A stretch of DNA of 64,000 nt from Catellatospora methionotrophica. GTDB taxonomy: Bacteria; Actinomycetota; Actinomycetes; Mycobacteriales; Micromonosporaceae. This document shows positions 1 to 64,000 of the stretch, one piece after another. The notes under the pieces are model-generated. The model ran no database searches, was not told the DNA's origin, and saw only the letters and a program-made list of their open reading frames with translations. The stretch spans positions 62,001-126,000 of the forward strand of contig NZ_JAAOTJ010000011.1 in the NCBI RefSeq assembly GCF_011297335.1, in the 5' to 3' direction. The translations under genes and the position numbers were made by a program. The stretch's first letter is position 1, and each line of letters begins with the position of its first letter.

Positions 1-818
1 CCACCGGGCCGGGCTGCTTCGACATGAAGGCCGGACTGGTCCAGCTGTTCCACGCGCTGACCACGCTGCCCTCCCTCGACGGGGTCACCGTCGTGGTCAA
101 CGGCGACGAGGAGGTCGGCTCGCCCGACTCCCGGGTGCTCATCGAGCGGGCGGCCCGTGGCGCGCGGGCCGCGCTGATCTGCGAGCCCAGCGCCGACGGC
201 GCGCTCAAGACCGCCCGCAAGGGCATCGCCCGCTACCGCCTGGAGATCGCGGGCCGGGCCGCCCACGCGGGGCTGGACCCGGGCCGGGGCGTCAACGCCG
301 GGGTCGAGCTCGCCCACCAGATCCTGGCGGTGGCCGGGCTCGGCGACGGCGACACCACGGTGACCCCGACGGTGCTGTCCGGTGGCAGCACCGACAACAC
401 CGTCCCGGCGGCCGCCGGAGTGGCCGTCGACGTGCGCGCCTTCCACCAGGCCGAGTTCGAGCGGGTGGACCGGGCCATGCAGGGACTGCGTCCCGTACTG
501 GCGGGCAGCCGGGTGACCGTGCACGGCGGCGTACACCGGCCCGCGCTGCCGCCGACCGCCTCGGCCCGGCTGTACGGGCTGGCCCGGACGGTGGCCGCGG
601 AACTGGGCCTGGCCCCGCTCGCCGGGGTCGCGGTCGGCGGGGCGTCCGACGGCAACCTGACCGCCGGATACGGCATCCCCACCCTGGACGGCCTCGGCCC
701 GGTCGGCGGCAACGCCCACGCCGAGGGCGAATGGGTCGACCTGCCCGCGATGGCCGAGCGAGCCGCGCTGCTCGCCGCACTCGTCGATCGGGTGCTGCGT
801 ACCCGGGCGTGGGCGTAG
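1..818 (+). CDS. M20 family metallopeptidase, 3' part
   Basis: Reading frame open from the left edge, so the N-terminus is outside the window. M20 (ArgE/DapE/CPG2) enzymes are two-zinc hydrolases that remove an acyl or amino-acid group from a peptide or N-acyl amino acid. Visible signatures: GPGCFDMK, holding the metal-bridging Asp; the catalytic Glu pair in NGDEEVGS; the Glu of CEPS; and a C-terminal GGNAHAEGE that supplies the last metal His. The dimerisation domain (around GRAAHAGLDPGRG) lies between them. No signal sequence can be judged. It is followed by a GC-rich hairpin. The family is clear; the substrate is not (glutamate carboxypeptidase-like and acetylornithine deacetylase-like members look alike here). 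Confidence 0.9.
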   Translation, partial: TGPGCFDMKAGLVQLFHALTTLPSLDGVTVVVNGDEEVGSPDSRVLIERAARGARAALICEPSADGALKTARKGIARYRLEIAGRAAHAGLDPGRGVNAGVELAHQILAVAGLGDGDTTVTPTVLSGGSTDNTVPAAAGVAVDVRAFHQAEFERVDRAMQGLRPVLAGSRVTVHGGVHRPALPPTASARLYGLARTVAAELGLAPLAGVAVGGASDGNLTAGYGIPTLDGLGPVGGNAHAEGEWVDLPAMAERAALLAALVDRVLRTRAWA

Positions 819-837
819 ACGCCACGACGCCCGTTCG

Positions 838-865
838 CGGGCGGGCCGGAGAACCGGCCCGCCCG
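838..865 (+). terminator. Hairpin after the M20 peptidase gene
   Basis: A 12-bp perfect stem (838-849 with 854-865) and 4-nt loop, 20 bp past the stop codon. There is no T-run, as is common for actinobacterial terminators. Confidence 0.6.
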
Positions 866-912
866 CCCTCAAGCCCGCCAGCCTCCTACGAGCCGAATCC
901 GGGAGCAGACCC

Positions 913-2487
913 GTGTGGACCCCCACCCCGGGCAACCAGCCCACGCAGTACGTCAAGATGCCCGCGGCGCAGCGGCTGTTCCTGCAGCGATGGATCGAGA
1001 TGACCTCGCCGGAGGTCGACTTCCGCTGGCGGCTGCGGCCGGTCTCAGACGGCCTGCTGCGCCGGGAACTCGCCGCCGTGGAGACCACCGGCGCGGACAA
1101 ACGGCGGCTCAACGGCAGCACCCTGTACGCGGCGCTGCTCGACGACGAGTGGCGGCACACGCCGCAGGTCATGCTCGGACGGCTGGCCGCCGAACAGGTG
1201 CAGGCCGACCCGCTCGGCAGCGCGGAACAGATGGCGCACGGCCTGATCCTGGCCGGATACAGCCCGCAGACCCTGCTCGGCGCGCAGCGCGTCCTGCTCA
1301 ACGGGCAGCGGCTGCAGGACCAGCTCGACGAGCTGCACCGCTGGCACGCCGAGCGGACCGCCGCCCGCACCTTCCGGCTCGCGGTCCCGGTCACCCGCGG
1401 CGGCACCATGATCAAGAGCTATGGCTGGTCGCAGCCGTACTTCGACAACCTGGGGCCGGTGTTCCAGCAGCTCGTCACCGCCGCCGAGACCGCCGGACAC
1501 GCCGCGCGCACCCCCCGTTACCTGGTCGCCGAGGTGACCGCGAACGACCCCACCGCCGCCGCGATGACCTTCCTGGAGCACTACGACCGCTACCGGCTCC
1601 AGCTCCGGCCGCCGCACCGGCCGGTGAACATCGGCCGCGACATCGTCGTCGTGCACGACGAGTACCCGGCCCCCCAGGGCCGCACGGTGCGCTTCCCGAT
1701 GCCGCCGCGCTACGCCTACGACCAGCCCGAGGCCGTCGACGGCAGGATGACCCAGCGCGTGCTGGCCGCCGCCGAGACCGACCCGCGCATCCACACGCTG
1801 CTGCTGCAGTACCTGATGGCCCTGCGCGAGCTGGAGCGCGGCTCGGTCCGCGACGCCTTCCAGGCGCTGCTGCCGCTGCTCGACGTCGGCTTCGAGTGCG
1901 ACGAGGGCCCGTGGGCGCAGCGCACCGCGTTCGCGCGCACGATCGAGATCGCCGCGATCCTGCTCGCCGCGCAGACTCCCCGCGCACTGTTCCGGCACCT
2001 GCAGCAGTACCTGCGCCGCCCCTGCCCGGTCAACGCCAAGGGCGCCCGCGGGCCGTGGGCCACCGGCGACGACGCCGCCGACCTCGCGCTGCTCACCGGG
2101 CCGCGGTGGCACGAGCTGGCGGCGGCGTACGCGTGGAACGGGCTGTTCCTGCAGCGCCGGGCGGAGCTGCTGGCGCTGGTCACCGACCCGCGCCCGGCGG
2201 TGCCCCGGATCCGCCGCACGGCCCGCTGGGACATGGCCCGCGCGGTGCGCGCCCGGCATGCCTTCGCCCACCGGGGCGAGCCGATGACCGACGCGTACGG
2301 CCTGTCCGTGGCCCTGGAGGCGGCCTACCTGTGCCTGGTCGCGCGCTGCGCGGCGGTCGAACGCGGCATCGGCTTCGCCGAGCTGGTGACCCGGCTCGAC
2401 GCGGCCACGGCCGACGATCCCGCCCCGCTGAACTGGCCGCTACTGGTCGCCGAGGGCGAGTGGGCGCTGGCCCGCTGCGCCGGCTGA
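913..2487 (+). CDS. Unrecognised protein with HEPN-like C-terminal motif
   Basis: 524 aa from a GTG start preceded by GGAG at about 8 nt; an in-frame ATG 15 codons later is the alternative. I do not recognise the family. No signal peptide or membrane segment is visible, so it is probably cytoplasmic. The first 230 residues are mixed helix/strand, the rest mostly helical. Near the C-terminus, R448-HAFA-H453 followed by RGEP and a long helix resembles the R-X4-6-H motif of HEPN domains, which are often RNases in defence or toxin systems. That resemblance comes from one short motif only. It stands alone between the M20 gene and a convergent VOC gene, with no obvious partner. Confidence 0.7.
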   Translation: MWTPTPGNQPTQYVKMPAAQRLFLQRWIEMTSPEVDFRWRLRPVSDGLLRRELAAVETTGADKRRLNGSTLYAALLDDEWRHTPQVMLGRLAAEQVQADPLGSAEQMAHGLILAGYSPQTLLGAQRVLLNGQRLQDQLDELHRWHAERTAARTFRLAVPVTRGGTMIKSYGWSQPYFDNLGPVFQQLVTAAETAGHAARTPRYLVAEVTANDPTAAAMTFLEHYDRYRLQLRPPHRPVNIGRDIVVVHDEYPAPQGRTVRFPMPPRYAYDQPEAVDGRMTQRVLAAAETDPRIHTLLLQYLMALRELERGSVRDAFQALLPLLDVGFECDEGPWAQRTAFARTIEIAAILLAAQTPRALFRHLQQYLRRPCPVNAKGARGPWATGDDAADLALLTGPRWHELAAAYAWNGLFLQRRAELLALVTDPRPAVPRIRRTARWDMARAVRARHAFAHRGEPMTDAYGLSVALEAAYLCLVARCAAVERGIGFAELVTRLDAATADDPAPLNWPLLVAEGEWALARCAG

Positions 2488-2530
2488 CACCACGTCGCCT
2501 CTGGGCCGGCGTTGAGCCGACGGGGCCAGC

Positions 2531-2923
2531 TCAGGCGGATGCGGCACGTTCGGCCAGGCTGCGCTCGACGCAGAATTCGTTGCCTTCGGGATCGGCCATG
2601 ACGACGAAGCCACGGCCGTCGGGCTGACGGTGATCATCCACCACGGACGCCCCCATCCCGACCAGTAGTTCGACCTCCTGGTCGCGGCTACGGTCGATCG
2701 GCTGGACATCGAGGTGCATGCGGTTCTTCAAGGTCTTGTGTTCGGGAACGTTGACGAACAGCAGACCGGGTGAGCCGTCACCGGGGCCGATCCAGCAATG
2801 GGTGTGGTGCGGCTCGTTGGGGTCGTCGGAGGCTTCCTGCCATCCGGTGACCCGGGTCCACCAGAGTGACTGGGCGTAGGCGTCGTGGGCGTCAACGGTG
2901 ATGTTGTGAATCTTCACGGTCAT
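2531..2923 (-). CDS. VOC family (glyoxalase/bleomycin-resistance fold) protein
   Basis: 130 aa from ATG at 2923, which gives the usual VOC opening MTVKIHNITVDAHDA; an upstream in-frame ATG at 2965 would add 14 atypical residues. The protein shows the paired beta-alpha-beta-beta-beta modules of the vicinal-oxygen-chelate fold, with NRMHLDVQP in the middle and the closing strand GFVVMADPEGNEFCVE. Members bind small molecules or metals (glyoxalases, dioxygenases, antibiotic-binding proteins), and this glyoxalase-like subgroup is generally uncharacterised. It is transcribed toward the preceding gene, with only 43 bp between stops. Confidence 0.85.
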   Translation of the reverse strand: MTVKIHNITVDAHDAYAQSLWWTRVTGWQEASDDPNEPHHTHCWIGPGDGSPGLLFVNVPEHKTLKNRMHLDVQPIDRSRDQEVELLVGMGASVVDDHRQPDGRGFVVMADPEGNEFCVERSLAERAASA

Positions 2924-3014
2924 GCGGACTGTGTAGCCGACGAACGCTTCGTGATCAAGCGACATACGGCGGCCCGACGACCGCAGCGACCGCGAGGCCC
3001 GCTGTGCGGAGAAG

Positions 3015-3050
3015 GACGAGCCCGCCCCGGAGGTCCGGGGCGGGCTCGTC
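3015..3050 (-). terminator. 16-bp stem hairpin downstream of the DNRLRE protein gene
   Basis: Perfect 16-bp stem (3015-3030 with 3035-3050) and 4-nt loop, 33 bp past the stop of the large secreted protein on the minus strand and before the VOC gene. Confidence 0.7.
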
Positions 3051-3082
3051 AGAGTCGGCGGCGCAGGGCCACCGTCACCACG

Positions 3083-6000
3083 TCAGGACCGCGCCGCAGC
3101 GAGGTCCGTGATCTCGGTCGCCGCCAGTTCGTGGTTCCATACCCGCACGTCGTCGATCTGGCCGTCCAGGTACTCCGCCCGCGCGCCCGACACCCTGGCG
3201 GCGCCCATGATCAGCGCGCCCGCGTAACCCGACGTGCTGCCCGTCGCCGTGCCCGCCAGCACCCCGTTGACGTACAGGCGTGTCTCGCCCGCAGCCGCGT
3301 CGTACACCCCCACCAGATGCGTCCACACACCTACCTGGGCACTCTGCGTCGACGCCGCCGTGTACGCCGTGAAGGTGGTGGAATTCGGGTTGGACAGGAC
3401 GGTGAAGTTCCACTTGCCATTGGCGTTGAGCTTCAGGGAGAACCCGCTGTTGGTGGAGCCCTCCTGGGCGACCACGGTCTGCGCGCGGGCCCCCACGTCG
3501 AGTTTCACCCATGCCGACACGGTGTAGGGGCTCGCACTGGTGTAGAGCGGCGGACCGGTGACGGAGGCGAACTGGCTGGTGCCGTTCAGGGTCAGCACAC
3601 CCCCACCGACGACCCCGCCACCGGTGATCTTCGCGTTCGCGCCGTTGCCGGTGGCATCGGCCAGGAGCGTGCCACCGCTGTCGTTCATCGCCCACGCCGC
3701 ACGCGACACGGACTGCAGATCCGCCAGCTCCCGCAGGTAGTACGACTGCCCGAGGTAACCGGGAGCCTGGCAGGTGTCCTGCACCGCGGGTGCGGCCGCG
3801 GCCATGCTCGCGGCCTGGACGGCGATGCACCGGCTCGCGGTGGTGTTCGACACCATCCGCACCGTGATGTCGGTCGGCTTCGGGTCTGCCGGGTCGTTGG
3901 TGAACCCGCCCACGTACTCGACCTGGAACGTCTCCTGCGACATGCCGGTCGAACACGTCTTCTGGATCACCGGCCCGCCCGCGGCGATGACGTCGTAGAT
4001 CAGGCACTTGGACGGGATGTGCTGCGGGTGCAGCCGGACATGGCCCGCTCCGCGCTGCTCCAGCACGAACCGCTGGTCGAGCAGGTTGCGGGCGCAGGGC
4101 TGCTGCACGAGCGCGGTGCCGTCGATCGGGCTGCCGTTGACGGCCAGGCACATCCCCGAATGCTTGGCGACCAGCTGGTAGTGGCTGACGCCGTTCGATG
4201 TGACGCTGCCGACGCCCGCCTTGCCGAGCGAGCCCTGCCACTTGAGCACGGGAGTGGCCAGTCCGGTGCCGGTGGAGGTGAACTGCCACATCCGCTGCTG
4301 CTGCAGGCCGCAGCACTTGTACGAGATGATCAGGTCCTCCCGGCCGTCCGCGCTGAGGTCCCGCATCGCCAGTTCCATCCACGGCCCGCACCAGAACTGC
4401 CCGGTGGCCCCGGTCGCGAACTGCTCGACGCGCGACTCCAACGTCCAGGTGCCGGTCGGCGAGGACTGCTGGGGCGTGAACGTGTAGACGCCCATCTGGC
4501 AGGCGCCGATGTCGTACACCGCGACGACGCCGTCGAAGTCGTCGTTCCCGGTCGCATACCTGCCGACGGTGAACTTGAACTTCGCGGCGCACCAGCTCCC
4601 CGTGCCGTTCGAGTCCCAGACCTGCTGCCCGGCCGTGAACGAGGCGTTCTCGTTCCAGTGCATGAAGGCTCCGGTCCGGCAGGAACCGAGTTCGATGAAC
4701 TCCATCACGTCGACGCCCGGCTCGGTGTCGAACTGGCCGATCACCAGCTGGCCGTTGGCGAGGTTGGAGGTGGCGTTCGCGGCCATCCAGTCGACCGGGT
4801 CGGCGAAGAGGACCTCGTCGTCGTGCGGGTCGTCGTCGTCGGTGGGGTCGGACGGGTCGTCGTGGCTGTCGACCGAGGCCAGCATGACCTTGATGTTCCA
4901 GCTCGTGGTGCTGTTGGCGTACCCGAAGACGAGGTCGTCCCTGCCGTCGGCGTCGACGTCACCCGCCAGCACCTTCATGTTGGCCAGATTGAGGGCCATC
5001 GTCTTCACCTGCGTATCGGCAAGCATGTCGGCGTAGGGCACGTTGCCCCGCGACCACAGCAGCGACACGTCGGTGCGGTTGGTGCTGATCGACTTGAAGA
5101 CCGCGAAGTCGGTCTTGCCGTCGCCGTCGAAGTCACCTTGGACCGTGTCGGAGTTGGCATCGGTGTAACTGTTGCTGATCATCAGCGCCACCGGCTCGCG
5201 CAGGGAACCATCGGGCTTGCCGGGGTACGTGTAGAACATGCCCTCGCCGTTGCCCAGGTCCCGGAACCCTGCCTGATCCGGCACCCCGTCACCGTCGACA
5301 TCGTCCCGCACATGCGGCACCGGGTCCGGCGCGGGCGACTCCGGGTCGAAATAGACCTGCACGGAGGCCGTGCGGGAGTTGCCGTTGCCCGCGTACGCAC
5401 GGACGTAGAGGGTCGTGTCCCCGACCGGGGCGTTGTGCCCGTCGACCTCCCACGGCATGACGGACACCGTGGCGGTGCCGTCCAGCCCCGCCGGGATGCT
5501 GGCGCTGCTGTCGCCGATCCGGTCGGCGCTGAAGCCGTAGCTGTAGCGCACCACCTCACCGCCGTCGGCCGCATCGGGTCGCAGCGTCAGCACGTTGCTG
5601 CGGCCAAACTTGAGCAGGTGGTACACCTCGCCGTCGACGTCGAGGGTCGGAATGCCGTCGATGAGCGGAACGCCGTCGAGTGCGGTGGTGTCGTACTGGA
5701 TCTCGCAGGACGGGCTCCAGGCGGAGTAGTCGACGACCGCTCCGGCCGAGGTCAGGTCGGCGGCGCGGACCCGGTAGGCGTAGATCGTGTTCTGCTGTAG
5801 TGCCTGGGCGGCTGACAGCCGCACCTTGCTGATGCTGTCGCGGGCACCGTTGGTCGACTCGATCAGTGGCCAGGTGGCCCCGCCCGCCGGGGTGATCTCG
5901 ACCTGGAGCCGGACGTTCTGTGCGTCGAGGTCGCCGATGTGGGCGGAGAACTCCGGTGTCGGAGTCTTGAGGTACAGGCGCTGGCCGGTGCCGCTGCGGC

Positions 6001-7474
6001 AGGTCGGGTCGAGGTCCACCTTGACCTGGGAGACGGTCGGCAGGCGGTTGTAGTTGAGCTTGATGTGGGGGCGGCGGGTGCCCTCGTAGGAGTCGAACTT
6101 CTTCCACGAGCCCAGGTCCCAGTTCTCCGACTGGATCATGATGCTGGCAGAGCTGCCGCCGCTGTTGAACGTGTCGTCCAGGGCCGCGGCGACATCGACG
6201 TCGACCCAGCCCGCAGCGCAGCTGCTGCTCCAGCCCTTGGCGTCGGAGGAATCCCCGGCGGCTTCGAGCACGGCCGGTTCGTTGCCCCACTGGACCGAGC
6301 TGGTGACGTGTGCGGTGCGTTTGGCCAGCCATTTGGTGGCGGTGCAGTTGTGGGAGTGGGTCTCCCACAGGTTCAGCATCGCCGAGTAGATCTTTGCGTT
6401 CTTGTACGCGGTGAGGCCGTCGAAGCGCAGGTAGCTGCGGGCATAGCACTGGCAGCCGTCGTTGGTGTAGCCGACCTTGAGCTCGTCTTTGGTGGAGTTG
6501 TCGGAGACGTCGATGGTGTTCTGGACGAACTCGTCGAACCCGACGGTGACGTCGACGTCGATGCCCGGGTCGACGACCACCGGGTACTTAGTGGCGGGGT
6601 CGCTAAGCCAGGTGGTGTCGGGGCGCAGGCGCATGTCATGGCCTACGGTCTCGCCGCGCTGCTGGACGGCGGCGACGTCGACGTTCACCTTGGCTTGGCG
6701 TTTGCGGTCGCCTCGGCCGTCGAGGCCCTGGTTGTCCCACATGAGGGCGACGGGCATCCGTGCGGCGATCTTGCCGTCGGCCTTGCGGAACTCCCCGGAG
6801 CCGTCGGTCTTGCCGGCGAAGGTGGTGGCGCCGGTGCGCAGCGGGGTGCGCAGTGTGGCGACGCGGGTGGCGGCGGTGCGGTCCTTGACGATGTAGAACT
6901 GTTCGAAGCCGGTGGTGCGGGCTTCGATGACCAGGTCGATGCCGGGCGCTACTTCGGGGTAGGTGGCCTTGGGTCCGTCGAGGACGGGTTCGGGCAGGGT
7001 GCCGGTCCAGCCGAAGCCGAGCTTCTCGCCGTGGGCGTTGAGGGTGGCGAGGTCGTGTTCGCCTGCGGTCTTGGCTCCGGCGATGACCAGGTCGTGGGGG
7101 TGGACCTTGGGGCCGACGGTGCCGTCGGGGCGGCGGACGAGGGTGAAGTCGTAGTCGAGCCATTTGCCGTCGCGCTTCAGGCGGACCGGGCCGGTGTGGA
7201 TCTCGGCGGTCTCGGTGCCGTCGGGCTCGGCCCATACCCTGGTGGTCTCGGTGGTCAGGGCAGGGATCTGCACCGACTTGCCGGTCTGCTTCGCCGCCTT
7301 GCGCGCGGCGAGGATGCTCGCGGACGCCGGATCGGCAACAGCGGGTGCGGCTGGCTTCTGCGGTGCCGATGCGGCGACTGCCGGTGACACGGCCGACAGT
7401 GTCAGGCCTGCGAGCATCACCGCGGTGACCGCGACGGCTCTTCTGGCCTGGCTCCCCCGTGATCTGTGGGACAT
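3083..7474 (-). CDS. Large secreted DNRLRE / FG-GAP / ricin-lectin / LamG protein
   Basis: 1463 aa. The start at 7474 is chosen because AGGAAGAGG lies 5 nt upstream and a Sec signal follows at once (basic MSHRSRGSQARR, hydrophobic AVTAVMLAGLTL, cleavage near AVAASA); upstream in-frame ATGs would bury it. Domains in order: an N-terminal beta-rich region common in WapA/RHS neighbours (about 40-300); a DNRLRE domain (about 305-475, with the typical SYLRFDGL); fibronectin-like strands; four FG-GAP/VCBS calcium motifs (DVDGDGVPDQ about 717, DFDGDGKTDF about 782, DVDADGRDDL about 838, DLSADGREDL about 1036); a ricin-B-like carbohydrate-binding segment (about 1100-1230); and a C-terminal LamG/concanavalin-like domain. 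It has no recognisable catalytic site and is probably a surface adhesin or glycan binder. It is divergent from the RHS toxin gene, which suggests a shared role. Confidence 0.88.
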   Translation of the reverse strand: MSHRSRGSQARRAVAVTAVMLAGLTLSAVSPAVAASAPQKPAAPAVADPASASILAARKAAKQTGKSVQIPALTTETTRVWAEPDGTETAEIHTGPVRLKRDGKWLDYDFTLVRRPDGTVGPKVHPHDLVIAGAKTAGEHDLATLNAHGEKLGFGWTGTLPEPVLDGPKATYPEVAPGIDLVIEARTTGFEQFYIVKDRTAATRVATLRTPLRTGATTFAGKTDGSGEFRKADGKIAARMPVALMWDNQGLDGRGDRKRQAKVNVDVAAVQQRGETVGHDMRLRPDTTWLSDPATKYPVVVDPGIDVDVTVGFDEFVQNTIDVSDNSTKDELKVGYTNDGCQCYARSYLRFDGLTAYKNAKIYSAMLNLWETHSHNCTATKWLAKRTAHVTSSVQWGNEPAVLEAAGDSSDAKGWSSSCAAGWVDVDVAAALDDTFNSGGSSASIMIQSENWDLGSWKKFDSYEGTRRPHIKLNYNRLPTVSQVKVDLDPTCRSGTGQRLYLKTPTPEFSAHIGDLDAQNVRLQVEITPAGGATWPLIESTNGARDSISKVRLSAAQALQQNTIYAYRVRAADLTSAGAVVDYSAWSPSCEIQYDTTALDGVPLIDGIPTLDVDGEVYHLLKFGRSNVLTLRPDAADGGEVVRYSYGFSADRIGDSSASIPAGLDGTATVSVMPWEVDGHNAPVGDTTLYVRAYAGNGNSRTASVQVYFDPESPAPDPVPHVRDDVDGDGVPDQAGFRDLGNGEGMFYTYPGKPDGSLREPVALMISNSYTDANSDTVQGDFDGDGKTDFAVFKSISTNRTDVSLLWSRGNVPYADMLADTQVKTMALNLANMKVLAGDVDADGRDDLVFGYANSTTSWNIKVMLASVDSHDDPSDPTDDDDPHDDEVLFADPVDWMAANATSNLANGQLVIGQFDTEPGVDVMEFIELGSCRTGAFMHWNENASFTAGQQVWDSNGTGSWCAAKFKFTVGRYATGNDDFDGVVAVYDIGACQMGVYTFTPQQSSPTGTWTLESRVEQFATGATGQFWCGPWMELAMRDLSADGREDLIISYKCCGLQQQRMWQFTSTGTGLATPVLKWQGSLGKAGVGSVTSNGVSHYQLVAKHSGMCLAVNGSPIDGTALVQQPCARNLLDQRFVLEQRGAGHVRLHPQHIPSKCLIYDVIAAGGPVIQKTCSTGMSQETFQVEYVGGFTNDPADPKPTDITVRMVSNTTASRCIAVQAASMAAAAPAVQDTCQAPGYLGQSYYLRELADLQSVSRAAWAMNDSGGTLLADATGNGANAKITGGGVVGGGVLTLNGTSQFASVTGPPLYTSASPYTVSAWVKLDVGARAQTVVAQEGSTNSGFSLKLNANGKWNFTVLSNPNSTTFTAYTAASTQSAQVGVWTHLVGVYDAAAGETRLYVNGVLAGTATGSTSGYAGALIMGAARVSGARAEYLDGQIDDVRVWNHELAATEITDLAAARS

Positions 7475-7710
7475 GAAACCTCTTCCTGGATATTGATGGT
7501 GGCAGGAGGCTAGGGCCGGGAAGCGGGTCATGTCTACGGCAGGGTGAGCGAGTGAGTGCATTGCCACTGCAACCTGCCGAGACATGCTCTTTCGTCGATG
7601 GCACAAGCCTGGTCGTATGGGTCGTCATCTGTGCAATATGTAGGCTCAACAGTCCAGGCGCCTAGGGATCGCGGGTATGCGCAGAGGTGATACCGCGTCG
7701 CACGAGAGTC

Positions 7711-7739
7711 TTGACGGGTCCGCCGGACGGCCCTACGGT
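7711..7739 (+). promoter_or_regulatory. Sigma-70-type promoter for the RHS gene
   Basis: TTGACG (7711-7716), a 17-bp spacer and TACGGT (7734-7739) is an almost ideal housekeeping promoter. It would give a leader of roughly 295 nt before the GTG start at 8041. Confidence 0.55.
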
Positions 7740-7777
7740 CATCGCCAACGACCATGGTTCACGGGGGACGGTAGGTC

Positions 7778-7909
7778 ATGAAACGAGTGCTTGCGGCGGT
7801 CTGTGCCCGAAATCGGGTGACTGTGTACGCATCCCGATACGGCGCTGGCCGTCCGGCCATTACGGAGCGAGAACGCTCCCGGCTCGGCTCGATGACGGCG
7901 GCTTGTTAG
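7778..7909 (+). CDS. Possible 43-aa leader reading frame
   Basis: ATG at 7778, preceded by GGGGGA about 11 nt upstream and lying some 30 nt after the predicted transcription start. The 43-residue product begins MKRVLAAVCARNRVTVYASR and is basic, with no recognisable domain. It could be a translated leader of the RHS transcript or chance. Low confidence, because short open frames are common in GC-rich DNA. Confidence 0.2.
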   Translation: MKRVLAAVCARNRVTVYASRYGAGRPAITERERSRLGSMTAAC

Positions 7910-8040
7910 GCGAGAGCACGCTTCTCGGTAATCCACCGTCTTTCTGACATCTCTGTCTTTTGTGCACGGCATCGCGCGGCGGTGTCGTGCTGCCTGTGTC
8001 TGCCATGGGCCCGGTTTCCCCACCACCTCTCGGAGGAGCT

Positions 8041-11000
8041 GTGCAACATCTGTTAGCGCGGCGTAGGCCTAGACCGCGTTTGGCGCGGTTGGCTTTCGCC
8101 GTACCGTTTTTGATGATGTCGTCGTTGGCTGTGGCGTTGCCCGCGGCGGCGGCGCCGAACCCTGACGACATCCCTCAGGTGGAGAAGTCGGTCCCGGCCA
8201 GTTGGACACCGAAGTCGGTGGCCGCTGGTCCGACCAATGCTGAGAAGCTGGCGGTGAAGGGCCGCCCGCAGGTTTCATGGCCCGCGCCGGGTTCGGCGAC
8301 GGTGGTGTTGCCGTCTGCTGCGCGGGCGGCTGGTGCGTCGGGTGCGGCTGGTGGCCGGGTCAAGGCTGGGGCCTTGCCGGTCACTGTGGGTGGCCCGAGT
8401 GCTGCGGTGTCGAAGGGCTTGGCAGGTGCCGCCGCTTCGGCTGGTGTGCCGGGCAGTGTGTCGGTGTCGCTGCTGGACAAGGCGTCGTTGCCGGTGTCGG
8501 CGCGTGACGGTCTGGTGTTCCGTCTGGGCCGTGGTGACGGTGGTGTGGGTGCGTCGCGGGTGTCGGTGCAGGTCGACTACCGGGGCTTCCGTGAGGCCTA
8601 CGGTGCGGACTGGGCGACCCGGCTGCGGCTGGTGTCGCTGCCCGCCTGTGCGCTGACCACGCCCGAGCGGGCCGAGTGCCAGGGCAAGCCCCTACCGGGT
8701 GTCAACGACACCGCCGCCGGTAACGTGACCGCCGATGTGGCGGTCACCGGGTCGACGGTGTCGGCCCTGGACCGGACCGAGGCTGCGGGCGGTTCCCTGG
8801 TCGCGTCGGGTGGTTCGCTAGTGGCGCTCGCTGCCGGTGCGGACGGTGAGGGCGGTAGCTACTCCAGTTCGCCGTTGTCGGCGTCGGCGACGTGGCAGTC
8901 GGGTAGCAACACCGGTGACTTCTCGTGGTCGTACGGGTTGCGGGTGCCGCCGTCGCTGGGCGGGCCGTCGCCGTCGATCTCGTTCGGGTACTCGGCCGGT
9001 GCGGTGGACGGCCGGACCAGTTCTGCGAACTCGCAGCCCTCGGCGATCGGTGAGGGCTTCGACTACTGGCCGGGTTATGTCGAGCGTAAGTACAAGGACT
9101 GCCAGTCTGATGGCTGGGCGACCTATGACCAGTGCTGGCTGAGCGACAACGCGACGATCTCGCTGAACGGCCGGGCCAGTGAGCTGGTCAAGGACGACAC
9201 CACTGGGGTGTGGAAGTTCCGTAACGACGACGGTTCGAAGATCGAGCGGCTGCTCGGTGCGAACAATGGTGACAAGAACCGTGACGGTACGACCGAGGGT
9301 GAGTACTGGAAGGTCACCACGACCGACGGTACGCAGTACTTCTTCGGTCTGCACAAGCTGTCGGCCCTGCCGGCGAACGCGGGTGTGACCGGGATGGCGG
9401 GTGCGCCGGACTCGAATTCGGCGTGGACGGTGCCGGTGGTTGGTAACAACACCGGTGAGCCGTGCTTTTTGACGCATCCGTCGACGTCGGTGTGTGACCA
9501 GGCGTGGCGGTGGAACCTGGACTATGTCGTGGATGTGCACGGCAACGCCCTGGCGTATTTCTACAATCCGGAGACCAACCGGTACCACAACATCACCGTG
9601 GGTGGTCCGCGGTCGTATACCCGTGGTGGCACGGTCGACCGGATCGAGTACGGGCTGCGGGCGGGGCAGACGTGGACGGCTACGGCGGCTCCGTCGCGGG
9701 TGAAGTTCACCAATGTCGAGCGGTGTGTGCCGGGTTCGTCGTGTGTGAAGCCGGCCGACTACCGCGATGTGCCGTGGGATCAGGAGTGCCTGGTCGGGGC
9801 GTGTGACGACTACGCGCCGACGTTCTGGTCGTCCAAGCGCCTGTCGAAGGTGACCACGCAGGTCATCCGCTCCGGTGCCTACGATGATGTGGACTCGTGG
9901 ACGCTGACCCACAGCTTCCCCGCGACCGGTGACAGCATCGGCACGCCTGTTCTTTGGTTGAACCAGATCCAGCAGACGGGTCACCTGGGCACGACGGATG
10001 CGGTGATGCCGCCGGTGGTCTTCGACGGCATGTCGATGATCAACCGGGTGACGTCGGCGTCGGGCAATCAGGTCCGTAAGTGGCGGATGAACAACATCAA
10101 GAACGAGTCCGGTGGCGCGGTGGTGATCACCTACAAGCCGCTGGACTGCACGATCACGACGCTACCGGCCAGTCCGCAGACCAACACCAAGCGGTGTATG
10201 CCGGTGTGGTGGACCCCGCCGGGTGGTTCGATCGGCCTGTACTGGTTCCACAAGTATGTGATCGCCCAGATCGACGAGCAGGACGGCCACGGCATCGGCA
10301 CGTCCACCACCACCAGCTACGACTATGTCGGCAACGCCGCGTGGCGTTACGCCGAGGACGACGGGTTGACGATCCCGGAGCAGAAGACGTGGTCGCAGTG
10401 GCGCGGCTACGGCGCCGTGGAGACCCGCTCCGGCATCACCGCCGAAGGCCGGACCCTTGAAGTGACCCGTTTCTACCGGGGCATGGACGGCGACCGTAAC
10501 CACCCGACCAACGCCACGTCCTACCGGCCGCAGTCGGAGACCGACATCACCGACGGTCTCGGCGGGGTCGTCCGCGACCTCGACGAGTTGGCCGGACAGC
10601 CCCGCGAGCGGATCTCCTACGACTCCGACCTGGCCACGAAGACCGTTCTGAACCGGTCGATCTCGGATGGCTGGGTGTCGGCTGCGACGGCGACGTCGAC
10701 GCACCCGTGGGCGACGGTCAAGGCGACCCGGTCCGGGATGAACAACACCCTGGTCCGCTCAGTGATCAAGGGCGGTGAACGCGACAACCAGGTCGTCAAG
10801 ACGTTCGACGCCCAGGGTCAGGTCACCCTGATGGAGGACCAGGGCGACAAGAACGTCCCAGGCGACGAGGAGTGCACCCGCCTCACCTACGCACCCAACC
10901 CCACCAAGAACATCCAGGGACTCACGTCCCGCGTCGAGAAGTACGCCCTGGCATGTGCGAACATCCCCGTCCTCAATCCGACCACGGGCGTTCCGGTCAC

Positions 11001-14000
11001 CGAGATCGCCAACCAGGACCTGCTGATCTCCGATGAGCGGACCCGCTACGACGGCGCGGCAACCTGGTCTCCCAACCAGGTCCCGACCCAGGGCGTGGTC
11101 ACGGCGGTCGAAGCTATCGACACATGGTCACCGACCGGACGCACCTACGTCACGGTCACCAAGAGCGAGGTCGACGCCTACGGCCGGGGTCTGAAGACCT
11201 GGGACGAGGCCGGCAAGATGTCGGAGACCGTCTACACCCCCACCACCGGCGGACCAGTCACTGCCGTGGAGAACTACAACCCGCTGCGACACAAGACCCG
11301 CACCGAGTTCGAGGTCGGCAACGGCCAGCCCACCGCACAGATCGACGCCAACGGCCTGCGCACCGACATCGTCTACGACGGCCTCGGCCGGATGAAGCAG
11401 GCATGGCTGCCCGGCCGGACCAAGGGCGTCGACCTGCCCAGCTCCGAATACGACTACACGGTGCGCAAATCCGGCACGTCCAACCAGATCAACGCCGTCA
11501 CCACTCGCGGTCTCCGCCCCAACGGCGGCTACAACGTCAGTGTCGAGTTGTACGACGGCATGATGCGACCGGTGCAGACCCAGATCGCCGCACCCGGCGG
11601 CGGACGCACCATCGTCAACACCTACTACAACTCCCGCGGACAGGTCGTCAAACAAGACAACCCGTTCTACAACACCGCATCCCCGACCGTCGACTACCAC
11701 CCCGCCACCGGCGCCACGACAGTCACCACCGAATACGACAGCGCGGGCCGGCGCACCGCGGAGGTCTACCGCGTCGGCGGCACCGAGCAGTGGCGCACCC
11801 GCGCCCTCTATGACGGCGACGAGATCGTCACCCTCCCCGCCGCCGGCCAATCCCCGACCCGCGTCAAATTCGACGCCCACGGCCGGGCCAAGGAGTTCTA
11901 CGAGTACAGCACCGCAAGCCACACCGGCCCGGCGGTCAAGACCACCTACGAGTTCAACAAGCGCAGTCAGATGACCGCGGTCAAGGACTCCAACAACAAC
12001 ACCTGGACCTACAAGTACGACCTCCGCGGCCGCATGTATGAGCAAACCGACCCCGACAAGGGCACGAGCAAGCTCAACTACAACTCGTACAGCGATCTGA
12101 TCTCGACCGAAAGTAACGGGAAAAAGATCTTCTACGAGTACGACGATCTCGGCCGCGTCATCCGCACCCGCCAGGACGCCAACAACGGTGTCGTCTTGAC
12201 GGAGATGAACTACGACACCCTCGGTGCCGGCCTGCTCGCCTCCGCCACCAGGTTCGTCAATGGTGCGGCCTATAAGACCGAAGTCCTGGATGTCGACGAA
12301 TACTTCCGCCCGCTGGAAACCGCTGTCACGATCCCGGCGACGGAAGGCCTACTAGCCGGCACTTACCAGTACAAGGCCACTTTCAACGCGGACGGATCAG
12401 TCGCGACGACGACGCTGCCGCAGGTCGGCGATCTGGGCGAGGAAATCCTCAACCACGGCTACACGCCTGAAGGCATGCCGCTTACCCTCACATCGGGTTT
12501 GGGCACCTACGTCAATACGGCTCAGTACAGCCCGTTCGGCGAGGTCACGAAGATCACCCTCGGGCTCAACCCGAGCCGGGTGAACCTCAACTTCGTCTAC
12601 CAGGAAGGCACCCGCCGCCTGGACAACACCTCCGTCACCCGCGACGGACTCATCGGCAACGTCGCCAAGACCGTCTACACCTGGGACGCCACCGGCAACC
12701 TCGCCAAGACCGTCGACACCGGCTCCGGCCAGACCAGCGACACCCAGTGCTTCAACTACGACGGACTCCGCCGGTTGAAGCAGGCCTGGACCCCCACCAG
12801 CGGAGACTGCGCCACCGCCGTCTCCAACGCAGCCATGGGCGGACCAGCCAAGTACTGGACCAACTGGGAGTACGACAACTACGGCAACCGCACCAAGCAG
12901 GTCGAACACGACACCCCGACCGGCGACATCACCACCGACTACACCTACCCGCTACCCGGCCAGGGCAGCCCGCACAAACTCCTCCAGACCAAGATCAGCG
13001 ACAACACCGGCATCCACACCTTCGACTGGGAACACGACGCATCCGGCAACGTCGAAAGCAGGCCCACCCCATCCGGAAACCAGGAACTGCACTGGAACGC
13101 CGAGGGCCGGTTGGAGGAGGTCGTCGAGGATGGCGACACCACCACCTACATCTACGATGCCGCAGGTAATCGACTACTTCGCAGGGAGAGCGGAACCACT
13201 ACCCTTTACCTGCCCGACACCGAACTGAAGCTCACCGGCACGGCCAAGAATGCCACCCGGTACTACAGTTTCGCCGGACAGGTAATCGCCATCCGGACCG
13301 GCAACAGCCTGCAATGGGCGTGCGGCAACAACCAAGGCACCACCAATCTGCTCATCAACGCCGCCAATACGACCACCGTGCAGCGCCGCCGCTTCACGCC
13401 TTTCGGCGAGGAACGGACCACACCTGGCACTTGGGCCGGCGATCGGGGGTTCCTCGGCGGTGCCAAGGACGGCACTGGTCTGACTCATCTCGGCGCCCGT
13501 GAGTACGACCCAGACACCGGCCGGTTCGTCTCCGTCGACCCGATCGTCGATCAGGGCGACTCCCAGCAGATGAACGGCTACGCCTACTCCAACAACAACC
13601 CCACCACCTTCTCCGACCCCTCGGGACTGAAACACATCCCCGACGACCCCGGATCGCCACCAAACGACGGCGACGGCCAGGGGACCGAGACCGGCGACGG
13701 GGAGATCACCCTCCCACCCGACCTGCAGGCCATGCTCGACGAAGCCCGCAAACTGCAGAAGATGTCGCTACTCGACATCATCCTGCAAGCCGGCGGCGAC
13801 ATCCTCATGGAACTGCTCGGCATCAACGACATCAAGGACTGCTTCGGCAAGGGCGACATCATCGCCTGCGTATCCATCGTCGCCAACGTCATCCCCTGGG
13901 CAAAACTCTTCAAACTCCCCAAGATCGTCAAAGCCATCGAACGCGCATGGTCAGCAGTCCAGATGTTCTGGGAGAAGCTGCGCTGGGCCAAACGGATCAT

Positions 14001-14991
14001 GGCCCAGGTCGACGAGTTCACCCAGCTCGCCCGCAAGGCGGCGAAAGACGCAGCGGAAGCTGCGGCAACCCGGGCGCGGAACGCGAAGAAGGCCGCCGAC
14101 GCCGCCGCAAAGGAAGCAAAGGAGAAAGCACAGGCCGCAGCCCGGAAAGCTGCGGAAAAACTGAAGAACAAGGCTAAGGATGCGGGTGAGACCTGCGCCA
14201 AGATGAGCTTCCTGCCCGGCACGCTGGTACTGATGTCCGATGGCTCGAGTAAGCCCATCGAGCGTGTCGAGGCTGGCGACGAGGTGCTGGCCACTGATCC
14301 CGACACCGGCGAGACGGCGCACAAACCGGTCGCTACCAAGCGCACAAGCGAAGGTGACAAAATCCTAGTCGACGTCAAGATCGACATTGATGGCGACGCT
14401 GGAGGCGAAACTTCGACGATCTCCTCCACGGATAATCACCCATGGTGGTTGCCGGACCGGGGCGAGTGGCTCAGCAGCCTCGAACTCAAACCGGGTGACG
14501 CGCTGCTGACCCCCGACGGCTCTCGCGTGCGTATTGCCGGGGTCAGTGTCTACAGCGCTCGGGCAGAAGTTCACAACCTCACGATCACCGACATCCACAC
14601 GTACTACGTTGTGGTGGATGACGAGTCCGTACTCGTACACAACTGCAATAGCAGGAGACTCGGCAAGAACCTCCGAGGAATCGGCGAAAAGAAGCCTGCC
14701 GGAGTAAGCGCTCAAGCTCACCACATCGTGCCGTGCGGCAGCAAGCTGGCATTGCCGGCACAGAAGATCCTTGCCAAGCACGGCATTGACATCAACTCGC
14801 CCGTAAACGGGGTATGGATGAGCCAGAAGGGACATGCGGCAACATTCCGCAGGACCTATTATGACTGGGTGAACGACGAAATAACGGACGCCGATCTCGC
14901 GGGGGGTAAGCAGGGCGTCCTAGATTTCCTGGCTGACCTGAAGAAAACACTGCACGACGTCGACCAAGTTGCCCATACGGAATTCTACTGA
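8041..14991 (+). CDS. Secreted RHS-repeat polymorphic toxin with Hint and AHH nuclease C-terminus
   Basis: 2316 aa from GTG at 8041, chosen because CGGAGGA lies just upstream and a signal peptide follows (Arg-rich start, LARLAFAVPFLMM core, cleavage near AAAAP); an upstream GTG at 7960 lacks a site. After an N-terminal beta-propeller-like region come many YD/RHS repeats, ending in the core signature REYDPDTGRFVSVDPI and NPTTFSDPSG near residue 1820. A hydrophobic segment and an Ala/Lys-rich helix lead to a pretoxin Hint domain (about 2051-2202: FLPGTLVLMSDGS, TDNHPWW, HTYYVV, VLVHNC) and a 114-aa tip with AQAHHIVP, the hallmark of the AHH branch of HNH/EndoVII nucleases. RHS shells encapsulate a toxic tip that is cut free and delivered to competitors. 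The tip and following gene are richer in A/T, as expected for exchangeable cassettes. Confidence 0.92.
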   Translation: MQHLLARRRPRPRLARLAFAVPFLMMSSLAVALPAAAAPNPDDIPQVEKSVPASWTPKSVAAGPTNAEKLAVKGRPQVSWPAPGSATVVLPSAARAAGASGAAGGRVKAGALPVTVGGPSAAVSKGLAGAAASAGVPGSVSVSLLDKASLPVSARDGLVFRLGRGDGGVGASRVSVQVDYRGFREAYGADWATRLRLVSLPACALTTPERAECQGKPLPGVNDTAAGNVTADVAVTGSTVSALDRTEAAGGSLVASGGSLVALAAGADGEGGSYSSSPLSASATWQSGSNTGDFSWSYGLRVPPSLGGPSPSISFGYSAGAVDGRTSSANSQPSAIGEGFDYWPGYVERKYKDCQSDGWATYDQCWLSDNATISLNGRASELVKDDTTGVWKFRNDDGSKIERLLGANNGDKNRDGTTEGEYWKVTTTDGTQYFFGLHKLSALPANAGVTGMAGAPDSNSAWTVPVVGNNTGEPCFLTHPSTSVCDQAWRWNLDYVVDVHGNALAYFYNPETNRYHNITVGGPRSYTRGGTVDRIEYGLRAGQTWTATAAPSRVKFTNVERCVPGSSCVKPADYRDVPWDQECLVGACDDYAPTFWSSKRLSKVTTQVIRSGAYDDVDSWTLTHSFPATGDSIGTPVLWLNQIQQTGHLGTTDAVMPPVVFDGMSMINRVTSASGNQVRKWRMNNIKNESGGAVVITYKPLDCTITTLPASPQTNTKRCMPVWWTPPGGSIGLYWFHKYVIAQIDEQDGHGIGTSTTTSYDYVGNAAWRYAEDDGLTIPEQKTWSQWRGYGAVETRSGITAEGRTLEVTRFYRGMDGDRNHPTNATSYRPQSETDITDGLGGVVRDLDELAGQPRERISYDSDLATKTVLNRSISDGWVSAATATSTHPWATVKATRSGMNNTLVRSVIKGGERDNQVVKTFDAQGQVTLMEDQGDKNVPGDEECTRLTYAPNPTKNIQGLTSRVEKYALACANIPVLNPTTGVPVTEIANQDLLISDERTRYDGAATWSPNQVPTQGVVTAVEAIDTWSPTGRTYVTVTKSEVDAYGRGLKTWDEAGKMSETVYTPTTGGPVTAVENYNPLRHKTRTEFEVGNGQPTAQIDANGLRTDIVYDGLGRMKQAWLPGRTKGVDLPSSEYDYTVRKSGTSNQINAVTTRGLRPNGGYNVSVELYDGMMRPVQTQIAAPGGGRTIVNTYYNSRGQVVKQDNPFYNTASPTVDYHPATGATTVTTEYDSAGRRTAEVYRVGGTEQWRTRALYDGDEIVTLPAAGQSPTRVKFDAHGRAKEFYEYSTASHTGPAVKTTYEFNKRSQMTAVKDSNNNTWTYKYDLRGRMYEQTDPDKGTSKLNYNSYSDLISTESNGKKIFYEYDDLGRVIRTRQDANNGVVLTEMNYDTLGAGLLASATRFVNGAAYKTEVLDVDEYFRPLETAVTIPATEGLLAGTYQYKATFNADGSVATTTLPQVGDLGEEILNHGYTPEGMPLTLTSGLGTYVNTAQYSPFGEVTKITLGLNPSRVNLNFVYQEGTRRLDNTSVTRDGLIGNVAKTVYTWDATGNLAKTVDTGSGQTSDTQCFNYDGLRRLKQAWTPTSGDCATAVSNAAMGGPAKYWTNWEYDNYGNRTKQVEHDTPTGDITTDYTYPLPGQGSPHKLLQTKISDNTGIHTFDWEHDASGNVESRPTPSGNQELHWNAEGRLEEVVEDGDTTTYIYDAAGNRLLRRESGTTTLYLPDTELKLTGTAKNATRYYSFAGQVIAIRTGNSLQWACGNNQGTTNLLINAANTTTVQRRRFTPFGEERTTPGTWAGDRGFLGGAKDGTGLTHLGAREYDPDTGRFVSVDPIVDQGDSQQMNGYAYSNNNPTTFSDPSGLKHIPDDPGSPPNDGDGQGTETGDGEITLPPDLQAMLDEARKLQKMSLLDIILQAGGDILMELLGINDIKDCFGKGDIIACVSIVANVIPWAKLFKLPKIVKAIERAWSAVQMFWEKLRWAKRIMAQVDEFTQLARKAAKDAAEAAATRARNAKKAADAAAKEAKEKAQAAARKAAEKLKNKAKDAGETCAKMSFLPGTLVLMSDGSSKPIERVEAGDEVLATDPDTGETAHKPVATKRTSEGDKILVDVKIDIDGDAGGETSTISSTDNHPWWLPDRGEWLSSLELKPGDALLTPDGSRVRIAGVSVYSARAEVHNLTITDIHTYYVVVDDESVLVHNCNSRRLGKNLRGIGEKKPAGVSAQAHHIVPCGSKLALPAQKILAKHGIDINSPVNGVWMSQKGHAATFRRTYYDWVNDEITDADLAGGKQGVLDFLADLKKTLHDVDQVAHTEFY

Positions 14992-15000
14992 GAGTGGCGC

Positions 15001-15549
15001 ATGGCATACATTACTCGGCTTGACGTGGACGCGTACGGCTCACTCGATGCGCCCGACGATGTGTGGCCACGGGACGTCACCCAGCACAACTGGATGAGTG
15101 GCGACCGCTACCCGCAGATAGAGGGCACGATACCGTTTTCGTGGGAGCCAGGCGACAAACGACAGACCCCTGACGCATTCTGGTATCCGCAGATGCGCGA
15201 CTGGGTGCTGTCGGGATCCGCATACCAAGCAATGACGGGCGTCGCCTCACAAGATCTGCACTTGATTGCAAGAGGGGCGCTCGACGGCAACCCGTTATAC
15301 CTTGTCCAGGCACCGACGGTGCTTGACGTGATCGACAGAGAAAGATCTATCATCGACCGTTACCCCACCTACGAGATCTTGCGTTTCCCGGTCCTACCCC
15401 GCAGTGCTGCCCCCTTGGTGGCCGAGCGCATTTTCAGGGTCCCAGGTTCGGCGACAATAATTGTCATCGGAGAGGCGGTGAGACAGGCCATAGAGGATTC
15501 TGCATCTACGGGATTCAACTTCGTACCCGTGGAATGGTCCGACGGATAG
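15001..15549 (+). CDS. Candidate immunity protein for the AHH nuclease
   Basis: 182 aa, ATG 9 bp after the RHS stop with only a weak ribosome site (GAGAG), so translation is probably coupled to the toxin gene. No signal peptide: cytoplasmic, as expected for neutralising a nuclease tip before export. The ending (ERIFRVPG, strand VIVIGEAV, then TGFNFVPVEW) resembles the DUF1629/Imm11 type of immunity protein, but I judge this by eye only. Position and lower GC content are the main support. Alternatively a different immunity family with the same role. Confidence 0.65.
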   Translation: MAYITRLDVDAYGSLDAPDDVWPRDVTQHNWMSGDRYPQIEGTIPFSWEPGDKRQTPDAFWYPQMRDWVLSGSAYQAMTGVASQDLHLIARGALDGNPLYLVQAPTVLDVIDRERSIIDRYPTYEILRFPVLPRSAAPLVAERIFRVPGSATIIVIGEAVRQAIEDSASTGFNFVPVEWSDG

Positions 15550-15562
15550 GCTGATTAAGGTT

Positions 15563-15617
15563 GCCCCGGAGCGAGCCCGCAAGCGTGTGTCGCACACCGC
15601 CAGGCTCGCCCCGGGGC
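15563..15617. terminator. Bidirectional hairpin between immunity and aldo/keto reductase genes
   Basis: Arms 15563-15577 and 15603-15617 pair over 14 of 15 positions; the loop holds a smaller GTGTG/CACAC stem. The flanking genes converge here. Confidence 0.6.
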
Positions 15618-15629
15618 CTCCAATGTCGG

Positions 15630-16460
15630 TCAATGTCCGACGAGGTCGGAGTCCACTGCGGCTCGCTCGCCCTGGTCGAGGCTCGAGATGCGCTCCATCT
15701 CCTCCTCGGTCAACGCGAAGTCGAAGACGGCCAGGTTGTCGCGCATACGCTGCGGATCGGCCGACTTGGGCACCGCGGTCAGCCCGAGCTGCAGGTGCCA
15801 GCGCAGGACGATCTGGGCCGGACTGCGGCCGTACGCCGCCGCGATCTCCCCGATCACCGGCTCGGCCAGCAGCTCCCGCCCCTGGCCGAGCGGGCTCCAT
15901 GACTGCGTCACGATGCCGTGCTCAGCGTGGTAGGCGCGCGGCAGCTTGCGGGCGATCCGCGGGCTTAGCTGCACCTGGTTGACGTCGGGCAGCACCCCGG
16001 TCTCGACCCGCAGGCGCTCCAGGTGAGCGGGCTTGAAGTTCGACACGCCCACCGCGCGCAGCCGCCCCTCGTCGAGCAGCGCGATCATTCCTTTCCAGGC
16101 GTCGACGTAGCGGTCCTGCTCCGGGTTCGGCCAGTGGATCAGCAACATGTCGACATAGTCGACGCCGAGGCGTTCGGCGGACGCGTCGAAGGCCCGGCGT
16201 ACCAGGTCGCGGCCGTGCCAGCGGGCGTTGAACTTGGTGGTCACGAACAGGTCCTCGCGGGGCACGCCGCAGTCGCGCATACCCTGCCCGACCCCGCGCT
16301 CGTTGCCGTAGTTCTCCGCCGTGTCGAACAGCCGGTATCCGGCCTCGACGGCCTGCACCACGCTGACCGCGGCCTGGGCGTCGTCCATCGGCCAGGTACC
16401 CAGCCCGATACGCGGCATCACCGCGCCGTGGGCCAGCTTCACCGTCATCTCGTTGGTCAT
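15630..16460 (-). CDS. Aldo/keto reductase
   Basis: 276 aa, full length for the single-domain (alpha/beta)8 AKR family, which reduces aldehydes and ketones with NADPH. The tetrad is complete: Asp46 and Tyr51 in FDTAENYGNE, Lys76 in VTTKFN, His109 in LLIHWPNP. The family signatures GVSNFKPAHLERL and the NADPH-phosphate-binding VPKSADPQRMRDN are present. GAGGAT lies 6 nt before the ATG. It resembles the 2,5-diketo-gluconate/methylglyoxal reductase branch; substrate unknown. Cytoplasmic; not in an obvious operon, since the next upstream gene starts 81 bp away. Confidence 0.93.
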   Translation of the reverse strand: MTNEMTVKLAHGAVMPRIGLGTWPMDDAQAAVSVVQAVEAGYRLFDTAENYGNERGVGQGMRDCGVPREDLFVTTKFNARWHGRDLVRRAFDASAERLGVDYVDMLLIHWPNPEQDRYVDAWKGMIALLDEGRLRAVGVSNFKPAHLERLRVETGVLPDVNQVQLSPRIARKLPRAYHAEHGIVTQSWSPLGQGRELLAEPVIGEIAAAYGRSPAQIVLRWHLQLGLTAVPKSADPQRMRDNLAVFDFALTEEEMERISSLDQGERAAVDSDLVGH

Positions 16461-16541
16461 GAGGCCATCCTCGCGCTCGCCGCCGGGGCGCCCGCGACCG
16501 GTCCACCCGGCGGCGTGCGGTCCCGTCCCCGGCAGCGGCGA

Positions 16542-17102
16542 TCAGGGGGCGTGTGCCGCGTTCAGGGCGTTCTTGACGGTGCCGCAGGCCGAGGCGGTGA
16601 TGGGGCGCTTGCCGCGGATACGCGAGACGAGCGCGACGTTGTCCTCGTACAGGTGCATCGTGTGGATGCGGCCGGCGGCCACGCTCAGGTGGATGGCGAC
16701 GGGGGTGGACAGGTGGCGGCCGGTCGGCTCGATCACGTGCACGAAGTGGCCCAGCACGACCGCGTCGGCGCCGTCGACCAGCACCTTGTCGGCCTCGACG
16801 GTGCTGCGGCCGAGTTCGAAACGGGGCATGGTCAGCCGCAGGAAGTCGGCGGCCAGCCCCCGGCTGGCCAGCCACGGAGCCGCCTCGGCGGCTGCCACGT
16901 AACACTCGACCTCTTCGGCGAACAGCTCCGCGATGCGCTCCGCGTCGCCCTCGGCGAGCCGCGTCAGGTACTCCTGGACGATCACGCGGGTGTTCTGCAC
17001 CGCCAGTGCCGCCGAGCGACGCCGAGGGGCGATGCCCACCTGGTGCGCGGCGGTGAGGCCGGTCCAGGGCGCGGACGCCACTGCCTGATCCTGGATCAAC
17101 AT
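16542..17102 (-). CDS. NTF2-like / SnoaL-fold protein
   Basis: 186 aa from ATG at 17102; an in-frame GTG at 17000 would give the about 152-aa core more usual for the fold, so the start is uncertain. The helical opening VIVQEYLTRLAEGDAERIAELF and the cone-forming strands (ADAVVLGHFVHVIEPTGR, PVAIHLSVAAGRIHTMHLYED) are typical of SnoaL-like ketosteroid-isomerase-fold proteins, which act as small-molecule cyclases, isomerases or binding proteins. No catalytic assignment is possible. It runs in the same direction as the aldo/keto reductase and may be co-transcribed with it (81-bp gap). Confidence 0.75.
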   Translation of the reverse strand: MLIQDQAVASAPWTGLTAAHQVGIAPRRRSAALAVQNTRVIVQEYLTRLAEGDAERIAELFAEEVECYVAAAEAAPWLASRGLAADFLRLTMPRFELGRSTVEADKVLVDGADAVVLGHFVHVIEPTGRHLSTPVAIHLSVAAGRIHTMHLYEDNVALVSRIRGKRPITASACGTVKNALNAAHAP

Positions 17103-17254
17103 GGGCGGAACGCTACCTGCGAGCCGGTCCGGATTCCCAGAACCGCGGATATCGGTTAAATCACCTGCTCAGCCGGAATGCAACCGACCCCCGCCCGGAT
17201 TTCCGCTGCGCCGGCCGGGCCGACTCGCACCTTATGCCCGATTCAAGCCGCCAT

Positions 17255-17315
17255 GATCACTGTTTCGGGTCGAAAACTCGGGCCCCACCCCACCTTTCGA
17301 CCCGAAACGACGATC
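17255..17315. repeat. Dispersed palindrome, GTTTCGGGTC family, copy 1
   Basis: Arms 17255-17275 and 17295-17315 pair at 18 of 21 positions around a 19-nt loop. It is the only structure I see in the 370-bp gap 17103-17472. Related copies lie at 55345-55405 (inside a gene) and 57685-57739. Confidence 0.7.
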
Positions 17316-17472
17316 ACCATCCGGCTCGGCGGGACCGACCCAGCGGACCGGCCAGCGGGACCAGCCCGGCGGGATCCGACCCGGGGTCGCGCGTCTCGGC
17401 CCATTCCGGCGCAACCCCGACGCGAGGAAATCGCGTTGACCCGCGCCCCGCCCCGCGCCGACCATCGGGTTC

Positions 17473-18153
17473 ATGCTCATCGATCACTTTCCGCTGGTCG
17501 GGTTGCGGTTGACCACTCCCAGGCTGGAGCTGCGCCTGCCCGACGCGGAGGAGCTGGCCGCGCTGGCCGACACCGCCGCCGACGGCGTACACGACCCGGC
17601 CTACATGCCGTTCCGCATCCGCTGGACCGAGCTGCCGCCCGCCGAGCGGGCCCGCTCGGTCGTGCTGCACCACTGGAGCCTGCTGGGCCAGTGGACGCCG
17701 CGGTCCTGGAAGCTCCCGTTCACCGTCTTCCGCGACGGCGTGCCGGTCGGCGTGCAGCTACTCAAGGCGGTCGACCTGGCGGTGACCGCCGAGTGCTCGA
17801 CCGCGAGCTGGCTGGGCCACCGGCACCAGCGGCAGGGCATCGGGGCCGAGATGCGGGCGGCGGTGGCCCATCTGGCCTTCACCCATCTCGGCGCGACGGA
17901 GCTGGTCTCGTCGGCCTTCACCGACAACGCCGGGTCGCTGGGGGTGTCGGCGAAGCTCGGTTACGCCCCCGACGGGATCGAGCGGCACGAGGACCAGGGC
18001 CGCCTGCGGGTGATCCACCGGCTGCGGCTGACCCGGCAGGCGTGGCTGGAGCGCGTACGCCCCGAGGTGACCGTCGAGGGTGTCGCGCCCTGCCTGCAGC
18101 TGATGGGACTGGGCGGGACATCCGAAGCCGACCATCCACATCCGAGCATCTGA
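17473..18153 (+). CDS. GNAT family N-acetyltransferase
   Basis: 226 aa, RimJ/RimL-like acetyltransferase that would move an acetyl group from acetyl-CoA to an amine. The acceptor-side opening GLRLTTPRLELRLPDAEELAAL, the acetyl-CoA loop in HRHQRQGIGAEMRAAV (Q/R-x-x-G-x-G/A type) and the late helix TDNAGSLGVSAKLGY with its conserved Asn are all present. Substrate unknown. No clear ribosome site precedes the ATG. It lies directly before the padR promoter without a visible terminator. Confidence 0.88.
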   Translation: MLIDHFPLVGLRLTTPRLELRLPDAEELAALADTAADGVHDPAYMPFRIRWTELPPAERARSVVLHHWSLLGQWTPRSWKLPFTVFRDGVPVGVQLLKAVDLAVTAECSTASWLGHRHQRQGIGAEMRAAVAHLAFTHLGATELVSSAFTDNAGSLGVSAKLGYAPDGIERHEDQGRLRVIHRLRLTRQAWLERVRPEVTVEGVAPCLQLMGLGGTSEADHPHPSI

Positions 18154-18164
18154 CATCTTCCGCA

Positions 18165-18193
18165 GTTGCATATGTTTGCTCGACGTATATGCT
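18165..18193 (+). promoter_or_regulatory. Leaderless padR promoter with inverted repeat
   Basis: TATGCT (18188-18193) sits 6 nt before the ATG at 18200, with GTTGCA or TTGCAT about 17 nt upstream. A perfect GCATAT...ATATGC inverted repeat (18168-18173 and 18187-18192, 13-nt spacer) spans the -35 to -10 interval. That is where a PadR repressor controlling its own gene would bind. Confidence 0.55.
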
Positions 18194-18199
18194 CCCGGC

Positions 18200-18547
18200 A
18201 TGGCTGATGTACCCATCGGTGAACCCGCCTTCCTGATCCTCACGGCGCTGGCGGCCGAACCCAAGCACGGCTACGCCGTGATCGAGGACGTGCTCGACAT
18301 CTCCGGCGGGCAGGTCCGCCTGCACACCGGCACCCTCTACTCCGTACTGGACCGGCTGCGCGAGGGCGGGCTGATCGAGGTAGACCGGGAGGAGATCGTC
18401 GCCTCCCGGCTGCGGCGCTACTACCGGCTCACCGGGGTCGGGCAGGCGCGCCTGGCCGCCGAATCGGCACGGCTGCGCCGCAACGCCGACGCGGCGCTCG
18501 CCCGGCTGTCCGGCTTCTCGCTGCGTCCCGGGACGGGGGCGGCATGA
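18200..18547 (+). CDS. PadR family transcriptional regulator
   Basis: 115 aa. The ATG at 18200 is preferred over an upstream in-frame start at 18176 because of the leaderless promoter and the family start. The winged helix is plain: LILTALAAEPKHGYAVIED, recognition helix TGTLYSVLDRLREGGLIEV, then the wing and YYRLTGVGQARL. PadR proteins usually repress an adjacent transporter or membrane-protein gene and are released by small molecules. It overlaps the next gene by ATGA, so the two are co-translated, the usual PadR plus membrane-protein pair. Confidence 0.93.
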   Translation: MADVPIGEPAFLILTALAAEPKHGYAVIEDVLDISGGQVRLHTGTLYSVLDRLREGGLIEVDREEIVASRLRRYYRLTGVGQARLAAESARLRRNADAALARLSGFSLRPGTGAA

Positions 18548-19647
18548 CCCACGACCCGCGCCTCGAAGCACGTTACGAGCGGCTGCTCGCCCTGTTCCCG
18601 GCCGCGCACCGGCAGGAGTACGGGGACGAGATGATCGGCGTGCTGCTGACCGGCGCGAAGCCGCAGCAGCGCTACCCCGGCCTGCGCGAGACGGCCGACC
18701 TGCTGCGCTGCGCGGCCTGGCAGCGGCTCGGCGGACGCGGCGCGGGCGGCGCGGACCGCCACTGGGCCTCGGCGGCGGCGGTGTTCGGGCTCGTCACAGC
18801 GTTCGTCATGCTCACCTACCGGCTGAGTGTCATGGGCGCGCAGTTCTTCGGCAACTGGCGCATGGACGAGCGCGTGCCGCCGTTCCCCGCGCAGTGGTGG
18901 CTCGCCGTGGCGGGCTGGGCGGTGGCCGTCGGGTTCGCGTTCACCAGGTTCGGCCTGGTCGCGGCCGTGGGAGCCTGGATCGCCGCACTGAGCGAGGTGG
19001 TGGTGGCGTTCGGCGAGTACGCGAGCTGGCCCAGCCATCTCGTGAACGTCTGGTGGATGCTGGTGCTCGGCGTCGGCGGCGCGCTGGCCCTCACCCTGCG
19101 GGCAGGCGCTCGGCCGCAGGAGGCGCTCGGCGTACGCCGAGGCATCGCCCTCGCGGCGGCCTTCACCACGCTGGCGGTCGTGCCGACACTGGAAGCGCTG
19201 CTCGCCGAGGTGTACCGCTACCCCGGCGGCGGTTACTCGCTCGGCGCGTTCGGCGGCTACAACGCACCCTTCCAACTCGGCGGCTTCCCGGTGACCGGCT
19301 CGCTCACCGTCGTGCTGGGCGGGGTCTCCACCCTGGTGGTCCTGTACTGCCTGGTGCGGGCCGGTGCGTCCGTTCGCCGCAGGCTGATCGCGATGTTCGT
19401 GCCCGCCCTGGTGCTGAAGCTGGTCGTGCCGGTGTGGTTCAACGGATTCCTGGTGTCGACGCAGCGGTTCGACCCGCCGGTGCTGCTCGCAGCCGGGCAG
19501 TGGGTGTTCCTGGTAGCGTTCCCGCTGGTGCTGTTCCTGCTCGGGGCGCTGCTGGTGGAGCGCGCCGAGCGGCATGCGCACCTGATCGCGCTGGGCCGCG
19601 CCGCCGAACGCGACGCCCGCCTCACCCCGCAGAGCACCCCGTCCTGA
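18544..19647 (+). CDS. Multi-pass membrane protein coupled to PadR
   Basis: 367 aa with about seven hydrophobic segments (for example VFGLVTAFVMLTYRLSVM, WWLAVAGWAVAVGFAF, VFLVAFPLVLFLLGALLVE). The cytoplasmic opening, ALFPAAHRQEYGDEMIGVLL, is the short helical prefix seen in many actinobacterial PadR-linked membrane proteins and permease subunits. No ATPase is encoded nearby. Function unknown; probably the target of the PadR regulator it overlaps by four bases. Confidence 0.8.
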   Translation: MTHDPRLEARYERLLALFPAAHRQEYGDEMIGVLLTGAKPQQRYPGLRETADLLRCAAWQRLGGRGAGGADRHWASAAAVFGLVTAFVMLTYRLSVMGAQFFGNWRMDERVPPFPAQWWLAVAGWAVAVGFAFTRFGLVAAVGAWIAALSEVVVAFGEYASWPSHLVNVWWMLVLGVGGALALTLRAGARPQEALGVRRGIALAAAFTTLAVVPTLEALLAEVYRYPGGGYSLGAFGGYNAPFQLGGFPVTGSLTVVLGGVSTLVVLYCLVRAGASVRRRLIAMFVPALVLKLVVPVWFNGFLVSTQRFDPPVLLAAGQWVFLVAFPLVLFLLGALLVERAERHAHLIALGRAAERDARLTPQSTPS

Positions 19648-19659
19648 GCCGATCACGCC

Positions 19660-19690
19660 CGCAGGCAGCGCCACGGGGGCGCTGCCTGCG
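19660..19690 (+). terminator. Hairpin after the PadR operon
   Basis: 13-bp perfect stem (19660-19672 with 19678-19690), 5-nt loop, 13 bp past the stop codon. Confidence 0.65.
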
Positions 19691-19702
19691 GCTCGACGGT
19701 TC

Positions 19703-19749
19703 GGAGGGGCACCTTCCACATCGCGTGGCGATGTGGAAGGTGCCCCTCC
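19703..19749. terminator. 22-bp perfect hairpin, GGCACCTTCC family, copy 1
   Basis: Arms 19703-19724 and 19728-19749 pair perfectly around a 3-nt loop, between the convergent PadR operon and LPMO gene. It shares its arm core with hairpins at 23165 and 26694. Confidence 0.75.
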
Positions 19750-19753
19750 TTCG

Positions 19754-20878
19754 TCAGGAGGGGGAGCAGGTGAGGGTGGGAGCGCCGTTGGCGGAGCCGG
19801 TGTAGCTGCCGAGGAAGCCGAAGGTGGTGCTGGCTCCCGCCGACAGGGCGCTGTTGTGGGCGACACTCTTGGCGGTGGCCGTGGAACCGCTGGTGGTCAC
19901 TGTCGCGTTCCAGGCGTTGGTGATCTGCTGGCCGTTGGTCCAGGTCACCGTGACCGTCCACTTGGTGATCGCGGAGGAGCCCGCGGTCACCTTGACCTCA
20001 CCCTGGAAGCCGCCGGGCCACTGGCCGGTCAGCGCGTACGTCGCCGCGCAGCCGCCGGGCGGCGGCGGGGACGACGACGGGCTGGGCGACGCGGACGGGC
20101 TCGGCGACGGCGGGCGGCTAGGCGACGGGGACGCCGACGGCGAGGCCGGAGCGGACGGCGACGCCGACTGGCTCGGGGTGACCCCGCCGAAGGTCACGTC
20201 ACTGCAGAAGTAGTACGACTGGTCCAGGTGGCTGGCCTGCCAGATGGTGTAAACGATGTGCCGCCCGGTGCGGCCGCTGGCGGTGCCGCCGACCTGGATC
20301 GACACGCCGCCCGCGCTCTCCGGGGTCCACTGCGCGGCGGGGGTGTTGCCGATCTGGCCGACCAGTTCCAGGTTGCCCCAGCCCAGCGGTTGCGTGATCG
20401 GGTTGTACCCCTGCTTGGTCACGTACACGCGGATGTAGTCCGCTCCGTGGCTGGCCTGGTCGTACAGCTTGACGCTGAAGTTGTTGCCGATCGACTGGGC
20501 CTTCCAGTCGCCGACCGTGTCCATGGCGTTGTAGCGGCCGCCCTGGGTGCGGCCCGCGCTGCACAGCTGGCCGTCCGGGATGGCGCCCTGGTGGTTGCCG
20601 GCGACGCCCTCGCGGAACAGGCCGTTCCAGTTCCACATGGCCTGCGGGTCGGCCTGCCAGGCCTGCCAGCACATGGGGTCCTGGGTGGCCATCGCCGGGT
20701 TCTGGAAGTCGCTGCCCCAGCGCTGCCAGCACCCGTAGTTGCGCGAGGCCGGGCTGACGATGTTGCCGTGCGCGTCGGCGATCTTCGCCAGCGCCGTGGT
20801 GAGCAGCAGGACCGAGGCGACGGCCACGATCAGCGCCGAGATGGCGGCCCGCCGTCGAGCGGCGAGTGTGGTGGACAT
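19754..20878 (-). CDS. Secreted AA10 lytic polysaccharide monooxygenase with CBM2
   Basis: 374 aa. The start at 20878 has AAGGAG 7 nt upstream. The signal peptide ends in ADA, exposing His37 (HGNIVSPASRNYGCW) as the N-terminal copper ligand; the second brace His is in DQASHGADYIRVYVTK. An extended catalytic domain, a Ser/Pro linker of about 40 residues, and a C-terminal CBM2 (CAATYALTGQWPGGFQ with conserved Trp and Asn positions) follow. AA10 enzymes oxidatively cleave crystalline cellulose or chitin outside the cell with a reductant and H2O2 or O2. The CBM2 makes cellulose the more likely substrate. It has its own promoter and a leader of about 160 nt. Confidence 0.94.
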   Translation of the reverse strand: MSTTLAARRRAAISALIVAVASVLLLTTALAKIADAHGNIVSPASRNYGCWQRWGSDFQNPAMATQDPMCWQAWQADPQAMWNWNGLFREGVAGNHQGAIPDGQLCSAGRTQGGRYNAMDTVGDWKAQSIGNNFSVKLYDQASHGADYIRVYVTKQGYNPITQPLGWGNLELVGQIGNTPAAQWTPESAGGVSIQVGGTASGRTGRHIVYTIWQASHLDQSYYFCSDVTFGGVTPSQSASPSAPASPSASPSPSRPPSPSPSASPSPSSSPPPPGGCAATYALTGQWPGGFQGEVKVTAGSSAITKWTVTVTWTNGQQITNAWNATVTTSGSTATAKSVAHNSALSAGASTTFGFLGSYTGSANGAPTLTCSPS

Positions 20879-21043
20879 GGGAACTCCTTCGTACGGAGTG
20901 CCATGCACGCGTGGCGCGGATACCGAGGGAGCCCGGAGCCGTCATACCGCGGACGTACGCACGCATGGTCGGACTTCGACATCAGCCGCGGAAGGCTGCC
21001 CCACTTCCGCGCTGCTACGTGGCTCCCGTAGCGGTCGAATCAG

Positions 21044-21071
21044 ACCTTACGCATCATCTTGAATATGTCAA
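21044..21071 (-). promoter_or_regulatory. Promoter of the LPMO gene
   Basis: On the minus strand TTGACA (21071-21066), a 16-bp spacer and TAAGGT (21049-21044). The transcript would carry a leader of about 160 nt containing a 7-bp stem (20988-20994 with 21004-21010). The rest of the 314-bp gap 20879-21192 shows only a possible -10 (TATGCT, 21156-21161) for the divergent exporter. Confidence 0.55.
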
Positions 21072-21192
21072 TTTATCACCGCGTGTGGCCGTCGCCGTCC
21101 CCGGCGACGCGGGGGCGACACGGCGGCGCTGCGGCGGAACTCATCGTCTGAGGACTATGCTCCACCCGCTCGGACGCAGACAGGAGACCGCC

Positions 21193-22857
21193 ATGATCAC
21201 TCAGCGTACGGCCGGGACCGCTCCGGAACCGCAGGCCCCGCAGCGCAACCCGTGGCTCATCCTGTCGGTGCTGTGCCTGGGCTTTTTCATGATCCTTCTG
21301 GATACGACCGTCGTCAACATCGCGATCCCGGACCTCATCGACGACCTCGGCGCGACCCTGAACCAGATCCTGTGGATCCTCAACGCCTACATCCTGGTGT
21401 ACGCCGTCCTGCTGATCACCGCCGGGCGGCTCGGCGACATCCACGGCCCCAAGCGGCTGTTCATGATCGGCCTGGCGCTGTTCACCGTCGCCTCGATCGC
21501 CTGCGGCCTCGCCCAGGACCCGACCCAGCTCGTCGTGTTCCGCGTCGTACAGGGCCTCGGCGGGGCGCTGCTGACCCCGCAGACGCTCGCCGTCATCACC
21601 ACCATCTTCCCCGCCGAGCGGCGCGGCGCGGCGTTCGGCGTCTGGGGCGGCGTGGCGGGCCTGGCCACGGTCGCCGGGCCGACGCTGGGCGGCTGGCTGG
21701 TCTCCGAGTTCGGCTGGCGCTGGATCTTCTTCGTCAACGTGCCGGTCGGCGTGATCGCGCTGGCCATGGCCGCGGTCATCATGCCGGACCTGCGCTTCAA
21801 CCGCCGCCACCGGCTCGACCTGCCCGGCACCACCCTGGTCACCGCGGGACTCTTCCTCATCTGCTATGGCCTCATCGAGGGCGAGTCGCACCACTGGGGA
21901 CGGGTGTGGGGGCCGGTCACGATTCCGATGGTCATCACGGCCGGGGCGGTGATCCTGGCGCTGTTCGTCTGGCTGTCGCACGTACGCAGCGACCAGGAGC
22001 CGCTGATCCCGCTGCGGCTGTTCGCCGACCGGAACTTCTCGGTGATGAACGGCGTCGTCGCCGCGGTCTCGTTCGGCATGCTCGGGCTGTTCCTGCCGCT
22101 GACCATCTATCTGCAGTCGGTGCTGGGCCTGACCGCGCTGCAGGCCGGGCTCACCACCGCACCCATGTCGCTGATCTCCATGTTCGTCGCCCCCGTCGCG
22201 GGCCGCGCCGCCGACCGGCACGGCAAGTACGTGCTGCTGGTCGGCATGATCCTGTGGACGGCCGGGCTCACCTGGGTCGTGCTGGCCGCGCAGGCCGGTT
22301 CGGACCGTGGCGACCTGCTGCCCGGCCTGCTCGTCGCGGGTCTCGGCCTCGGCGGCGTCTTCGCCCCGCTGCAGACCATCGCCATGCGGGACATCGAGCC
22401 GCGCTTCGCCGGGGCGGCCTCCGGCGTCTTCAACACCACCCGGCAGCTCGGCGCGGTCATCGGCGCGGCCGCGGTCGGCGCGCTGCTGCAGGCCCGGCTC
22501 GCGGTCGACCTGGCCGCGCAGGCGCAGGCCAACGCGGGTGCGCTGCCCGAGCCGTTCCGCGAGCCCTTCGTCGCCGCGTTCGCCGAGGCCGGATCGCACG
22601 GTATGGAGGTCGGTGCGGGCCAGAGCGGCGCGCACCTGCCCGCGGGCGCCCCGCCGGAGATCGCGCAGCTCGCGCTGACCACGTTCCACGAGGGCTTCAC
22701 CGCGGCGATGAAGTCGACCATGGTGCTGCCGCTGATCGTGCTCGCCGTCGCGGCGGTGTCCGTGCTGCTCGTCCGGCGTCGCAAGGCAGCCGTCGTCGAG
22801 CCGCGCAAAGCCGACGTCGCCACCACGGACGAGCAGAACGTGCCGGTGCAGGGCTGA
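21193..22857 (+). CDS. MFS drug exporter, DHA2 (14-TM) family
   Basis: 554 aa; ATG at 21193 with AGGAGA 5 nt upstream. LDTTVVNIAIPDL in TM1 is motif D1 of the DHA2 family, GRLGDIHGPKRLF is motif A, and VVQGLGGALLTPQTLA together with FGVWGGVAGLATVAGPTLGG covers motifs B/C of proton-driven antiporters. Fourteen membrane segments and a basic tail (RRRKAAVVEPRK) are visible. It resembles EmrB/QacA-type exporters that expel lipophilic drugs or secondary metabolites. No adjacent regulator gene. Confidence 0.93.
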   Translation: MITQRTAGTAPEPQAPQRNPWLILSVLCLGFFMILLDTTVVNIAIPDLIDDLGATLNQILWILNAYILVYAVLLITAGRLGDIHGPKRLFMIGLALFTVASIACGLAQDPTQLVVFRVVQGLGGALLTPQTLAVITTIFPAERRGAAFGVWGGVAGLATVAGPTLGGWLVSEFGWRWIFFVNVPVGVIALAMAAVIMPDLRFNRRHRLDLPGTTLVTAGLFLICYGLIEGESHHWGRVWGPVTIPMVITAGAVILALFVWLSHVRSDQEPLIPLRLFADRNFSVMNGVVAAVSFGMLGLFLPLTIYLQSVLGLTALQAGLTTAPMSLISMFVAPVAGRAADRHGKYVLLVGMILWTAGLTWVVLAAQAGSDRGDLLPGLLVAGLGLGGVFAPLQTIAMRDIEPRFAGAASGVFNTTRQLGAVIGAAAVGALLQARLAVDLAAQAQANAGALPEPFREPFVAAFAEAGSHGMEVGAGQSGAHLPAGAPPEIAQLALTTFHEGFTAAMKSTMVLPLIVLAVAAVSVLLVRRRKAAVVEPRKADVATTDEQNVPVQG

Positions 22858-22870
22858 GCCGCGACGCGCG

Positions 22871-23095
22871 TCAGCGGCCCGCGTTGCGCGGGTGGTTGCG
22901 GGCGGTGCGCTCGTTGCCGTGCCGGTAGTTGCCGGTCCAGCGGGCCATGACCTCCTGCGGGTCACCGGCTCGCACCTCGTCCAGGAAACGCTTGGCGCGC
23001 TCGCCACGCAGCAGGGTCACGACGGCACGGTGGTGGGACACGGCGACGGTTCCGTCGGCGCGTACGGCGAAGTCGAATCCGTGGGGCGCGGGCAC
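22871..23095 (-). CDS. Small conserved actinobacterial protein
   Basis: 74 aa from GTG at 23095. The sequence FDFAVRADGTVAVSHH, then RAVVTLLRGERAKRFLDEV and finally MARWTGNYRHGNERTARNHPR follows a pattern I recognise from small uncharacterised proteins of Streptomyces and relatives (TGNY-GNERTA-NHPR ending). Basic and cytoplasmic; function unknown. It converges on the DHA2 exporter with 13 bp between stops. Confidence 0.7.
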   Translation of the reverse strand: MPAPHGFDFAVRADGTVAVSHHRAVVTLLRGERAKRFLDEVRAGDPQEVMARWTGNYRHGNERTARNHPRNAGR

Positions 23096-23164
23096 GCGCC
23101 CGATCCTGCCATCGCCGGCACCCGCACCGCACCACATTTCCGCAACCCCCCACCCGCGAGCTGA

Positions 23165-23211
23165 AGGAAGGGCACCTTCCCAACGCCCACCGTGGGGAAG
23201 GTGCCCTTCCT
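23165..23211 (-). terminator. 17-bp hairpin, GGCACCTTCC family, copy 2
   Basis: Arms 23165-23181 and 23195-23211 pair perfectly around 13 nt. It starts 4 bp past the stop of the reductase at 23215 (minus strand). Confidence 0.75.
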
Positions 23212-23214
23212 CTC

Positions 23215-23880
23215 TCAGGCGGCTTCGACGGCGGCCCGCACCTCGGCAGCGGAGGCGGGGGTGCCGGTCTCGCTGCTGAAGGGCCCGTACGGGGTGCCGT
23301 AGGCGGGGGTGCCGGGCTGGTACTTGCGGCCGCCCGCGCCCAGGGGACCCGCGTCGACGGCGTCGTAGCCGATCGCGTCGAGGAAGGCGGTCACCGCGGC
23401 CTTGGCGGCCGGGTCGTCGCCGGCGATGGCCAGCGCGGTGCGGTCCGGCGCACCCGCCGGGCGGGCCAGCGCGCCGAGGTGCTTGAAGAAGATGTTGTTG
23501 AACACCTTCACCACGTGCGCCCCGGGCAGGTGGCGCTGGAGCAGCTCGCTGCTGGTGGCGCTGCCGTCGTCGAGGACCTCGATCTGGCCGTCGCGCTCGG
23601 GGTAGTAGTTGTTGGTGTCCATCACGACCTTGCCGGTCAGCGCCTCCGGCGGCACGCTGTCGTACGCGTGCAGCGGCACGCTGACCAGCACCAGGTCCCC
23701 CGCCGCCGCGGCCTGCGCGACGGTGCCCGCGCGGGCCCGCGGACCCAGCTCGGCGGCGAGCCCGGCCAGGGTCTCGGGGCCCCGCGAGTTGCTCAGCACC
23801 ACGTCGTACCCAGCGGCCACGGCCAGCCTGGCCACGGTGCCGCCGATGTTCCCGCTGCCGATGCATCCGATCGTCGTCAT
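23215..23880 (-). CDS. NADP oxidoreductase, coenzyme F420-dependent type
   Basis: 221 aa from ATG at 23880 (GAGAGG upstream), giving a Rossmann start MTTIGCIGSGNIGGTVARLA with GxGxxG. NSRGPETLAGL is the phosphate-binding turn and VVMDTNNYYPERDG the conserved middle; VKVFNNIFFKHLG completes the pattern of the NpdG/YrrV-like family, which in actinomycetes moves hydride between NADPH and F420 or reduces small ketones. Length and motifs fit. The real electron partner cannot be told from sequence. Confidence 0.85.
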   Translation of the reverse strand: MTTIGCIGSGNIGGTVARLAVAAGYDVVLSNSRGPETLAGLAAELGPRARAGTVAQAAAAGDLVLVSVPLHAYDSVPPEALTGKVVMDTNNYYPERDGQIEVLDDGSATSSELLQRHLPGAHVVKVFNNIFFKHLGALARPAGAPDRTALAIAGDDPAAKAAVTAFLDAIGYDAVDAGPLGAGGRKYQPGTPAYGTPYGPFSSETGTPASAAEVRAAVEAA

Positions 23881-24016
23881 CGCCCACTGCCTCTCGCCCC
23901 AACCCGGCATGATCGCCGGCACCACGGTGGTCAACGGCCGACCCGCGCCGACGGTTCCGGCACGCCGGGCGGGCGTCGCCGCCCGGAACCGGCTGGACCG
24001 GGGCGCATGGTGCTCG

Positions 24017-24022
24017 TAGGGT
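24017..24022 (+). promoter_or_regulatory. Leaderless -10 box for the double GNAT gene
   Basis: TAGGGT 6 nt before the ATG at 24029; CTGGAC 18 bp upstream may serve as -35. Confidence 0.5.
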
Positions 24023-24028
24023 CGCTGC

Positions 24029-24952
24029 ATGATCGACATACGTGAGGCGACGGGCCCGGAGACCGAGCGGTGGCGGGCGGACTGGTCGCGGCGGCTGCGC
24101 GAGCGCTACGCCCCCTGCTACACCGACCCGGCGGCGGTCACCCGAGAGGTCGAGCGCAACGTCGGCGGCCAGCGCGACGACGAGGGCGGCCGGGTGTACG
24201 CGGTCGAGGTCGACGGGACCACGGCCGGTTTCCTGGCCCTGGGCGGTTCCCGGCCGCGCCGGCCGGAGCAGCGCAGCCTGCACGACCTGTGGCTGGCCCC
24301 GGAGTTCCGCGGCCGTGGCCTGGCACGTGAGCTGACGGCGTGGGCCCGCGAACGCGCCGCGGCCGACGGCGGCGAGCGCCTGGCCGTGACGGTGGCCCCG
24401 GGCGATCCGGCCGCCGAGGCGCTGTTCGGCGCGTACCCCCTGCGGTCGCAGTTGATGGTCAAGACCGTGCCCGCCGCGGTGTCCCTGCCCACCGCCGTCA
24501 CCGGCCGCCCGATGACCACCGCCGAGTTCGGCCCGTGGAAGGACAAGGACATCAGGGGGTATGCCGAGGAGATGGTCGCCTCCGGCAGCCGGTCGGCCGC
24601 CGACGCGCTGACCGCCTCCATCGCCGAGTACGCCGAGCTGCTGCCGGACGGTCTGGACACCGCGGGGCACACGCTCTGGTCCGTGCTCGCCGCAGACGTG
24701 GCCGTCGGCACGATCTGGCTGCGGCACGGTTTCCTGCCCGGCCTGAGTTTCGTGTTCGGGGTGGACGTCGACCCCGCTTTCCGGGGGCGCGGCTACGGGC
24801 GGGCGGCGATGCTGATCGGCGAGCGGGCGACCGCGGCGGCCGGCGACGCCCAGCTCGGCCTGAACGTGTTCGGCCACAACACGGTCGCCATGCGCCTGTA
24901 CGACTCGCTGGGCTATCGCGTCGTCGAGCAGCACCGTTCGCAGGACGTGTAG
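24029..24952 (+). CDS. Two-domain GNAT acetyltransferase
   Basis: 307 aa with two tandem GNAT folds. The N-terminal one shows LHDLWLAPEFRGRGLARELTAWA; the C-terminal one shows SFVFGVDVDPAFRGRGYGRAAM and the Asn/Tyr-containing end NVFGHNTVAMRLYDSLGY. Both keep the R/Q-G-x-G/A acetyl-CoA loop, so both may bind cofactor. The double arrangement resembles mycothiol synthase (MshD), but nothing links this gene to mycothiol, and actinomycetes carry many double GNATs. Cytoplasmic; monocistronic from a leaderless promoter. Confidence 0.88.
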   Translation: MIDIREATGPETERWRADWSRRLRERYAPCYTDPAAVTREVERNVGGQRDDEGGRVYAVEVDGTTAGFLALGGSRPRRPEQRSLHDLWLAPEFRGRGLARELTAWARERAAADGGERLAVTVAPGDPAAEALFGAYPLRSQLMVKTVPAAVSLPTAVTGRPMTTAEFGPWKDKDIRGYAEEMVASGSRSAADALTASIAEYAELLPDGLDTAGHTLWSVLAADVAVGTIWLRHGFLPGLSFVFGVDVDPAFRGRGYGRAAMLIGERATAAAGDAQLGLNVFGHNTVAMRLYDSLGYRVVEQHRSQDV

Positions 24953-25048
24953 CCGCGCTCAGTCAGGTTCCGACACATTCATTGAGATCGTTAGATCAAC
25001 ATGTTTGCATGTATCGAGTTACCGTCCCGTCACGGAAAGGTATCGAAC

Positions 25049-26101
25049 ATGCCAAGACCGACGCGCGTGCTCTCCACCCTCGTGGGGATCGTCGCCATGC
25101 TCGGCACGCTGCTGGTCGCCGGCACGCCCGCGCAGGCTGCCGTGCCCAACCGGTTCGGCTTCGTGCTGTGGAACGGCGCGGCCGTGGTCCCGGGGGGCAC
25201 CTACCCCGCCGCGACCACCGTCGTGCCGCTGGCCGTTGGCCGCTACCAGGTCACGTTCCCGGGTCAGGGGATCACCGGGGGCGTCGTGCACGTCACCGCG
25301 ATCACCAACGGCCCGCGCTGGTGCCAGGCGGAGGCCTGGGGCCCGTCGGGCGTCAACGAGATCGCGATCATCCGCTGTTACCGGGTCGGCGGGGTGCCCG
25401 ACAACAGCGGCTTCAGCGCGATCTTCACCAACAGCTCGGGTCCCGGTGCACCGGGTCCCTACGGCTACGTCGACACCCAGCCCACCGGCACGATCATCAG
25501 CCAGTACAACGCGGCCGGTGCGCCCAACGTGGTCACCCCGCTGGGCGTGGGCCAGTGGAGCGTGAAGTTCCTGAACATCGGCTCCGGCGGACCGGTCGAC
25601 GGCAGCGCCCAGGTGACCGCCGTGGCCACCGTGGGCACCCGCTGCAAGATCCGCAACTGGACCTCGACGGCGGCTCAGCAAGAGGTCATCGTGTTCTGCT
25701 TCAACGCCGCGGGAGCGCTGGCCAACAGCCGCTTCACGGTGTCGTACCAGCAGAAGGCGTCGCTGTACGGCGCGGGCTTCCCGCCGCAGTACTTCGGCTA
25801 CCTCTGGAACGCGCCACCGGTCGGCCCCGCGTTCACCAACTTCAACTCGGTGCTCGGCTACAGCGCGAACACGCTCATCTCGGCGGGCCCCGGCCTGTCC
25901 CTGGTCACCTTCCGGCAGATCGGCTTCGCGCCGCTCACCGTGCAGGTCACCGCGGCGGGCTCGAACTCGAACTTCTGCGGCCTGAACTTCCCCTGGACCA
26001 TCGCGGGCGTCGACCTCTACGTCCGTGACGTCAGTTGCTACACCAACGCCGGCGCCGCCGTGAACACCGGCTTCACCATCAGCGCCAGCTCCCGCCTCTA
26101 G
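25049..26101 (+). CDS. Secreted protein with three internal repeats
   Basis: 350 aa; ATG at 25049 after GGAAAGG. Signal peptide RVLSTLVGIVAMLGTLLVAG ending in AQA. The mature part is three imperfect tandem repeats of about 105 residues (roughly 31-135, 136-245, 246-350). Each opens with an aromatic-Gly strand (FGFVLWN, YGYVDTQ, FGYLWNA), carries two Cys about 20-25 residues apart, and ends with a Gly-Phe-strand such as NSGFSAIF, NSRFTVSY or NTGFTISA. It is Gly/Asn/Thr-rich, without charged catalytic clusters. It looks like an extracellular beta-rich binding protein; I know no named family. Function unknown. Confidence 0.75.
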   Translation: MPRPTRVLSTLVGIVAMLGTLLVAGTPAQAAVPNRFGFVLWNGAAVVPGGTYPAATTVVPLAVGRYQVTFPGQGITGGVVHVTAITNGPRWCQAEAWGPSGVNEIAIIRCYRVGGVPDNSGFSAIFTNSSGPGAPGPYGYVDTQPTGTIISQYNAAGAPNVVTPLGVGQWSVKFLNIGSGGPVDGSAQVTAVATVGTRCKIRNWTSTAAQQEVIVFCFNAAGALANSRFTVSYQQKASLYGAGFPPQYFGYLWNAPPVGPAFTNFNSVLGYSANTLISAGPGLSLVTFRQIGFAPLTVQVTAAGSNSNFCGLNFPWTIAGVDLYVRDVSCYTNAGAAVNTGFTISASSRL

Positions 26102-26119
26102 CCCCTCCCCCTCCCCGAC

Positions 26120-26150
26120 GGCCACGCCCGGCTCCCTACCGGGCGTGGCC
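26120..26150. terminator. Bidirectional hairpin
   Basis: 12-bp perfect stem (26120-26131 with 26139-26150), 7-nt loop, between convergent genes. Confidence 0.65.
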
Positions 26151-26164
26151 CCCTCCCCCTCCGC

Positions 26165-26668
26165 TCAGCGCGGGGTGGCGACGAGGCGGCGGAGGGCGCG
26201 GGCCAGGAGGCGGGCGTAGGTGTGTTGGAAGGCGACGACGATCGGGCCTGCGGCTCGGGTGTACCAGCGGGCGGGGCGGCTGAAGGCGATCACCGAGAAC
26301 CAGACCCCGTCGTCGGCGAGTTCGACGAGGAAGGCCTCCTCGCCGGTTTCGGGGTGTCCGGCGAGGGTGCCGTAGGCGAAACCGGCCCGGTGCGGGGTGT
26401 CCTCGACCCACACCACGCGGCAGGGTGCGGGGATACGCAGCGAGGCGATGCCCAGGCCGGAGGTCACCAGGAGGCCTTCGACGGCGCGCGGGCCGTCGGC
26501 GGTGACGCGCACGCCGATCGCGCGCTGCGGGGCGAAGGTCAGCACCGCCTCGGCGGCGGCCGCCATGATCGGCGCGTCGCCGACGCGGGTGCGGTAGCGC
26601 AGGTGGTGGTAGCCGCTCGGCAGTACGGCGTCGCGCGTCGCGCCGACCTCGGCATACGTGAAGCTCAT
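26165..26668 (-). CDS. DUF1990 family protein
   Basis: 167 aa; ATG at 26668 with GGGGGA upstream. YHHLRYRTRVGDA, then RVVWVEDTPHRAGFAYGTLAGHPETGEEAFLVE and WYTRAAGPIVVAFQHTYARLL are the hallmarks of DUF1990, a beta-barrel domain widespread in actinomycetes and plants with no settled function. Cytoplasmic. It lies downstream of, and in the same direction as, the Rieske gene, but a strong hairpin separates them. Confidence 0.88.
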   Translation of the reverse strand: MSFTYAEVGATRDAVLPSGYHHLRYRTRVGDAPIMAAAAEAVLTFAPQRAIGVRVTADGPRAVEGLLVTSGLGIASLRIPAPCRVVWVEDTPHRAGFAYGTLAGHPETGEEAFLVELADDGVWFSVIAFSRPARWYTRAAGPIVVAFQHTYARLLARALRRLVATPR

Positions 26669-26693
26669 CGGGTCCCCCGTGCGGCAGGGCGGC

Positions 26694-26741
26694 AGGAAGG
26701 GCACCTTCCGCTACCGACAACGATAGGAAGGTGCCCTTCCT
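26694..26741 (-). terminator. 16-bp hairpin, GGCACCTTCC family, copy 3
   Basis: Arms 26694-26709 and 26726-26741 pair perfectly around 16 nt, 5 bp past the stop of the Rieske gene on the minus strand. Confidence 0.75.
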
Positions 26742-26746
26742 TCGCC

Positions 26747-27301
26747 TCAGGCGCGGTAGACGGCGGTCGCGTCGGAGGTGGTGCGGATCTCGCGGAGAGG
26801 GCGGGTGGCGGGGCCGCCGGCGACGGAGCCGTCGGCGGCGCGGAAGCGGCTGCCGTGGCAGCCGCACTCGATGACGCCGCCGGCGACGCTGGAGACGATG
26901 CAGCCCTGGTGCGTGCAGACGGCGGAGAACGCCTTGAAGACGCCCTCCTGGGGCTGGGTGACGACCAGGCGCTCGGCGTCGAGCACCACGCCGCCGCCGA
27001 CCGGCACCTTGGCCTTCTCGACGAGTGGATTCGCCTTCGGCGGGGCCGCAGCGGTCGTGCCGGGGCCCGTGGTGCCGGGTGCAGGGCCGGGTCCTGTGGT
27101 GGCGGGAGCCGGACCGCCGGGGCCGGTGGTGGCCGGGGCGGGTTCGGGCAGCGGCTCCTGGGCGGTGTTCTCGCCGTACGTCTGGCAGCCTGCCAGCAGG
27201 GCGGCCGCCCCGGCGGCACCGGCGAGCACGGCCCGCCGCGTGGCGCAGCCCGCCGCGCAGCCGCCGGTGGCCGCGTGGTCGCGCCTCGGTGTCGGGCTCA
27301 T
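26747..27301 (-). CDS. Rieske [2Fe-2S] lipoprotein
   Basis: 184 aa. The start at 27301 overlaps the upstream stop by one base (TGATG). The N-terminus joins a twin-arginine-like RRAVLAG to a lipobox ending LLAGC, suggesting Tat export of the folded cluster protein and lipid anchoring. A Thr/Pro/Gly linker leads to a small Rieske fold with both cluster motifs, CTHQGC and CGCHGS, so both Cys/His pairs are present. The role is electron transfer at the outer membrane face. The coupled DUF6529-type gene suggests a short membrane redox chain; the acceptor is unknown. Confidence 0.92.
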   Translation of the reverse strand: MSPTPRRDHAATGGCAAGCATRRAVLAGAAGAAALLAGCQTYGENTAQEPLPEPAPATTGPGGPAPATTGPGPAPGTTGPGTTAAAPPKANPLVEKAKVPVGGGVVLDAERLVVTQPQEGVFKAFSAVCTHQGCIVSSVAGGVIECGCHGSRFRAADGSVAGGPATRPLREIRTTSDATAVYRA

Positions 27302-27846
27302 CAGAGGTTCACCCCGATCGTGGTGAAGTACCAGAAGGACGAGGTCAGCCACAGTCCGATCAGGGCGGTGAAGACCGCGCCGCCCAGCAGCGGCAGGGTC
27401 CAGCCGGGCAGGCCCCGTTTGGGCAGGCTCAGCATCTTCACCGTGAACGCGCCGAAGAAGAAGCAGCCGAACAGCGAGTGGGCCAGCGTACGGGTGTCGT
27501 AGGTGGCGAAGCCCAGCGCGTACAGGCAGTGCACGGCCACCGGCACGGTCAGCAGGAACGCGAACCGGCCGGACCAGCGGTGCAGCCCGCCGATCCAGGA
27601 CGGCGGCGAACCGAGTTTGCCCCACATCGACAGCGCGCTGACCAGCTGCACCAGCGCGAGCAGCGCCGCGCCGGTGGCCAGCCACACCTTGACGGTCTGC
27701 GGGCTGGAGAACCCCGCCACGTTCACGGCGATCCCGGTGGGCGTGTGCACGCTGCCGTACACGCCCAGCGTCACGGTCACCACCGCCCCGAGCAGCAGCG
27801 GCACGTACAGCCCCGCCGTCGAGACCCGTCTGGCCTGCTCGCTCAT
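27301..27846 (-). CDS. DUF6529-type five-TM membrane protein, possible cytochrome b
   Basis: 181 aa; ATG at 27846 with GGGAAGGGG upstream. About five hydrophobic segments. Histidines sit in or next to helices in GGLHRWSGRFAF, PVAVHCLYALGF and LAHSLFGCFFFG, spaced as in small cytochrome-b-like membrane proteins, so heme binding is plausible but unproven. Translationally coupled to the Rieske gene, which it would feed with electrons or receive them from. Confidence 0.8.
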   Translation of the reverse strand: MSEQARRVSTAGLYVPLLLGAVVTVTLGVYGSVHTPTGIAVNVAGFSSPQTVKVWLATGAALLALVQLVSALSMWGKLGSPPSWIGGLHRWSGRFAFLLTVPVAVHCLYALGFATYDTRTLAHSLFGCFFFGAFTVKMLSLPKRGLPGWTLPLLGGAVFTALIGLWLTSSFWYFTTIGVNL

Positions 27847-27913
27847 CGCTGTCCCCTTCCCGCGCGGACCGCGACGGGCCCGCATTGACGCACGGTCATG
27901 TCGGCGCTCGTGG

Positions 27914-28612
27914 TCATGCGAGCGCGCCGGTGACGGGCGCGGCGGTCAGCTTCGCGCCGTCGACGGTGACCGCGCCGGTGGCGGGGTCGATCGCGGGTGC
28001 GGGCCGCGGCACGTCGTCGACGCTGACGACACCGACCTGGCTGCCGTCGGGCAGCACGATCCAGCCGCCGACGACCTTGGCGCCGCGTACGGTCGCGGTG
28101 GCGCGATAAAGCCCGGACGGCTTGGCGACGGCCTTGACGGTGAACGTCCACCTACGCCCGTTCGCGGCGACCGTGCCGGTGGCCTTGCCGCCGCCGAAGG
28201 CGCCGGTCAGGATCGCGCCCTTCTTGCCGGTCAGCGACAGCTTGCCGTCGGCGGCGGTGCCCTGCAGCCACACCTCGGCCTTCCTGCCGTCGCACAGGTA
28301 CGCCACCGCGACCCCGTCGGTGACCGAGATCGCGATGCTCGCCCCGCCGCCGTCGACGGTGCCCGCCCAGACGGCGTTCACCTTCGCGGCGGGCGCGACC
28401 TCAGGTGACGGCTCCGCCGAGGGTGCGGCCGAGGGTGGCGCGGACGCGGCGGGCGCGGTCGTGGCGGGCGCGGTCGTGGCGGGCGGCGCGCCGAACCCGG
28501 CCGGGTCGGGCTCGTCGCCGCCGCGAGCGGTGACGGTCAGGTTCACGGTGATCAGCACGGCCGCGAGGGCCAGGCCGGCCAGCAGCGTGAGCAGAGGCCC
28601 GTTGCGCTTCAT
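27914..28612 (-). CDS. Membrane-anchored extracytoplasmic protein
   Basis: 232 aa. MKRNGPLLTLLAGLALAAV with the following residues is a signal anchor; then come an Ala/Thr/Pro-rich spacer (about 30-80) and a beta-rich domain with WAGTVDGGGASIAISVTDG, YLCDGRKAEVWLQGTA and a second similar strand set. It resembles extracellular lipocalin- or barrel-like domains by eye, but I do not recognise a family. First gene of the minus-strand group that continues into the DUF6529/Rieske pair (67-bp gap), so possibly part of the same redox unit. Confidence 0.7.
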   Translation of the reverse strand: MKRNGPLLTLLAGLALAAVLITVNLTVTARGGDEPDPAGFGAPPATTAPATTAPAASAPPSAAPSAEPSPEVAPAAKVNAVWAGTVDGGGASIAISVTDGVAVAYLCDGRKAEVWLQGTAADGKLSLTGKKGAILTGAFGGGKATGTVAANGRRWTFTVKAVAKPSGLYRATATVRGAKVVGGWIVLPDGSQVGVVSVDDVPRPAPAIDPATGAVTVDGAKLTAAPVTGALA

Positions 28613-28734
28613 GGTCAGCTCCTAACGCCGCCGGACACCGGCGGCGCGTCCAGCCAACCGCGTACGCGCGGGCGGGTCTGCGTACTAGTCCACACAGCGG
28701 ATTCGCGACAGTGCTGCGGTGCTGCCGTACGGCG

Positions 28735-28740
28735 TAGGGT
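28735..28740 (+). promoter_or_regulatory. Leaderless -10 box for the adenylate cyclase gene
   Basis: TAGGGT exactly 6 nt before the GTG start at 28747, which fixes that start. Confidence 0.5.
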
Positions 28741-28746
28741 GTCGGC

Positions 28747-30456
28747 GTGTCGCGGCCCTTCCTCCCTCCCGCCGTCCAGCCGGTGCGCGCCCTGGTCTGG
28801 CTGCTGCACCTGGCGCTGCCGATGGCGGGGCTGTGGCTGCTGCTGGCCGTGCCCGGCGCGGACATCTCCTGGCACGACGCGCACAGCCACTTCTGGCTGG
28901 TGCTGATCGTGGCGGCGGTGAACGTGGTGCTGGGCATCCGGATCTCGGCCGTGGCGCGTAAACGGGCCGACGCGCGGCTGCTGCTGGTGTCGCTGGCGTT
29001 CCTGGCCAGCGCCGGGTTCCTGCTGCTGCACGCGCTGGCCACGCCCGGTGTGCTGGTGCACCACCCGTCCGTCGGCTTCGACCTGTCGCAGCCGGTCGGT
29101 CTGGCCGTCGCGGCGGTGTTCGCACTGGTGTCGGCGCTGCCGCTGGAGGGCGCGCGGGGTGCGGCGGTGCTACGGGCGCGGCCGTTCCTGCAGGGTGGGC
29201 TGTGGCTGCTGATCCTGGGCTGGGGCACGGTCGAGCTGCTGGACCTGCCGCCGCTGAACGCCCGGCCCGGCCCGCGCGACGTGCAGGGCGTGATGGCCTG
29301 GGTCACCGCGGTCACGGTCGTGCTCTACCTGGTCGCCGCGCTGCGCTACTTCGCCATGCACCGGCGCAAGCCCGCCGCGATGCTGATCAGCATCGTCACC
29401 GCGTTCACGCTGCTGGCCGAGTCGAGCGTGGCGGTGCTGCTGGCGTACAAGTGGCAGCTGTCCTGGTGGGAGTGGCACCTGCTGCTGGCGTTCGCGTTCG
29501 GCTTCGTCGCCTACAGCGCGTACGTGCAGTACGGCCGCGAGGGCGGCAGCGCGGGCCTGTTCGACGCGATCACCCTGGACCAGACCGCCCGCGCGATCCG
29601 CGCCGAGTACGGTGCCGCGCTGGAGGAGCTGGTCACCGCGTTGCAGGAGCGCGAGCGCACCGGGGCGGCCACCGGGCCGGTCGCCGCCCGGCTGGCCGAG
29701 CGGTTCGGGCTGACCGAGGGCCAGACCGCGGTGCTCGACCGGGCCGCCGCCGCGCTGTCGGCCGAGCGCGAGGTGTCGCGCACGCTGGGCACCCTGTTCC
29801 GGCACTACCTGTCGCCGGACGTGGCCGCCGCGCTGCTGGCCGACCCCGACCAGGCCGCGCTGGGCGGCGAGGTGGTCGAGGTGACCGCGCTGTTCGCCGA
29901 CCTGCGCGGCTTCACCACCTTCTCGGAAGGCGTCGAACCGGCCGAGATCGTACGCATGCTCAACCGCTACCACGCCGTGGCCGTGCCCGCGATCCTCGAC
30001 AACGGCGGCACCGTGGTGCAGTTCGTCGGCGACGCCCTGCTGGCGCTGTTCAACGCCCCGGCCCGGCAGCCCGACCACGCGCTGCGGGCGGTGCGCGCGG
30101 CACTGGCCATGCAGCGCGGGGTCGACGCGATCGCCGCCGGGCACCCCGACTGGCCGCGTTTCCGGGTCGGCGCGAACACCGGCCCGGCGCTGGTCGGCAA
30201 CATCGGCAGCGAGCAGCTGCGCGGCTTCAACGCGATGGGCGACGCGGTCAACGTCGCGGCCCGCCTGCAGACGCTGGCCGAACCGGGCCAGGTCGTCATC
30301 GGCGAGGCGACCCGGCTGGCCGCCGGGGCCGCGATCACCGCCCAGCCGCTGGGCGACCTGCCGGTCAAGGGCCGCGTCGCGACGGTACGCGCGTACACCG
30401 TGACCGGCCTGCACATCCCGGCACAGGCCCGGCCGCACCGCGCGGAGCAGCCGTGA
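28747..30456 (+). CDS. Membrane-bound class III adenylate/guanylate cyclase
   Basis: 569 aa. The first about 270 residues are a multi-helix membrane sensor (for example LVWLLHLALPMAGLWLLLAV, LLLAFAFGFVAYSAYVQY); a helical linker follows, then the catalytic domain (about 377-545). FADLRGFTTFSEG carries the first metal Asp, VGDALLALF the second, and GANTGPALVGNIGS plus AMGDAVNVAARLQ the transition-state Asn/Arg region. These produce cAMP (less often cGMP). It overlaps the Crp/Fnr gene by GTGA, so enzyme and receptor are translated together. Confidence 0.93.
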   Translation: MSRPFLPPAVQPVRALVWLLHLALPMAGLWLLLAVPGADISWHDAHSHFWLVLIVAAVNVVLGIRISAVARKRADARLLLVSLAFLASAGFLLLHALATPGVLVHHPSVGFDLSQPVGLAVAAVFALVSALPLEGARGAAVLRARPFLQGGLWLLILGWGTVELLDLPPLNARPGPRDVQGVMAWVTAVTVVLYLVAALRYFAMHRRKPAAMLISIVTAFTLLAESSVAVLLAYKWQLSWWEWHLLLAFAFGFVAYSAYVQYGREGGSAGLFDAITLDQTARAIRAEYGAALEELVTALQERERTGAATGPVAARLAERFGLTEGQTAVLDRAAAALSAEREVSRTLGTLFRHYLSPDVAAALLADPDQAALGGEVVEVTALFADLRGFTTFSEGVEPAEIVRMLNRYHAVAVPAILDNGGTVVQFVGDALLALFNAPARQPDHALRAVRAALAMQRGVDAIAAGHPDWPRFRVGANTGPALVGNIGSEQLRGFNAMGDAVNVAARLQTLAEPGQVVIGEATRLAAGAAITAQPLGDLPVKGRVATVRAYTVTGLHIPAQARPHRAEQP

Positions 30457-31121
30457 GCGGCGACTTCTGGAGCCTGCTCACGCCTGCCGAGCAGGAGCAG
30501 TTCACCCGCCGCAGCATGCTGCGCCGGTGGAGCCGCGGCGAGGTGCTGTGCCGGGAGGCGGACCGGTCCGACTGGGTCGCCATGCTGCGCGGTGGGCGGG
30601 TCAAGGCGTCCTCGCACACCGCCTCCGGTGGCGAGGTCGTGCTCGCCGTACGCGGACCCGGCGCGCTGCTCGGCGAGCTGTCCGCGGTGGACCGCGCGCC
30701 GCGGTCGGCGACGCTGACCGCGCTGGAGCCGGTGACGGCGCTGGTCATGGCGTTGCCGGAGTTCGAGGCATACCTGCAGGCGCACGGGCGGGTGGCGTTC
30801 CTGCTGATGCGGCTGCTCACCGAGCGGCTGCGCGACGCCGACCGCAAACGTGTCGAGTTCGGCGCGCAGGACAGCACCGGCCGGGTCGCCGCGCGCCTGG
30901 TCGAGCTGGCCGAGCGGTTCGGCCGGGCGGACGGCGACGTGATCGCGATCGCGCTGCCGCTGTCGCAGGATGAGCTGGCGGGGTGGGTGGGCGCGTCGCG
31001 GGAGGCGGTCAGCAAGGCGCTGGGGGTGCTGCGGGCCGCGGGCTGGATCCGCACCAGCCGGATGTCGGTGACCGTGCTGGATCTGGGCGCGCTGCGGGCG
31101 CGCGCCGGACTGCCCGGTTGA
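30453..31121 (+). CDS. Crp/Fnr family transcriptional regulator
   Basis: 222 aa from GTG at 30453, inside the cyclase stop. The N-terminal cyclic-nucleotide domain has GPGALLGELSAVDRAPRSATLTALEP, keeping the Gly-Glu and Arg-Ser-Ala that hold phosphate and ribose in cAMP-binding members. A dimer helix leads to the winged helix with LSQDELAGWVGASREAVSKALGVLR as HTH. There are no Fe-S cysteines, so not an FNR oxygen sensor. I infer it responds to the cAMP made by its partner; candidate targets are the divergent redox operon at 26.7-28.6 kb and the genes downstream. Confidence 0.92.
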   Translation: MSGDFWSLLTPAEQEQFTRRSMLRRWSRGEVLCREADRSDWVAMLRGGRVKASSHTASGGEVVLAVRGPGALLGELSAVDRAPRSATLTALEPVTALVMALPEFEAYLQAHGRVAFLLMRLLTERLRDADRKRVEFGAQDSTGRVAARLVELAERFGRADGDVIAIALPLSQDELAGWVGASREAVSKALGVLRAAGWIRTSRMSVTVLDLGALRARAGLPG

Positions 31122-31122
31122 G

Positions 31123-31128
31123 TAGATT
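31123..31128 (+). promoter_or_regulatory. Leaderless -10 box for the first lipoprotein gene
   Basis: TAGATT 7 nt before the GTG at 31136, immediately after the crp-like stop. Confidence 0.5.
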
Positions 31129-31135
31129 GCCCTGT

Positions 31136-31657
31136 GTGCACCGTTCACTGACATCCGCCCGGAGACGTCCGCGCCCCGGCCGCCGCCTGCTGCCCGCCCT
31201 GATCGCCGTGCTACTGCCGGTGCTCGCCGCCTGCTCCGGCGGCGAGCAGGCGCCGCCGCCCGGCCCGGAGCCGGTCGCGCACGACACCGTCATCAACGTG
31301 GTCCGCAACGGCGGCCGGCCCTTCCGCGACGAGAGCGCGGTGGTGCTGCCCGACGGATCGTGGCGCACCTACCACCGCGGCCTGGACCGGGCCTCCGGCA
31401 CGCTGACCGTCCAGCAGCAGGCACAGCTGACGGCGCTGCTGGCCGACCCGCGCCTGCGTGAGGAGGGGCTGCAGAGCTACCCGCCGGCCGGGTGCCCGGA
31501 AGCCCTGCGGGTCTGGGTGTACGTCGTACACCCGGACCGGACCTTCACCGTCGGGTACGCCGAGTGCCCGGACGCGGCCGCGCCGCCGGTGGCCGCGGGC
31601 ATCGCCCGGCTGCTGATGGACTCGACCGACTGGGTCGGCGCACGCGCCGCGATCTAG
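31136..31657 (+). CDS. Lipoprotein, emfourin-like
   Basis: 173 aa from GTG at 31136, set by the -10 box and by the signal peptide: Arg-rich start, LLPALIAVLLPV, lipobox LAAC. The lipid-anchored part has an early R-N-G-G strand, SWRTYHRGLDRASG, then LTVQQQAQLTALLADPRL and a Cys pair (CPEALRVWVYV ... ECPD). The order of elements matches the next gene and resembles emfourin-type inhibitors of thermolysin-family proteases. That is a resemblance by eye; no M4 protease is seen in this window. Paralogue of the following gene. Confidence 0.75.
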   Translation: MHRSLTSARRRPRPGRRLLPALIAVLLPVLAACSGGEQAPPPGPEPVAHDTVINVVRNGGRPFRDESAVVLPDGSWRTYHRGLDRASGTLTVQQQAQLTALLADPRLREEGLQSYPPAGCPEALRVWVYVVHPDRTFTVGYAECPDAAAPPVAAGIARLLMDSTDWVGARAAI

Positions 31658-31666
31658 CAGCGGGCA

Positions 31667-31672
31667 TAGACT
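31667..31672 (+). promoter_or_regulatory. Leaderless -10 box for the second lipoprotein gene
   Basis: TAGACT 7 nt before the ATG at 31680; same geometry as its paralogue and as recQ downstream. Confidence 0.5.
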
Positions 31673-31679
31673 GGCGCTC

Positions 31680-32216
31680 ATGGATCTGACACCGCTGTCC
31701 GGCAACCGGCCCGCGATCCGGGGCGTCCCAGGACACATGACCGCACTGCGTATCGCCGCCCTGGTGGCCCTGCTGTCGCTCACCACGGCCTGCGCTCCCG
31801 GCCCCGCCGACCCCGGCGCGTCGCCCAGTCCCGGCGAGGCGTCCCCACCCGGCCCGGCCTCGGTCGCCGTGCACCGGACCGGCGGCTTCGCGGGCGTCGA
31901 CGACCAGATCACGGTCGACCCGGCAGGGGTCTGGACAGCGACGGACCGTGCCAGAACCCGCAAATCGGGTGAACTGACCACTTCGGAGCGGGAGCAGTTG
32001 CAGGCCCTGGCGGCCGACCCGCGCCTGGACACCGAGGCCACCCGGCCCACCACCCCGCCGAAGTGCGCGGATGCCTTCCAGTACACGGTTACCGTGGACC
32101 GGACCGGCGGCGCGGGGACCGTCATCGTCGCCTTCACCGACTGCCCCGGTGACGAAAATATGCCAGCGGCCGCCGCCGCGATCGCGAACCTGGTCACGGG
32201 TGCTGCGGGCGGCTGA
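31680..32216 (+). CDS. Lipoprotein, emfourin-like paralogue
   Basis: 178 aa from the leaderless ATG at 31680; a second ATG at 31737 would start right at the hydrophobic core (ALRIAALVALLSL, lipobox TTAC). The mature protein, after an Ala/Pro/Ser linker, opens VAVHRTGGFAGVDDQITVD and continues to LTTSEREQLQALAADPRL and CADAFQYTVTVDRTGG, closing with DCPG. The GG-F-AG-VD start and D-A-F-Y strand are what suggest emfourin. Two Cys probably form a disulfide. About one-third identical to its neighbour by eye, so a tandem duplication. Confidence 0.78.
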   Translation: MDLTPLSGNRPAIRGVPGHMTALRIAALVALLSLTTACAPGPADPGASPSPGEASPPGPASVAVHRTGGFAGVDDQITVDPAGVWTATDRARTRKSGELTTSEREQLQALAADPRLDTEATRPTTPPKCADAFQYTVTVDRTGGAGTVIVAFTDCPGDENMPAAAAAIANLVTGAAGG

Positions 32217-32278
32217 TCTTCATCCATACGCGTCTACGGACGGCATGCCGGTGACGTTTGCGTGTCGCCCGAACTGGT

Positions 32279-32284
32279 TAGAGT
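32279..32284 (+). promoter_or_regulatory. Leaderless -10 box for recQ
   Basis: TAGAGT 7 nt before the ATG at 32292, with TTTGCG (32257-32262) 16 bp upstream as -35. It decides between the ATG and an upstream in-frame GTG at 32262. Confidence 0.5.
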
Positions 32285-32291
32285 CGCGGCG

Positions 32292-33929
32292 ATGATGTTC
32301 TTATTCCGCTCCCTGCGCCTGCGTCGCGCCGCCCGTGACCACTTCGGCTGGAACCGGTTGCGGCCCGCGCAGCTGGACGCCATGCGCGCCCTGCTGCGCG
32401 GCCGCGACGCGGTGGTGGTGCTGCCCACCGGTGGCGGAAAGTCGGCCGTCTACCAGGTCACCGCGTCCCTCCTGAAGGGACCGACGGTGGTGATCTCGCC
32501 GCTGCTGGCCCTGCAGCAGGACCAGATCGCCAACCTCAACGACCGCGGCAACCCGGCACTGCGGGCGGTGCGGATCAGCTCGGTGGAGACCCCCGCCAAG
32601 CAGGCCGCGGCCCTGCAGGAGCTGCGCGCGGGCACGGCCCGGTTCCTGTTCATCACGCCCGAGCAGCTCAGCTCGCCGGAGCGGATGGCCGAGGTGAAGG
32701 CGCTGCGCCCGGCGCTGGTCGCGGTCGACGAGGCGCACTGCATCTCGTCGTGGGGCCACGACTTCCGGCCCGACTACCTGACCATCGGGCACCTGATCCG
32801 GGGCCTGGGCCGCCCGCCCGTGGTCGCGCTGACGGCCACCGCGTCGCCGCCGATGCGCGAGGACATCATCGCCCGGCTCCAGCTGCGCAAGCCCAAGGTG
32901 GTGCTGACCGGGCTGGACCGGCCCAACCTGTTCCTGGAGTCGACCCACTGCCCCAGCGAGGACTACCGCTGGCGGCGGCTGCTCAAGCTGCTGGAGGAGG
33001 CCACCCCGCCGGGCATCGTGTACGTGCCGACCCGGCGCGCCGCCGAGGAGTTGACCCAGCGGCTCAACGAGGCGGGTTACGAGGCCACGGCATACCACGG
33101 GGGCATGGCGGCGGGGGTGCGCACGCGGGCGCACGAGGCGTTCCTCGCCGACCGGGTGCCGATCATGGTCGCCACCTCCGCGTTCGGCATGGGCATCGAC
33201 AAGCCGAACATCCGCTTCGTGGTGCACATGGCCCTGCCCGACTCCCCCGACAGCTACCTGCAGGAGATCGGCCGGGCGGGCCGCGACGGCGAGCCCGCGC
33301 ACGCGCTGCTGCTGCACCGGGCCGAGGACGTGGCCCTGCAACGATTCTTCAACGGCGGCGCACCCGACCTCGCCGAGCTGCGCACCGTCGCCGCCGCCCT
33401 GCACAGCGGCCCGGTCACCAAGACGGCGCTGGCCAAGACCACCGGCTACAACGCCCGCAAGCTCGCCGCGCACCTGAGCCTGCTGGAGCAGGTCGGCGCG
33501 GTGGCCACCGGCGCCAAGGGCGAGCTGAGCGTGCCGCGCTTCGCGCCGCTGCCCGACCAGGCGGCCCGCGACGCGATCGCCGAACACGGGCGATACCAGG
33601 CGGGGCAGCGCTCGCGCACCGACATGATGCGCCGCTTCGCCGAGATGCGCGGCTGCCGGGTGCAGGCGCTGCTGGGCTACTTCGGCGAGCAGCTCAACGA
33701 CGTCTGCGGGCACTGCGACAGCTGCCACGAGGGAACCTCGGAGGCGCTGCCCGACGACGGCCTGCCGTACCCGCTGCACAGCACGGTGCGGCACGCGGAC
33801 TGGGGCAAGGGCATGGTGCTCGGCTACGAGAAGGACCGGATGACGGTCCTGTTCGACCAGGTCGGCTACAAGACGCTCGCGGTCGCCGTGGTGACCGCGC
33901 AGAACCTGCTGGTCCTCGAACGCGGCTGA
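32292..33929 (+). CDS. recQ: RecQ family ATP-dependent DNA helicase
   Basis: 545 aa. SF2 helicase motifs in order: LPTGGGKS (Walker A, 44-51), VDEAHCISSWGHDFRPDYL (motif II and the RecQ aromatic loop, near 145), LTATASPP (motif III), MVATSAFGMGIDKPNIRFVVH (motif V) and IGRAGRDG (motif VI). A zinc-binding set follows (C of RGCRVQALL and CGHCDSC). A short winged-helix-like stretch precedes it (GPVTKTALAKTTGYNARKLAAHL), an unusual order. No HRDC domain; the end is a small beta-barrel-like tail (HADWGKGMVLGYEKDRMTVLF). It unwinds DNA 3' to 5' in recombination and repair. Confidence 0.92.
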   Translation: MMFLFRSLRLRRAARDHFGWNRLRPAQLDAMRALLRGRDAVVVLPTGGGKSAVYQVTASLLKGPTVVISPLLALQQDQIANLNDRGNPALRAVRISSVETPAKQAAALQELRAGTARFLFITPEQLSSPERMAEVKALRPALVAVDEAHCISSWGHDFRPDYLTIGHLIRGLGRPPVVALTATASPPMREDIIARLQLRKPKVVLTGLDRPNLFLESTHCPSEDYRWRRLLKLLEEATPPGIVYVPTRRAAEELTQRLNEAGYEATAYHGGMAAGVRTRAHEAFLADRVPIMVATSAFGMGIDKPNIRFVVHMALPDSPDSYLQEIGRAGRDGEPAHALLLHRAEDVALQRFFNGGAPDLAELRTVAAALHSGPVTKTALAKTTGYNARKLAAHLSLLEQVGAVATGAKGELSVPRFAPLPDQAARDAIAEHGRYQAGQRSRTDMMRRFAEMRGCRVQALLGYFGEQLNDVCGHCDSCHEGTSEALPDDGLPYPLHSTVRHADWGKGMVLGYEKDRMTVLFDQVGYKTLAVAVVTAQNLLVLERG

Positions 33930-33977
33930 TCCCGCCGGGCCCGACCGGGGAAGAGATGGCCGGGCCCGGCGGGATCA
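33927..33977. terminator. 17-bp hairpin including the recQ stop codon
   Basis: Arms 33927-33943 and 33961-33977 pair perfectly around 17 nt. The TGA of recQ is the first three bases of the left arm. Serves both convergent genes. Confidence 0.7.
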
Positions 33978-33980
33978 GGG

Positions 33981-35345
33981 TCAGCAGAGGCCGCCGCAGC
34001 CGCCGGTCGGCGGGAACTGCGCCCCGTCCATCGGGTGCGGCAGGTCGTTGGCGTACCTCGGCTGGGCGTGCGTGGTCAGCTTCGGCTCGACCAGGACGAA
34101 CTCGCCGACGTAGTCCGGGTCGATGTTGACGATCACGCTCGGGTCGGGGACCTCCGGGTTGCCGCCGCCGGGCGGGGTCCAGCCCTGGACCACGTTGATG
34201 GCCGCGCCGCGTACCCGCAGCACGCCCTGGATCATCTCCTCGGTGACCACGACCGGAGCCTGGCTCTCGTCGAAGTAGCCGCCCGACGAGCCGACCTGGG
34301 TGCAGTTCTCGCCGTTCTCGTCGCACCGGCTGGTGGTCGACCCGCCCGTGGTGTTACCGCCCGCCGGGGTCGAGGACTCGGAGTGGGTGACGACGGTGCC
34401 GGTGACCTTGCCGTCCTCGTCCCGCTTGTACGTCGTCTTGTCGGTCTGGCTCTCCTTGCCGCCGTCGGGATCGGTGCGGGTGACCGTCGTGGAGACCGAC
34501 TCGACCTTGCCGTCAGCGCCGGTCACGGTCGTGGTCTCGGTCTCGACGCGGGTGTCGCCGTCGTAGCCGAAGTCCCGGTCGATGCTCACCATCGGGCCGT
34601 TGGAGCCGTCCGGGTTGGTGTACGCGATCTCGGTCCGGCCGGTGTCCCGGTCGACCCGCGTGTGCGCCGACGAGCCGTCGTAGTACTGGGTGACGTCGCC
34701 GAAGCCGTCGTCGTCGCGCTGGTTGTCCTTGACCCCGCCCCGGTTGGCCGCGAACGACGCGCCGCCACCCGCGCTGATCAGCGAGATGTCGAGGCTGCCC
34801 AGTTTGAGCCCGGCGGGCAGCCCGCTGCCGCCCGAGCCGGGCAGGTCCAGGCCCAGGGTCATCCCGTCCTTGCCCGGGTTGAGGCCGAACGAGGACAGCA
34901 GTTCCGCGCTGATGCCCATCCGGGCCAGCGAGTCCTTGCGGGTGGGCAGCGGGAACGACTCCAGCCAGCCCCGGTCGACCTGCTGGCGCAGCTTGACCGT
35001 CTCCAGCGGCAGCAGCACGAAGACGCCCTGGCCGTACTCGAACGACGGCAGCGACCGCCCGATCGCCAGCTCGGCGATCACCTGCGGGGACGGGTGGCTC
35101 TTCGGGTCGAACGGGTCCGTGCGCGCGACCAGCTCGTCGGCGTCGCAGTAACCGTCGCCGTCGGAGTCGATGACCCGCCAGGCGATGTAGCACATGCTCA
35201 GGTCGCAGAACTTGACCTGCTTGTACGGGCGGCGCGGCGGCTCCTCGGCCGCGGCGGCCGGGGCGGCGAGGGCGGCGGTGGAGAACGTCAGCGCGCCCGC
35301 AGCGGCGAGCAGCCTGCGGGCGAGGGTGTGGGTTGTGCGTGTCAT
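33981..35345 (-). CDS. Secreted protein with calcium-binding-type motif
   Basis: 454 aa with a signal peptide (LARRLLAAAGALTFSTAALA, cleavage near APAAAA). Near residue 60, DSDGDGYCDADELVARTDP is a thrombospondin-type-3/EF-hand-like calcium loop, with cysteines nearby. The middle is low complexity with many Asp, Thr and Gly (TRTDPDGGKESQTDKTTYK region) and repeating YxxDxxG strands; the C-terminal 90 residues look like a compact Pro-rich domain ending GGCGGLC. No catalytic motif. Resembles large toxin-like or matrix proteins of actinomycetes, but I do not recognise it. Confidence 0.65.
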   Translation of the reverse strand: MTRTTHTLARRLLAAAGALTFSTAALAAPAAAAEEPPRRPYKQVKFCDLSMCYIAWRVIDSDGDGYCDADELVARTDPFDPKSHPSPQVIAELAIGRSLPSFEYGQGVFVLLPLETVKLRQQVDRGWLESFPLPTRKDSLARMGISAELLSSFGLNPGKDGMTLGLDLPGSGGSGLPAGLKLGSLDISLISAGGGASFAANRGGVKDNQRDDDGFGDVTQYYDGSSAHTRVDRDTGRTEIAYTNPDGSNGPMVSIDRDFGYDGDTRVETETTTVTGADGKVESVSTTVTRTDPDGGKESQTDKTTYKRDEDGKVTGTVVTHSESSTPAGGNTTGGSTTSRCDENGENCTQVGSSGGYFDESQAPVVVTEEMIQGVLRVRGAAINVVQGWTPPGGGNPEVPDPSVIVNIDPDYVGEFVLVEPKLTTHAQPRYANDLPHPMDGAQFPPTGGCGGLC

Positions 35346-35448
35346 GGCCCGGATGCTGTCAGCCGCCCGGCCGGTGATCGAGCTTCTGCAAGGTCACCGA
35401 CACTCCCTGCCCGCCGTACCTAGGGAACCCACCAGGGTGCCCGGCCTC

Positions 35449-35522
35449 GATCGTCGGACTCGCCCGGCAGGTGTGCGTAGCTGGGGCCGTCATCGCCCAC
35501 CTGCCTGGCGAGTCCGACGATC
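35449..35522 (-). terminator. 25-bp hairpin at the end of the MFS gene
   Basis: Arms 35449-35473 and 35498-35522 pair at 24 of 25 positions. It overlaps the MFS stop codon (35521-35523). The loop-proximal sequence is related to the hairpin at 54577. Confidence 0.7.
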
Positions 35523-36903
35523 ACGAGGCTGTGTCGCGGGAGGACAGCGCGGCGGCGGCGTCGGCGTCGTAGCCGGGCCAGGCGCGCAGCACGATCAGGC
35601 TGCCCACCACCAGCGGCGCGATGACCACGGCGTACGCCCAGCGCAGGGAACCGGTCGCGTCGGAGGCCTCGCCGATGAGCCACGGCCCGAGCGCGCCGCC
35701 CAGCGTGATGACCGACTGCAGCACCGCGAAGCCCAGGCCGCGCCGCGACGCGGCGACCACGTCGGCGTTGGCGGCGGTCAGGTTCGCGATGGCCCCGGCG
35801 AAGCCGACGTTGGCCAGTCCGAAGCAGACCACCTGCGGCACGAACGGGCCGACCGCGACCGCCCCGGCCAGCGCGAGCGTTCCGAACAGCAGTGACCAGC
35901 CGCCGAGGCGCACCCGCCAGCCCGGTCGGCGGCCGTGCCCCCGGTCGCCGAGCCAGCTGCCCAGCCCGATTCCGGCGAGGATGCCGACCAGGCCCGCACC
36001 GCCGCCCACCGCCGCCGAGGCGGCCTCGTCGAGCCCGAACTCGCGCTGGTAGAACGACGGCATCCAGAAGAACAGCCCGCCGAGCCCGAAGAACAGGATG
36101 CTCAGCCCGCTCACCACGGACCGCAGCGTGCGGATCGCCCACAGCTCGCGCACCTGACCCATGAGCCCGGCCATGCCCGGCTTGGGCGGCGCGGCCTGCA
36201 CCGCACCCGCGTCCACCGCGTCCGGGTCGGCGTACCAGGAGCTGAGGCGGTCCCCGACGCCCCGGACGGGCTCGCGCACGGTGAGCATGAGCAGCGCGAT
36301 GACCGCGCCGGGGATCGCGACGAGGAAGAACCCGGTCCGCCAGTCGTACGCCTTGGCCAGCGCCCCGCCCGCGATGACCCCGATCGGCAGGCCCGCGAAG
36401 TACGCGGCGCGTTCCAGGCCGTACGCGCGGGCCCGGCTGGGTCCGGGGTAGAGGTCGCCGAGCAGGCTGGACGACGGCGGGTTGTAGAGCTGCCCGGCCG
36501 CGCCGAGCAGCACCCGCACCCCGAACAGCATGGCGTAGGAGCCGGCCAGCCCGGTGCCGAGGGTGAGCAGCGCCCACACCGCCACCACGGCCGCCACGGT
36601 CCAGGTGCGCCGCCCGGTGTCGGCCAGCCGCCCGGCGGGCAGCAGCAGGAGCACCGCGGCGATGGCCCCGGCGGTGGCGATCGCGCCCGCCGCGCCGTCG
36701 TCGAATCCGAACTCGCGCTGGATCGCGGGCAGCGCCCCGGCCAGCAGGTTGTACTCGATCCGGTCGATGAGCGCGACCAGGGCGATGCAGACGGCGGGCC
36801 ACCAGCCGAACGGAGCGGCCTTGCCGCGGGCCACCCGCACCGGGGGCCGCCCCGGATACGCCGCGATCTCGCGGACCTGCTCGTCGACGGCGGGGACGGC
36901 CAT
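35521..36903 (-). CDS. MFS transporter (spinster-like/organic-acid type)
   Basis: 460 aa, 12 membrane segments, ATG at 36903 with TGGAGG upstream. ALIDRIEYNLLAGALPAIQREFGF in TM1 and PAGRLADTGRRTWTV (motif A) mark the major facilitator fold; the long central loop holds SSWYADPDAVDAGAVQ. It resembles spinster-like and anion-symporter members. Its promoter carries an exact copy of the operator found before the CoA-transferase at 46080. I infer that it imports the substrate of the catabolic island. Confidence 0.88.
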   Translation of the reverse strand: MAVPAVDEQVREIAAYPGRPPVRVARGKAAPFGWWPAVCIALVALIDRIEYNLLAGALPAIQREFGFDDGAAGAIATAGAIAAVLLLLPAGRLADTGRRTWTVAAVVAVWALLTLGTGLAGSYAMLFGVRVLLGAAGQLYNPPSSSLLGDLYPGPSRARAYGLERAAYFAGLPIGVIAGGALAKAYDWRTGFFLVAIPGAVIALLMLTVREPVRGVGDRLSSWYADPDAVDAGAVQAAPPKPGMAGLMGQVRELWAIRTLRSVVSGLSILFFGLGGLFFWMPSFYQREFGLDEAASAAVGGGAGLVGILAGIGLGSWLGDRGHGRRPGWRVRLGGWSLLFGTLALAGAVAVGPFVPQVVCFGLANVGFAGAIANLTAANADVVAASRRGLGFAVLQSVITLGGALGPWLIGEASDATGSLRWAYAVVIAPLVVGSLIVLRAWPGYDADAAAALSSRDTAS

Positions 36904-36950
36904 GCGCCTACCTCCAGGGCTTCGACCGGGCGTGCGGCCCGGTGCCGTGC

Positions 36951-36988
36951 ATCCTATGTACGGGAAACGGCGTTTCGCTAGAGGAACC
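36951..36988 (-). promoter_or_regulatory. MFS promoter with IclR-type operator (site A)
   Basis: Minus-strand -10 TAGGAT (36956-36951), and upstream the 17-mer GTTTCGCTAGAGGAACC (36972-36988 on the plus strand), preceded by GGAAACG. The whole block matches 46085-46125 at about nine of ten positions, pointing to promoter duplication and common control. Confidence 0.65.
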
Positions 36989-37046
36989 GGCGCGCGATCA
37001 AGCGACGCACTCCCCCGAAACGCGCTGCGCCGCAGGTACGGCGGCC

Positions 37047-37052
37047 TAGCCT
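37047..37052 (+). promoter_or_regulatory. Leaderless -10 box for the FAD oxidoreductase
   Basis: TAGCCT 6 nt before the ATG at 37059. Confidence 0.5.
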
Positions 37053-37058
37053 GGGCGT

Positions 37059-38315
37059 ATGGCGGAACAGTGCGACGTGGCCGTCGTCGGCGCGGGCCTG
37101 GCCGGGCTGGTCGCCGCCCGGCGGATCACCGAGGCGGGACTGCGGGTGACCGTGCTGGAGGCGTCCGACGACATCGGCGGGAGGGTGCGCACCGACACCG
37201 TCGACGGCTTCCTGCTCGACCGCGGCTTCCAGACCATCTGCCCGGCGTACCCGGCGCTGCAGGAGGAGTGCGACCTGTCCGAGCTGCACCTGCGGCCGTT
37301 CACGCGCGGGGTCGCGGTGCACTGGGGCGGGCGCACCCACCAGCTGCGCCCCGGCCCGACCGCCGCGCTCGCGCTGGCCGCCGGGCTGGTGCCGCCCGCC
37401 GACGGGCTGACCCTGGTCGAACTGGCCGCCCGGGACACGCTCGGCTCGACGGCCGCGGTGCTGCGCCAGCCCGACCTGTCCACCCTGGACGAGCTCAAGG
37501 CGGCCGACGTGTCGCCGGTGACCGTGGACCGGGTGCTGCGGCCCTTCCTGGCCGGGGTGTTCCTGGAGGACCGGCTCGACACCTCGGGGCGCTTCTTCCA
37601 CCTCATGTGGCGCATGTTCCTGCGCGGCGGCGCGGCCGTGCCCGCCCAGGGCATGCAGGCCCTGCCCCGGCTGCTCGCGTCCCGGCTGCCGCTGGGCACG
37701 ATCCGCACCGGCGCGCGGGTGGACGCGCTGACCCCGCACGGCGTGGCGGTGCACGGCGGCGAGGAGATCGCCGCGCGGGCCGTCGTGGTGGCCACCGACG
37801 GGAACACGGCCGCCGCCCTGCTGCCCGGCCTGCGTACGCCCGCCTGGCACGGGGTGACGACGTTCTACCACGCGTGCTTCGGGGCCCCGTCGGCTCACCC
37901 GATGCTGACCGTGGACCCCGGCGGCGGCGGCCTGATCGCCAACACGGTCGTCATGACCGCCGCGGCCGCGGGCTACTCCACCGACGGCCGCGCCCTGATC
38001 GCCACGTCCACCCTGGACACCGTCACCCCGGTCGACGTGCTGCAACGGGCGATCCGGGCCCGCCTGTCGGTGCTGTACGAGGTGCCGACCGACGGCTGGC
38101 AGTTCCTGGACGCATACCGCATCCCGCACGCGCTGCCCGCGATGCCCGCCCCGCACCGGATGCGCCGCCCGGTGCGCCACGGCCCCGGCCGCTACGTCTG
38201 CGGCGACCACCGCGACACCAGCTCGATCCAGGGTGCCCTGGTCTCCGGCCGCCGCGCCGCCGACGCGGTGCTCGCCGACCTCGGCGCCCGCGTCTACGCG
38301 GCGGGCCGGGTCTGA
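37059..38315 (+). CDS. FAD/NAD(P)-dependent amine-oxidase-fold oxidoreductase
   Basis: 418 aa. VAVVGAGLAGLVAARRITE is the Rossmann FAD motif and LEASDDIGGRVRTD the second FAD-binding signature of the protoporphyrinogen oxidase/phytoene desaturase/monoamine oxidase superfamily. C-terminal YVCGDHRDTSSIQGALVSGRRAAD closes the FAD site. The substrate domain lies between. Substrate unknown; carotenoid-, amine- or porphyrin-type all remain possible. Leaderless and monocistronic, divergent from the MFS gene with which it shares the operator region, so it could belong to the same regulon. Confidence 0.88.
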   Translation: MAEQCDVAVVGAGLAGLVAARRITEAGLRVTVLEASDDIGGRVRTDTVDGFLLDRGFQTICPAYPALQEECDLSELHLRPFTRGVAVHWGGRTHQLRPGPTAALALAAGLVPPADGLTLVELAARDTLGSTAAVLRQPDLSTLDELKAADVSPVTVDRVLRPFLAGVFLEDRLDTSGRFFHLMWRMFLRGGAAVPAQGMQALPRLLASRLPLGTIRTGARVDALTPHGVAVHGGEEIAARAVVVATDGNTAAALLPGLRTPAWHGVTTFYHACFGAPSAHPMLTVDPGGGGLIANTVVMTAAAAGYSTDGRALIATSTLDTVTPVDVLQRAIRARLSVLYEVPTDGWQFLDAYRIPHALPAMPAPHRMRRPVRHGPGRYVCGDHRDTSSIQGALVSGRRAADAVLADLGARVYAAGRV

Positions 38316-38340
38316 CCCGCCCGGCTCCCGAACACCGGCG

Positions 38341-38382
38341 GTGCCGGGCGCGGACCCCCGATCGGCGGCTCGCACCCGGCAC
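38341..38382. terminator. Imperfect hairpin between convergent genes
   Basis: Arms 38341-38352 and 38371-38382 pair at 11 of 12 positions around 18 nt. Confidence 0.45.
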
Positions 38383-38393
38383 CCCTGTCTCAC

Positions 38394-39290
38394 CTAGGCG
38401 ACGCCCTCGAACACGACCTGTGGGTCGCCGGTCGCGCCAGGGCCCCACACGGCGTCGTACGCCGACGTGTCGCCCGCCAGGTAGTACCGGAACCAGTCGG
38501 TCAGCACCCGCCGCGTGATCTGCAGCTGGACCGCCCGGGTGATGGTGCCGCTGTCGCAGAACGCCGACGAGGTGTCGATGAAGCCGCAGTGGAAGCCGCC
38601 CTTGATGGTGCGCAGCTGCTTGGGCGCGGCCTTGCCGTTGTAGATCGGGCGCTGGTGGCTCGCGATCGGCGCGGTGCCGTCCTTCTCCCCCGCGACCAGC
38701 ATCATCGGCACCCGCACCGAGGCCGCGGCGGCCGCCGCCGACGGGTTGGTCTCGGCTGCCGCGAGGTTGGCCACCGTGGTCACCGCGGGGTTGCGGGACG
38801 CGGCCAGCACGCTCGCGCCGCCGCCCATCGAGTGGCCGGACAGGCCCAGCCTGGTGGTGACGATGTGCGCGTTGAACCGCGAGCCCGTCGTGGTGTCCTG
38901 CGCGACCAACCAGGTGAGCTGCGCGTTGAGGTCGTCGGCGAAGGCGCTGTGGCTCGGGAACAGGCTGCCCTGCGAGGTCGGCGCGGCCACCACGAAGCCC
39001 CACGAGGCCAGGTGCTGCATGGTGCTGTAGTACTTGCTGACGCTCTGCAGGAAGCCGTGCCCGAACGCGATGGCCGGGAAGCGCCCGGCGGCCACGGCCG
39101 CGTTCTGCCCCGCGGCGGCCGCCGGGTAGTAGATCCGGGCGCTGAAGGAGCGGCCGGAGGCGCTGACCGAGGCGTCGACATAGCCCACGGCGTACGCCCC
39201 GGGGGTGGAGCTGTCGGCCGCGGCGGGCGAGCCGAAGCCCGCCACCCCCGCGGTGATCAGTGCCAGCACGAGGATCGCTCGTCTGAACAT
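38394..39290 (-). CDS. Secreted alpha/beta hydrolase (cutinase/dienelactone-hydrolase-like)
   Basis: 298 aa from ATG at 39290 with AGAGGA 6 nt upstream. Signal peptide RRAILVLALITAGVAGFG, cleavage near PAAA. The triad can be placed: Ser in GLSGHSMGGG, Asp in AGEKDGTAP, His in KGGFHCGF; AFGHGFLQ forms the oxyanion turn. Overall like the extracellular polyester hydrolases (bacterial cutinase/lipase-1 group and chlorophyllase-like) that open ester bonds; a Cys pair may stabilise the C-terminus. A weaker copy of the regulon operator lies 47 bp upstream. Possible first step of the island outside the cell. Confidence 0.88.
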   Translation of the reverse strand: MFRRAILVLALITAGVAGFGSPAAADSSTPGAYAVGYVDASVSASGRSFSARIYYPAAAAGQNAAVAAGRFPAIAFGHGFLQSVSKYYSTMQHLASWGFVVAAPTSQGSLFPSHSAFADDLNAQLTWLVAQDTTTGSRFNAHIVTTRLGLSGHSMGGGASVLAASRNPAVTTVANLAAAETNPSAAAAAASVRVPMMLVAGEKDGTAPIASHQRPIYNGKAAPKQLRTIKGGFHCGFIDTSSAFCDSGTITRAVQLQITRRVLTDWFRYYLAGDTSAYDAVWGPGATGDPQVVFEGVA

Positions 39291-39336
39291 CGATATTCCT
39301 CTCATCGAGGGGATCTGGTTCGCACAGTGGAACACC

Positions 39337-39353
39337 GTTTCCCTCTACGAGAC
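39337..39353 (-). promoter_or_regulatory. Operator-like site D before the alpha/beta hydrolase
   Basis: On the minus strand GTCTCGTAGAGGGAAAC, matching consensus GTTTCGC-NNN-RGGAAAC except at positions 3 and 7. Confidence 0.45.
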
Positions 39354-39388
39354 AAGCAATGATGTATGCCAATGTGTCGATATCCAGG

Positions 39389-40159
39389 TCAGGCCGCCCA
39401 GGACGGCTTGCGCCGTTGCAGGAACGCGGTCATACCCTCGACCGCCTCATCGGTGGCGAACAGCCGCGCCGACTCCTGCGCCAGCCGCGCCCCGTGTTCG
39501 TCCAGCGCGCGGCGCACCACAGCCGTGGTGAGCAGCTTGGACGCGGCCAGCCCCTGCGGCGACGCGGCGCGCAGCCCGTCCAGCACCTCGCCGAGCAGCG
39601 CATCCACGTCGCCCCCGGTCTGCGTGACGAGTCCGCAGGCGACGGCGGCCTCGGCGTCGAACACCTCGCCGGTCAGGTAGTAGCGCGCGGCGGCCCGCTC
39701 GGGCATCCGGGTGAGCGTCGTCAGCGAGATCACGGCTGGGGCCACGCCGAGCCTGGCCTCGGTGAACGCGAACCCGGACGCGGGCCCGGCCAGCGCGATG
39801 TCGCACGCGCCGAGCAGGCCGAGCCCGCCCGCGCGCACCTGCCCGTCGATCCGCGCCACCACCGGTTTCGGCAGCTCAACGATGGTGCGCAGCAGTGCCG
39901 ACAGCCGTGCGGTGCCCTCGGCTATCCCGCCGCCGGCGGCCTCGGTCAGGTCCGCTCCCGCACAGAACACCCGCCCCGTGTGGGTCAGCACCACGGCGCG
40001 TACGCCGGGGTCGGCCGCGGCGGCGGCCAGGGCGTCACCGAGCTGTGCGACCAGCGCCGACGACAGGGCGTTGCGGTTGTGCGGGGAGTCCAATGTCAGC
40101 GTCGCGACGGCGCGCTCGACCGTCGAGGTCACGAGGTTCAGCACGGCGTCCACCCTCAT
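39389..40159 (-). CDS. Enoyl-CoA hydratase/isomerase family protein
   Basis: 256 aa from ATG at 40159 (GTG at 40162 possible). Crotonase fold: LDSPHNRNALSSALV, the oxyanion-hole segments RVFCAGADL and VRAGGLGLLGACDIALAG, and FTEARLGVAPAVISL. The two catalytic Glu of true enoyl-CoA hydratases are not both evident; the GACDIA/ARLGVAP region keeps one acidic position. Membership is certain, the reaction is not (hydratase, isomerase or hydrolase). Divergent from the aldehyde dehydrogenase across a perfect 14-bp palindrome. Confidence 0.88.
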   Translation of the reverse strand: MRVDAVLNLVTSTVERAVATLTLDSPHNRNALSSALVAQLGDALAAAAADPGVRAVVLTHTGRVFCAGADLTEAAGGGIAEGTARLSALLRTIVELPKPVVARIDGQVRAGGLGLLGACDIALAGPASGFAFTEARLGVAPAVISLTTLTRMPERAAARYYLTGEVFDAEAAVACGLVTQTGGDVDALLGEVLDGLRAASPQGLAASKLLTTAVVRRALDEHGARLAQESARLFATDEAVEGMTAFLQRRKPSWAA

Positions 40160-40176
40160 CACCAGGCCGATAAAAG

Positions 40177-40190
40177 TCAAGCGCGCTTGA
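40177..40190. promoter_or_regulatory. Perfect palindrome TCAAGCGCGCTTGA, probable operator
   Basis: 14-bp perfect palindrome 18 bp upstream of the crotonase start and 72 bp upstream of the aldehyde dehydrogenase, in an AT-rich stretch. The form (CAAG-N4-CTTG) suits a TetR-type regulator of fatty-acid or sterol genes. No such regulator gene is in the window. Confidence 0.5.
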
Positions 40191-40249
40191 TTTATATTGC
40201 GCTGACCTGCGTTGATGCGGCTACCTCTTGCGTTTGCGGCGCGAAGGGC

Positions 40250-40255
40250 TACCGT
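40250..40255 (+). promoter_or_regulatory. Leaderless -10 box for the aldehyde dehydrogenase
   Basis: TACCGT 6 nt before the ATG at 40262. Confidence 0.5.
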
Positions 40256-40261
40256 GCACGC

Positions 40262-41764
40262 ATGGGCACCCCTCAGTCCCGTGGGGCCGACGCCACCCCG
40301 CTGGCACCGCTGTCCGGTGAGCCGCTGCCGCCCGTGCGGCAGTCCACTGCCGACGACGTCGCACTGGCCTACGTCCGCGCCCGCGCGGCCCAGACCGGCT
40401 GGGCGGCGCTGTCGCCGCGCGAGCGGGCCCGGCCGGTGCGCCGCTTCGCCGCGCTGCTGCTGCGCCGCCAGGACGAGATCCTCGACCTGGTGCAGCGCGA
40501 GACGGGCAAGGCCAGGCTGCACGCGCACGAGGAGGTGCTGGACGCGGCACTGGTCAGCACCTACTACGCCCGCCGCGCGCCGCGCCTGCTGCGGCCCCGC
40601 CGCCGGGGCGGCGCGCTGCCGCTGCTGACGTACGCGGTGGAGGTGCGCCATCCGCTCGGCGTGGTCGGGGTGATCACGCCGTGGAACTATCCGCTGGCGC
40701 TGGCCGTCACCGACATCGTGCCCGCACTGCTGGCGGGCAACGCCGTCGTGCACAAGCCGGACACGCAGACCGCCCGGACCGCCGCCTGGGCGCGTGACCT
40801 GATGACCGAGGCCGGCCTGCCGAGCGCCGTGTGGCAGCAGGTCGTCGGCGAGCCCGCCGACATCGGCGACGCGCTGCTCGACGGCGCGGACCACCTGTGC
40901 CTGACCGGTTCCACGGCCGCGGGCCGGGCGGTGGCGGCCCGCGCCGGGCGGCGGCTCATCGGCTGCTCGCTGGAGCTGGGCGGCAAGAACGCCCTGCTGG
41001 TACGCGCCGACGCCGACCTCGACCAGGCCGCCCACGCCGCCGTACGGGCCTGCTTCGCCAGTGCCGGGCAGCTGTGCCTGTCCGCCGAGCGCATCATCGT
41101 GCACGACAGCGTGCGCGACGCGTTCCTGGACCGCTTCCTGCCCCTGGTGCGCGGGCTGCGGCTGGGCGCCGACCTGGACTACGGCCCGCAGATGGGCTCA
41201 CTCAGCCTGCCCCGGGTGCTGGCCACGGTGCGCCGCCACGTCGAGGACGCGACCACGCACGGCGCGACGGTGCTGGCCGGTGGCGCGGCCCGCCCCGACC
41301 TGGGCCCGCTGTTCCACGAGCCGACCGTGCTGACCGGGGTCACCCCCGCCATGGCGGTGTACCGCGAGGAGACGTTCGGGCCGGTGGTGGCCGTGTACGG
41401 CGTGCCGGGCGACGACGCGGCCGTCGAGTTGGCCAACGACACCGAGTACGGGCTCAACGCGGCCGTGTTCAGCCGGGACACTCCGGCGGCGCGGGCGCTG
41501 GCGCGGCGGTTGCGGGCCGGGACGGTGAACATCAACGAGGGGTACGCGGCGGCGTACGCCTCGCACGACGCGCCCATGGGCGGCATGAAGTCGTCCGGGC
41601 TCGGCCGCCGCCACGGGACCGCCGGGCTGCTCGCGTACACCGCCGCCCAGACCATCGCCCAGCAGCGGCTGAACCTCACCCCACCGGCCGGTCCCGGGCA
41701 GGCCCGCTACGCCCGCGCGCTGACCGCCGCCGTGCGCGCGATGCAACTGCTCCACCTGCGCTGA
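40262..41764 (+). CDS. Aldehyde dehydrogenase (succinate-semialdehyde type)
   Basis: 500 aa, complete ALDH fold oxidising an aldehyde with NAD(P)+. VVGVITPWNYPLALAVTDI holds the oxyanion Asn; LTGSTAAGRAV is the coenzyme-binding turn; SLELGGKNALLV contains the general-base Glu; ASAGQLCLSAERI contains the nucleophilic Cys. YREETFGPVVAVY and GTVNINEGYAAAYA complete the pattern. Closest in style to succinate-semialdehyde and broad aliphatic aldehyde dehydrogenases. Operon with the acyl-CoA synthetase (20-bp gap), so the product acid is probably activated to a CoA thioester. Confidence 0.92.
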   Translation: MGTPQSRGADATPLAPLSGEPLPPVRQSTADDVALAYVRARAAQTGWAALSPRERARPVRRFAALLLRRQDEILDLVQRETGKARLHAHEEVLDAALVSTYYARRAPRLLRPRRRGGALPLLTYAVEVRHPLGVVGVITPWNYPLALAVTDIVPALLAGNAVVHKPDTQTARTAAWARDLMTEAGLPSAVWQQVVGEPADIGDALLDGADHLCLTGSTAAGRAVAARAGRRLIGCSLELGGKNALLVRADADLDQAAHAAVRACFASAGQLCLSAERIIVHDSVRDAFLDRFLPLVRGLRLGADLDYGPQMGSLSLPRVLATVRRHVEDATTHGATVLAGGAARPDLGPLFHEPTVLTGVTPAMAVYREETFGPVVAVYGVPGDDAAVELANDTEYGLNAAVFSRDTPAARALARRLRAGTVNINEGYAAAYASHDAPMGGMKSSGLGRRHGTAGLLAYTAAQTIAQQRLNLTPPAGPGQARYARALTAAVRAMQLLHLR

Positions 41765-41784
41765 CCACTCCGGAGAGGACAGCA

Positions 41785-43524
41785 ATGACCCCCACCACCC
41801 TGTGCGCGGCGTTTCAGGCCACCGCCGCCGTCGCGCCGGACGCCGTCGCGCTCGGGGCGTTCGGCTCCGCTGTCGAGATCACCTGGCGCGGGTACGCCGC
41901 CCGGGTGCGCGCCATCGCGGCCGGTCTGGCGGGTGCCGGTGTGCACCGGGGGCAGACGGTGGCGCTGATGCTGGCCAACCGGCCCGAGTTCCACCTCGCC
42001 GACACGGCCGCGATCCACCTCGGTGCCGTGCCGTTCTCGATCTACAACACCTCGTCGCCGTCGCAGATCGCCTACGTGCTCGGCAACGCCCAGGCCCGCG
42101 TCGTGATCTGCGAGCAGCAGTACGCGGCACGCATCGTCGCCAGCGGGGCCGCCTACGAGCACCTGGTCTGCGTCGACGGCAGGCCCGACGGCACGGTCAC
42201 CCTCGACGAGCTGTGCGCGATGGCCGAGCCCGGTTTCGACTTCGACGCCGCGTGGCAGGCCGTGCAGCCCGACGACCTGCTGACCCTGATCTACACCTCG
42301 GGCACCACCGGCCCGCCGAAGGGCGTCGAGCTGACCCACGCCAACCTGCTGGCCGAGGCCGACGCGGTGACTGCGCTGTTCCCGCTGGAACGCGCCGACC
42401 ACGGGCTGTCGTACCTGCCCGCCGCGCACGTAGCCGACCGGCTGGCCAGCCACTACCTGCAACTGCTGTACGGCGCGCGGATCACCTGCCTGGCCGACCT
42501 GACCCAGCTCGGCGCGGCCCTGGCGCAGGTGCGCCCGACGTACTGGGCGGCGGTGCCGCGGGTGTTCGAGAAGATGCGCGCCCGCATCACCGACGCGCTG
42601 CTCGACGCGCCCGCGCCCCGGCGGTGGGCGTTCAGCCTCGCGCTGCGCTGGGGCCGGGGCAGGCGCGGCGGGCCGGGTGCGCGGGCGCTGGCGCGGATCG
42701 CGGACCGGCTCGTGCTCGGCCGGGTCCGGCAACGGCTGGGCATGGACCGGATGCGCTGGGCGATGTGCGGGGCGGCCGCGCTGCCCGTGCCGGTGCTGGA
42801 GTTCTTCCTGGACCTAGGGCTGCCCGTGTGCGAGATCTGGGGCATGTCGGAGACCTGCGGCGCGAGCACCCTCAACCCGCCCGGCGCGATCCGCCCCGGC
42901 ACCGTCGGCATCCCCGCCCCCGGCGTGCTGGTGCGCCTGGCCGACGACGGCGAGCTGCTGATCCGCGGCCCGCTGGTGACCCGCGGCTACCACCGCGACC
43001 CGGCCCGCACCGCCGACGCGTTCGACGCCGAAGGCTGGCTGCACACCGGGGACGTGGCCACGATCGACGGGGACGGCTACGTCTCCATCGTGGACCGCAA
43101 GAAGGAACTGATCATCAACGCGGCGGGCAAGAACATGTCCCCGGCCAACATCGAAGGCGTCGTGAAGTCGGCGTGCGCGCTGATCGGAGCGCTGGTCGTG
43201 GTCGGCGACGGGCGGCCGTACAACGTGGCTCTGGTCGTGCTCGACCCGGAGGCGGTGGCGTCGCACACCGCGCGGCACGGCGCGGATACGGTCGCCGAGG
43301 CCGTCGCGGCGGGGGTCGCGGCGGGCAACGCCGAGCTGTCCCGGGTCGAGCAGATCAAGCGGTACGAGGTCCTCGACGCGGTGTGGGCGCCGGGTGGCGA
43401 CGAGCTGACGCCGACGCTGAAACTGCGCCGGGCCGCGATCGTGCGCAAGTACGCCGACGTGCTCGAACAGCTCTACCGCTCACCCGAAAGAATCTCGCAA
43501 AGCGCTCAGAAAGCAGAAAAATAA
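41785..43524 (+). CDS. Long-chain acyl-CoA synthetase (AMP-forming)
   Basis: 579 aa; ATG at 41785 with GGAGAGGA about 8 nt upstream. LIYTSGTTGPPKGVELTHAN (from about residue 168) is the P-loop of ANL enzymes; WGMSETCG binds ATP, GWLHTGDVATIDGDGYVSI is the hinge Asp region, and IINAAGKNMSPANIEGVVK carries the AMP-contacting and catalytic Lys region. Bacterial FadD15-like members of this layout activate fatty or aromatic acids. It follows the aldehyde dehydrogenase and probably takes its product. Cytoplasmic or membrane-associated. Confidence 0.92.
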   Translation: MTPTTLCAAFQATAAVAPDAVALGAFGSAVEITWRGYAARVRAIAAGLAGAGVHRGQTVALMLANRPEFHLADTAAIHLGAVPFSIYNTSSPSQIAYVLGNAQARVVICEQQYAARIVASGAAYEHLVCVDGRPDGTVTLDELCAMAEPGFDFDAAWQAVQPDDLLTLIYTSGTTGPPKGVELTHANLLAEADAVTALFPLERADHGLSYLPAAHVADRLASHYLQLLYGARITCLADLTQLGAALAQVRPTYWAAVPRVFEKMRARITDALLDAPAPRRWAFSLALRWGRGRRGGPGARALARIADRLVLGRVRQRLGMDRMRWAMCGAAALPVPVLEFFLDLGLPVCEIWGMSETCGASTLNPPGAIRPGTVGIPAPGVLVRLADDGELLIRGPLVTRGYHRDPARTADAFDAEGWLHTGDVATIDGDGYVSIVDRKKELIINAAGKNMSPANIEGVVKSACALIGALVVVGDGRPYNVALVVLDPEAVASHTARHGADTVAEAVAAGVAAGNAELSRVEQIKRYEVLDAVWAPGGDELTPTLKLRRAAIVRKYADVLEQLYRSPERISQSAQKAEK

Positions 43525-43604
43525 AAAATCTGGCGATCTGACCAAACCATGCCGGGCCCGGTGCCGAATCCCTCCTGAAGTCTTACCGGAGGAAGGACAC
43601 CGAC

Positions 43605-44213
43605 ATGCTCGGCAAGAGGAGGCTGACCGCGCTCGCGGCAGCCGGCACCTTCGCGTTCACGCTGGCCCTGACGGCCTGCGGCAACGACACCATGGCCACC
43701 CAGCCCACGGCGACCGGCAGCTCCGCGATGGCCGCGGACGAGTTCGGCGCCGGCTGCGCGGCCGTGCCGAAGGACCCGAACAACCCCGGCAGCTTCGAGG
43801 CGATGGCCCAGCAGCCCGTGGCCACGGCGGCCTCGGGCAACCCGCTGCTGTCCACGCTGGTCGCCGCGGTGAAGCAGGCTGGCCTGGTCGACACGCTCAA
43901 CAACGCCGAGGCGGTCACCGTCTTCGCGCCGACCAACGACGCCTTCGCGAAGATCCCGAAGGCCGACCTGGACAAGGTGCTGGCCGACAAGGCGACGCTC
44001 ACGAAGATCCTGACCTACCACGTGGTGGCCGGGAAGACCGCGCCCGACAAGCTCGCGGGCATGCACAAGACCCTGGAGGGCCAGGACCTGACCGTGTCCG
44101 GCAGCGGCACGGACTTCAAGGTCAACGACAGCGCGAACGTGGTCTGCGGCAACGTGCAGACCCGCAACGCCACGGTGTACATCGTCGACTCCGTGCTGAT
44201 GCCGTCGTCCTGA
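43605..44213 (+). CDS. Fasciclin-domain lipoprotein
   Basis: 202 aa; ATG after GGAGGAAGGA. Signal peptide with lipobox LTAC. One fasciclin (FAS1) domain: NPLLSTLVAAVKQAGLVDTL, the H1 motif VTVFAPTNDAFAKIP, the central LTYHVVAG (Tyr-His motif) and the H2-like final strand ATVYIVDSVLMP. Resembles mycobacterial MPT70/MPT83-type surface proteins that mediate adhesion or matrix contact. Stands alone and ends in a hairpin terminator; no link to the catabolic genes around it. Confidence 0.92.
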   Translation: MLGKRRLTALAAAGTFAFTLALTACGNDTMATQPTATGSSAMAADEFGAGCAAVPKDPNNPGSFEAMAQQPVATAASGNPLLSTLVAAVKQAGLVDTLNNAEAVTVFAPTNDAFAKIPKADLDKVLADKATLTKILTYHVVAGKTAPDKLAGMHKTLEGQDLTVSGSGTDFKVNDSANVVCGNVQTRNATVYIVDSVLMPSS

Positions 44214-44225
44214 CCTGATCGGACC

Positions 44226-44256
44226 GCTCCCCGGCCCGCGCACCGGGCCGGGGAGC
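44226..44256. terminator. Bidirectional hairpin
   Basis: 13-bp perfect stem (44226-44238 with 44244-44256), 5-nt loop, between convergent genes. Confidence 0.7.
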
Positions 44257-44266
44257 ACCCCTGCGT

Positions 44267-44887
44267 TCAGACCAGCCGGGACAGCGCCTCGTCCAGCGCC
44301 ACCACGTCGGCGTACTTGGCGTCGAGGTCGAACAGGTTCGCCTCGTGCGGGCCGGGATCACGGTCGGCGCAGGCCTCGCGCACCACCATCGGCCGGAAGC
44401 CGTGCTGGAGCGCGTCCACGGCCGAGGCGCGTACGCAGCCGCTGGTCGAGAAGCCGCCGAGGACCAGGGTGTCCACCCGGTGCGCGGTCAGCCAGGCCGC
44501 CAGCGACGTGCCCGCGAACGCGCTCGCGTAGTGCTTGAGCACGACGTGCTCGCCCGGACGCGGGGCCACCTCGACCGGGAAGTCCCCCAGCGGGCTGCCC
44601 TCGGCGAACGCCGCCAGCGCGGGCACCTTCGCCGCGAACAGCGGGGCCTCGGCGCAACCGGCGTCGGCGTACCGTACGCCGGTCAGCACCACCGGCAGCC
44701 CGGCCGCCCGCGCGGCCGCCAGCAGCGCGGCCATCGCGTCGAGCGCGGCCTGCCCGGTGTCGAGCCGCAGCGGCGAACCAGCCGCCGTGTACGCCGCGAC
44801 CGGGTCGACCAGCAGCACCGCCGGGCGCTCGCCCCAGCCCAGCCGCCGGGCGAACCCGGCCTGCGCGTAGTCGGCGTCCAGCGCCAT
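44267..44887 (-). CDS. Isochorismatase-family amidohydrolase (N-carbamoylsarcosine amidase-like)
   Basis: 206 aa; start overlaps the upstream CoA-transferase stop (TGATG). Cysteine-hydrolase fold with the triad Asp in AVLLVDPVAAY, Lys in VVLKHYASAF and Cys in GGFSTSGCVRASAVDAL. The ending VVREACADRDPGPHEANLFDLDAKYADVV follows N-carbamoylsarcosine amidohydrolases and maleamate amidohydrolases rather than true isochorismatases. It would hydrolyse an amide or N-carbamoyl group, releasing ammonia (and CO2). Together with the hydantoinase at 47142 this suggests degradation of a ring-opened ureide or amide. Confidence 0.9.
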   Translation of the reverse strand: MALDADYAQAGFARRLGWGERPAVLLVDPVAAYTAAGSPLRLDTGQAALDAMAALLAAARAAGLPVVLTGVRYADAGCAEAPLFAAKVPALAAFAEGSPLGDFPVEVAPRPGEHVVLKHYASAFAGTSLAAWLTAHRVDTLVLGGFSTSGCVRASAVDALQHGFRPMVVREACADRDPGPHEANLFDLDAKYADVVALDEALSRLV

Positions 44888-46080
44888 CAGATGACGCCCC
44901 GCTCCCGCAGCGCGGCCCGCTCCGCCTCGGACAGCCCGAGCAGGCTGCCGTACACCTCGTCGTTGTGCTGGCCCAGCGTGGGACCGGCCCAGCGCACCGA
45001 GCCGGGGTCGGCCGACAGGCGGGGGGCGACGTTCTGCATGGGCAGCTCGCCGAAGTCCGGGTGCGGCACCCGCACGATCGCCTCGCGGGCCGCGATGTGC
45101 GGGTCGGCCAGCATGTCCTTGGCGGTGTACACGCCGCCCGCCGGGACCCCGGCCTCGTGCAGGGCGGCCAGCAGCTTGTCCGAAGGCTGGGTGCGGGTCC
45201 ACGCGGCGATCAGGTCGTCCAGCTCGGCCTGCTGCGCGCCGCGCGAGCCGTGCGTGGCGTAGCGCGGATCGGCGGCCAGCTCCGGGGTGCCCATGACCTC
45301 GCACAGCCGCCGGAAGACGGTGTCCTGGTTGGCCGCGATCAGCACCTCGGTGCCGTCCGCGGTCGGGTACGCGTTGCTCGGGGCCACGTTGGGCAGCACC
45401 GCACCGGTGCGCTCGCGCTGGTATCCGGCCACCGCCCACTCCGGCAGCAGCGACTCCATCATCGCCAGCACCGCCTCGTAGATGGCCGAGTCGACGACCT
45501 GGCCACGGCCGGTGCGCTCGCGGGCGTGCAGCGCGGCCAGGGTGCCGTACGCCGCGTAGGTCGCCGCGAGCGAGTCGCCCAGCGAGATGCCCGAGCGCGA
45601 CGGCGGCCGGTCGGCCTCGCCGGTGACGTAGCGGATGCCGCCCATCGCCTCGCCGATCGAGCCGAATCCGGCGCGCGGGGAGTACGGGCCGGTCTGGCCG
45701 TAGCCGGTGACCCGGACCAGGATCAGCCGCGGGTTGATCGCGGACAGCTCGTCCCAGCCCAGCCCCCAGCGCTCCAGGGTGCCCGGCCGGAAGTTCTCCA
45801 GCAGCACGTCCGCGTCGGCGACCAGTCGCCGCACCAGGTCCTGGCCCTCCTGCACGCGCAGGTTGCAGGTGACGGACTTCTTGTTGCGGGCGACCACCGG
45901 CCACCACAGCGACTGGCCGTGCGGCTTCTCCCGGCCCCACTGCCGCATCGGATCGCCCTTGCCGGGGTCCTCCAGCTTGATGACCTCGGCGCCGAAGTCG
46001 CCGAGCAGTTGCCCGCAGAACGGGCCGGCCAGCAGCGTGCCCGTCTCGATAACCCTGATGTCGGATAGTGCGCCTGTCAC
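44887..46080 (-). CDS. CaiB/BaiF (class III) CoA-transferase
   Basis: 397 aa, usual length, from GTG at 46080. IRVIETGTLLAGPFCGQLLGDFGAEVIKLE is the family opening (here split by position); LLENFRPGTLERWGLGW and VTGYGQTGPY follow; the catalytic Asp is in SGISLGDSLAAT. Class III enzymes transfer CoA between carboxylic acids without free intermediates, for example to itaconate, mesaconate, succinate or benzylsuccinate. Coupled to the amidohydrolase and divergent from an HMG-CoA-lyase-type gene across operator site B. Donor and acceptor cannot be told from sequence. Confidence 0.92.
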   Translation of the reverse strand: MTGALSDIRVIETGTLLAGPFCGQLLGDFGAEVIKLEDPGKGDPMRQWGREKPHGQSLWWPVVARNKKSVTCNLRVQEGQDLVRRLVADADVLLENFRPGTLERWGLGWDELSAINPRLILVRVTGYGQTGPYSPRAGFGSIGEAMGGIRYVTGEADRPPSRSGISLGDSLAATYAAYGTLAALHARERTGRGQVVDSAIYEAVLAMMESLLPEWAVAGYQRERTGAVLPNVAPSNAYPTADGTEVLIAANQDTVFRRLCEVMGTPELAADPRYATHGSRGAQQAELDDLIAAWTRTQPSDKLLAALHEAGVPAGGVYTAKDMLADPHIAAREAIVRVPHPDFGELPMQNVAPRLSADPGSVRWAGPTLGQHNDEVYGSLLGLSEAERAALRERGVI

Positions 46081-46086
46081 GGCCGC

Positions 46087-46124
46087 ATCCTATGCTTTGG
46101 AAACGCTGTTTCGCTAGAGGAACC
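46087..46124 (-). promoter_or_regulatory. CoA-transferase promoter with IclR-type operator (site B)
   Basis: Minus-strand TAGGAT (46092-46087) exactly 6 nt before the GTG at 46080, a leaderless start. The 17-mer GTTTCGCTAGAGGAACC (46108-46124) covers the -35 position and also lies just before the divergent lyase start at 46134, so one bound regulator could control both. Confidence 0.65.
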
Positions 46125-46133
46125 GAGGGTGCC

Positions 46134-47018
46134 GTGGAGATCGTCGAGGTCGGCCCGCGCGACGGGCTGCAGAACGAGAAGACGCTGCTGTCCACCGAGC
46201 TGAAAGTCGAGTACATCACGCGCGCGCTCGCCGCGGGAGTGCGCCGGATCGAGGCGGTCGCGTTCGCCCACCCGGCGCGGGTGCCGCAGATGGCCGACGC
46301 GGAGGCGGTGCTCGCCGCGATCCCCCGGCCTGCGGACGTGTCCTACATCGGCCTGGTGCTCAACCGGCGCGGCCTGGATCGCGCACTGGCCTCGGCGGGC
46401 GTGGACGAGGTCAACTACGTGCTGGTCGCCACCGACGAGTTCTCGCAGCGCAACCAGGGCATGACCAGCGCCGCGTCGCTCGCCCAGTGGGACGCGGTCG
46501 CCGCCGGCGCCCGCGCGGCCGGGCTGCGCACCACGCTGACCGTCGCCGCCGCGTTCGGCTGCCCGTTCACCGGCGAGGTCACCGCCGCGCAGGTGGCCGG
46601 GCTGGTCGCCGCCGCGCGGGTCGCCCCGGACGAGATCTGCCTGGCCGACACCATCGGCGTCGGCGTGCCGCGCCAGGTCGCCGCGCTGGTCACGGCCGTG
46701 CGCGCGGTCGCGCCGGACGTCGCGCTGCGCGCGCACTTCCACAACACCCGCAACACCGGGTACGCCAACGCGATGGCCGCGCTGGAGCACGGGGTCACCG
46801 CACTGGACGCCAGCACCGGCGGCATCGGCGGCTGCCCGTTCGCCCCGGCCGCGACCGGCAACATCGCCACCGAGGACCTGGCCTACCTGCTGGAGCGCTC
46901 GGGGATCGACACCGGCGTACGCCTCGACGCGCTGGCCGCGACCGGCACCTGGATCGCCGACCGGCTCGCCATCACCGCCCCGGCCATGCTCGGCCGCGCC
47001 GGAACCTTCCCCGCCTAG
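46134..47018 (+). CDS. Hydroxymethylglutaryl-CoA lyase family protein
   Basis: 294 aa from GTG at 46134 with GAGGG upstream; an in-frame ATG at 46092 would run through the operator and is less likely. TIM-barrel signatures: VEVGPRDGLQNEK (catalytic Arg and metal Asp), LRAHFHNTRNTGYANAMAAL (metal His-x-His) and GGIGGCPFAPAATGNIATED (mobile loop with the active-site Cys). HMG-CoA lyases split 3-hydroxy-3-methylglutaryl-CoA into acetyl-CoA and acetoacetate; relatives act on similar 3-hydroxy-acyl-CoAs. In context it probably cleaves the CoA ester made by a neighbouring CoA-transferase. Confidence 0.92.
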   Translation: MEIVEVGPRDGLQNEKTLLSTELKVEYITRALAAGVRRIEAVAFAHPARVPQMADAEAVLAAIPRPADVSYIGLVLNRRGLDRALASAGVDEVNYVLVATDEFSQRNQGMTSAASLAQWDAVAAGARAAGLRTTLTVAAAFGCPFTGEVTAAQVAGLVAAARVAPDEICLADTIGVGVPRQVAALVTAVRAVAPDVALRAHFHNTRNTGYANAMAALEHGVTALDASTGGIGGCPFAPAATGNIATEDLAYLLERSGIDTGVRLDALAATGTWIADRLAITAPAMLGRAGTFPA

Positions 47019-47041
47019 GCCTCGCCCCACCCCCTCCTGCA

Positions 47042-47102
47042 GCAACTCTTAAAAAGTCGCGGCCTCCAGGGGCTCTGGAGGCCGCGACTCTTTAAGAGTT
47101 GC
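47042..47102. terminator. 28-bp hairpin, CAACTCTT family, copy 1
   Basis: Arms 47042-47069 and 47075-47102 pair at 27 of 28 positions around 5 nt, between convergent genes. Related to the hairpin at 52178. Confidence 0.75.
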
Positions 47103-47141
47103 GCGAGGGGCGGGGTTGGGCCGGGCGGGGCGGGGCGGGGG

Positions 47142-48569
47142 TCAGCGGGCGATGAAGCGGCCGGTGGGGGTGCCGAGGATCTTGCCGTCGCGGTAGGTGA
47201 GGTGGCCGCCGACGATGGTGGCGACGGGCCAGCCTTTGACCTTGTGGCCTTCGAAGGGGCAGTGGTCCTGGCCGGAGAGGAGGAGGTCGGTGGTGACCTC
47301 CTGTTCCAGGTCGGGGTCGACGATGGTGAGGTCGGCGTCGTGGCCGACCATCAGGCTGCCCTTGCGGCCGGCGAGGCCGTACGCGCGGGCGGGGTTGCCG
47401 GAGGCGAGTTCGGCGACGCGCTGGGGGGACAGGCCGCGCTTGTGCATGCCCTCGCTGAGCAGGATCGGGTACAGCAGGGCGGTGCCGCCGAAGCCGGGCA
47501 GCGCGGGCCACAGGGCGTCGCCCTTGTTCTCCTCCAGGCAGCAGGCGTGGTCGGAGGCCACCCAGTCGACGGTGCCGTCGAGCACGGCGGCCCACAGCGC
47601 CTCGGTGTCCGATACGGAGCGGATCGGCGGGTTGACCTTCGCGCCGAGGCCGCCGCGGCGGTCCAGGCTCTCGTGGTCCAGGCACAGGTGGTGCAGGGTG
47701 ACCTCGCAGCGCAGGTCCAGGCGGCCGGTGGCCTTGGCGGCGGCAGCCGCGGCGATGGCCTCAGCCGAGGACAGGTGCAGCAGGTTGACGGGGCAGCCGG
47801 TCGCGCCCGCCAGGGTCGTCGCCTCGCCGATGGCGACCTGCTCGGTCAGCGGCGGGCGGGCGTCGGAGTACGCCTTCAGGGTCTGCGGGTCACCCGCGGC
47901 GCGGACCCGGTCGATGAACAGGCGCATCAGCTCGGCCTGCTCGCAGTGCAGCGACAGCGAGACCCGGCGGCCGTCGCGCTGGTTGGCCGCGACCGCCTCC
48001 ATGATCTGGTACAGGTGGCCGAGGTCGTACTCGTCGCTCATGGTGAAGGACTTGGCGTCGCGGGAGTCGGCGGACAGGTTGAAGCCCTTGTAGAACATGT
48101 AGTACTTGAACGAGCTGACGCCGTGCTCGTCGATCAGCGCGGGCACCTCGCCGACCTGCGCGGTGTCCATCGGCGCGAGGTGGAAGCCGTAGTCGGTCCA
48201 GGCGTGCCCCGCGACGGCGTCGAGCACCTGCGGGAAGATCTCGCCGTACGGGCCGGTGCGGTTGAGGTAGTGCTGGCCGGTACGGAAGTAGGACAGCACC
48301 GTGGTCACGCCGCCGACCAGCGACGACCGGGTCTCCTCGGCGGCGTCCAGGGCCAGGTCCCGGTAGATGCCCAGGTGGTAGTGGGCGTCGACGGCCCCGG
48401 GGAACACCAGCCGGCCGCGCGCCGAGATCACCTCGTCGGCCGAGGCCGGGTCGAGGTCGTCGCCGATCGCCGCGATCTTCCCGTCGCGTACGGCGAGATC
48501 GGCGCGTACCGTGCCGACATACGGCAGCACCAGTGTTCCGTCCTTGACCAGCAGATCGTATCGTGCCAC
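47142..48569 (-). CDS. Hydantoinase/dihydropyrimidinase-type cyclic amidohydrolase
   Basis: 475 aa from GTG at 48569 (GGGAGGAT upstream). All metal ligands of the binuclear amidohydrolases are visible: VDAHYHLG (His-x-His), the carboxylated Lys in SSFKYYMFYKG, the His of LSLHCEQAEL and of NLLHLSSAEA, and the Asp of VASDHACC. Length and the NPARAYGLAGRKGSLMVGHDADL tail fit D-hydantoinase, dihydropyrimidinase and allantoinase, which hydrolyse a ring amide in hydantoins, dihydropyrimidines or allantoin. Position between two CoA-transferase units and next to operator site E implies a ring-opening step in this pathway. Confidence 0.9.
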   Translation of the reverse strand: MARYDLLVKDGTLVLPYVGTVRADLAVRDGKIAAIGDDLDPASADEVISARGRLVFPGAVDAHYHLGIYRDLALDAAEETRSSLVGGVTTVLSYFRTGQHYLNRTGPYGEIFPQVLDAVAGHAWTDYGFHLAPMDTAQVGEVPALIDEHGVSSFKYYMFYKGFNLSADSRDAKSFTMSDEYDLGHLYQIMEAVAANQRDGRRVSLSLHCEQAELMRLFIDRVRAAGDPQTLKAYSDARPPLTEQVAIGEATTLAGATGCPVNLLHLSSAEAIAAAAAAKATGRLDLRCEVTLHHLCLDHESLDRRGGLGAKVNPPIRSVSDTEALWAAVLDGTVDWVASDHACCLEENKGDALWPALPGFGGTALLYPILLSEGMHKRGLSPQRVAELASGNPARAYGLAGRKGSLMVGHDADLTIVDPDLEQEVTTDLLLSGQDHCPFEGHKVKGWPVATIVGGHLTYRDGKILGTPTGRFIAR

Positions 48570-48589
48570 GGCGATCCTCCCAGGAGAGC

Positions 48590-48606
48590 GTTTCGCACAC
48601 TGTAAC
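48590..48606. promoter_or_regulatory. IclR-type operator (site E)
   Basis: GTTTCGCACACTGTAAC, three differences from the full consensus GTTTCGC-NNN-RGGAAAC in the right half. It lies between the divergent hydantoinase (48569) and CoA-transferase (48647) starts. Confidence 0.55.
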
Positions 48607-48634
48607 GAGGTTTCCTTTTTGAGGGTAGGCCGTG

Positions 48635-48640
48635 TACGGT
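48635..48640 (+). promoter_or_regulatory. Leaderless -10 box for the second CoA-transferase
   Basis: TACGGT 6 nt before the ATG at 48647; it excludes the in-frame GTG at 48632 as start. Confidence 0.5.
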
Positions 48641-48646
48641 TCCCCC

Positions 48647-49843
48647 ATGCCGCCCGCCGCCCTGTCCGGCGTCACCGTCGTCGACGCCGCGACGCTCTTC
48701 GCCGGACCCCTCGCCGCGACGATCCTCGGCGACTACGGCGCGGACGTGATCAAGATCGAGCACCCGGCCAAGGGCGACCCGTCGCGCGGACACGGCCCGG
48801 CCCGCGACGGCGTGCCGCTGTGGTGGACCATGCTGGGGCGCAACAAGCAGACGGTCACCCTCGACCTGGGCCGCCCCGAGGGCGCGGCACTGGCCAAGCG
48901 GCTGCTGTCCGAAGCCGACGTGCTCATCGAGAACTTCCGGCCCGGCACCCTGGAGCGCTGGGGGCTGTCCCCCGAGGTGCTGCACGAGGTCAACCCGCGC
49001 CTGATCGTCGCCCGGGTCACCGCGTTCGGCCAGCACGGCCCGTACGCCCACCGGCCCGGCTTCGGCACGCTCGCCGAGGCGATGAGCGGCTTCGCGGCGA
49101 TCACCGGCGAACCCGACGGGCCGCCCACCCTGCCGCCGTTCGGGCTGGCCGACGGCATCTCCGCGCTGACCTGCGCGCAGGCCGTGATGACCGCGCTCTA
49201 CCACCGCGACGCGCGCGGCGGCACCGGGCAGGTGATCGACCTGGCCATCGTCGAGCCGATGCTGACCGTGCTGGGCATGCAGGCCATGGCGTATGACCAG
49301 CTCGGGCTCGTGCAGCAGCGCACCGGCAACCGCTCGGTCAACAACGCGCCGCGCAACACGTACCGCACCCGCGACGGCCGCTGGGTGGCCGTGTCCACCA
49401 GCGCCCAGGCCATCGCCGAACGGGTCATGGACCTGGTCGGCCACCCCGAGGTGATCGCCGAACCCTGGTTCGCCACCGGCGCGGGCCGCGCCGCGCACGC
49501 CGACGAGCTCGACGCCCACGTCGGCGGCTGGATCGCCCGGCGCGACCTGGACGAGGTCACCCGGGCGTTCGACGAGGCCCAGGCTGCCGTCGCGCCCATC
49601 TACGACATCACCGACGTGTTCACCGACCCGCAGTTCGCCGCCCTGGACTCGATCACCACGGTCGACGACCCGGTCCTCGGCCCGCTGCGGATGCCGAACG
49701 TGCTCTACCGCATGTCGCAGACCCCCGGCCGGATCGGCTGGACCGGCCGCCCCCGCGGGGCCGACAACGACACCGTCTACCGCGAACGGCTCGGCCTCAC
49801 CCCGGACGAGCTGACCGCACTGCGCGACACCGGAGTGATCTGA
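48647..49843 (+). CDS. CaiB/BaiF (class III) CoA-transferase, second copy
   Basis: 398 aa. VTVVDAATLFAGPLAATILGDYG, then IENFRPGTLERWGLS and VTAFGQHGPY match the family; the catalytic Asp is in PFGLADGISAL. Parallel to the enzyme at 44887 (roughly 40 percent identical by eye) but clearly not a recent duplicate, so likely a different acid. First gene of a tightly coupled operon with the cyclase-type hydrolase (TGATG overlap) and MmgE/PrpD (ATGA overlap). Confidence 0.92.
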   Translation: MPPAALSGVTVVDAATLFAGPLAATILGDYGADVIKIEHPAKGDPSRGHGPARDGVPLWWTMLGRNKQTVTLDLGRPEGAALAKRLLSEADVLIENFRPGTLERWGLSPEVLHEVNPRLIVARVTAFGQHGPYAHRPGFGTLAEAMSGFAAITGEPDGPPTLPPFGLADGISALTCAQAVMTALYHRDARGGTGQVIDLAIVEPMLTVLGMQAMAYDQLGLVQQRTGNRSVNNAPRNTYRTRDGRWVAVSTSAQAIAERVMDLVGHPEVIAEPWFATGAGRAAHADELDAHVGGWIARRDLDEVTRAFDEAQAAVAPIYDITDVFTDPQFAALDSITTVDDPVLGPLRMPNVLYRMSQTPGRIGWTGRPRGADNDTVYRERLGLTPDELTALRDTGVI

Positions 49844-50706
49844 TGCAGGGCCTCGACCAGGACCGGCACGCACTGCTACCCGCCCCGAGCGGCCGAGCCC
49901 GCAGCGGCGTCGTCACGCCGTGGGAGGCGGTACGGGGGCGGCAGGTGATCGACCTGGCGCAGCCGATGCGGCGGGGCATGCCGCAGTCGCCCAATCATCC
50001 GCCGTACCGGATGGCCCTCGAACGGCGGCACGGCGACATGAACCGGCCCGACGGCGGCTCGGCGGCCAACGAGCTGATCGTCACCGGCGGCCATGTCGGC
50101 ACGCACGTCGACGCGCTGTCGCACGTGTCGCAGGACGGCCTGCTGCACGGCGGCCGCCCCGCCGGTCCCCTGCAGTCCCACCTGGGCTTCAGCGACCTCG
50201 GCATCGACACGTTCCCGCCCTACCTGGGCCGCGCCGTGGTCCTGGACGTGGCCCGCGTACACGGCGTGGACGTGCTGCCCGCCGGGTACGCGATCACGCC
50301 CGACGACCTCGATCGCGCCGCGTCGGGCCTGACCCTGGCCCCCGGCGAGGTGATCCTGATCGGCACCGGCTGGTCACGCCGCTGGTCCGAGCACGACGCC
50401 TTCATCGGCGTCCGGGACGGCACCCCGGGACCGGACGAGGCCGCCGCGCACTGGCTGGCCGCGCACTCCCCCGCCGCCGTCGGCGCGGAGACCATCGCCT
50501 TCGAGCACATCCCCGCCGGACGCGGCCACGCCGTGCTGCCCGCGCACCGGGTGCTGCTCGTCGAGCACGGCATCCACATCGTCGAGACGATGAACCTGGA
50601 CCCGCTGCTGGCCACCGGCGCCCGCGAGATCCTGCTCGTACTCAACCCGCTACCCCTGGTCGGCGCGACCGGCGCCCCGGTCCGCCCCCTGGCGGTGCTC
50701 GCATGA
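49843..50706 (+). CDS. Cyclase family metal-dependent hydrolase (kynurenine formamidase-like)
   Basis: 287 aa. GGHVGTHVDALSHVSQDG is the H-x-G-T-H-x-D-x-x-x-H metal motif of the family that includes kynurenine formamidase, isatin hydrolase and some lactonases. AIAFEHIPAGRGHAVLPAHRVLLVEHGI continues the pattern, though it departs from the usual E-x-x-N-x-D region. It hydrolyses an amide, imide or lactone bond. With the hydantoinase and the isochorismatase-type enzyme this makes three different C-N hydrolases under one operator type. Confidence 0.88.
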   Translation: MQGLDQDRHALLPAPSGRARSGVVTPWEAVRGRQVIDLAQPMRRGMPQSPNHPPYRMALERRHGDMNRPDGGSAANELIVTGGHVGTHVDALSHVSQDGLLHGGRPAGPLQSHLGFSDLGIDTFPPYLGRAVVLDVARVHGVDVLPAGYAITPDDLDRAASGLTLAPGEVILIGTGWSRRWSEHDAFIGVRDGTPGPDEAAAHWLAAHSPAAVGAETIAFEHIPAGRGHAVLPAHRVLLVEHGIHIVETMNLDPLLATGAREILLVLNPLPLVGATGAPVRPLAVLA

Positions 50707-52187
50707 CGACCGCAGACCGCCCGACCGGCGACACCGTCGCCTCGCCTGTCGGCGCCGCCCCCGGCGGTGCCGCTTCGGGCGGAGCTGGTCCGTCGGTCGC
50801 CGTCGACACGGCTGTGCGGCGGCTCGCGGAGTTCGCGGCGGCCTGCCGCGAGGCCGATATTCCGGACGGGGTGCCGGGACGCATCCTCGACATTCTCGGG
50901 CTGGCGCTGGCGGCGCAGGACGATCCGGCGGTGCGGGCGGTGCTCGCGTCGGTGCGGCGCTGGGGCGGCACGCCCGAGGCGACCGTGATCGGGGCGGGCG
51001 ACCGGCTGCCCGCGCCCGCCGCCGCGCTGGTCAACGGGGTCATGGCGCACGCGCTCGACTTCGACGACACGCACCTGCCGTCGGTGCTGCACCCCAGCGC
51101 GAGCATCGTGCCCGCCGCGCTGGCCGCCGCCGAGGCCACCGGCGCGGACGGGCCGTCGCTGGTGCGCGCGGTCGCCGCCGGGATCGAGATCTGCAACCGG
51201 CTGGGCATGGCCGCGTACGACCGGGAGCTGCGCAACTCGGTGTTCTTCGAGCGGGGCCTGCACGCCACCTCGATCTGCGGCACGATCGGCGGGGCCGCCG
51301 CGGCGGGGCTGCTGTACGGGCTGGACGCGGCCGGGATCGCGCACGCCATGGGGATCGCGGCGTCCATGGGCGCGGGGCTGCTGGAGGCCAACCGCACCGG
51401 TGGCACGGTCAAGAAGACGCACTGCGGCTGGGCGGCGCACGCCGCGGTCAGCGCCGCCGTGTTCGCCGCCGACGGGCTGACCGGCCCGCCGACGGTGCTG
51501 GAGGGGCGTTTCGGCTTCTTCGCCGCGTACACCTCGGGGGCCTTCGACGCCGACGCCCTGCTCGGCGGCCTCGGCGAGCGGTGGGAACTGTCCCGCACCG
51601 TCTACAAGCCGTATCCGACCAACCATTTCACCCACCCCGGCATCGACTGCGCGCTCGCGTTACGGGCCGCCGGGTTGCGCGCCGCCGACGTGGCCTCGGT
51701 CGAACTGGGCGTCGCCGCACCCGTGCTGCGCACGATCGCCGAACCGGCCGCTGACAAGGCCCGGCCACAGACGGCGTACCACGGGAAGTTCTCGGGCCCT
51801 TACACGGTCGCGACCGCGCTGCTCGGCGGCGGTGGGCTCGGCGTGGGCACCGCCGACTTCGAGCGGCTCGACGATGCCGTGCTGGCCCTCGCGGCCCGGG
51901 TCACCTGCGTGGCCGACGAGCGCGCCACCGAGCTGTTCCCGAACGCCTTCGCCGCCGTGCTGCGCGTACGCACCGTCGACGGCCGCCTGCTGGAGCACCG
52001 GGTCGACGCGTCCCGTGGCAGCGAGGCCTACCCCCTGGCCCCCGCCGACCTCGACCTGAAATTCCAGCTCAACGCGTCCGGCCTGCCTACCTCGCGCGCG
52101 GCAGACCTCGCCGCCGCCGTCCGCGCCCAGCAACCCGCCGCCCACCTACTCCCCCTCACCAGCCCCCGCCCCCTCGACAACTCTTGA
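50703..52187 (+). CDS. MmgE/PrpD family protein, full length
   Basis: 494 aa, starting with a 35-residue Gly/Ala extension not usual for the family. MAHALDFDDTHLPSVLHPSA, then HATSICGTIGGAAAAG, GTVKKTHCGWAAHAAVSA, and YKPYPTNHFTHPGID (domain II, conserved Lys and His) are all present. Family members dehydrate 2-methylcitrate, decarboxylate cis-aconitate to itaconate, or isomerise related acids. Coupled by ATGA to the preceding hydrolase. The stop codon lies within a long hairpin. Confidence 0.92.
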   Translation: MTTADRPTGDTVASPVGAAPGGAASGGAGPSVAVDTAVRRLAEFAAACREADIPDGVPGRILDILGLALAAQDDPAVRAVLASVRRWGGTPEATVIGAGDRLPAPAAALVNGVMAHALDFDDTHLPSVLHPSASIVPAALAAAEATGADGPSLVRAVAAGIEICNRLGMAAYDRELRNSVFFERGLHATSICGTIGGAAAAGLLYGLDAAGIAHAMGIAASMGAGLLEANRTGGTVKKTHCGWAAHAAVSAAVFAADGLTGPPTVLEGRFGFFAAYTSGAFDADALLGGLGERWELSRTVYKPYPTNHFTHPGIDCALALRAAGLRAADVASVELGVAAPVLRTIAEPAADKARPQTAYHGKFSGPYTVATALLGGGGLGVGTADFERLDDAVLALAARVTCVADERATELFPNAFAAVLRVRTVDGRLLEHRVDASRGSEAYPLAPADLDLKFQLNASGLPTSRAADLAAAVRAQQPAAHLLPLTSPRPLDNS

Positions 52188-52236
52188 AGACTTGCGGCCT
52201 CAGGACAGTCCTGAGGCCGCAAGTCTTCAAGAGTTG
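52178..52236. terminator. 29-bp perfect hairpin over the MmgE/PrpD stop, CAACTCTT family, copy 2
   Basis: Arms 52178-52206 and 52208-52236 are perfect complements. The TGA at 52185-52187 is inside the left arm, so the last codons are part of the stem. Confidence 0.75.
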
Positions 52237-52255
52237 CGGCAGGTGGGGGTGGCGG

Positions 52256-53722
52256 TCAGCGCCAGAGCCAGACCTGGTTGGTCTGCGGACCGGCGCCGCA
52301 GGGCCACAGGATCGTGGTGGTGCCGTTGGCGGTGCCCCAGGCGTCGGCGTCGAGGCACTTGCCCGAGGCCGGGTTGACCATGTTGCCGTTCGCCTGCATG
52401 ATCCACTGCTGCGCGGAGTTGTTCAGGCAGGTCCACAGGCGCACCACGGCCCCGTCGGCGGTGCTCGCACCCGCCACGTCCAGGCACTTGCCCGAGTTCG
52501 GGTTGACCAGCGTGTTGCCGACCTGCCGCCACAGCTGCGCCGGGTTGTTCAGGCAGTCCCACAGCTGCGTCTTCGTGCCGTCCTCGGTACGCCCACCGGA
52601 CACGTCCAGGCAGCGGCCCGACACCGGGTTCCAGATCGGCCGGGCGGCCGTGCTGCCGCCACGGATCAGGAACAGGTTGTCCGCGACGTTGAAATTGTTC
52701 GCCAGGTACGACCCGGCTGCCGGGTTGGTGCTGTAGTAGTCGTCGTGCCGGCAGTCCAGCCGCTCGTCGTGGGCCCGGTCACCGCAGACGAAGCGCATCG
52801 GCGGGTGGTTCGGCTCGTCGGAGTAGCACATCACGTCCCACTCGTCGGTGCAGTGCGCGCCACCGGAGGCGTTGGGGGCGTTGTTGTTCACCGCGCCGAG
52901 GTTGTGCCCCAGCTCGTGGCTCGCCACCGCCGCGGTCCAGCAGCCGTTGTCCGACCGGCCGTACTCCGGGCCGAAGTTGGACCGGTTGTCGTCGGTCTTG
53001 CGGGTGTCGCCGGCGAACCCGCCGATGCCGCAGTACACGTTCGCCTCGACCAGCATCACGTACTTGCGGTCGGTGCGGTTGTAGCCTGCCGCCCGCACCG
53101 CGTTGACGCTGGCCCCGAACTCGCCCAGCGCCGACTGGGCGACCTGCACCCGGCGCACCACGGGACGGCACGCGCCGTTGACGTTCTCGGTGACGAAACG
53201 GATGTGCCGCTCGCCGCCGGTCTCCCGGGCGCTCTCGTTGTAGATGACGTCCATGCCCTCGGCGAGGGTCCGGAACGTCTCCCGGTACTGGTCGTACCGG
53301 TTGGTGTTGCCGTGCACGTACAGCACCTCGACGCGGCGGCCGGACACCCCGTCGCCCTCGCAGACGGCCAGCGCCGCCGGGGCGGACAGGGCCTGCGTGG
53401 CGGGGATGCGCCGGTTGACGGCCAGCCCGGCGGGCGGGGCGTCCGGGCCGTGGGTGCACATGAGCGGGGTGACCGCCACGACACGCATACCGCCGACGCA
53501 GGGGCCGGTGGTGTCCGCCGTCAGTCCCTTGTAGACCAGGCCGCGGTCCGGCTGGTCGGCGGGCAGCGGGATCGGCTTGGCGTCCGCGCCGAACGCGCGG
53601 AACTCCGGGGCCGGATCGGCGGGACGGGCGGTGGCCGAGCCGGTCAGCACGGTGGCCAGGAGCAGCAGCGCGGCCGCGGCGAGCGGCGCGACCGCCCGGC
53701 CGCGGGGTAGTTGCAGAGCCAT
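52256..53722 (-). CDS. Secreted metzincin-like protease with ricin-B lectin domain
   Basis: 488 aa; ATG at 53722, GAGAGGAG upstream. Signal peptide LAAAALLLLATVLTGSATA. The zinc site is HELGHNLGAVNN with a later GGAHCTDEWDVMCYSDEP: HExxH supplies two ligands and the catalytic Glu, and DVMCY looks like the Met-turn. The third ligand is not at the usual HExxHxxGxxH/D position (an Asn stands there); the His of AHC may replace it. The C-terminal about 125 residues are a three-lobed ricin-B/CBM13 trefoil (GRCLDVSGG, GKCLDVAGA, GKCLDADAW, each with QxW). A secreted glycan-targeted protease, closely related in its lectin part to the enzyme at 57794. Confidence 0.88.
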   Translation of the reverse strand: MALQLPRGRAVAPLAAAALLLLATVLTGSATARPADPAPEFRAFGADAKPIPLPADQPDRGLVYKGLTADTTGPCVGGMRVVAVTPLMCTHGPDAPPAGLAVNRRIPATQALSAPAALAVCEGDGVSGRRVEVLYVHGNTNRYDQYRETFRTLAEGMDVIYNESARETGGERHIRFVTENVNGACRPVVRRVQVAQSALGEFGASVNAVRAAGYNRTDRKYVMLVEANVYCGIGGFAGDTRKTDDNRSNFGPEYGRSDNGCWTAAVASHELGHNLGAVNNNAPNASGGAHCTDEWDVMCYSDEPNHPPMRFVCGDRAHDERLDCRHDDYYSTNPAAGSYLANNFNVADNLFLIRGGSTAARPIWNPVSGRCLDVSGGRTEDGTKTQLWDCLNNPAQLWRQVGNTLVNPNSGKCLDVAGASTADGAVVRLWTCLNNSAQQWIMQANGNMVNPASGKCLDADAWGTANGTTTILWPCGAGPQTNQVWLWR

Positions 53723-53788
53723 GGGCGTGGCTCCTCTCCGAAGGGGATGGAGCCCAGAAGCTATCCACGCCCCTCCCACGGAGTCGAC

Positions 53789-53801
53789 GGTTTTCGATAC
53801 T
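53789..53801 (-). promoter_or_regulatory. Shared motif AGTATCGAAAACC, copy 1
   Basis: 13 bases (minus strand) 67 bp upstream of the metzincin-lectin start, identical to a site 82 bp upstream of the glycosidase-lectin gene. Confidence 0.4.
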
Positions 53802-53885
53802 CGTAGGCGCGGCGCCCGGCGGCTGGACCCGCACGGCCTCACCGGGTGAGGATGTGCGGCATCGGACGAGGAGGGACGGCCCCTG

Positions 53886-54569
53886 ATGGCACGACTGCAC
53901 CTGATCGGAAGCACCCACGAGTACGGCGACGTTTTCACGTACCGCTTCCGCCCGCAGGGCACGCTGAGTTTCGCCCCCGGCGAGTACGGGCACCTGTTCT
54001 TCCCGCAGCTGCTGCGCCGGTTCACCAAGCCGGTGCGGGAGATCTCGTTCGCCTCCGCGCCCGGCGACGACGAGGTGTGGTTCACCCTCGACCACAGCTC
54101 CGGGTCACCGTTCCAGGAGCATTTCCGGTCGCTGACCGAGGGCGCGCGGATGCAGGTCTTCGGCATCGGCGGGCACCTGAAACTGCCCGAGGACCCGGCC
54201 CGGCCGCTGGTGCTGGTCGGCGGTGGCATCGGCGTCACGCCGTTCCGCTCGATCCTGCGCCACCTGCGGGTACACCAGCCGCAGACCCCGGTCGCGCTGG
54301 TGCACGCCGCGCGCGGTGACTACCTGTTCGGCGAGGAGTTCGCGGCCATGCCGATCGCGTACCATCGCGTCGGCCGGGCCGAGCTGGCCGACACCCTGGC
54401 CGCGGTCGCCGACGTCGAACCGCCCGCGGCATACCTGGTGGCGGGCTCGGAGGCGTTCCTCTCCGGCACGGTCGAGCACCTGCGCAACGCGGGCGTGCCC
54501 GACGACGCCATCCAGACCGACGCCTTCAAGGGCCTGCACGACGACGCCACCACCGCCGTCACCCCCTAG
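53886..54569 (+). CDS. Ferredoxin-NADP reductase-like flavoprotein
   Basis: 227 aa: FAD-binding barrel followed by an NAD(P) domain, with no ferredoxin or heme domain attached. REISFASAPGDDEVWFTLD corresponds to the flavin-binding R-x-Y-S/T-type region (here REIS, so one position differs); PLVLVGGGIGVTPFRSILRHL is the pyridine-nucleotide motif; YLVAGSEAFLSGTVEHLRNAGV closes the fold. It would pass electrons from NAD(P)H to a separate acceptor, perhaps a ferredoxin or an oxygenase. No P450 or ferredoxin gene is nearby. Monocistronic. Confidence 0.88.
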   Translation: MARLHLIGSTHEYGDVFTYRFRPQGTLSFAPGEYGHLFFPQLLRRFTKPVREISFASAPGDDEVWFTLDHSSGSPFQEHFRSLTEGARMQVFGIGGHLKLPEDPARPLVLVGGGIGVTPFRSILRHLRVHQPQTPVALVHAARGDYLFGEEFAAMPIAYHRVGRAELADTLAAVADVEPPAAYLVAGSEAFLSGTVEHLRNAGVPDDAIQTDAFKGLHDDATTAVTP

Positions 54570-54576
54570 ATCACCG

Positions 54577-54635
54577 GACCTGCCCGGCACCTGTGCGTAT
54601 CTCGACCAGTGATCCGCACAGGTGCCGGGCAGGTC
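54577..54635. terminator. 21-bp hairpin between convergent genes
   Basis: Arms 54577-54597 and 54615-54635 pair perfectly around 17 nt. The arm resembles that of the hairpin at 35449 (CCCGGCA-NN-TGTGCGTA). Confidence 0.7.
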
Positions 54636-54651
54636 GAAGGATCAGTCCGGA

Positions 54652-55617
54652 TCAGTCCCGGGTGAGCAGGCGGCGGGCGGAGCGGACGACGGCCTCGTCG
54701 ACGAGGCGGCCGTGGGCGTCGAGACAGACCCCGGAACCGTCCCGCAGCGCCTGTTCGTGGCGGCCCACCAGGTCGCGGGCGGCGGCCAGCTCCGCCTCCG
54801 TCGGCGTGAAGACCTCATGCACCACGGACAACTGCGCCGGGTGTATGCAGGCCCGCCCGCGAAAGCCCAGCCGCTTCAGCGCCACCGTGGAATCCCGCAG
54901 CGCGTCGAGGTCGCGAAAGTTCACCGACACCGGCGCGACAGGCGGCGCGATCCCAGCGGCCGCGCTGGCCAGCACAGCCTGCGAACGCGCCCACAGCAGC
55001 TCCCGCTCGTCCGGCCCGAGCGTCACCCCGAGGTCCGCCGCCAGATCGGCCTCCCCGAGCTGCAGCCGCACGACCCTGGGCCCCCGGGCGATCTCCGGCG
55101 CGGCCAGCACCGCCGCCGCCGACTCCAGCAGCGGCACCACCTTCACCGACCCCACCCCCAACCCCGCCGCCCGCTCCAACTCCCCCAGCACCCCGTCCAG
55201 CGCCGCCACCTGCGCCACCGACTCCACCTTCGCCACACACAACCCCGCCAGCCCCGCCCCCACCACCGCAGCCGCGTCGATATGCCCTATCTCCCCCGGA
55301 TTGATCCGCACCCACACCCGCGGCCGCCCCGCTTCTCCCGCGGAGATCGCTGTTTCGGGTCCAAAGGCGTGGTCCAACCCCGCTCTTGGACCCGAAACAG
55401 CGATCATGCCCGCCGCGCCGTCTCCCCCGACCGCACCGCCGCCACTGGCCGCCGCCCCCGCACCGGCCAGGAACGCCGCCACAGCCGCCCTGGCCGCGTC
55501 CTTGCCGGACGGGGGTACGGCGTCCTCCAGGTCGACGATCAGCGCGTCCGCCCCCACCGTCAGCGCCTTGGCCAGCTTCGCCGAGTTGTCGCCGGGCACG
55601 TACAGGTAGGACCTCAT
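54652..55617 (-). CDS. CitE-like (HpcH/HpaI) acyl-CoA lyase with internal insertion
   Basis: 321 aa, about 45 longer than usual. SYLYVPGDNSAKLAKAL and ALIVDLEDAVP (metal-binding Glu-Asp) open the barrel; RVWVRINPGEIGHIDAAAV is the RxN substrate strand; CVAKVESVAQVAAL has the second acidic ligand; FRGRACIHPAQL closes it. Members cleave or form malyl-, citramalyl- or citryl-CoA. Residues about 50-95 are an Ala/Gly-rich insert absent from the family; part of it (about 72-91) is encoded by a dispersed palindrome. The catalytic elements flank it and seem intact. Last gene of a four-gene operon; with CoA-transferase and MaoC this is the set used for itaconate or mesaconate breakdown. Confidence 0.87.
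   Translation of the reverse strand: MRSYLYVPGDNSAKLAKALTVGADALIVDLEDAVPPSGKDAARAAVAAFLAGAGAAASGGGAVGGDGAAGMIAVSGPRAGLDHAFGPETAISAGEAGRPRVWVRINPGEIGHIDAAAVVGAGLAGLCVAKVESVAQVAALDGVLGELERAAGLGVGSVKVVPLLESAAAVLAAPEIARGPRVVRLQLGEADLAADLGVTLGPDERELLWARSQAVLASAAAGIAPPVAPVSVNFRDLDALRDSTVALKRLGFRGRACIHPAQLSVVHEVFTPTEAELAAARDLVGRHEQALRDGSGVCLDAHGRLVDEAVVRSARRLLTRD
55345..55405. repeat. Dispersed palindrome, GTTTCGGGTC family, copy 2, inside the citE-like gene
   Basis: Arms 55345-55364 and 55386-55405 are perfect 20-bp complements around 21 nt. It is read through in frame without a stop. Confidence 0.8.
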
Positions 55618-55865
55618 CCGATCGCCCCCTTGCCCGCCAGCAGCGCGCAGTCGACGGCGGCCTCGGACGCGTGCGCCGTGACCATGCCCGCCTCCAGGTC
55701 CACCCGGTGCCCGGCGTCGGCGCGGGGCGCGGCCCAGTGCACGGGCAGCCGCGACGACTGCACCGTCATGGCCATGTCGGCCGCCTTGAGCCGGATCGCC
55801 TGGAGGAAGGCCGCGGCGTGGGCGTAGCCGCCGACCGCGGGCAGGTGGATCGTCAGGCCAGGCAT
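55614..55865 (-). CDS. Small protein of the eroded operon, unrecognised
   Basis: 83 aa. ATG at 55865 has AAGGAG 9 nt upstream; it overlaps the preceding MmgE/PrpD stop by 13 bp and the CitE start by ATGA. Those signals, rather than homology, argue that it is translated. Sequence: IHLPAVGGYAHAAAFLQAI near the start, Ala-rich helices, DCALLAGKG near the end. No membrane segment, no known motif. It could be a small subunit or a leftover of a larger gene like its two upstream neighbours. Confidence 0.55.
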   Translation of the reverse strand: MPGLTIHLPAVGGYAHAAAFLQAIRLKAADMAMTVQSSRLPVHWAAPRADAGHRVDLEAGMVTAHASEAAVDCALLAGKGAIG

Positions 55866-56722
55866 GTGACCAGCTCCTTCACGTCGGGTGCGGTGGGCAG
55901 CGCGGCCAGTGCCGCGAGCACCGCGTCGGCCCGTTCGCCGAGATCGGCGCGGGCCGGGGCCCGCGGCAGCACGTCCAGTCGGGGGTCGTCGTGCCCGCCG
56001 CCGCACCGGGGCACCCTGCCGTGGGCCAGCGGCGCACGGATGCGGCCGGGCGCGGCGGCGGCGAGCCGGGCGGCCACCACGGCCGCGTGGGCCGCGAAGC
56101 CCGGGTGCGGCTGCTCGGTCGAGCCACCGGTGTGCAGGAACTCCAGCAGCCCCGACGAGCCGCTGGCGGCGATGCCCGCGGCGTGCGCGGTGGTCGCGGC
56201 GTCCAGCCCGAGCAGCCGCGCCGCGACCACGGCCCCGGCGATCGTGCCGCACGCCGAGGTCGCATGGACCCCCCGCGCGTGGAACGCGTGCGGCACCGCC
56301 GCACCGAGCCGACAGGCGACCACCAGCCCCACCGTGTACGCGGCCAGCATCTCCTCACCGCTCGCCCCGGTCTGCTCGGCCAGCGCGAGCGCCACCGGCG
56401 CGGTCACCGCCGTCGCGTGCACCAGTCCAGTGGCTTGGGTGTCGTCGAAGTCGAGCGCGTGCATCGCCACCGCATTGCCGAACGCCGCCGCAGCGGCCCC
56501 CACCCGCACCGGCCCCTCGCCATCCGCCCCGCCGAGGAGGGTCGATTCAGGTGGGCCGCCGAGGCTGAGGGCGACGCGGGCGGCGGCGAGGGCTTCGGTG
56601 CGGCGTACGCCGGCGATCAGGCAGCCAAGGCCGTCGAGGAGGCGGTGGCGGGCGGCGGTGCGCACGTGGTCGGGGATGTCCGCCCAGGTGAGGCCTGCGG
56701 CCCAGGTGATCAGGTCAGGCAC
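55853..56722 (-). CDS. Shortened MmgE/PrpD family protein lacking domain II
   Basis: 289 aa against about 450 for the family; GTG at 56722 with GGGAG upstream. Domain I is well kept: MHALDFDDTQATGLVHATAV, HARGVHATSACGTIAGA, GLLEFLHTGGSTEQPHPGFAAH. After residue about 225 the alpha/beta domain II with its conserved Lys/His region is missing and the sequence passes to LAALPTAPDVKELVTCLA, which looks like the family's normal C-terminal end. I read this as a large internal in-frame deletion. A full-length paralogue is at 50703. Activity doubtful. Confidence 0.8.
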   Translation of the reverse strand: MPDLITWAAGLTWADIPDHVRTAARHRLLDGLGCLIAGVRRTEALAAARVALSLGGPPESTLLGGADGEGPVRVGAAAAAFGNAVAMHALDFDDTQATGLVHATAVTAPVALALAEQTGASGEEMLAAYTVGLVVACRLGAAVPHAFHARGVHATSACGTIAGAVVAARLLGLDAATTAHAAGIAASGSSGLLEFLHTGGSTEQPHPGFAAHAAVVAARLAAAAPGRIRAPLAHGRVPRCGGGHDDPRLDVLPRAPARADLGERADAVLAALAALPTAPDVKELVTCLA

Positions 56723-56879
56723 AGCGGGCTCCCGCCGCGCGCAGCCGCGCGCCGGTCAGGCCCAGTACGATCACCATGGACAGCCCGGAGTCGACGATGA
56801 GCCGGCCTACGGGGCCTTCCTCGCGAAGGTGCTGGCAGACGTTACCCACGGTGAAGTCCTCGCAATAACGGCCGACCAT
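56715..56879 (-). pseudogene. MaoC-family acyl-CoA hydratase remnant
   Basis: 54 codons from ATG at 56879 (or 60 from 56897) instead of about 150. MVGRYCEDFTVGNV is the typical start of MaoC dehydratases of the mesaconyl/itaconyl-CoA hydratase group, and LIVDSGLSMVIVLGLTG matches a later segment of the same fold. The part between, with the catalytic Asp-His hot-dog motif, and the C-terminal half are absent. It overlaps the next start by 8 bp, so the operon layout survives. A functional micro-protein cannot be excluded. Confidence 0.6.
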
Positions 56880-56922
56880 GGGGCCGACGCTAGCCACGCG
56901 TTGAGCAGCCCGTCAAGGGCTT

Positions 56923-56939
56923 GTTTCTCACAGCGAATC
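56923..56939 (-). promoter_or_regulatory. IclR-type operator (site F)
   Basis: Minus-strand GATTCGCTGTGAGAAAC, two or three differences from consensus GTTTCGC-NNN-RGGAAAC. It lies between the MaoC-remnant operon and the divergent membrane-protein gene. Confidence 0.55.
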
Positions 56940-56956
56940 AGTGTTTCCATTACTCG

Positions 56957-57664
56957 GTGGGACCGCATACGCATGGCTGGTGGATTCTGCTCCACATCGT
57001 CCTCTTCGTCTTCTGGCTCGGCGGTGACCTGGGCGTGTTCTGGTCGAGCCGCTTCGTGCTCCGACCCGACCTCACCCCCGCCGCCCGCGCCACCGCCCTG
57101 AAGATCATGGGCGGCCTCGATCTCGGGCCGAAGATCTGCCTCGTGCTGTTCCTGCCCAGCGGCGTCACGCTGATGGCCCTGGAACCGCACGGCGCGACCG
57201 TGTACGGCGTCAACCCGTTCGGCTGGCCGGTCGTCGTCGCCGTGTGGCTGTTCGCCACCGCGTGGCTCGCCGCGACGATCACCGACCACCACCACCCCGG
57301 CCGGCGACCCTGGGTGCGCCGCGCCGACTGGACGATCCGGCTGACCCTGATCACGGCGCTGGGCGCCACCGCGATCTACACGCTGGTCGCGGACCAGCCG
57401 TTCGGGGTCGACACCAATCCGCGCTGGCTGGGCGGGAAGCTGCTGCTCTACACGGTGGCCATCGGGTGCGGGCTGGGCATCCGGCTGACCCTGCGTACGT
57501 TCGGCCCGGCGTTCGGCGCGCTGATGACCACGGGGTCCACGCCGGAGGTGGAGAGCGCCCTGAAGCGGTCGATCGACGGGTGCCTGCCGTACGTGTGGGG
57601 GATCTGGGGAAGTGTGCTGGCGGCGGCCGCGCTGGGGGTGCTCAAGCCGTTCGCGGAGCTGTAG
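56957..57664 (+). CDS. Multi-pass membrane protein, possible heme protein
   Basis: 235 aa from GTG at 56957; an in-frame TTG at 56921 would overlap the operator, so the later start is preferred. Five or six hydrophobic segments (WWILLHIVLFVFWLGGDLGV, VVVAVWLFATAWLAATI, and others). Histidines in GPHTHGWWILLHIV and ATITDHHHPGR, and a C-terminal LGVLKPF segment, recall small integral proteins such as the membrane part of PuuD-type urate oxidases, but I cannot assign it. Divergent from the eroded operon and under the same operator. Confidence 0.7.
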   Translation: MGPHTHGWWILLHIVLFVFWLGGDLGVFWSSRFVLRPDLTPAARATALKIMGGLDLGPKICLVLFLPSGVTLMALEPHGATVYGVNPFGWPVVVAVWLFATAWLAATITDHHHPGRRPWVRRADWTIRLTLITALGATAIYTLVADQPFGVDTNPRWLGGKLLLYTVAIGCGLGIRLTLRTFGPAFGALMTTGSTPEVESALKRSIDGCLPYVWGIWGSVLAAAALGVLKPFAEL

Positions 57665-57684
57665 GCGGGGGTGGAAGGCATGAA

Positions 57685-57739
57685 CGCCGTTTCGTGCCGA
57701 AACCTGCGGTTGGACCCGAGGTTTCGACACGAAACGGCG
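57685..57739. repeat. Dispersed palindrome, GTTTCG family, copy 3
   Basis: Arms 57685-57705 and 57719-57739 pair at 20 of 21 positions around 13 nt, between the convergent membrane-protein and glycosidase genes. May act as a terminator. Confidence 0.7.
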
Positions 57740-57793
57740 ATCTTCACGAGTTGGCGCGGTGGGGAAGGGTCAGGCGGGACGGGGCAGTGGGGG

Positions 57794-59404
57794 TCAGCGC
57801 CAGTTCTGGTTGGACTGGACGGGGTTGCCGCAGGTCCAGATGATCATTTGGGTGCCGTTGGCGGTGCCCCAGCCGTCGGCGTCGAGGCATTTGCCGGACT
57901 GCTGGTTGACGAGGGTGCCGTCGGGGTTGACGGTCCAACGCTGGGCGCCGTTGCCTAGGCAGGTCCAGAGCTGGACGAGGGCGCCGTTGGCCGTGCTGCC
58001 GCCGGAGACGTCGAGGCACTTGCCGGAGTTGGGGTTGAGCAGGGAGCCGTTGGGCTCGACGCGCCACTTCTGGGCGGGGTTGTTGAGGCAGTCCCAGAGT
58101 TGGACCTTCGCGCCGTCGGTGGTGCGGCCGCCGGAGATGTCCAGGCAGCGGTGGGAGCCGACGTTGACGAACGTGCGCTCGGTCGTGCCGCCGCCGGTGC
58201 AGGTCGTGGTGAAGGCCCGGTCGGTGAGGCCGGCACAGAAGGCGCTCTTCGCGCCGGTGTACCGCGACAGGCGGCCGTCGACGAACCAGGTCGAGTTGAC
58301 CGGGAAGTCGAAGCTGCCGTCGTCGATGCCGTCCCAGCCGTAACGGAAGTCCAGGTCGATGTAGGTCGCGGCCTTGATCACGTTGCTGAGGTCGTACGTG
58401 CCCGAGGTGTTCGGCAGGGGGCCGACGTAGTTCATCAGGCTGAACAGCCGCCGTACCCAGGTCTCGCCGCGTGCGGCCTCCAGGCCGACGGTGTCGCCGC
58501 CGTTGTCGGTGAAGTTCATCATCCCGGACTCCGACACGATCATCGGCTTGCCGTGGTCCTTGGCGAACTTCATCATCTTGAGCACGTTGCCGTCGTGGTC
58601 CCAGTTCCTCCAGACCGCGGTGTCGTTGCCGTTGGCGTCCTTGCCGATGTACGCGTTGCGGCACTGCAGGGCGGCGGTGTCGTAGTTCTGCGGCGGCGTG
58701 CCGTTGTAGAGGTAGCCGTTGTCGTAGATCGGCATGCACAGCTCGTGCGCGAACACCGACACGCCCACCCAGTCGGTGACCGCGTCACCGGGATACAGCT
58801 TCTCGTACTCGCCGCGCACCGGGTGGTACACGTAGGTCACGTTGTCCGGCACGGTGCCCGCGTCGATCAGGCTGCGCAGCCGGGCGAAGGCGTTGCGGTA
58901 GGAGCTGCAGCTCGCGTCGGTGCAGTGGTAGAAGCTCGACACCTCGTAGTCCAGGCGCAGGAAGAACTTCGCCTGCGGGTACGCGTTCATGAAGTTGATC
59001 AGGTTCGTGAACTGGGCGGCGTGCTGGCCGTTGGCGATCTCCTGGGTGACCGCGCGGGAGCGGGCCGCCTTGGCGTTCTCGTCACCGCCGTTGAAGCCGG
59101 GCGGGTTGTCCTTCCAGCTGACGCCGATCTGGATCATCTTGCCCTGGTGGGCGAGCCAGGTGGCGTGGTCGCGGTGGCCGTTGTTGACCCAGGTGCCGGA
59201 CTTGACCTCGTAGTAGACCGAGCCTCCGGCGGGCGGCTGGGCGAACGAGGTGTAGTCGTTCCAGGAGGCCTGGGTGGACTGGCCGATGAACAGCAGCCGC
59301 CCGTTCGCGGGGGCGAAGGTGGCGGCGGTCGCCGGGGCGGCGACGCCGGTCAGGGCGACCGTGGCGAGCAGGGCGCAGGCCAGGCCGGTGGCTAGACGTC
59401 TCAC
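57794..59404 (-). CDS. Secreted GH26-like glycosidase with ricin-B lectin domain
   Basis: 536 aa from GTG at 59404 (GGAAGG about 10 nt upstream). Signal peptide LATGLACALLATVALTGVAA. Residues about 30-400 look like a clan GH-A barrel of the GH26 beta-mannanase type: LLFIGQSTQASWNDY, FFLRLDYEVSSFYHC (candidate acid/base Glu), WVGVSVFAHEL, and KPMIVSESGM (candidate nucleophile Glu). The C-terminal about 130 residues form a CBM13 trefoil with three QxW lobes (HRCLDISGG, GKCLDVSGG, GKCLDADGW). It would cut mannan or a related polysaccharide outside the cell. The lectin part is close to that of the metzincin-like protease. Confidence 0.85.
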   Translation of the reverse strand: MRRLATGLACALLATVALTGVAAPATAATFAPANGRLLFIGQSTQASWNDYTSFAQPPAGGSVYYEVKSGTWVNNGHRDHATWLAHQGKMIQIGVSWKDNPPGFNGGDENAKAARSRAVTQEIANGQHAAQFTNLINFMNAYPQAKFFLRLDYEVSSFYHCTDASCSSYRNAFARLRSLIDAGTVPDNVTYVYHPVRGEYEKLYPGDAVTDWVGVSVFAHELCMPIYDNGYLYNGTPPQNYDTAALQCRNAYIGKDANGNDTAVWRNWDHDGNVLKMMKFAKDHGKPMIVSESGMMNFTDNGGDTVGLEAARGETWVRRLFSLMNYVGPLPNTSGTYDLSNVIKAATYIDLDFRYGWDGIDDGSFDFPVNSTWFVDGRLSRYTGAKSAFCAGLTDRAFTTTCTGGGTTERTFVNVGSHRCLDISGGRTTDGAKVQLWDCLNNPAQKWRVEPNGSLLNPNSGKCLDVSGGSTANGALVQLWTCLGNGAQRWTVNPDGTLVNQQSGKCLDADGWGTANGTQMIIWTCGNPVQSNQNWR

Positions 59405-59485
59405 GGTGGTACACCTTCCGTGCGGGAGTGTCCCGGGGAGCGGGATGGTGTCGCCAGGCTAAGAAGGGCGCGGCAGAATACCGCT

Positions 59486-59498
59486 GGTTTTCGATACT
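59486..59498 (-). promoter_or_regulatory. Shared motif AGTATCGAAAACC, copy 2
   Basis: Upstream of the glycosidase-lectin gene and followed on the plus strand by TTCGAA, forming part of a longer dyad (CTTCGAAA). Identical over 13 bases to 53789-53801. Confidence 0.4.
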
Positions 59499-59628
59499 TC
59501 GAAATATGATCACCTGAAGTGATCAAGCGACTGCGCATCGACGCCGCAAATGCAAGGTGCAAACGTCTAAATAAGACGGTCAGATTCTTGTCTGTTTCGC
59601 AGGCTGGAACGACGTCGCTGGATACGCA

Positions 59629-59634
59629 TAAGAT
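59629..59634 (+). promoter_or_regulatory. Leaderless -10 box
   Basis: TAAGAT 7 nt before the ATG at 59642. The rest of 59405-59628 holds the shared motif and no gene. Confidence 0.5.
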
Positions 59635-59641
59635 CGCGCGC

Positions 59642-60418
59642 ATGTTCATGGATGTGTTGCCGATCCTGGCGTCGGCGGCCGAGGAGCAGCCCCCCGCGCT
59701 CAGCGTGGCGCTGGCCGTGGAGGACTTCGCCCCCACGCTGCTGGCCTTCGCCGGGTTCCTGCTGCTGGCCCCGTCCGCGCTCGGCCGGATCGGCGCCGTC
59801 CTGATGGGTGCGGGCGGTGCGGCGAAGTCGACGTGGAAGCTGCTGCACGCGGCCTGGTCGATCGACGTCAACTGGCTCGACGATCTGCTCTTCCCGCTGC
59901 TGGCGGCGGGCGGGCTGCTGCTGGCGCTGTCGCTGCACGGATCGCTGCGCTGGTGGCGCTGGCCGCTGCTGCTGATCGGCGCGGGCGTGGCGACGCTGGC
60001 GGTGCAGTCCCATTCGGTGCAGCCCGCGTTCGTCTTCGCGACCGCGATCGTCATCTGGATCAGCGTGCTCGGCGCGATCCGCGCCTGGAAGCACGGCAAC
60101 GCGCTGGCCGCCGGACTGTTCCCGGTGAGCGTGCTGGCCGTGATCGCGCTGGTGCCGCTGCGCGGCCACGCGGCCAGCGACGCGCTGGCCTTCCAGTGGG
60201 TGCAGCAGGGCATGAACACGATGGCCCAGGGCATCTTCTTCGTCGCCGCGCTGCTCACCTACCGCGCGGCGAAGGGCAAGGGCAAGGACTTCTCCGCCGC
60301 CGACACCGTGCCGCGCCAGTGGGCGCCCGCCCCCGACTACGACGGCACGCGCCGCTACGACCCGGCGCGCGGCGGCGACCGGTACGAATCGCAGGGCGGC
60401 CGCCGCAGGCGGATCTAG
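59642..60418 (+). CDS. Polytopic membrane protein of unknown function
   Basis: 258 aa from the leaderless ATG at 59642, earlier in-frame starts being unsupported. Six hydrophobic segments (LLAFAGFLLLAPSALGRIGAV, LFPLLAAGGLLLALSL, LLLIGAGVATLAVQ, FVFATAIVIWISVLGAI, AAGLFPVSVLAVIALVPL, GIFFVAALLTYRAAKG) and a polar C-terminal tail rich in Arg, Asp and Gly ending GGRRRRI. No motif. The last bases are shared with a short tandem repeat that continues into the end of iclR. Confidence 0.7.
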   Translation: MFMDVLPILASAAEEQPPALSVALAVEDFAPTLLAFAGFLLLAPSALGRIGAVLMGAGGAAKSTWKLLHAAWSIDVNWLDDLLFPLLAAGGLLLALSLHGSLRWWRWPLLLIGAGVATLAVQSHSVQPAFVFATAIVIWISVLGAIRAWKHGNALAAGLFPVSVLAVIALVPLRGHAASDALAFQWVQQGMNTMAQGIFFVAALLTYRAAKGKGKDFSAADTVPRQWAPAPDYDGTRRYDPARGGDRYESQGGRRRRI

Positions 60419-60465
60419 CCGTCAGGCGGCCGCCGCAGGCGGACCTGGCCCGTCAGGCGGCCACG
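60392..60465. repeat. Tandem duplication at the iclR 3' end
   Basis: A 30-31-bp unit (60392-60422 and 60423-60452, about 26 identical bases) followed by a partial third copy that is the iclR stop region (60453-60465). Each unit repeats GGCGGCCGCCGCAGGCGGA. Confidence 0.6.
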
Positions 60466-61265
60466 TAGCCGAGCTGCTCGGAGATCCGGGCCGCCGCCGC
60501 CATCAGTTCCTGGGCGTTGCCGGACTGCTCGGGCTTGAACCGGGCGGCCGGTCCGGCGACGCTGAGCACGGCGACGACGTGGCCGTCGTGGTCGAACACC
60601 GGCGCGGCGATCGACGCGGCCCCGGCCTGCCGCTCGCCGAGCGACGTCGCGTAGCCGCGCTTGCGGATCGCCGCCAGCTCCTTGCGCAGCTTCGCCGGGT
60701 CGGTGACGGTCTTGTCGGTCAGCGGCTGCAGCGGGTGCCGGTCGAGATAGGCGTCGACCTCGCTGTCGGGCAGGAAGGCCAGGAACGCCTTCGACGACCC
60801 GCCCGCGTGCAGCGGGTACGGGATGCCGAGCGTGACCTCCATGCGCAGCTCCTGGTCGGGCACGACCTGGTCGACGTAGAGGCGGGTGTCGCCCCGCCGC
60901 AGCGACAGCGTCGCCGTCTCACCGGTCGCCTCGGCGAGCTGGCGCAGCTCGGGTGCGGCCATCGCGCGCAGGTCGGTGCGGGCCAGGTAGGCCCGGCCCA
61001 GCGAGACCGCGGCGTGGCCCAGGGCGTATCGCCGCGTCACCGGGTCGACCGTGATCAGGTCCCGGCTGCGCAGCGCGGTGAGGATGCGGTGCACCGCGGC
61101 CTTGGTCAGCCCCAGCGCGGTCGCGATCTCGGTGACGCCGAGGTCGGGGTGTCCGCTGCGGCCGAAGTAGAGCAGCACGTCCATGGCCCGCTCGACGGCG
61201 GCGATGGAGCGGGACTGGCTGTCGTCGTCAGTGGTGACGGTCGACTTCGCAGCGGCAGTGGGCAC
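60453..61265 (-). CDS. IclR family transcriptional regulator
   Basis: 270 aa. N-terminal winged helix: VERAMDVLLYFGR, GVTEIATALGLTKAAVHRILTALRSRDLITVD; then a GAF-like ligand domain with LYVDQVVPDQELRMEVTLG, YPLHAGGSSKAFLAFLP, RKRGYATSLGERQAGAASIAAPVFD and the closing AVLSVAGPAARF. IclR proteins bind a carboxylic or aromatic metabolite and repress or activate catabolic operons through GC/AT dyads. Site C, a good copy of the operator found five more times between 36.9 and 57 kb, lies in its divergent promoter region, so it is the best candidate for the regulon's controller. Confidence 0.93.
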   Translation of the reverse strand: MPTAAAKSTVTTDDDSQSRSIAAVERAMDVLLYFGRSGHPDLGVTEIATALGLTKAAVHRILTALRSRDLITVDPVTRRYALGHAAVSLGRAYLARTDLRAMAAPELRQLAEATGETATLSLRRGDTRLYVDQVVPDQELRMEVTLGIPYPLHAGGSSKAFLAFLPDSEVDAYLDRHPLQPLTDKTVTDPAKLRKELAAIRKRGYATSLGERQAGAASIAAPVFDHDGHVVAVLSVAGPAARFKPEQSGNAQELMAAAARISEQLGYVAA

Positions 61266-61380
61266 GGGTCCTCCTGTGAGCGCGGACGGTCGCCAGTGTA
61301 GATCCAGCCGTGCGCGGCGCGCAGAGGCCGCACGGGCGTTGACAGGGGCGCGGCCAAGTCGTTACCTTCACGGCAACAGC

Positions 61381-61397
61381 GTTTCCTAATGCGAAAC
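61381..61397. promoter_or_regulatory. IclR-type operator (site C)
   Basis: GTTTC-N7-GAAAC; minus strand GTTTCGCATTAGGAAAC, a full match to consensus GTTTCGC-NNN-RGGAAAC. It lies between iclR (61265) and the flavin-reductase operon (61412), immediately before the GGAGGG ribosome site of the latter, so binding would block that transcript. Confidence 0.65.
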
Positions 61398-61411
61398 GGA
61401 GGGCGGTGACG

Positions 61412-62404
61412 GTGGACGGCGCACACCTGCGTTCGGTGCTGAGCCAGTGGCCCAGCGGCGTCGCCGTGGTCACCACCATGGTGACCGGCCCGGACGGCAC
61501 CCGCCGCCCGCACGGCATGACCGCCAGCTCATTCTCCTCCGTCAGCCTCGATCCGCCACTGGTCTCCATCTGTCTGGGCAATCATCTGCCCACCCGGCTG
61601 ATGATCGAGCAGGCGGGGGTCTTCGCGCTGAGCTTCCTGGGCAAGGACCAGGCCGAGATCGGCCGCCGCTTCGCGGGCGCGCGGCCGGGCGAGGACCGCT
61701 TCGCCGGGCTCGACTGGCTGACCGGCCCGACCGGCTGCCCCATGCTCGCCGACGCGACCGGCCGCCTGGACTGCACCGTAGAGCACGCGTACCCCGGTGG
61801 CGACCACACCATCTTCGTCGGCCGGGTGGTCGACGCGGCGGTGCCCCGGATCACCGCGCCGCTGCTGTTCCACTCGCGCGCGTGGGGCCAACTGGCCGAC
61901 CCGCTGCCCGAGGAGATCACCATGACGGTGCTCGACGACCCCGCCGCCGAGCAGGCCCATCCGCTGCTCGTCCGCGACCGCGGCGACGTCGCCCAGGTCG
62001 CGGCCGCCGCGGCGCACGCGCCGGTGCTGGCGTACGTCACCGACGCCTTCTCCCCCGCGCGCGAGGCCGACGTGCTGGCCGCGATCGACGCGCTCGCCGG
62101 GGTGCCGGGGGTGACGCTGGGCTGCGCCGAGACCAGTCCCGCGTCCCCGCTGCAGGTGCGCCGGGTGCTGCAGGACGCCGTGGTGCGCACCCGCCCCGCG
62201 CCGGTGCGCGTACGGCTGCTCGCCCACCACGGCCTCGGCCTGGTCAACGCGCTGGTGGCGATGAAGAGCGGGGTGCACCGCTTCGACACCGTGCTCGACC
62301 CCGACTCCGGCGGCCTGCCCGCGCAGGACCTGCTGCTGCTGGCCCGGCAACTAGGCGTGACATGCGCGCCGCTGCCCGGCCCGCGTCCGTCCGACCTCGC
62401 CTGA
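61412..62404 (+). CDS. Flavin reductase fused to an HMG-CoA-lyase-like domain
   Basis: 330 aa. GTG at 61412 is chosen because GGAGGG lies 8 nt upstream; the GTG at 61406 would be only 2 nt from it. Residues about 1-170 are a flavin-reductase-like split barrel: VLSQWPSGVAVVTTMV, GMTASSFSSVSLDPPLVSIC, FALSFLGKDQAEIGRRFAG, GDHTIFVGRVVDA. Residues about 175-330 show ASPLQVRRVLQDAVV, then HHGLGLVNALVAMKSGVHRFDTVLD, GGLPAQDLLLLARQLGV, the C-terminal half of an HMGL/DRE-TIM barrel with its His-x-His metal motif lost. Flavin reductases supply reduced FMN/FAD to a monooxygenase; the downstream gene fits as that partner. The fused part may be structural or regulatory. Confidence 0.85.
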   Translation: MDGAHLRSVLSQWPSGVAVVTTMVTGPDGTRRPHGMTASSFSSVSLDPPLVSICLGNHLPTRLMIEQAGVFALSFLGKDQAEIGRRFAGARPGEDRFAGLDWLTGPTGCPMLADATGRLDCTVEHAYPGGDHTIFVGRVVDAAVPRITAPLLFHSRAWGQLADPLPEEITMTVLDDPAAEQAHPLLVRDRGDVAQVAAAAAHAPVLAYVTDAFSPAREADVLAAIDALAGVPGVTLGCAETSPASPLQVRRVLQDAVVRTRPAPVRVRLLAHHGLGLVNALVAMKSGVHRFDTVLDPDSGGLPAQDLLLLARQLGVTCAPLPGPRPSDLA

Positions 62405-62427
62405 CCATCCACAAGGGAGTGCACGAA

Positions 62428-63714
62428 ATGGCAGACCGGCTCATCGGCCAGCGCCTCGTCGACGACATGACCGACGCCGAACGCGACCGCGCGGCCCGCG
62501 TGGAATCGGTGCTGCCCGCGCTGCGCGCCGCGGCCGAGCAGGCCGACGCGTCCGGGCAGTTCCCGGCCGGCCACGTCGCGCTGCTGCGCGAGGCGGGGCT
62601 GCTCGGCCTGGTCGTGCCCGAGGAGTACGGCGGCCTCGGCGGCGGCCTGCGCGACCTGGCCGCGGCGACGTACGCCATGGGCAGTGCCTGCCCGTCGACC
62701 GCGCTGGCCTTCTTCTTCCACAACACCAGCGCCTCGCGCGGCCTGCTGCCCCTGGAGGCGATCGAGGCCGGGCTGTTCGACGACGCCGACGTGCCCGTGG
62801 TGCGGGCCTTCGCCGAGCAGGTGCTGCGCCGCATGGCCGGCGGCATGTGGCTGGCCAACTTCGCCAGCGAGTCGGTCAAGAGCGCCAGCGCCAACATCGC
62901 CATCTCCACCACCGCCCGCCCCGCGACCCGCGACGGCGTCGACGGCTGGCTGGTCACCGGCGAGAAGTCGTTCGGCTGCGCCACCGGCGTCGCCGACACC
63001 TACCTGGTCACCGCCCGCCTCGACGGCACCGACACCGCCGCCGGGCTGGCCCTGTTCCTGGTCCCGCGCGAGGCCGAGGGTGTCGCCTCCCGCCCGGCCT
63101 GGGACGGCCTGGGCATGCGCGGCTCGGCCAACCACGGCATCACCCTGCACGAGGTGTGGGTGCCCGCGACCGAGGCGCTGACCGTGCCGGGCGCCTTCGT
63201 GAAGATGCTCCAGTGCAGCCGGGGCAGCTTCGTCGGCAACCAGCTCGCCATCACCGCCGTGTACGTCGGCTGCGCCCAGGGCGTGTACGACGAGACGCTG
63301 CAGCGGCTGACCAGCAAGACGTTCGCCGACACCGGACGGCCGATTGCCGAGTCCCCCATGCACCAGGTGATCATCGGGGACATGACCGAGAACCTGGAGA
63401 CGGCGTACCTGTGGCTGCGCCGCCAGCTGCTGCTGGAGACGTCCGAGCCGCCCATCGCGCCGAAGAACGAGGTCTACCGGCAGTGGCGCCTGGCCAAGGG
63501 CTCCATCTGCGAGAACGCGTTCGCGGTCGCGGTCGGCGCGTTCAAGGCCTGCGGCACGTCCGGTGCGACCCTGCACGGGACCATGGGCCGCGCCCTGCGC
63601 GACCTGTCGATGGGCCTGGTCATGACGTTCCCGCCGGAGCGCGGGCGGCTGGAGGCGGCCGGGATGATCACCGCCGACCGGTCCAACGACCTGTTCGCGA
63701 GCGTGCCCAAGTGA
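62428..63714 (+). CDS. Acyl-CoA-dehydrogenase-fold flavoprotein (dehydrogenase or flavin-dependent monooxygenase)
   Basis: 428 aa; ATG with AAGGGAG 8 nt upstream. Three-part ACAD fold: helical EAGLLGLVVPEEYGGLGGGLRDLA, middle barrel with WLVTGEKSFGCATGVADTYLV and GLGMRGSANHGITLHEVWVP, C-terminal helices with GTSGATLHGTMGRALRDLSMG. The usual catalytic Glu region (Y-E-G-T) of true acyl-CoA dehydrogenases is not seen, and the operon partner is a flavin reductase, which together favour a two-component monooxygenase of the DszC/HsaA type. Downstream it overlaps an aldehyde dehydrogenase (GTGA). Confidence 0.85.
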   Translation: MADRLIGQRLVDDMTDAERDRAARVESVLPALRAAAEQADASGQFPAGHVALLREAGLLGLVVPEEYGGLGGGLRDLAAATYAMGSACPSTALAFFFHNTSASRGLLPLEAIEAGLFDDADVPVVRAFAEQVLRRMAGGMWLANFASESVKSASANIAISTTARPATRDGVDGWLVTGEKSFGCATGVADTYLVTARLDGTDTAAGLALFLVPREAEGVASRPAWDGLGMRGSANHGITLHEVWVPATEALTVPGAFVKMLQCSRGSFVGNQLAITAVYVGCAQGVYDETLQRLTSKTFADTGRPIAESPMHQVIIGDMTENLETAYLWLRRQLLLETSEPPIAPKNEVYRQWRLAKGSICENAFAVAVGAFKACGTSGATLHGTMGRALRDLSMGLVMTFPPERGRLEAAGMITADRSNDLFASVPK

Positions 63715-64000
63715 GCGCCCGGCCCGAGGCCGTCGCCGACCTGGTCGACGGCGACTGGGCGGCCTGCGCGGCCCCGCTCGGCTTCACCCTGCAGGACCCG
63801 TCCACCGGCGAACCCGTCGGCGCGGCCGTGGGCAGCGACCCCGCACGCGTCGACGCGGCCATCGCCGCCGCGACCGCCGTACACGACTCCGGGGCCTGGT
63901 CCGGCCTGCCCGCGACCGAGCGCGCCGACGTGCTCGACGCGGTCGCGGCCCGGGTCGAGGCGGCCGGGGCCGGGATCGCCGCGATCGAGTCGTTCGCCAC
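63711..64000 (+). CDS. Aldehyde dehydrogenase, N-terminal part (runs off the window)
   Basis: GTG at 63711 lies inside the stop of the preceding gene (GTGA). The 96 visible codons read VDGDWAACAAPLGFTLQDPS, then TGEPVGAAVGSDPARVDAAI and WSGLPATERADVLDAVAARVE, the standard N-terminus of NAD(P)-dependent aldehyde dehydrogenases. Catalytic residues lie beyond the edge. As third gene of the site-C operon it would oxidise an aldehyde released by the monooxygenase or lyase steps. Confidence 0.85.
   Translation, partial: MSARPEAVADLVDGDWAACAAPLGFTLQDPSTGEPVGAAVGSDPARVDAAIAAATAVHDSGAWSGLPATERADVLDAVAARVEAAGAGIAAIESFA

Follow-up and report, generated by a model that had tools for sequence, protein, structure and literature searches.

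A multi-box operator links an IclR-type regulator of Catellatospora methionotrophica to a dispersed catabolic regulon with RCCR/bilin-reductase-like genes and a possible tetrapyrrole substrate

Enormous amounts of chlorophyll are broken down every year, and the plant steps leading to phyllobilins are known. This PAO/phyllobilin pathway breaks chlorophyll down with a Rieske oxygenase, an RCCR-family reductase, and an ester hydrolase, and the characterised members of the RCCR/bilin reductase superfamily reduce linear tetrapyrroles. To our knowledge, the bacterial genes that finish chlorophyll breakdown in soil are not generally known, and a literature search of titles and the first parts of abstracts found no description of such genes. 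On the regulatory side, TtgV is an IclR-family repressor that binds a multi-box operator as a tetramer and controls an efflux pump. The three-box operator is a published type for IclR proteins (PcaU, PobR, and HmgR, with 32 predicted orthologous groups), and the asymmetry of the TtgV tetramer is mentioned in the same main text (PMC8222616). Another main text, which makes no mention of Actinobacteria, describes pre-PcyA bilin reductase clusters in heterotrophic bacteria; these clusters make bilins and include haem oxygenase, bilin-binding globins, and V4R proteins (PMC10151467).

The window analysed here is a stretch of 64,000 nucleotides of Catellatospora methionotrophica. A preliminary description had placed six copies of a 17-bp sequence in it (36972, 39337(-), 46108, 48590, 56923(-), and 61381(-)), with positions 1, 4, 5, 6, 13, 15, and 17 invariant, and all these coordinates, strands, and positions proved exact. 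The 17-mer pattern is only moderately unusual: 15 matches with up to three mismatches were found in the window, three sites being counted on both strands, versus 6.2 expected, and 0 of 100 shuffles reached 15. The 15-mer half of the motif, GGAAACNNNGTTTCC, showed no excess with up to three mismatches (13 in the window versus 12.2 in shuffles), which would fit chance matches in promoter DNA. Its single-mismatch genome matches at C3:21231, C4, C5:172399, and C21 were set aside at less than 10 bits with the 26-mer matrix; the match at C15:127754 scored 10.9 bits.

The six sites are parts of a 26-bp operator of three alternating boxes (A GGAAAC-N3-B GTTTCS-N5-C SGAAAC), which combines N3 and N5 dyads in every case. 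The third box was absent from the preliminary description. In leave-one-out scoring of the 26-mer, each held-out site scored 20.3 to 29.2 bits and stood above all other places in the window except the sites' own overlapping registers, which argues against chance. The operators in the main text of PMC8222616 share the alternating boxes that join group 1 (GKTYCRYW3-4RYGRAMC) and group 2 (TGRAACAN1-2TGTTYCA) dyads. Unlike that three-box type, two of the six window sites (operators 2 and 6) have four boxes.

Matrix and genome search both identify all six operators. With refined gene starts they all lie between divergently transcribed genes, in line with the claim that no copy is inside a gene; if the longest ORFs were taken instead, the genes starting at 39335(-), 46068(+), and 56921(+) would run into sites. 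The -10 boxes thought to be shared by two copies were also found, by sequence and spacing, as the -10-like elements TATGTA (36955-36960, +) and TATGCT (46091-46096, +), each 8 nt ahead of its operator (1 and 3, respectively). A TANNNT element precedes the operator by 8-9 nt in 18 of 27 CN-hydrolase promoters. The operator profile was built from 277 site contexts chosen with the same matrix.

Operator 1 (36963-36988, +; GGAAAC-ggc-GTTTCG-ctaga-GGAACC) separates an MFS transporter (35521-36903, -) from an FAD amine-oxidase-type oxidoreductase (37059-38315, +). Operator 2 (39317-39353; GGTTCG-N5-TGGAAC-N3-GTTTCC-N5-CGAGAC) lies between an alpha/beta hydrolase (38394-39290, -) and a pair consisting of a 782-aa protein with a C-terminal aldehyde dehydrogenase (39416-41764, +) and a FadD11-like acyl-CoA ligase (41785-43524, +; 733.8 bits, under the NCBIfam cut-off of 950). 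The hydrolase, scanned in the form with the longer possible start at 39335, matches PETase (PF12740, 8.8e-23) and Chlorophyllase (PF07224, 3.8e-11). It reaches 42.8 bits for PF07224 (cut-off 26) and a higher 81.5 bits as a PETase; among solved structures, cutinases and PET hydrolases come closest to it. Operator 3 (46099-46124, +) stands between a CoA-transferase of family III (44887-46080, -), followed by an isochorismatase-family hydrolase (44267-44887, -), and an HMGL-like lyase (46134-47018, +). Operator 4 (48590-48615, -) has on one side an amidohydrolase (47142-48530, -), for which a hydantoinase/imidase role is a guess, and on the other a family III CoA-transferase (48647-49843, +), a putative cyclase (PF04199; 49843-50706, +), and an MmgE/PrpD protein (50814-52187, +).

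Operator 5 (56923-56948, -) precedes what had been described as a MaoC/PrpD/CitE operon. The CitE-like lyase (54652-55617) and a PrpD piece (55853-56722) are present, together with a 3' piece of an acyl-CoA dehydrogenase, as the remnant of a longer operon (54652-56722, -) and not an intact one; compared with genome G002, this strain lacks about 4.2 kb and 2.5 kb, and no counterpart of the MaoC proteins of G002 turned up among the called window genes. On its other side lies a 235-aa helical protein of unknown family, probably a membrane protein (56957-57664, +), which occurs in 65 of 80 iclR loci; a fold search returned nothing below E 0.001, and comparing its profile with PDB sequences gave no match at E values up to 1. 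Operator 6 (61361-61397; GTTACC-N5-GGCAAC-N3-GTTTCC-N5-CGAAAC) separates iclR (60453-61265, -) from a flavin reductase (61406-62404, +) and an acyl-CoA-dehydrogenase-fold protein that is probably a two-component flavin monooxygenase (62416-63714, +). A weaker candidate operator upstream of a 258-aa gene (59594-59619, -; 14.5 bits) was found by the matrix and is not among the genome-search matches; similar weak sites of 15-16 bits occur in four other genomes (G001, G002, G007, and G010).

The six-site model was run over the whole genome, the check named in the preliminary description, with 150 of 506 first-look candidates scored. The matches were not random. A site outside the window ranked first, all six window sites were recovered, and two further places were added. 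Among the 11 matches at E<=10, eight were the six window sites (one of them twice) and the outside site, and the other three fell in the two further intergenic places. The regulon reaches beyond the 25 kb to which it had been limited, and onto other contigs. The preliminary description had missed this size.

Across genomes (up to 150 candidates scored in each), sites were present in 12/12 with a close IclR orthologue versus 0/29 others, an agreement in 41/41 genomes with our own included. The 80 iclR loci, the best 80 of 105 relatives, hold 242 sites, 216 noncoding and 26 coding, where 60 permuted matrices averaged 0.3. In 69 of the 80 loci iclR has an upstream site that reaches 18 bits, and in the other 11 there is no clear operator (under 18 bits); other gene starts in these loci have such a site in 210 of 1144 cases, a control contaminated by regulon genes and therefore unusable. 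Gene-family counts (sites of at least 18 bits) are lower bounds because loci extend to about 20 kb at most, and they omit seven Catellatospora loci (L067-L073) that probably duplicate G genomes. In G011 and G012, whose IclR homologues are 53-62% identical, the search found no sites at E<=0.2, and one G012 homologue is adjoined by two 20-bit matrix matches. The operator is conserved across genera. The genome search, the noncoding bias in the 80 loci, and the 12/12 versus 0/29 split, with the leave-one-out ranking, refute the idea of chance repeats, to which we give practically no weight.

The product of iclR exceeds the Pfam cut-offs for HTH_IclR (4e-12; 46.1 bits versus 22) and IclR_C (2.4e-47; 161.2 versus 24), and it shares the protein family of TtgV (2xrn, 6.4e-21), whose target is an efflux pump, unlike the catabolic regulon seen here. 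The operator is located upstream of iclR itself, and sites track its close orthologue; the proposed IclR-type operator and regulon are well supported. We infer that the iclR product binds the window operators. The motif also matches IclR-family consensuses in general (main text of PMC8222616), and five other IclR homologues are encoded in the genome (E<=1e-5), which could favor a different IclR-type or other regulator. These homologues are just 26-37% identical, and with the 41/41 concordance and the operator in front of this iclR we reject a different regulator as highly improbable.

The first-ranked site outside the window lies ahead of an operon that encodes a Rieske oxygenase and a hydrolase together with two proteins of the RCCR/bilin reductase superfamily; this RCCR/bilin-reductase-like theme was absent from the preliminary description. 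One of the two superfamily proteins passes the PF06405 gathering cut-off (55.5 bits versus 24.9) and is under that of PF05996, the ferredoxin-dependent bilin reductases (18.8 versus 31); its profile matches Arabidopsis RCCR (6.7e-12) and a bilin reductase (3.4e-8). The AlphaFold model of its Rhizocola orthologue has the RCCR fold (Foldseek 2zxk, 1.5e-12, TM about 0.7); RCCR ranks first in the fold search and bilin reductases next, and when aligned by structure the orthologue and plant RCCR are 20-22% identical. The second is a divergent paralogue, u237, below the PF06405 cut-off at 13.2 bits; in the BLASTP comparison of the two, the E-value refers to a set of 62 proteins. The u316 profile gave no meaningful PDB match. 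RCCR was found in 44 of 50 IclR genomes hand-picked from the 80 loci versus 15 of 394 sampled genomes, one of the six negatives being a search miss, and all 44 positions lie within 20 kb of iclR by contig coordinates, the same contig being assumed. Flavin-monooxygenase and RCCR genes form one same-strand run in G417 and G348; the 26-mer matrix found no site of at least 17 bits in the G417, G348, G043, and G071 clusters. The RCCR-like proteins are putatively reductases of red chlorophyll catabolite or bilins.

As in the plant pathway, genes for a Rieske oxygenase, an RCCR-family reductase, and an ester hydrolase occur together here; unlike it, the system is bacterial and IclR-linked, includes further catabolic genes, and has a Rieske protein without a PaO domain, which we reject as a true pheophorbide a oxygenase. 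In the G002 orthologue, only Rieske and VanA_C were matched at E<=0.001, and its nearest relatives are SxtDIOX and NdmA. The Staygreen Mg-dechelatase had no match in the genome, in a search whose control had no match anywhere either. Of the two further operator places, one is followed by a chlorophyllase-family hydrolase/MFS pair and the other by a WxL/ABC cluster, whose homologues in G348 have an RCCR gene on either side. Chlorophyllase/PETase-type hydrolases, CoA-transferases, and WxL surface proteins accompanied by an ABC transporter are among the operator-linked families. This content (RCCR/bilin-reductase-like genes and WxL proteins) differs from that of the IclR systems in the main text of PMC8222616, where the words chlorophyll, CaiB, PrpD, and monooxygenase are absent. 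The presence of the bilin-reductase superfamily in non-photosynthetic bacteria is shared with the pre-PcyA clusters, as the main text of PMC10151467 describes them; haem oxygenase, V4R, and bilin-binding globins were not among the Pfam matches of the scanned regulon genes.

We propose, with a probability of roughly 60%, that one IclR regulator represses a dispersed catabolic regulon whose substrate is a tetrapyrrole, most likely chlorophyll or its breakdown products. Against this weigh the VanA_C-type Rieske protein, the PETase score of the window hydrolase, the missing Staygreen match, the IclR genomes negative for RCCR, the iclR genes with an upstream score under 18 bits, the site searches of G011 and G012, and the four clusters in which the matrix found no site. 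The same regulon could instead serve haem-derived bilins (biliverdin or bilirubin), as the fold of the RCCR-like protein is common to biliverdin-acting bilin reductases and a haem oxygenase is encoded at C8:11404. The contig of that gene, C8, carries no operator at E<=10. Biliverdin has no ester that chlorophyllase-family hydrolases could cleave, and this genome has two places where such hydrolases are linked to an operator; in other genomes they account for 4 of 10 annotated operator-adjacent genes, three over the family cut-off (the ten hand-picked from 57 unclassified entries, some genes twice). We consider haem-derived bilins unlikely. Slightly less probable still is a non-tetrapyrrole substrate, with RCCR-fold proteins recruited to another complex plant compound (a polyester, N-heterocycle, or aromatic) in a general aromatic/imide regulon. 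The likeness of the window hydrolase to PET hydrolases and cutinases and the generic enzymes of the lower pathway would suit this, but the superfamily members characterised so far act on linear tetrapyrroles, and the operon has two superfamily paralogues, with two or three PF06405 genes in some genomes.

For the favored tetrapyrrole regulon, IclR, probably as dimers or a tetramer, would bind operators of three or four boxes that alternate in direction, with spacers of N3 and N5 and box C 20 bp from box A. From these operators, which sit a short way past the -10 element of divergent promoters, it would repress its own gene and the regulon until a pathway compound, the presumed effector, is bound. 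In the order of reactions that we infer, WxL surface proteins with the ABC transporter and MFS proteins would take up the substrate, chlorophyllase/PETase-type hydrolases would cleave the ester, and the linear tetrapyrrole would be oxygenated and reduced by the Rieske oxygenase, RCCR/bilin-reductase-like proteins, and flavin monooxygenases. Amide/imide hydrolases, CoA-transferases, PrpD, PrpB, and HMGL and CitE lyases would then mineralise the fragments. A more far-reaching reading, which we hold only tentatively, is a complete aerobic bacterial chlorophyll pathway under one IclR repressor in many soil actinobacteria: capture at the surface and import, phytol removal followed by conversion of the phytol to an acyl-CoA (by the operator 2 hydrolase and the divergent ALDH-ligase pair), ring opening by the Rieske protein, stepwise RCCR-type reduction, and conversion of pyrrole/maleimide fragments to central metabolites.

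The conserved operator provides a genome-wide tag for members of the pathway, proteins of unknown family included, and the question of chlorophyll breakdown is now directly testable in cultivable actinomycetes. If our proposal is true, one widely conserved IclR circuit would mark bacterial tetrapyrrole catabolism, the genes of which have hardly been known so far.

The six 17-mers at window positions 36972, 39337, 46108, 48590, 56923 and 61381 agree exactly, in position and sequence, with those of the preliminary description. The 17-mer alone is moderately unusual: at up to three mismatches the window holds 15 matches (three sites being counted on both strands) against 6.2 expected, and none of 100 shuffles reached 15. 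When the 17-mers were extended, a third box was found at all six sites. Apart from some departures from the consensus, the sites share one layout when set in one orientation: box A (GGAAAC), a 3-nt spacer, box B (GTTTCS), a 5-nt spacer and box C (SGAAAC). The original 17-mer covers two adjacent boxes of this longer operator. At sites 39337 and 61381 a fourth box on the opposite side yields a symmetric 37-mer. In a leave-one-out test every held-out site scored above all unrelated window positions. With refined gene starts, all six sites lie between divergent genes. The operator class is already known: an IclR survey (PMC8222616) distinguishes dyads of groups 1 and 2 and reports, for 32 orthologous groups, three-box sites of alternating direction, as well as tandem sites spaced 18-22 nt apart. 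The regulator (window 60453-61265, minus strand) is a new representative of this kind.

A genome scan had been proposed as the test that could refute the regulon; its hits are not scattered, and it recovered the window sites and a few intergenic places. The sequence model was built from the six sites only and run over the whole genome (8.39 Mb, 56 contigs), 150 of 506 first-look candidates being scored. In this assembly the window corresponds to C3:62001-126000. Eleven hits were obtained at E<=10. Eight of them fall on the six window sites, 39337 being hit twice, and on C15:126764 on another contig, the top-ranked hit although absent from the training sites. The remaining three mark two places, C5:82614/82626 and C15:98313, both between divergent genes. 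Sites at E<=0.2 were present in 12 of 41 genomes (own included), exactly those with an IclR orthologue at least 85% identical, and absent at that threshold from the remaining 29, two of which have IclR homologues of 53-62% identity. Scored with the matrix alone, genome G012 has two matches of 20 bits next to one of its two IclR homologues. The operator sequence is not universal, since no 26-mer site of at least 17 bits was found in the clusters of genomes G417, G348, G043 and G071 (the last two being smaller genomes).

In ten same-genus relatives IclR is 89-99% identical. We also examined the loci surrounding 80 IclR orthologues (69-99% identical, taken as the best 80 of 105); among the genera represented are Catellatospora, Hamadaea, Actinoplanes, Micromonospora, Nocardia, Actinomadura, Nonomuraea and Streptosporangium. 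In these loci 216 sites scored 20 bits or more in 159 kb of noncoding DNA, versus 26 in 1.415 Mb of coding DNA, while sixty column-permuted matrices gave a mean of 0.3 and a maximum of 4 on the same loci. Upstream of iclR, a site was found in 69 of 80 loci at 18 bits or more and in 52 at 20 bits or more. Genes adjoining sites of at least 18 bits were tallied across 11 relatives and 73 named loci, 84 genomes or loci in all; the counts are lower bounds because the loci are cut. The most frequent were iclR (at least 68), flavin reductase (at least 58), a 235-aa protein (at least 46) and the CN-hydrolase opening the operon of red chlorophyll catabolite reductase (RCCR; at least 37). These were followed by CoA-transferase 2 (at least 24), a Dabb-domain protein and an amidohydrolase (at least 23 each), CoA-transferase 1 (at least 16), MaoC (at least 15), a secreted-looking chlorophyllase-family hydrolase and an HMGL lyase (at least 12 each) and a WxL protein (at least 9, plus 4 nearest to the G348 relative). 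In the same set, 25 site clusters lacked a gene start within 250 bp, and 57 neighbouring entries fell into no class. Each of the 27 CN-hydrolase promoters examined has an operator scoring at least 18 bits in the 150 bp upstream, with TANNNT 8-9 nt before it in 18 cases. The -10 box reported as shared by two window sites fits this geometry, the sequences being TATGTA and TATGCT at the same spacing. The operator would cover the transcription start, an arrangement that would fit repression.

Left of site 56923, about 4.2 kb and 2.5 kb have been lost relative to the compared genome G002 (window 55614-56751), and pieces of acyl-CoA dehydrogenase and PrpD are left behind an intact operator; this operon seems to be decaying in our strain. 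Owing to the two deletions, the MaoC of the previously proposed MaoC/PrpD/CitE operon does not occur here as an intact equivalent of the G002 genes, the two short ORFs 54105-54590 and 54320-54562 lying outside the Pfam scan. The 235-aa protein (window 56957-57664) is multi-helical and probably a membrane protein. It recurs at 65 of the 80 loci, and its numerous invariant residues include H13, D24 and H111; it had no Pfam match over cut-off and no NCBIfam or PDB match. The products of window 59642-60418, beside iclR with a weak operator upstream, and L037:9056-9715, in an RCCR operon, are related (48% identical) and have no known family. Lectin-domain proteins (window 52256-54238 and 57794-59404) lie between regulon operons, and window 39416-41764 encodes a 782-aa protein whose C-terminal part is an aldehyde dehydrogenase and whose N-terminal 290 or so residues match no family.

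The site C15:126764 precedes the CN-hydrolase gene, followed by an RCC_reductase protein (PF06405, 55.5 bits against a cut-off of 24.9). Further genes, assigned via G002 orthologues, encode an alpha/beta hydrolase, a Rieske oxygenase, the proteins u237 and u316, an SDR, the protein u219 and an arylmalonate-decarboxylase-type protein (Amdase). In G002 the operator of this operon is 11 kb from iclR. A profile of the RCCR-like proteins retrieved Arabidopsis RCCR at 6.7e-12 and a bilin reductase at 3.4e-8, and the structure predicted for the Rhizocola orthologue (pLDDT 78, pTM 0.81) resembled RCCR most closely, then phytochromobilin synthase, PebB and PcyA. By sequence, u237 is a divergent RCCR paralogue: BLASTP against RCCR gave 25% identity at 1.9e-7 (E-value for a set of 62 proteins) and profile-profile comparison a probability of 93%. 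PF06405 was found at E<=10 in 4 of 7 u237 members (best E 4.6e-4), our own u237 scoring 13.2 bits, under the family cut-off; up to E 10, the only PDB match of u237 was phytochromobilin synthase (E 0.55).

PF06405 was detected in 44 of 50 IclR-bearing genomes tested and in 15 of 394 in a class-wide sample; the L100 genome, one of the six negatives, does hold a homologue. In all 44, its position is at most 20 kb from iclR, with a median of 10.5 kb, the two being assumed to share a contig. G417 and G348 carry a one-strand run of flavin reductase, monooxygenase, two ALDHs, PrpB-like lyase, FAD hydroxylase, RCCR, hydrolase, Rieske, u237, u316, SDR, u219 and Amdase, and from this succession these genes probably form a single pathway. 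The actinobacterial assemblies G043 and G071 (loci L205 and L206; 1.4 and 1.7 Mb) encode two or three PF06405 proteins, with homologues of the Rieske protein and of u237 or u316 nearby.

The operator search by itself led to a WxL/WxLIP/ABC cluster on C15, and homologues of its WxL, WxLIP, ABC and u444 proteins, 41-64% identical, lie between the two RCCR genes of G348. WxL/WxLIP surface proteins with an ABC transporter are tied to RCCR clusters at L220:8509-14283 and L203:8666-19793, and the G348 region also holds a neocarzinostatin-family protein. This set is possibly a pigment uptake system. Another place reached by the search, on C5, pairs a chlorophyllase-family hydrolase with an MFS transporter; the hydrolase scored 25.4 bits as a protein scan, just under the cut-off of 26, and 27.2 with its neighbours. 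Two of the six PF07224 matches in the genome at E<=0.001 are operator-linked, including the best. Ten unclassified operator-adjacent genes from other genomes were hand-picked for annotation; four encode hydrolases of chlorophyllase type (three exceeding the PF07224 cut-off and one narrowly missing it), and the others a sortase, a phytanoyl-CoA-dioxygenase-family protein, a thiolase, a photolyase, a TANGO2 protein and one without family.

The regulon content appears undescribed, and literature searches found no report of an IclR- or RCCR-linked bacterial chlorophyll pathway. Among the papers listed, the nearest reportedly treat the transformation of porphyrins in sediments by bacteria (PMC8669743), pyrrolic products of chlorophyll degradation in plants and herbivores (PMC7318184), and biliverdin production by Streptomyces atratus (PMC10060970). 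Another study takes RCCRs as an outgroup of bilin reductases and puts Schekmanbacteria sequences in that outgroup; actinobacteria do not appear in its main text (PMC10151467).

Chlorophyll is favoured over haem as substrate because of the chlorophyllase-type hydrolases and because the haem-oxygenase contig gave no operator hit in the genome scan (E<=10). We infer this substrate with moderate confidence, since the hydrolase family is broad (PETase scores higher than chlorophyllase, and cutinases and PET hydrolases are the closest solved structures) and the domains of the Rieske protein are not those of a pheophorbide a oxygenase. With its bilin-reductase-type pair, its Rieske oxygenase and ester hydrolases, its proteins for binding at the surface and for import, and with the downstream amidases, amidohydrolase, CoA-transferases and PrpD, PrpB, HMGL and CitE enzymes, the regulon fits the uptake and mineralisation of a linear tetrapyrrole.
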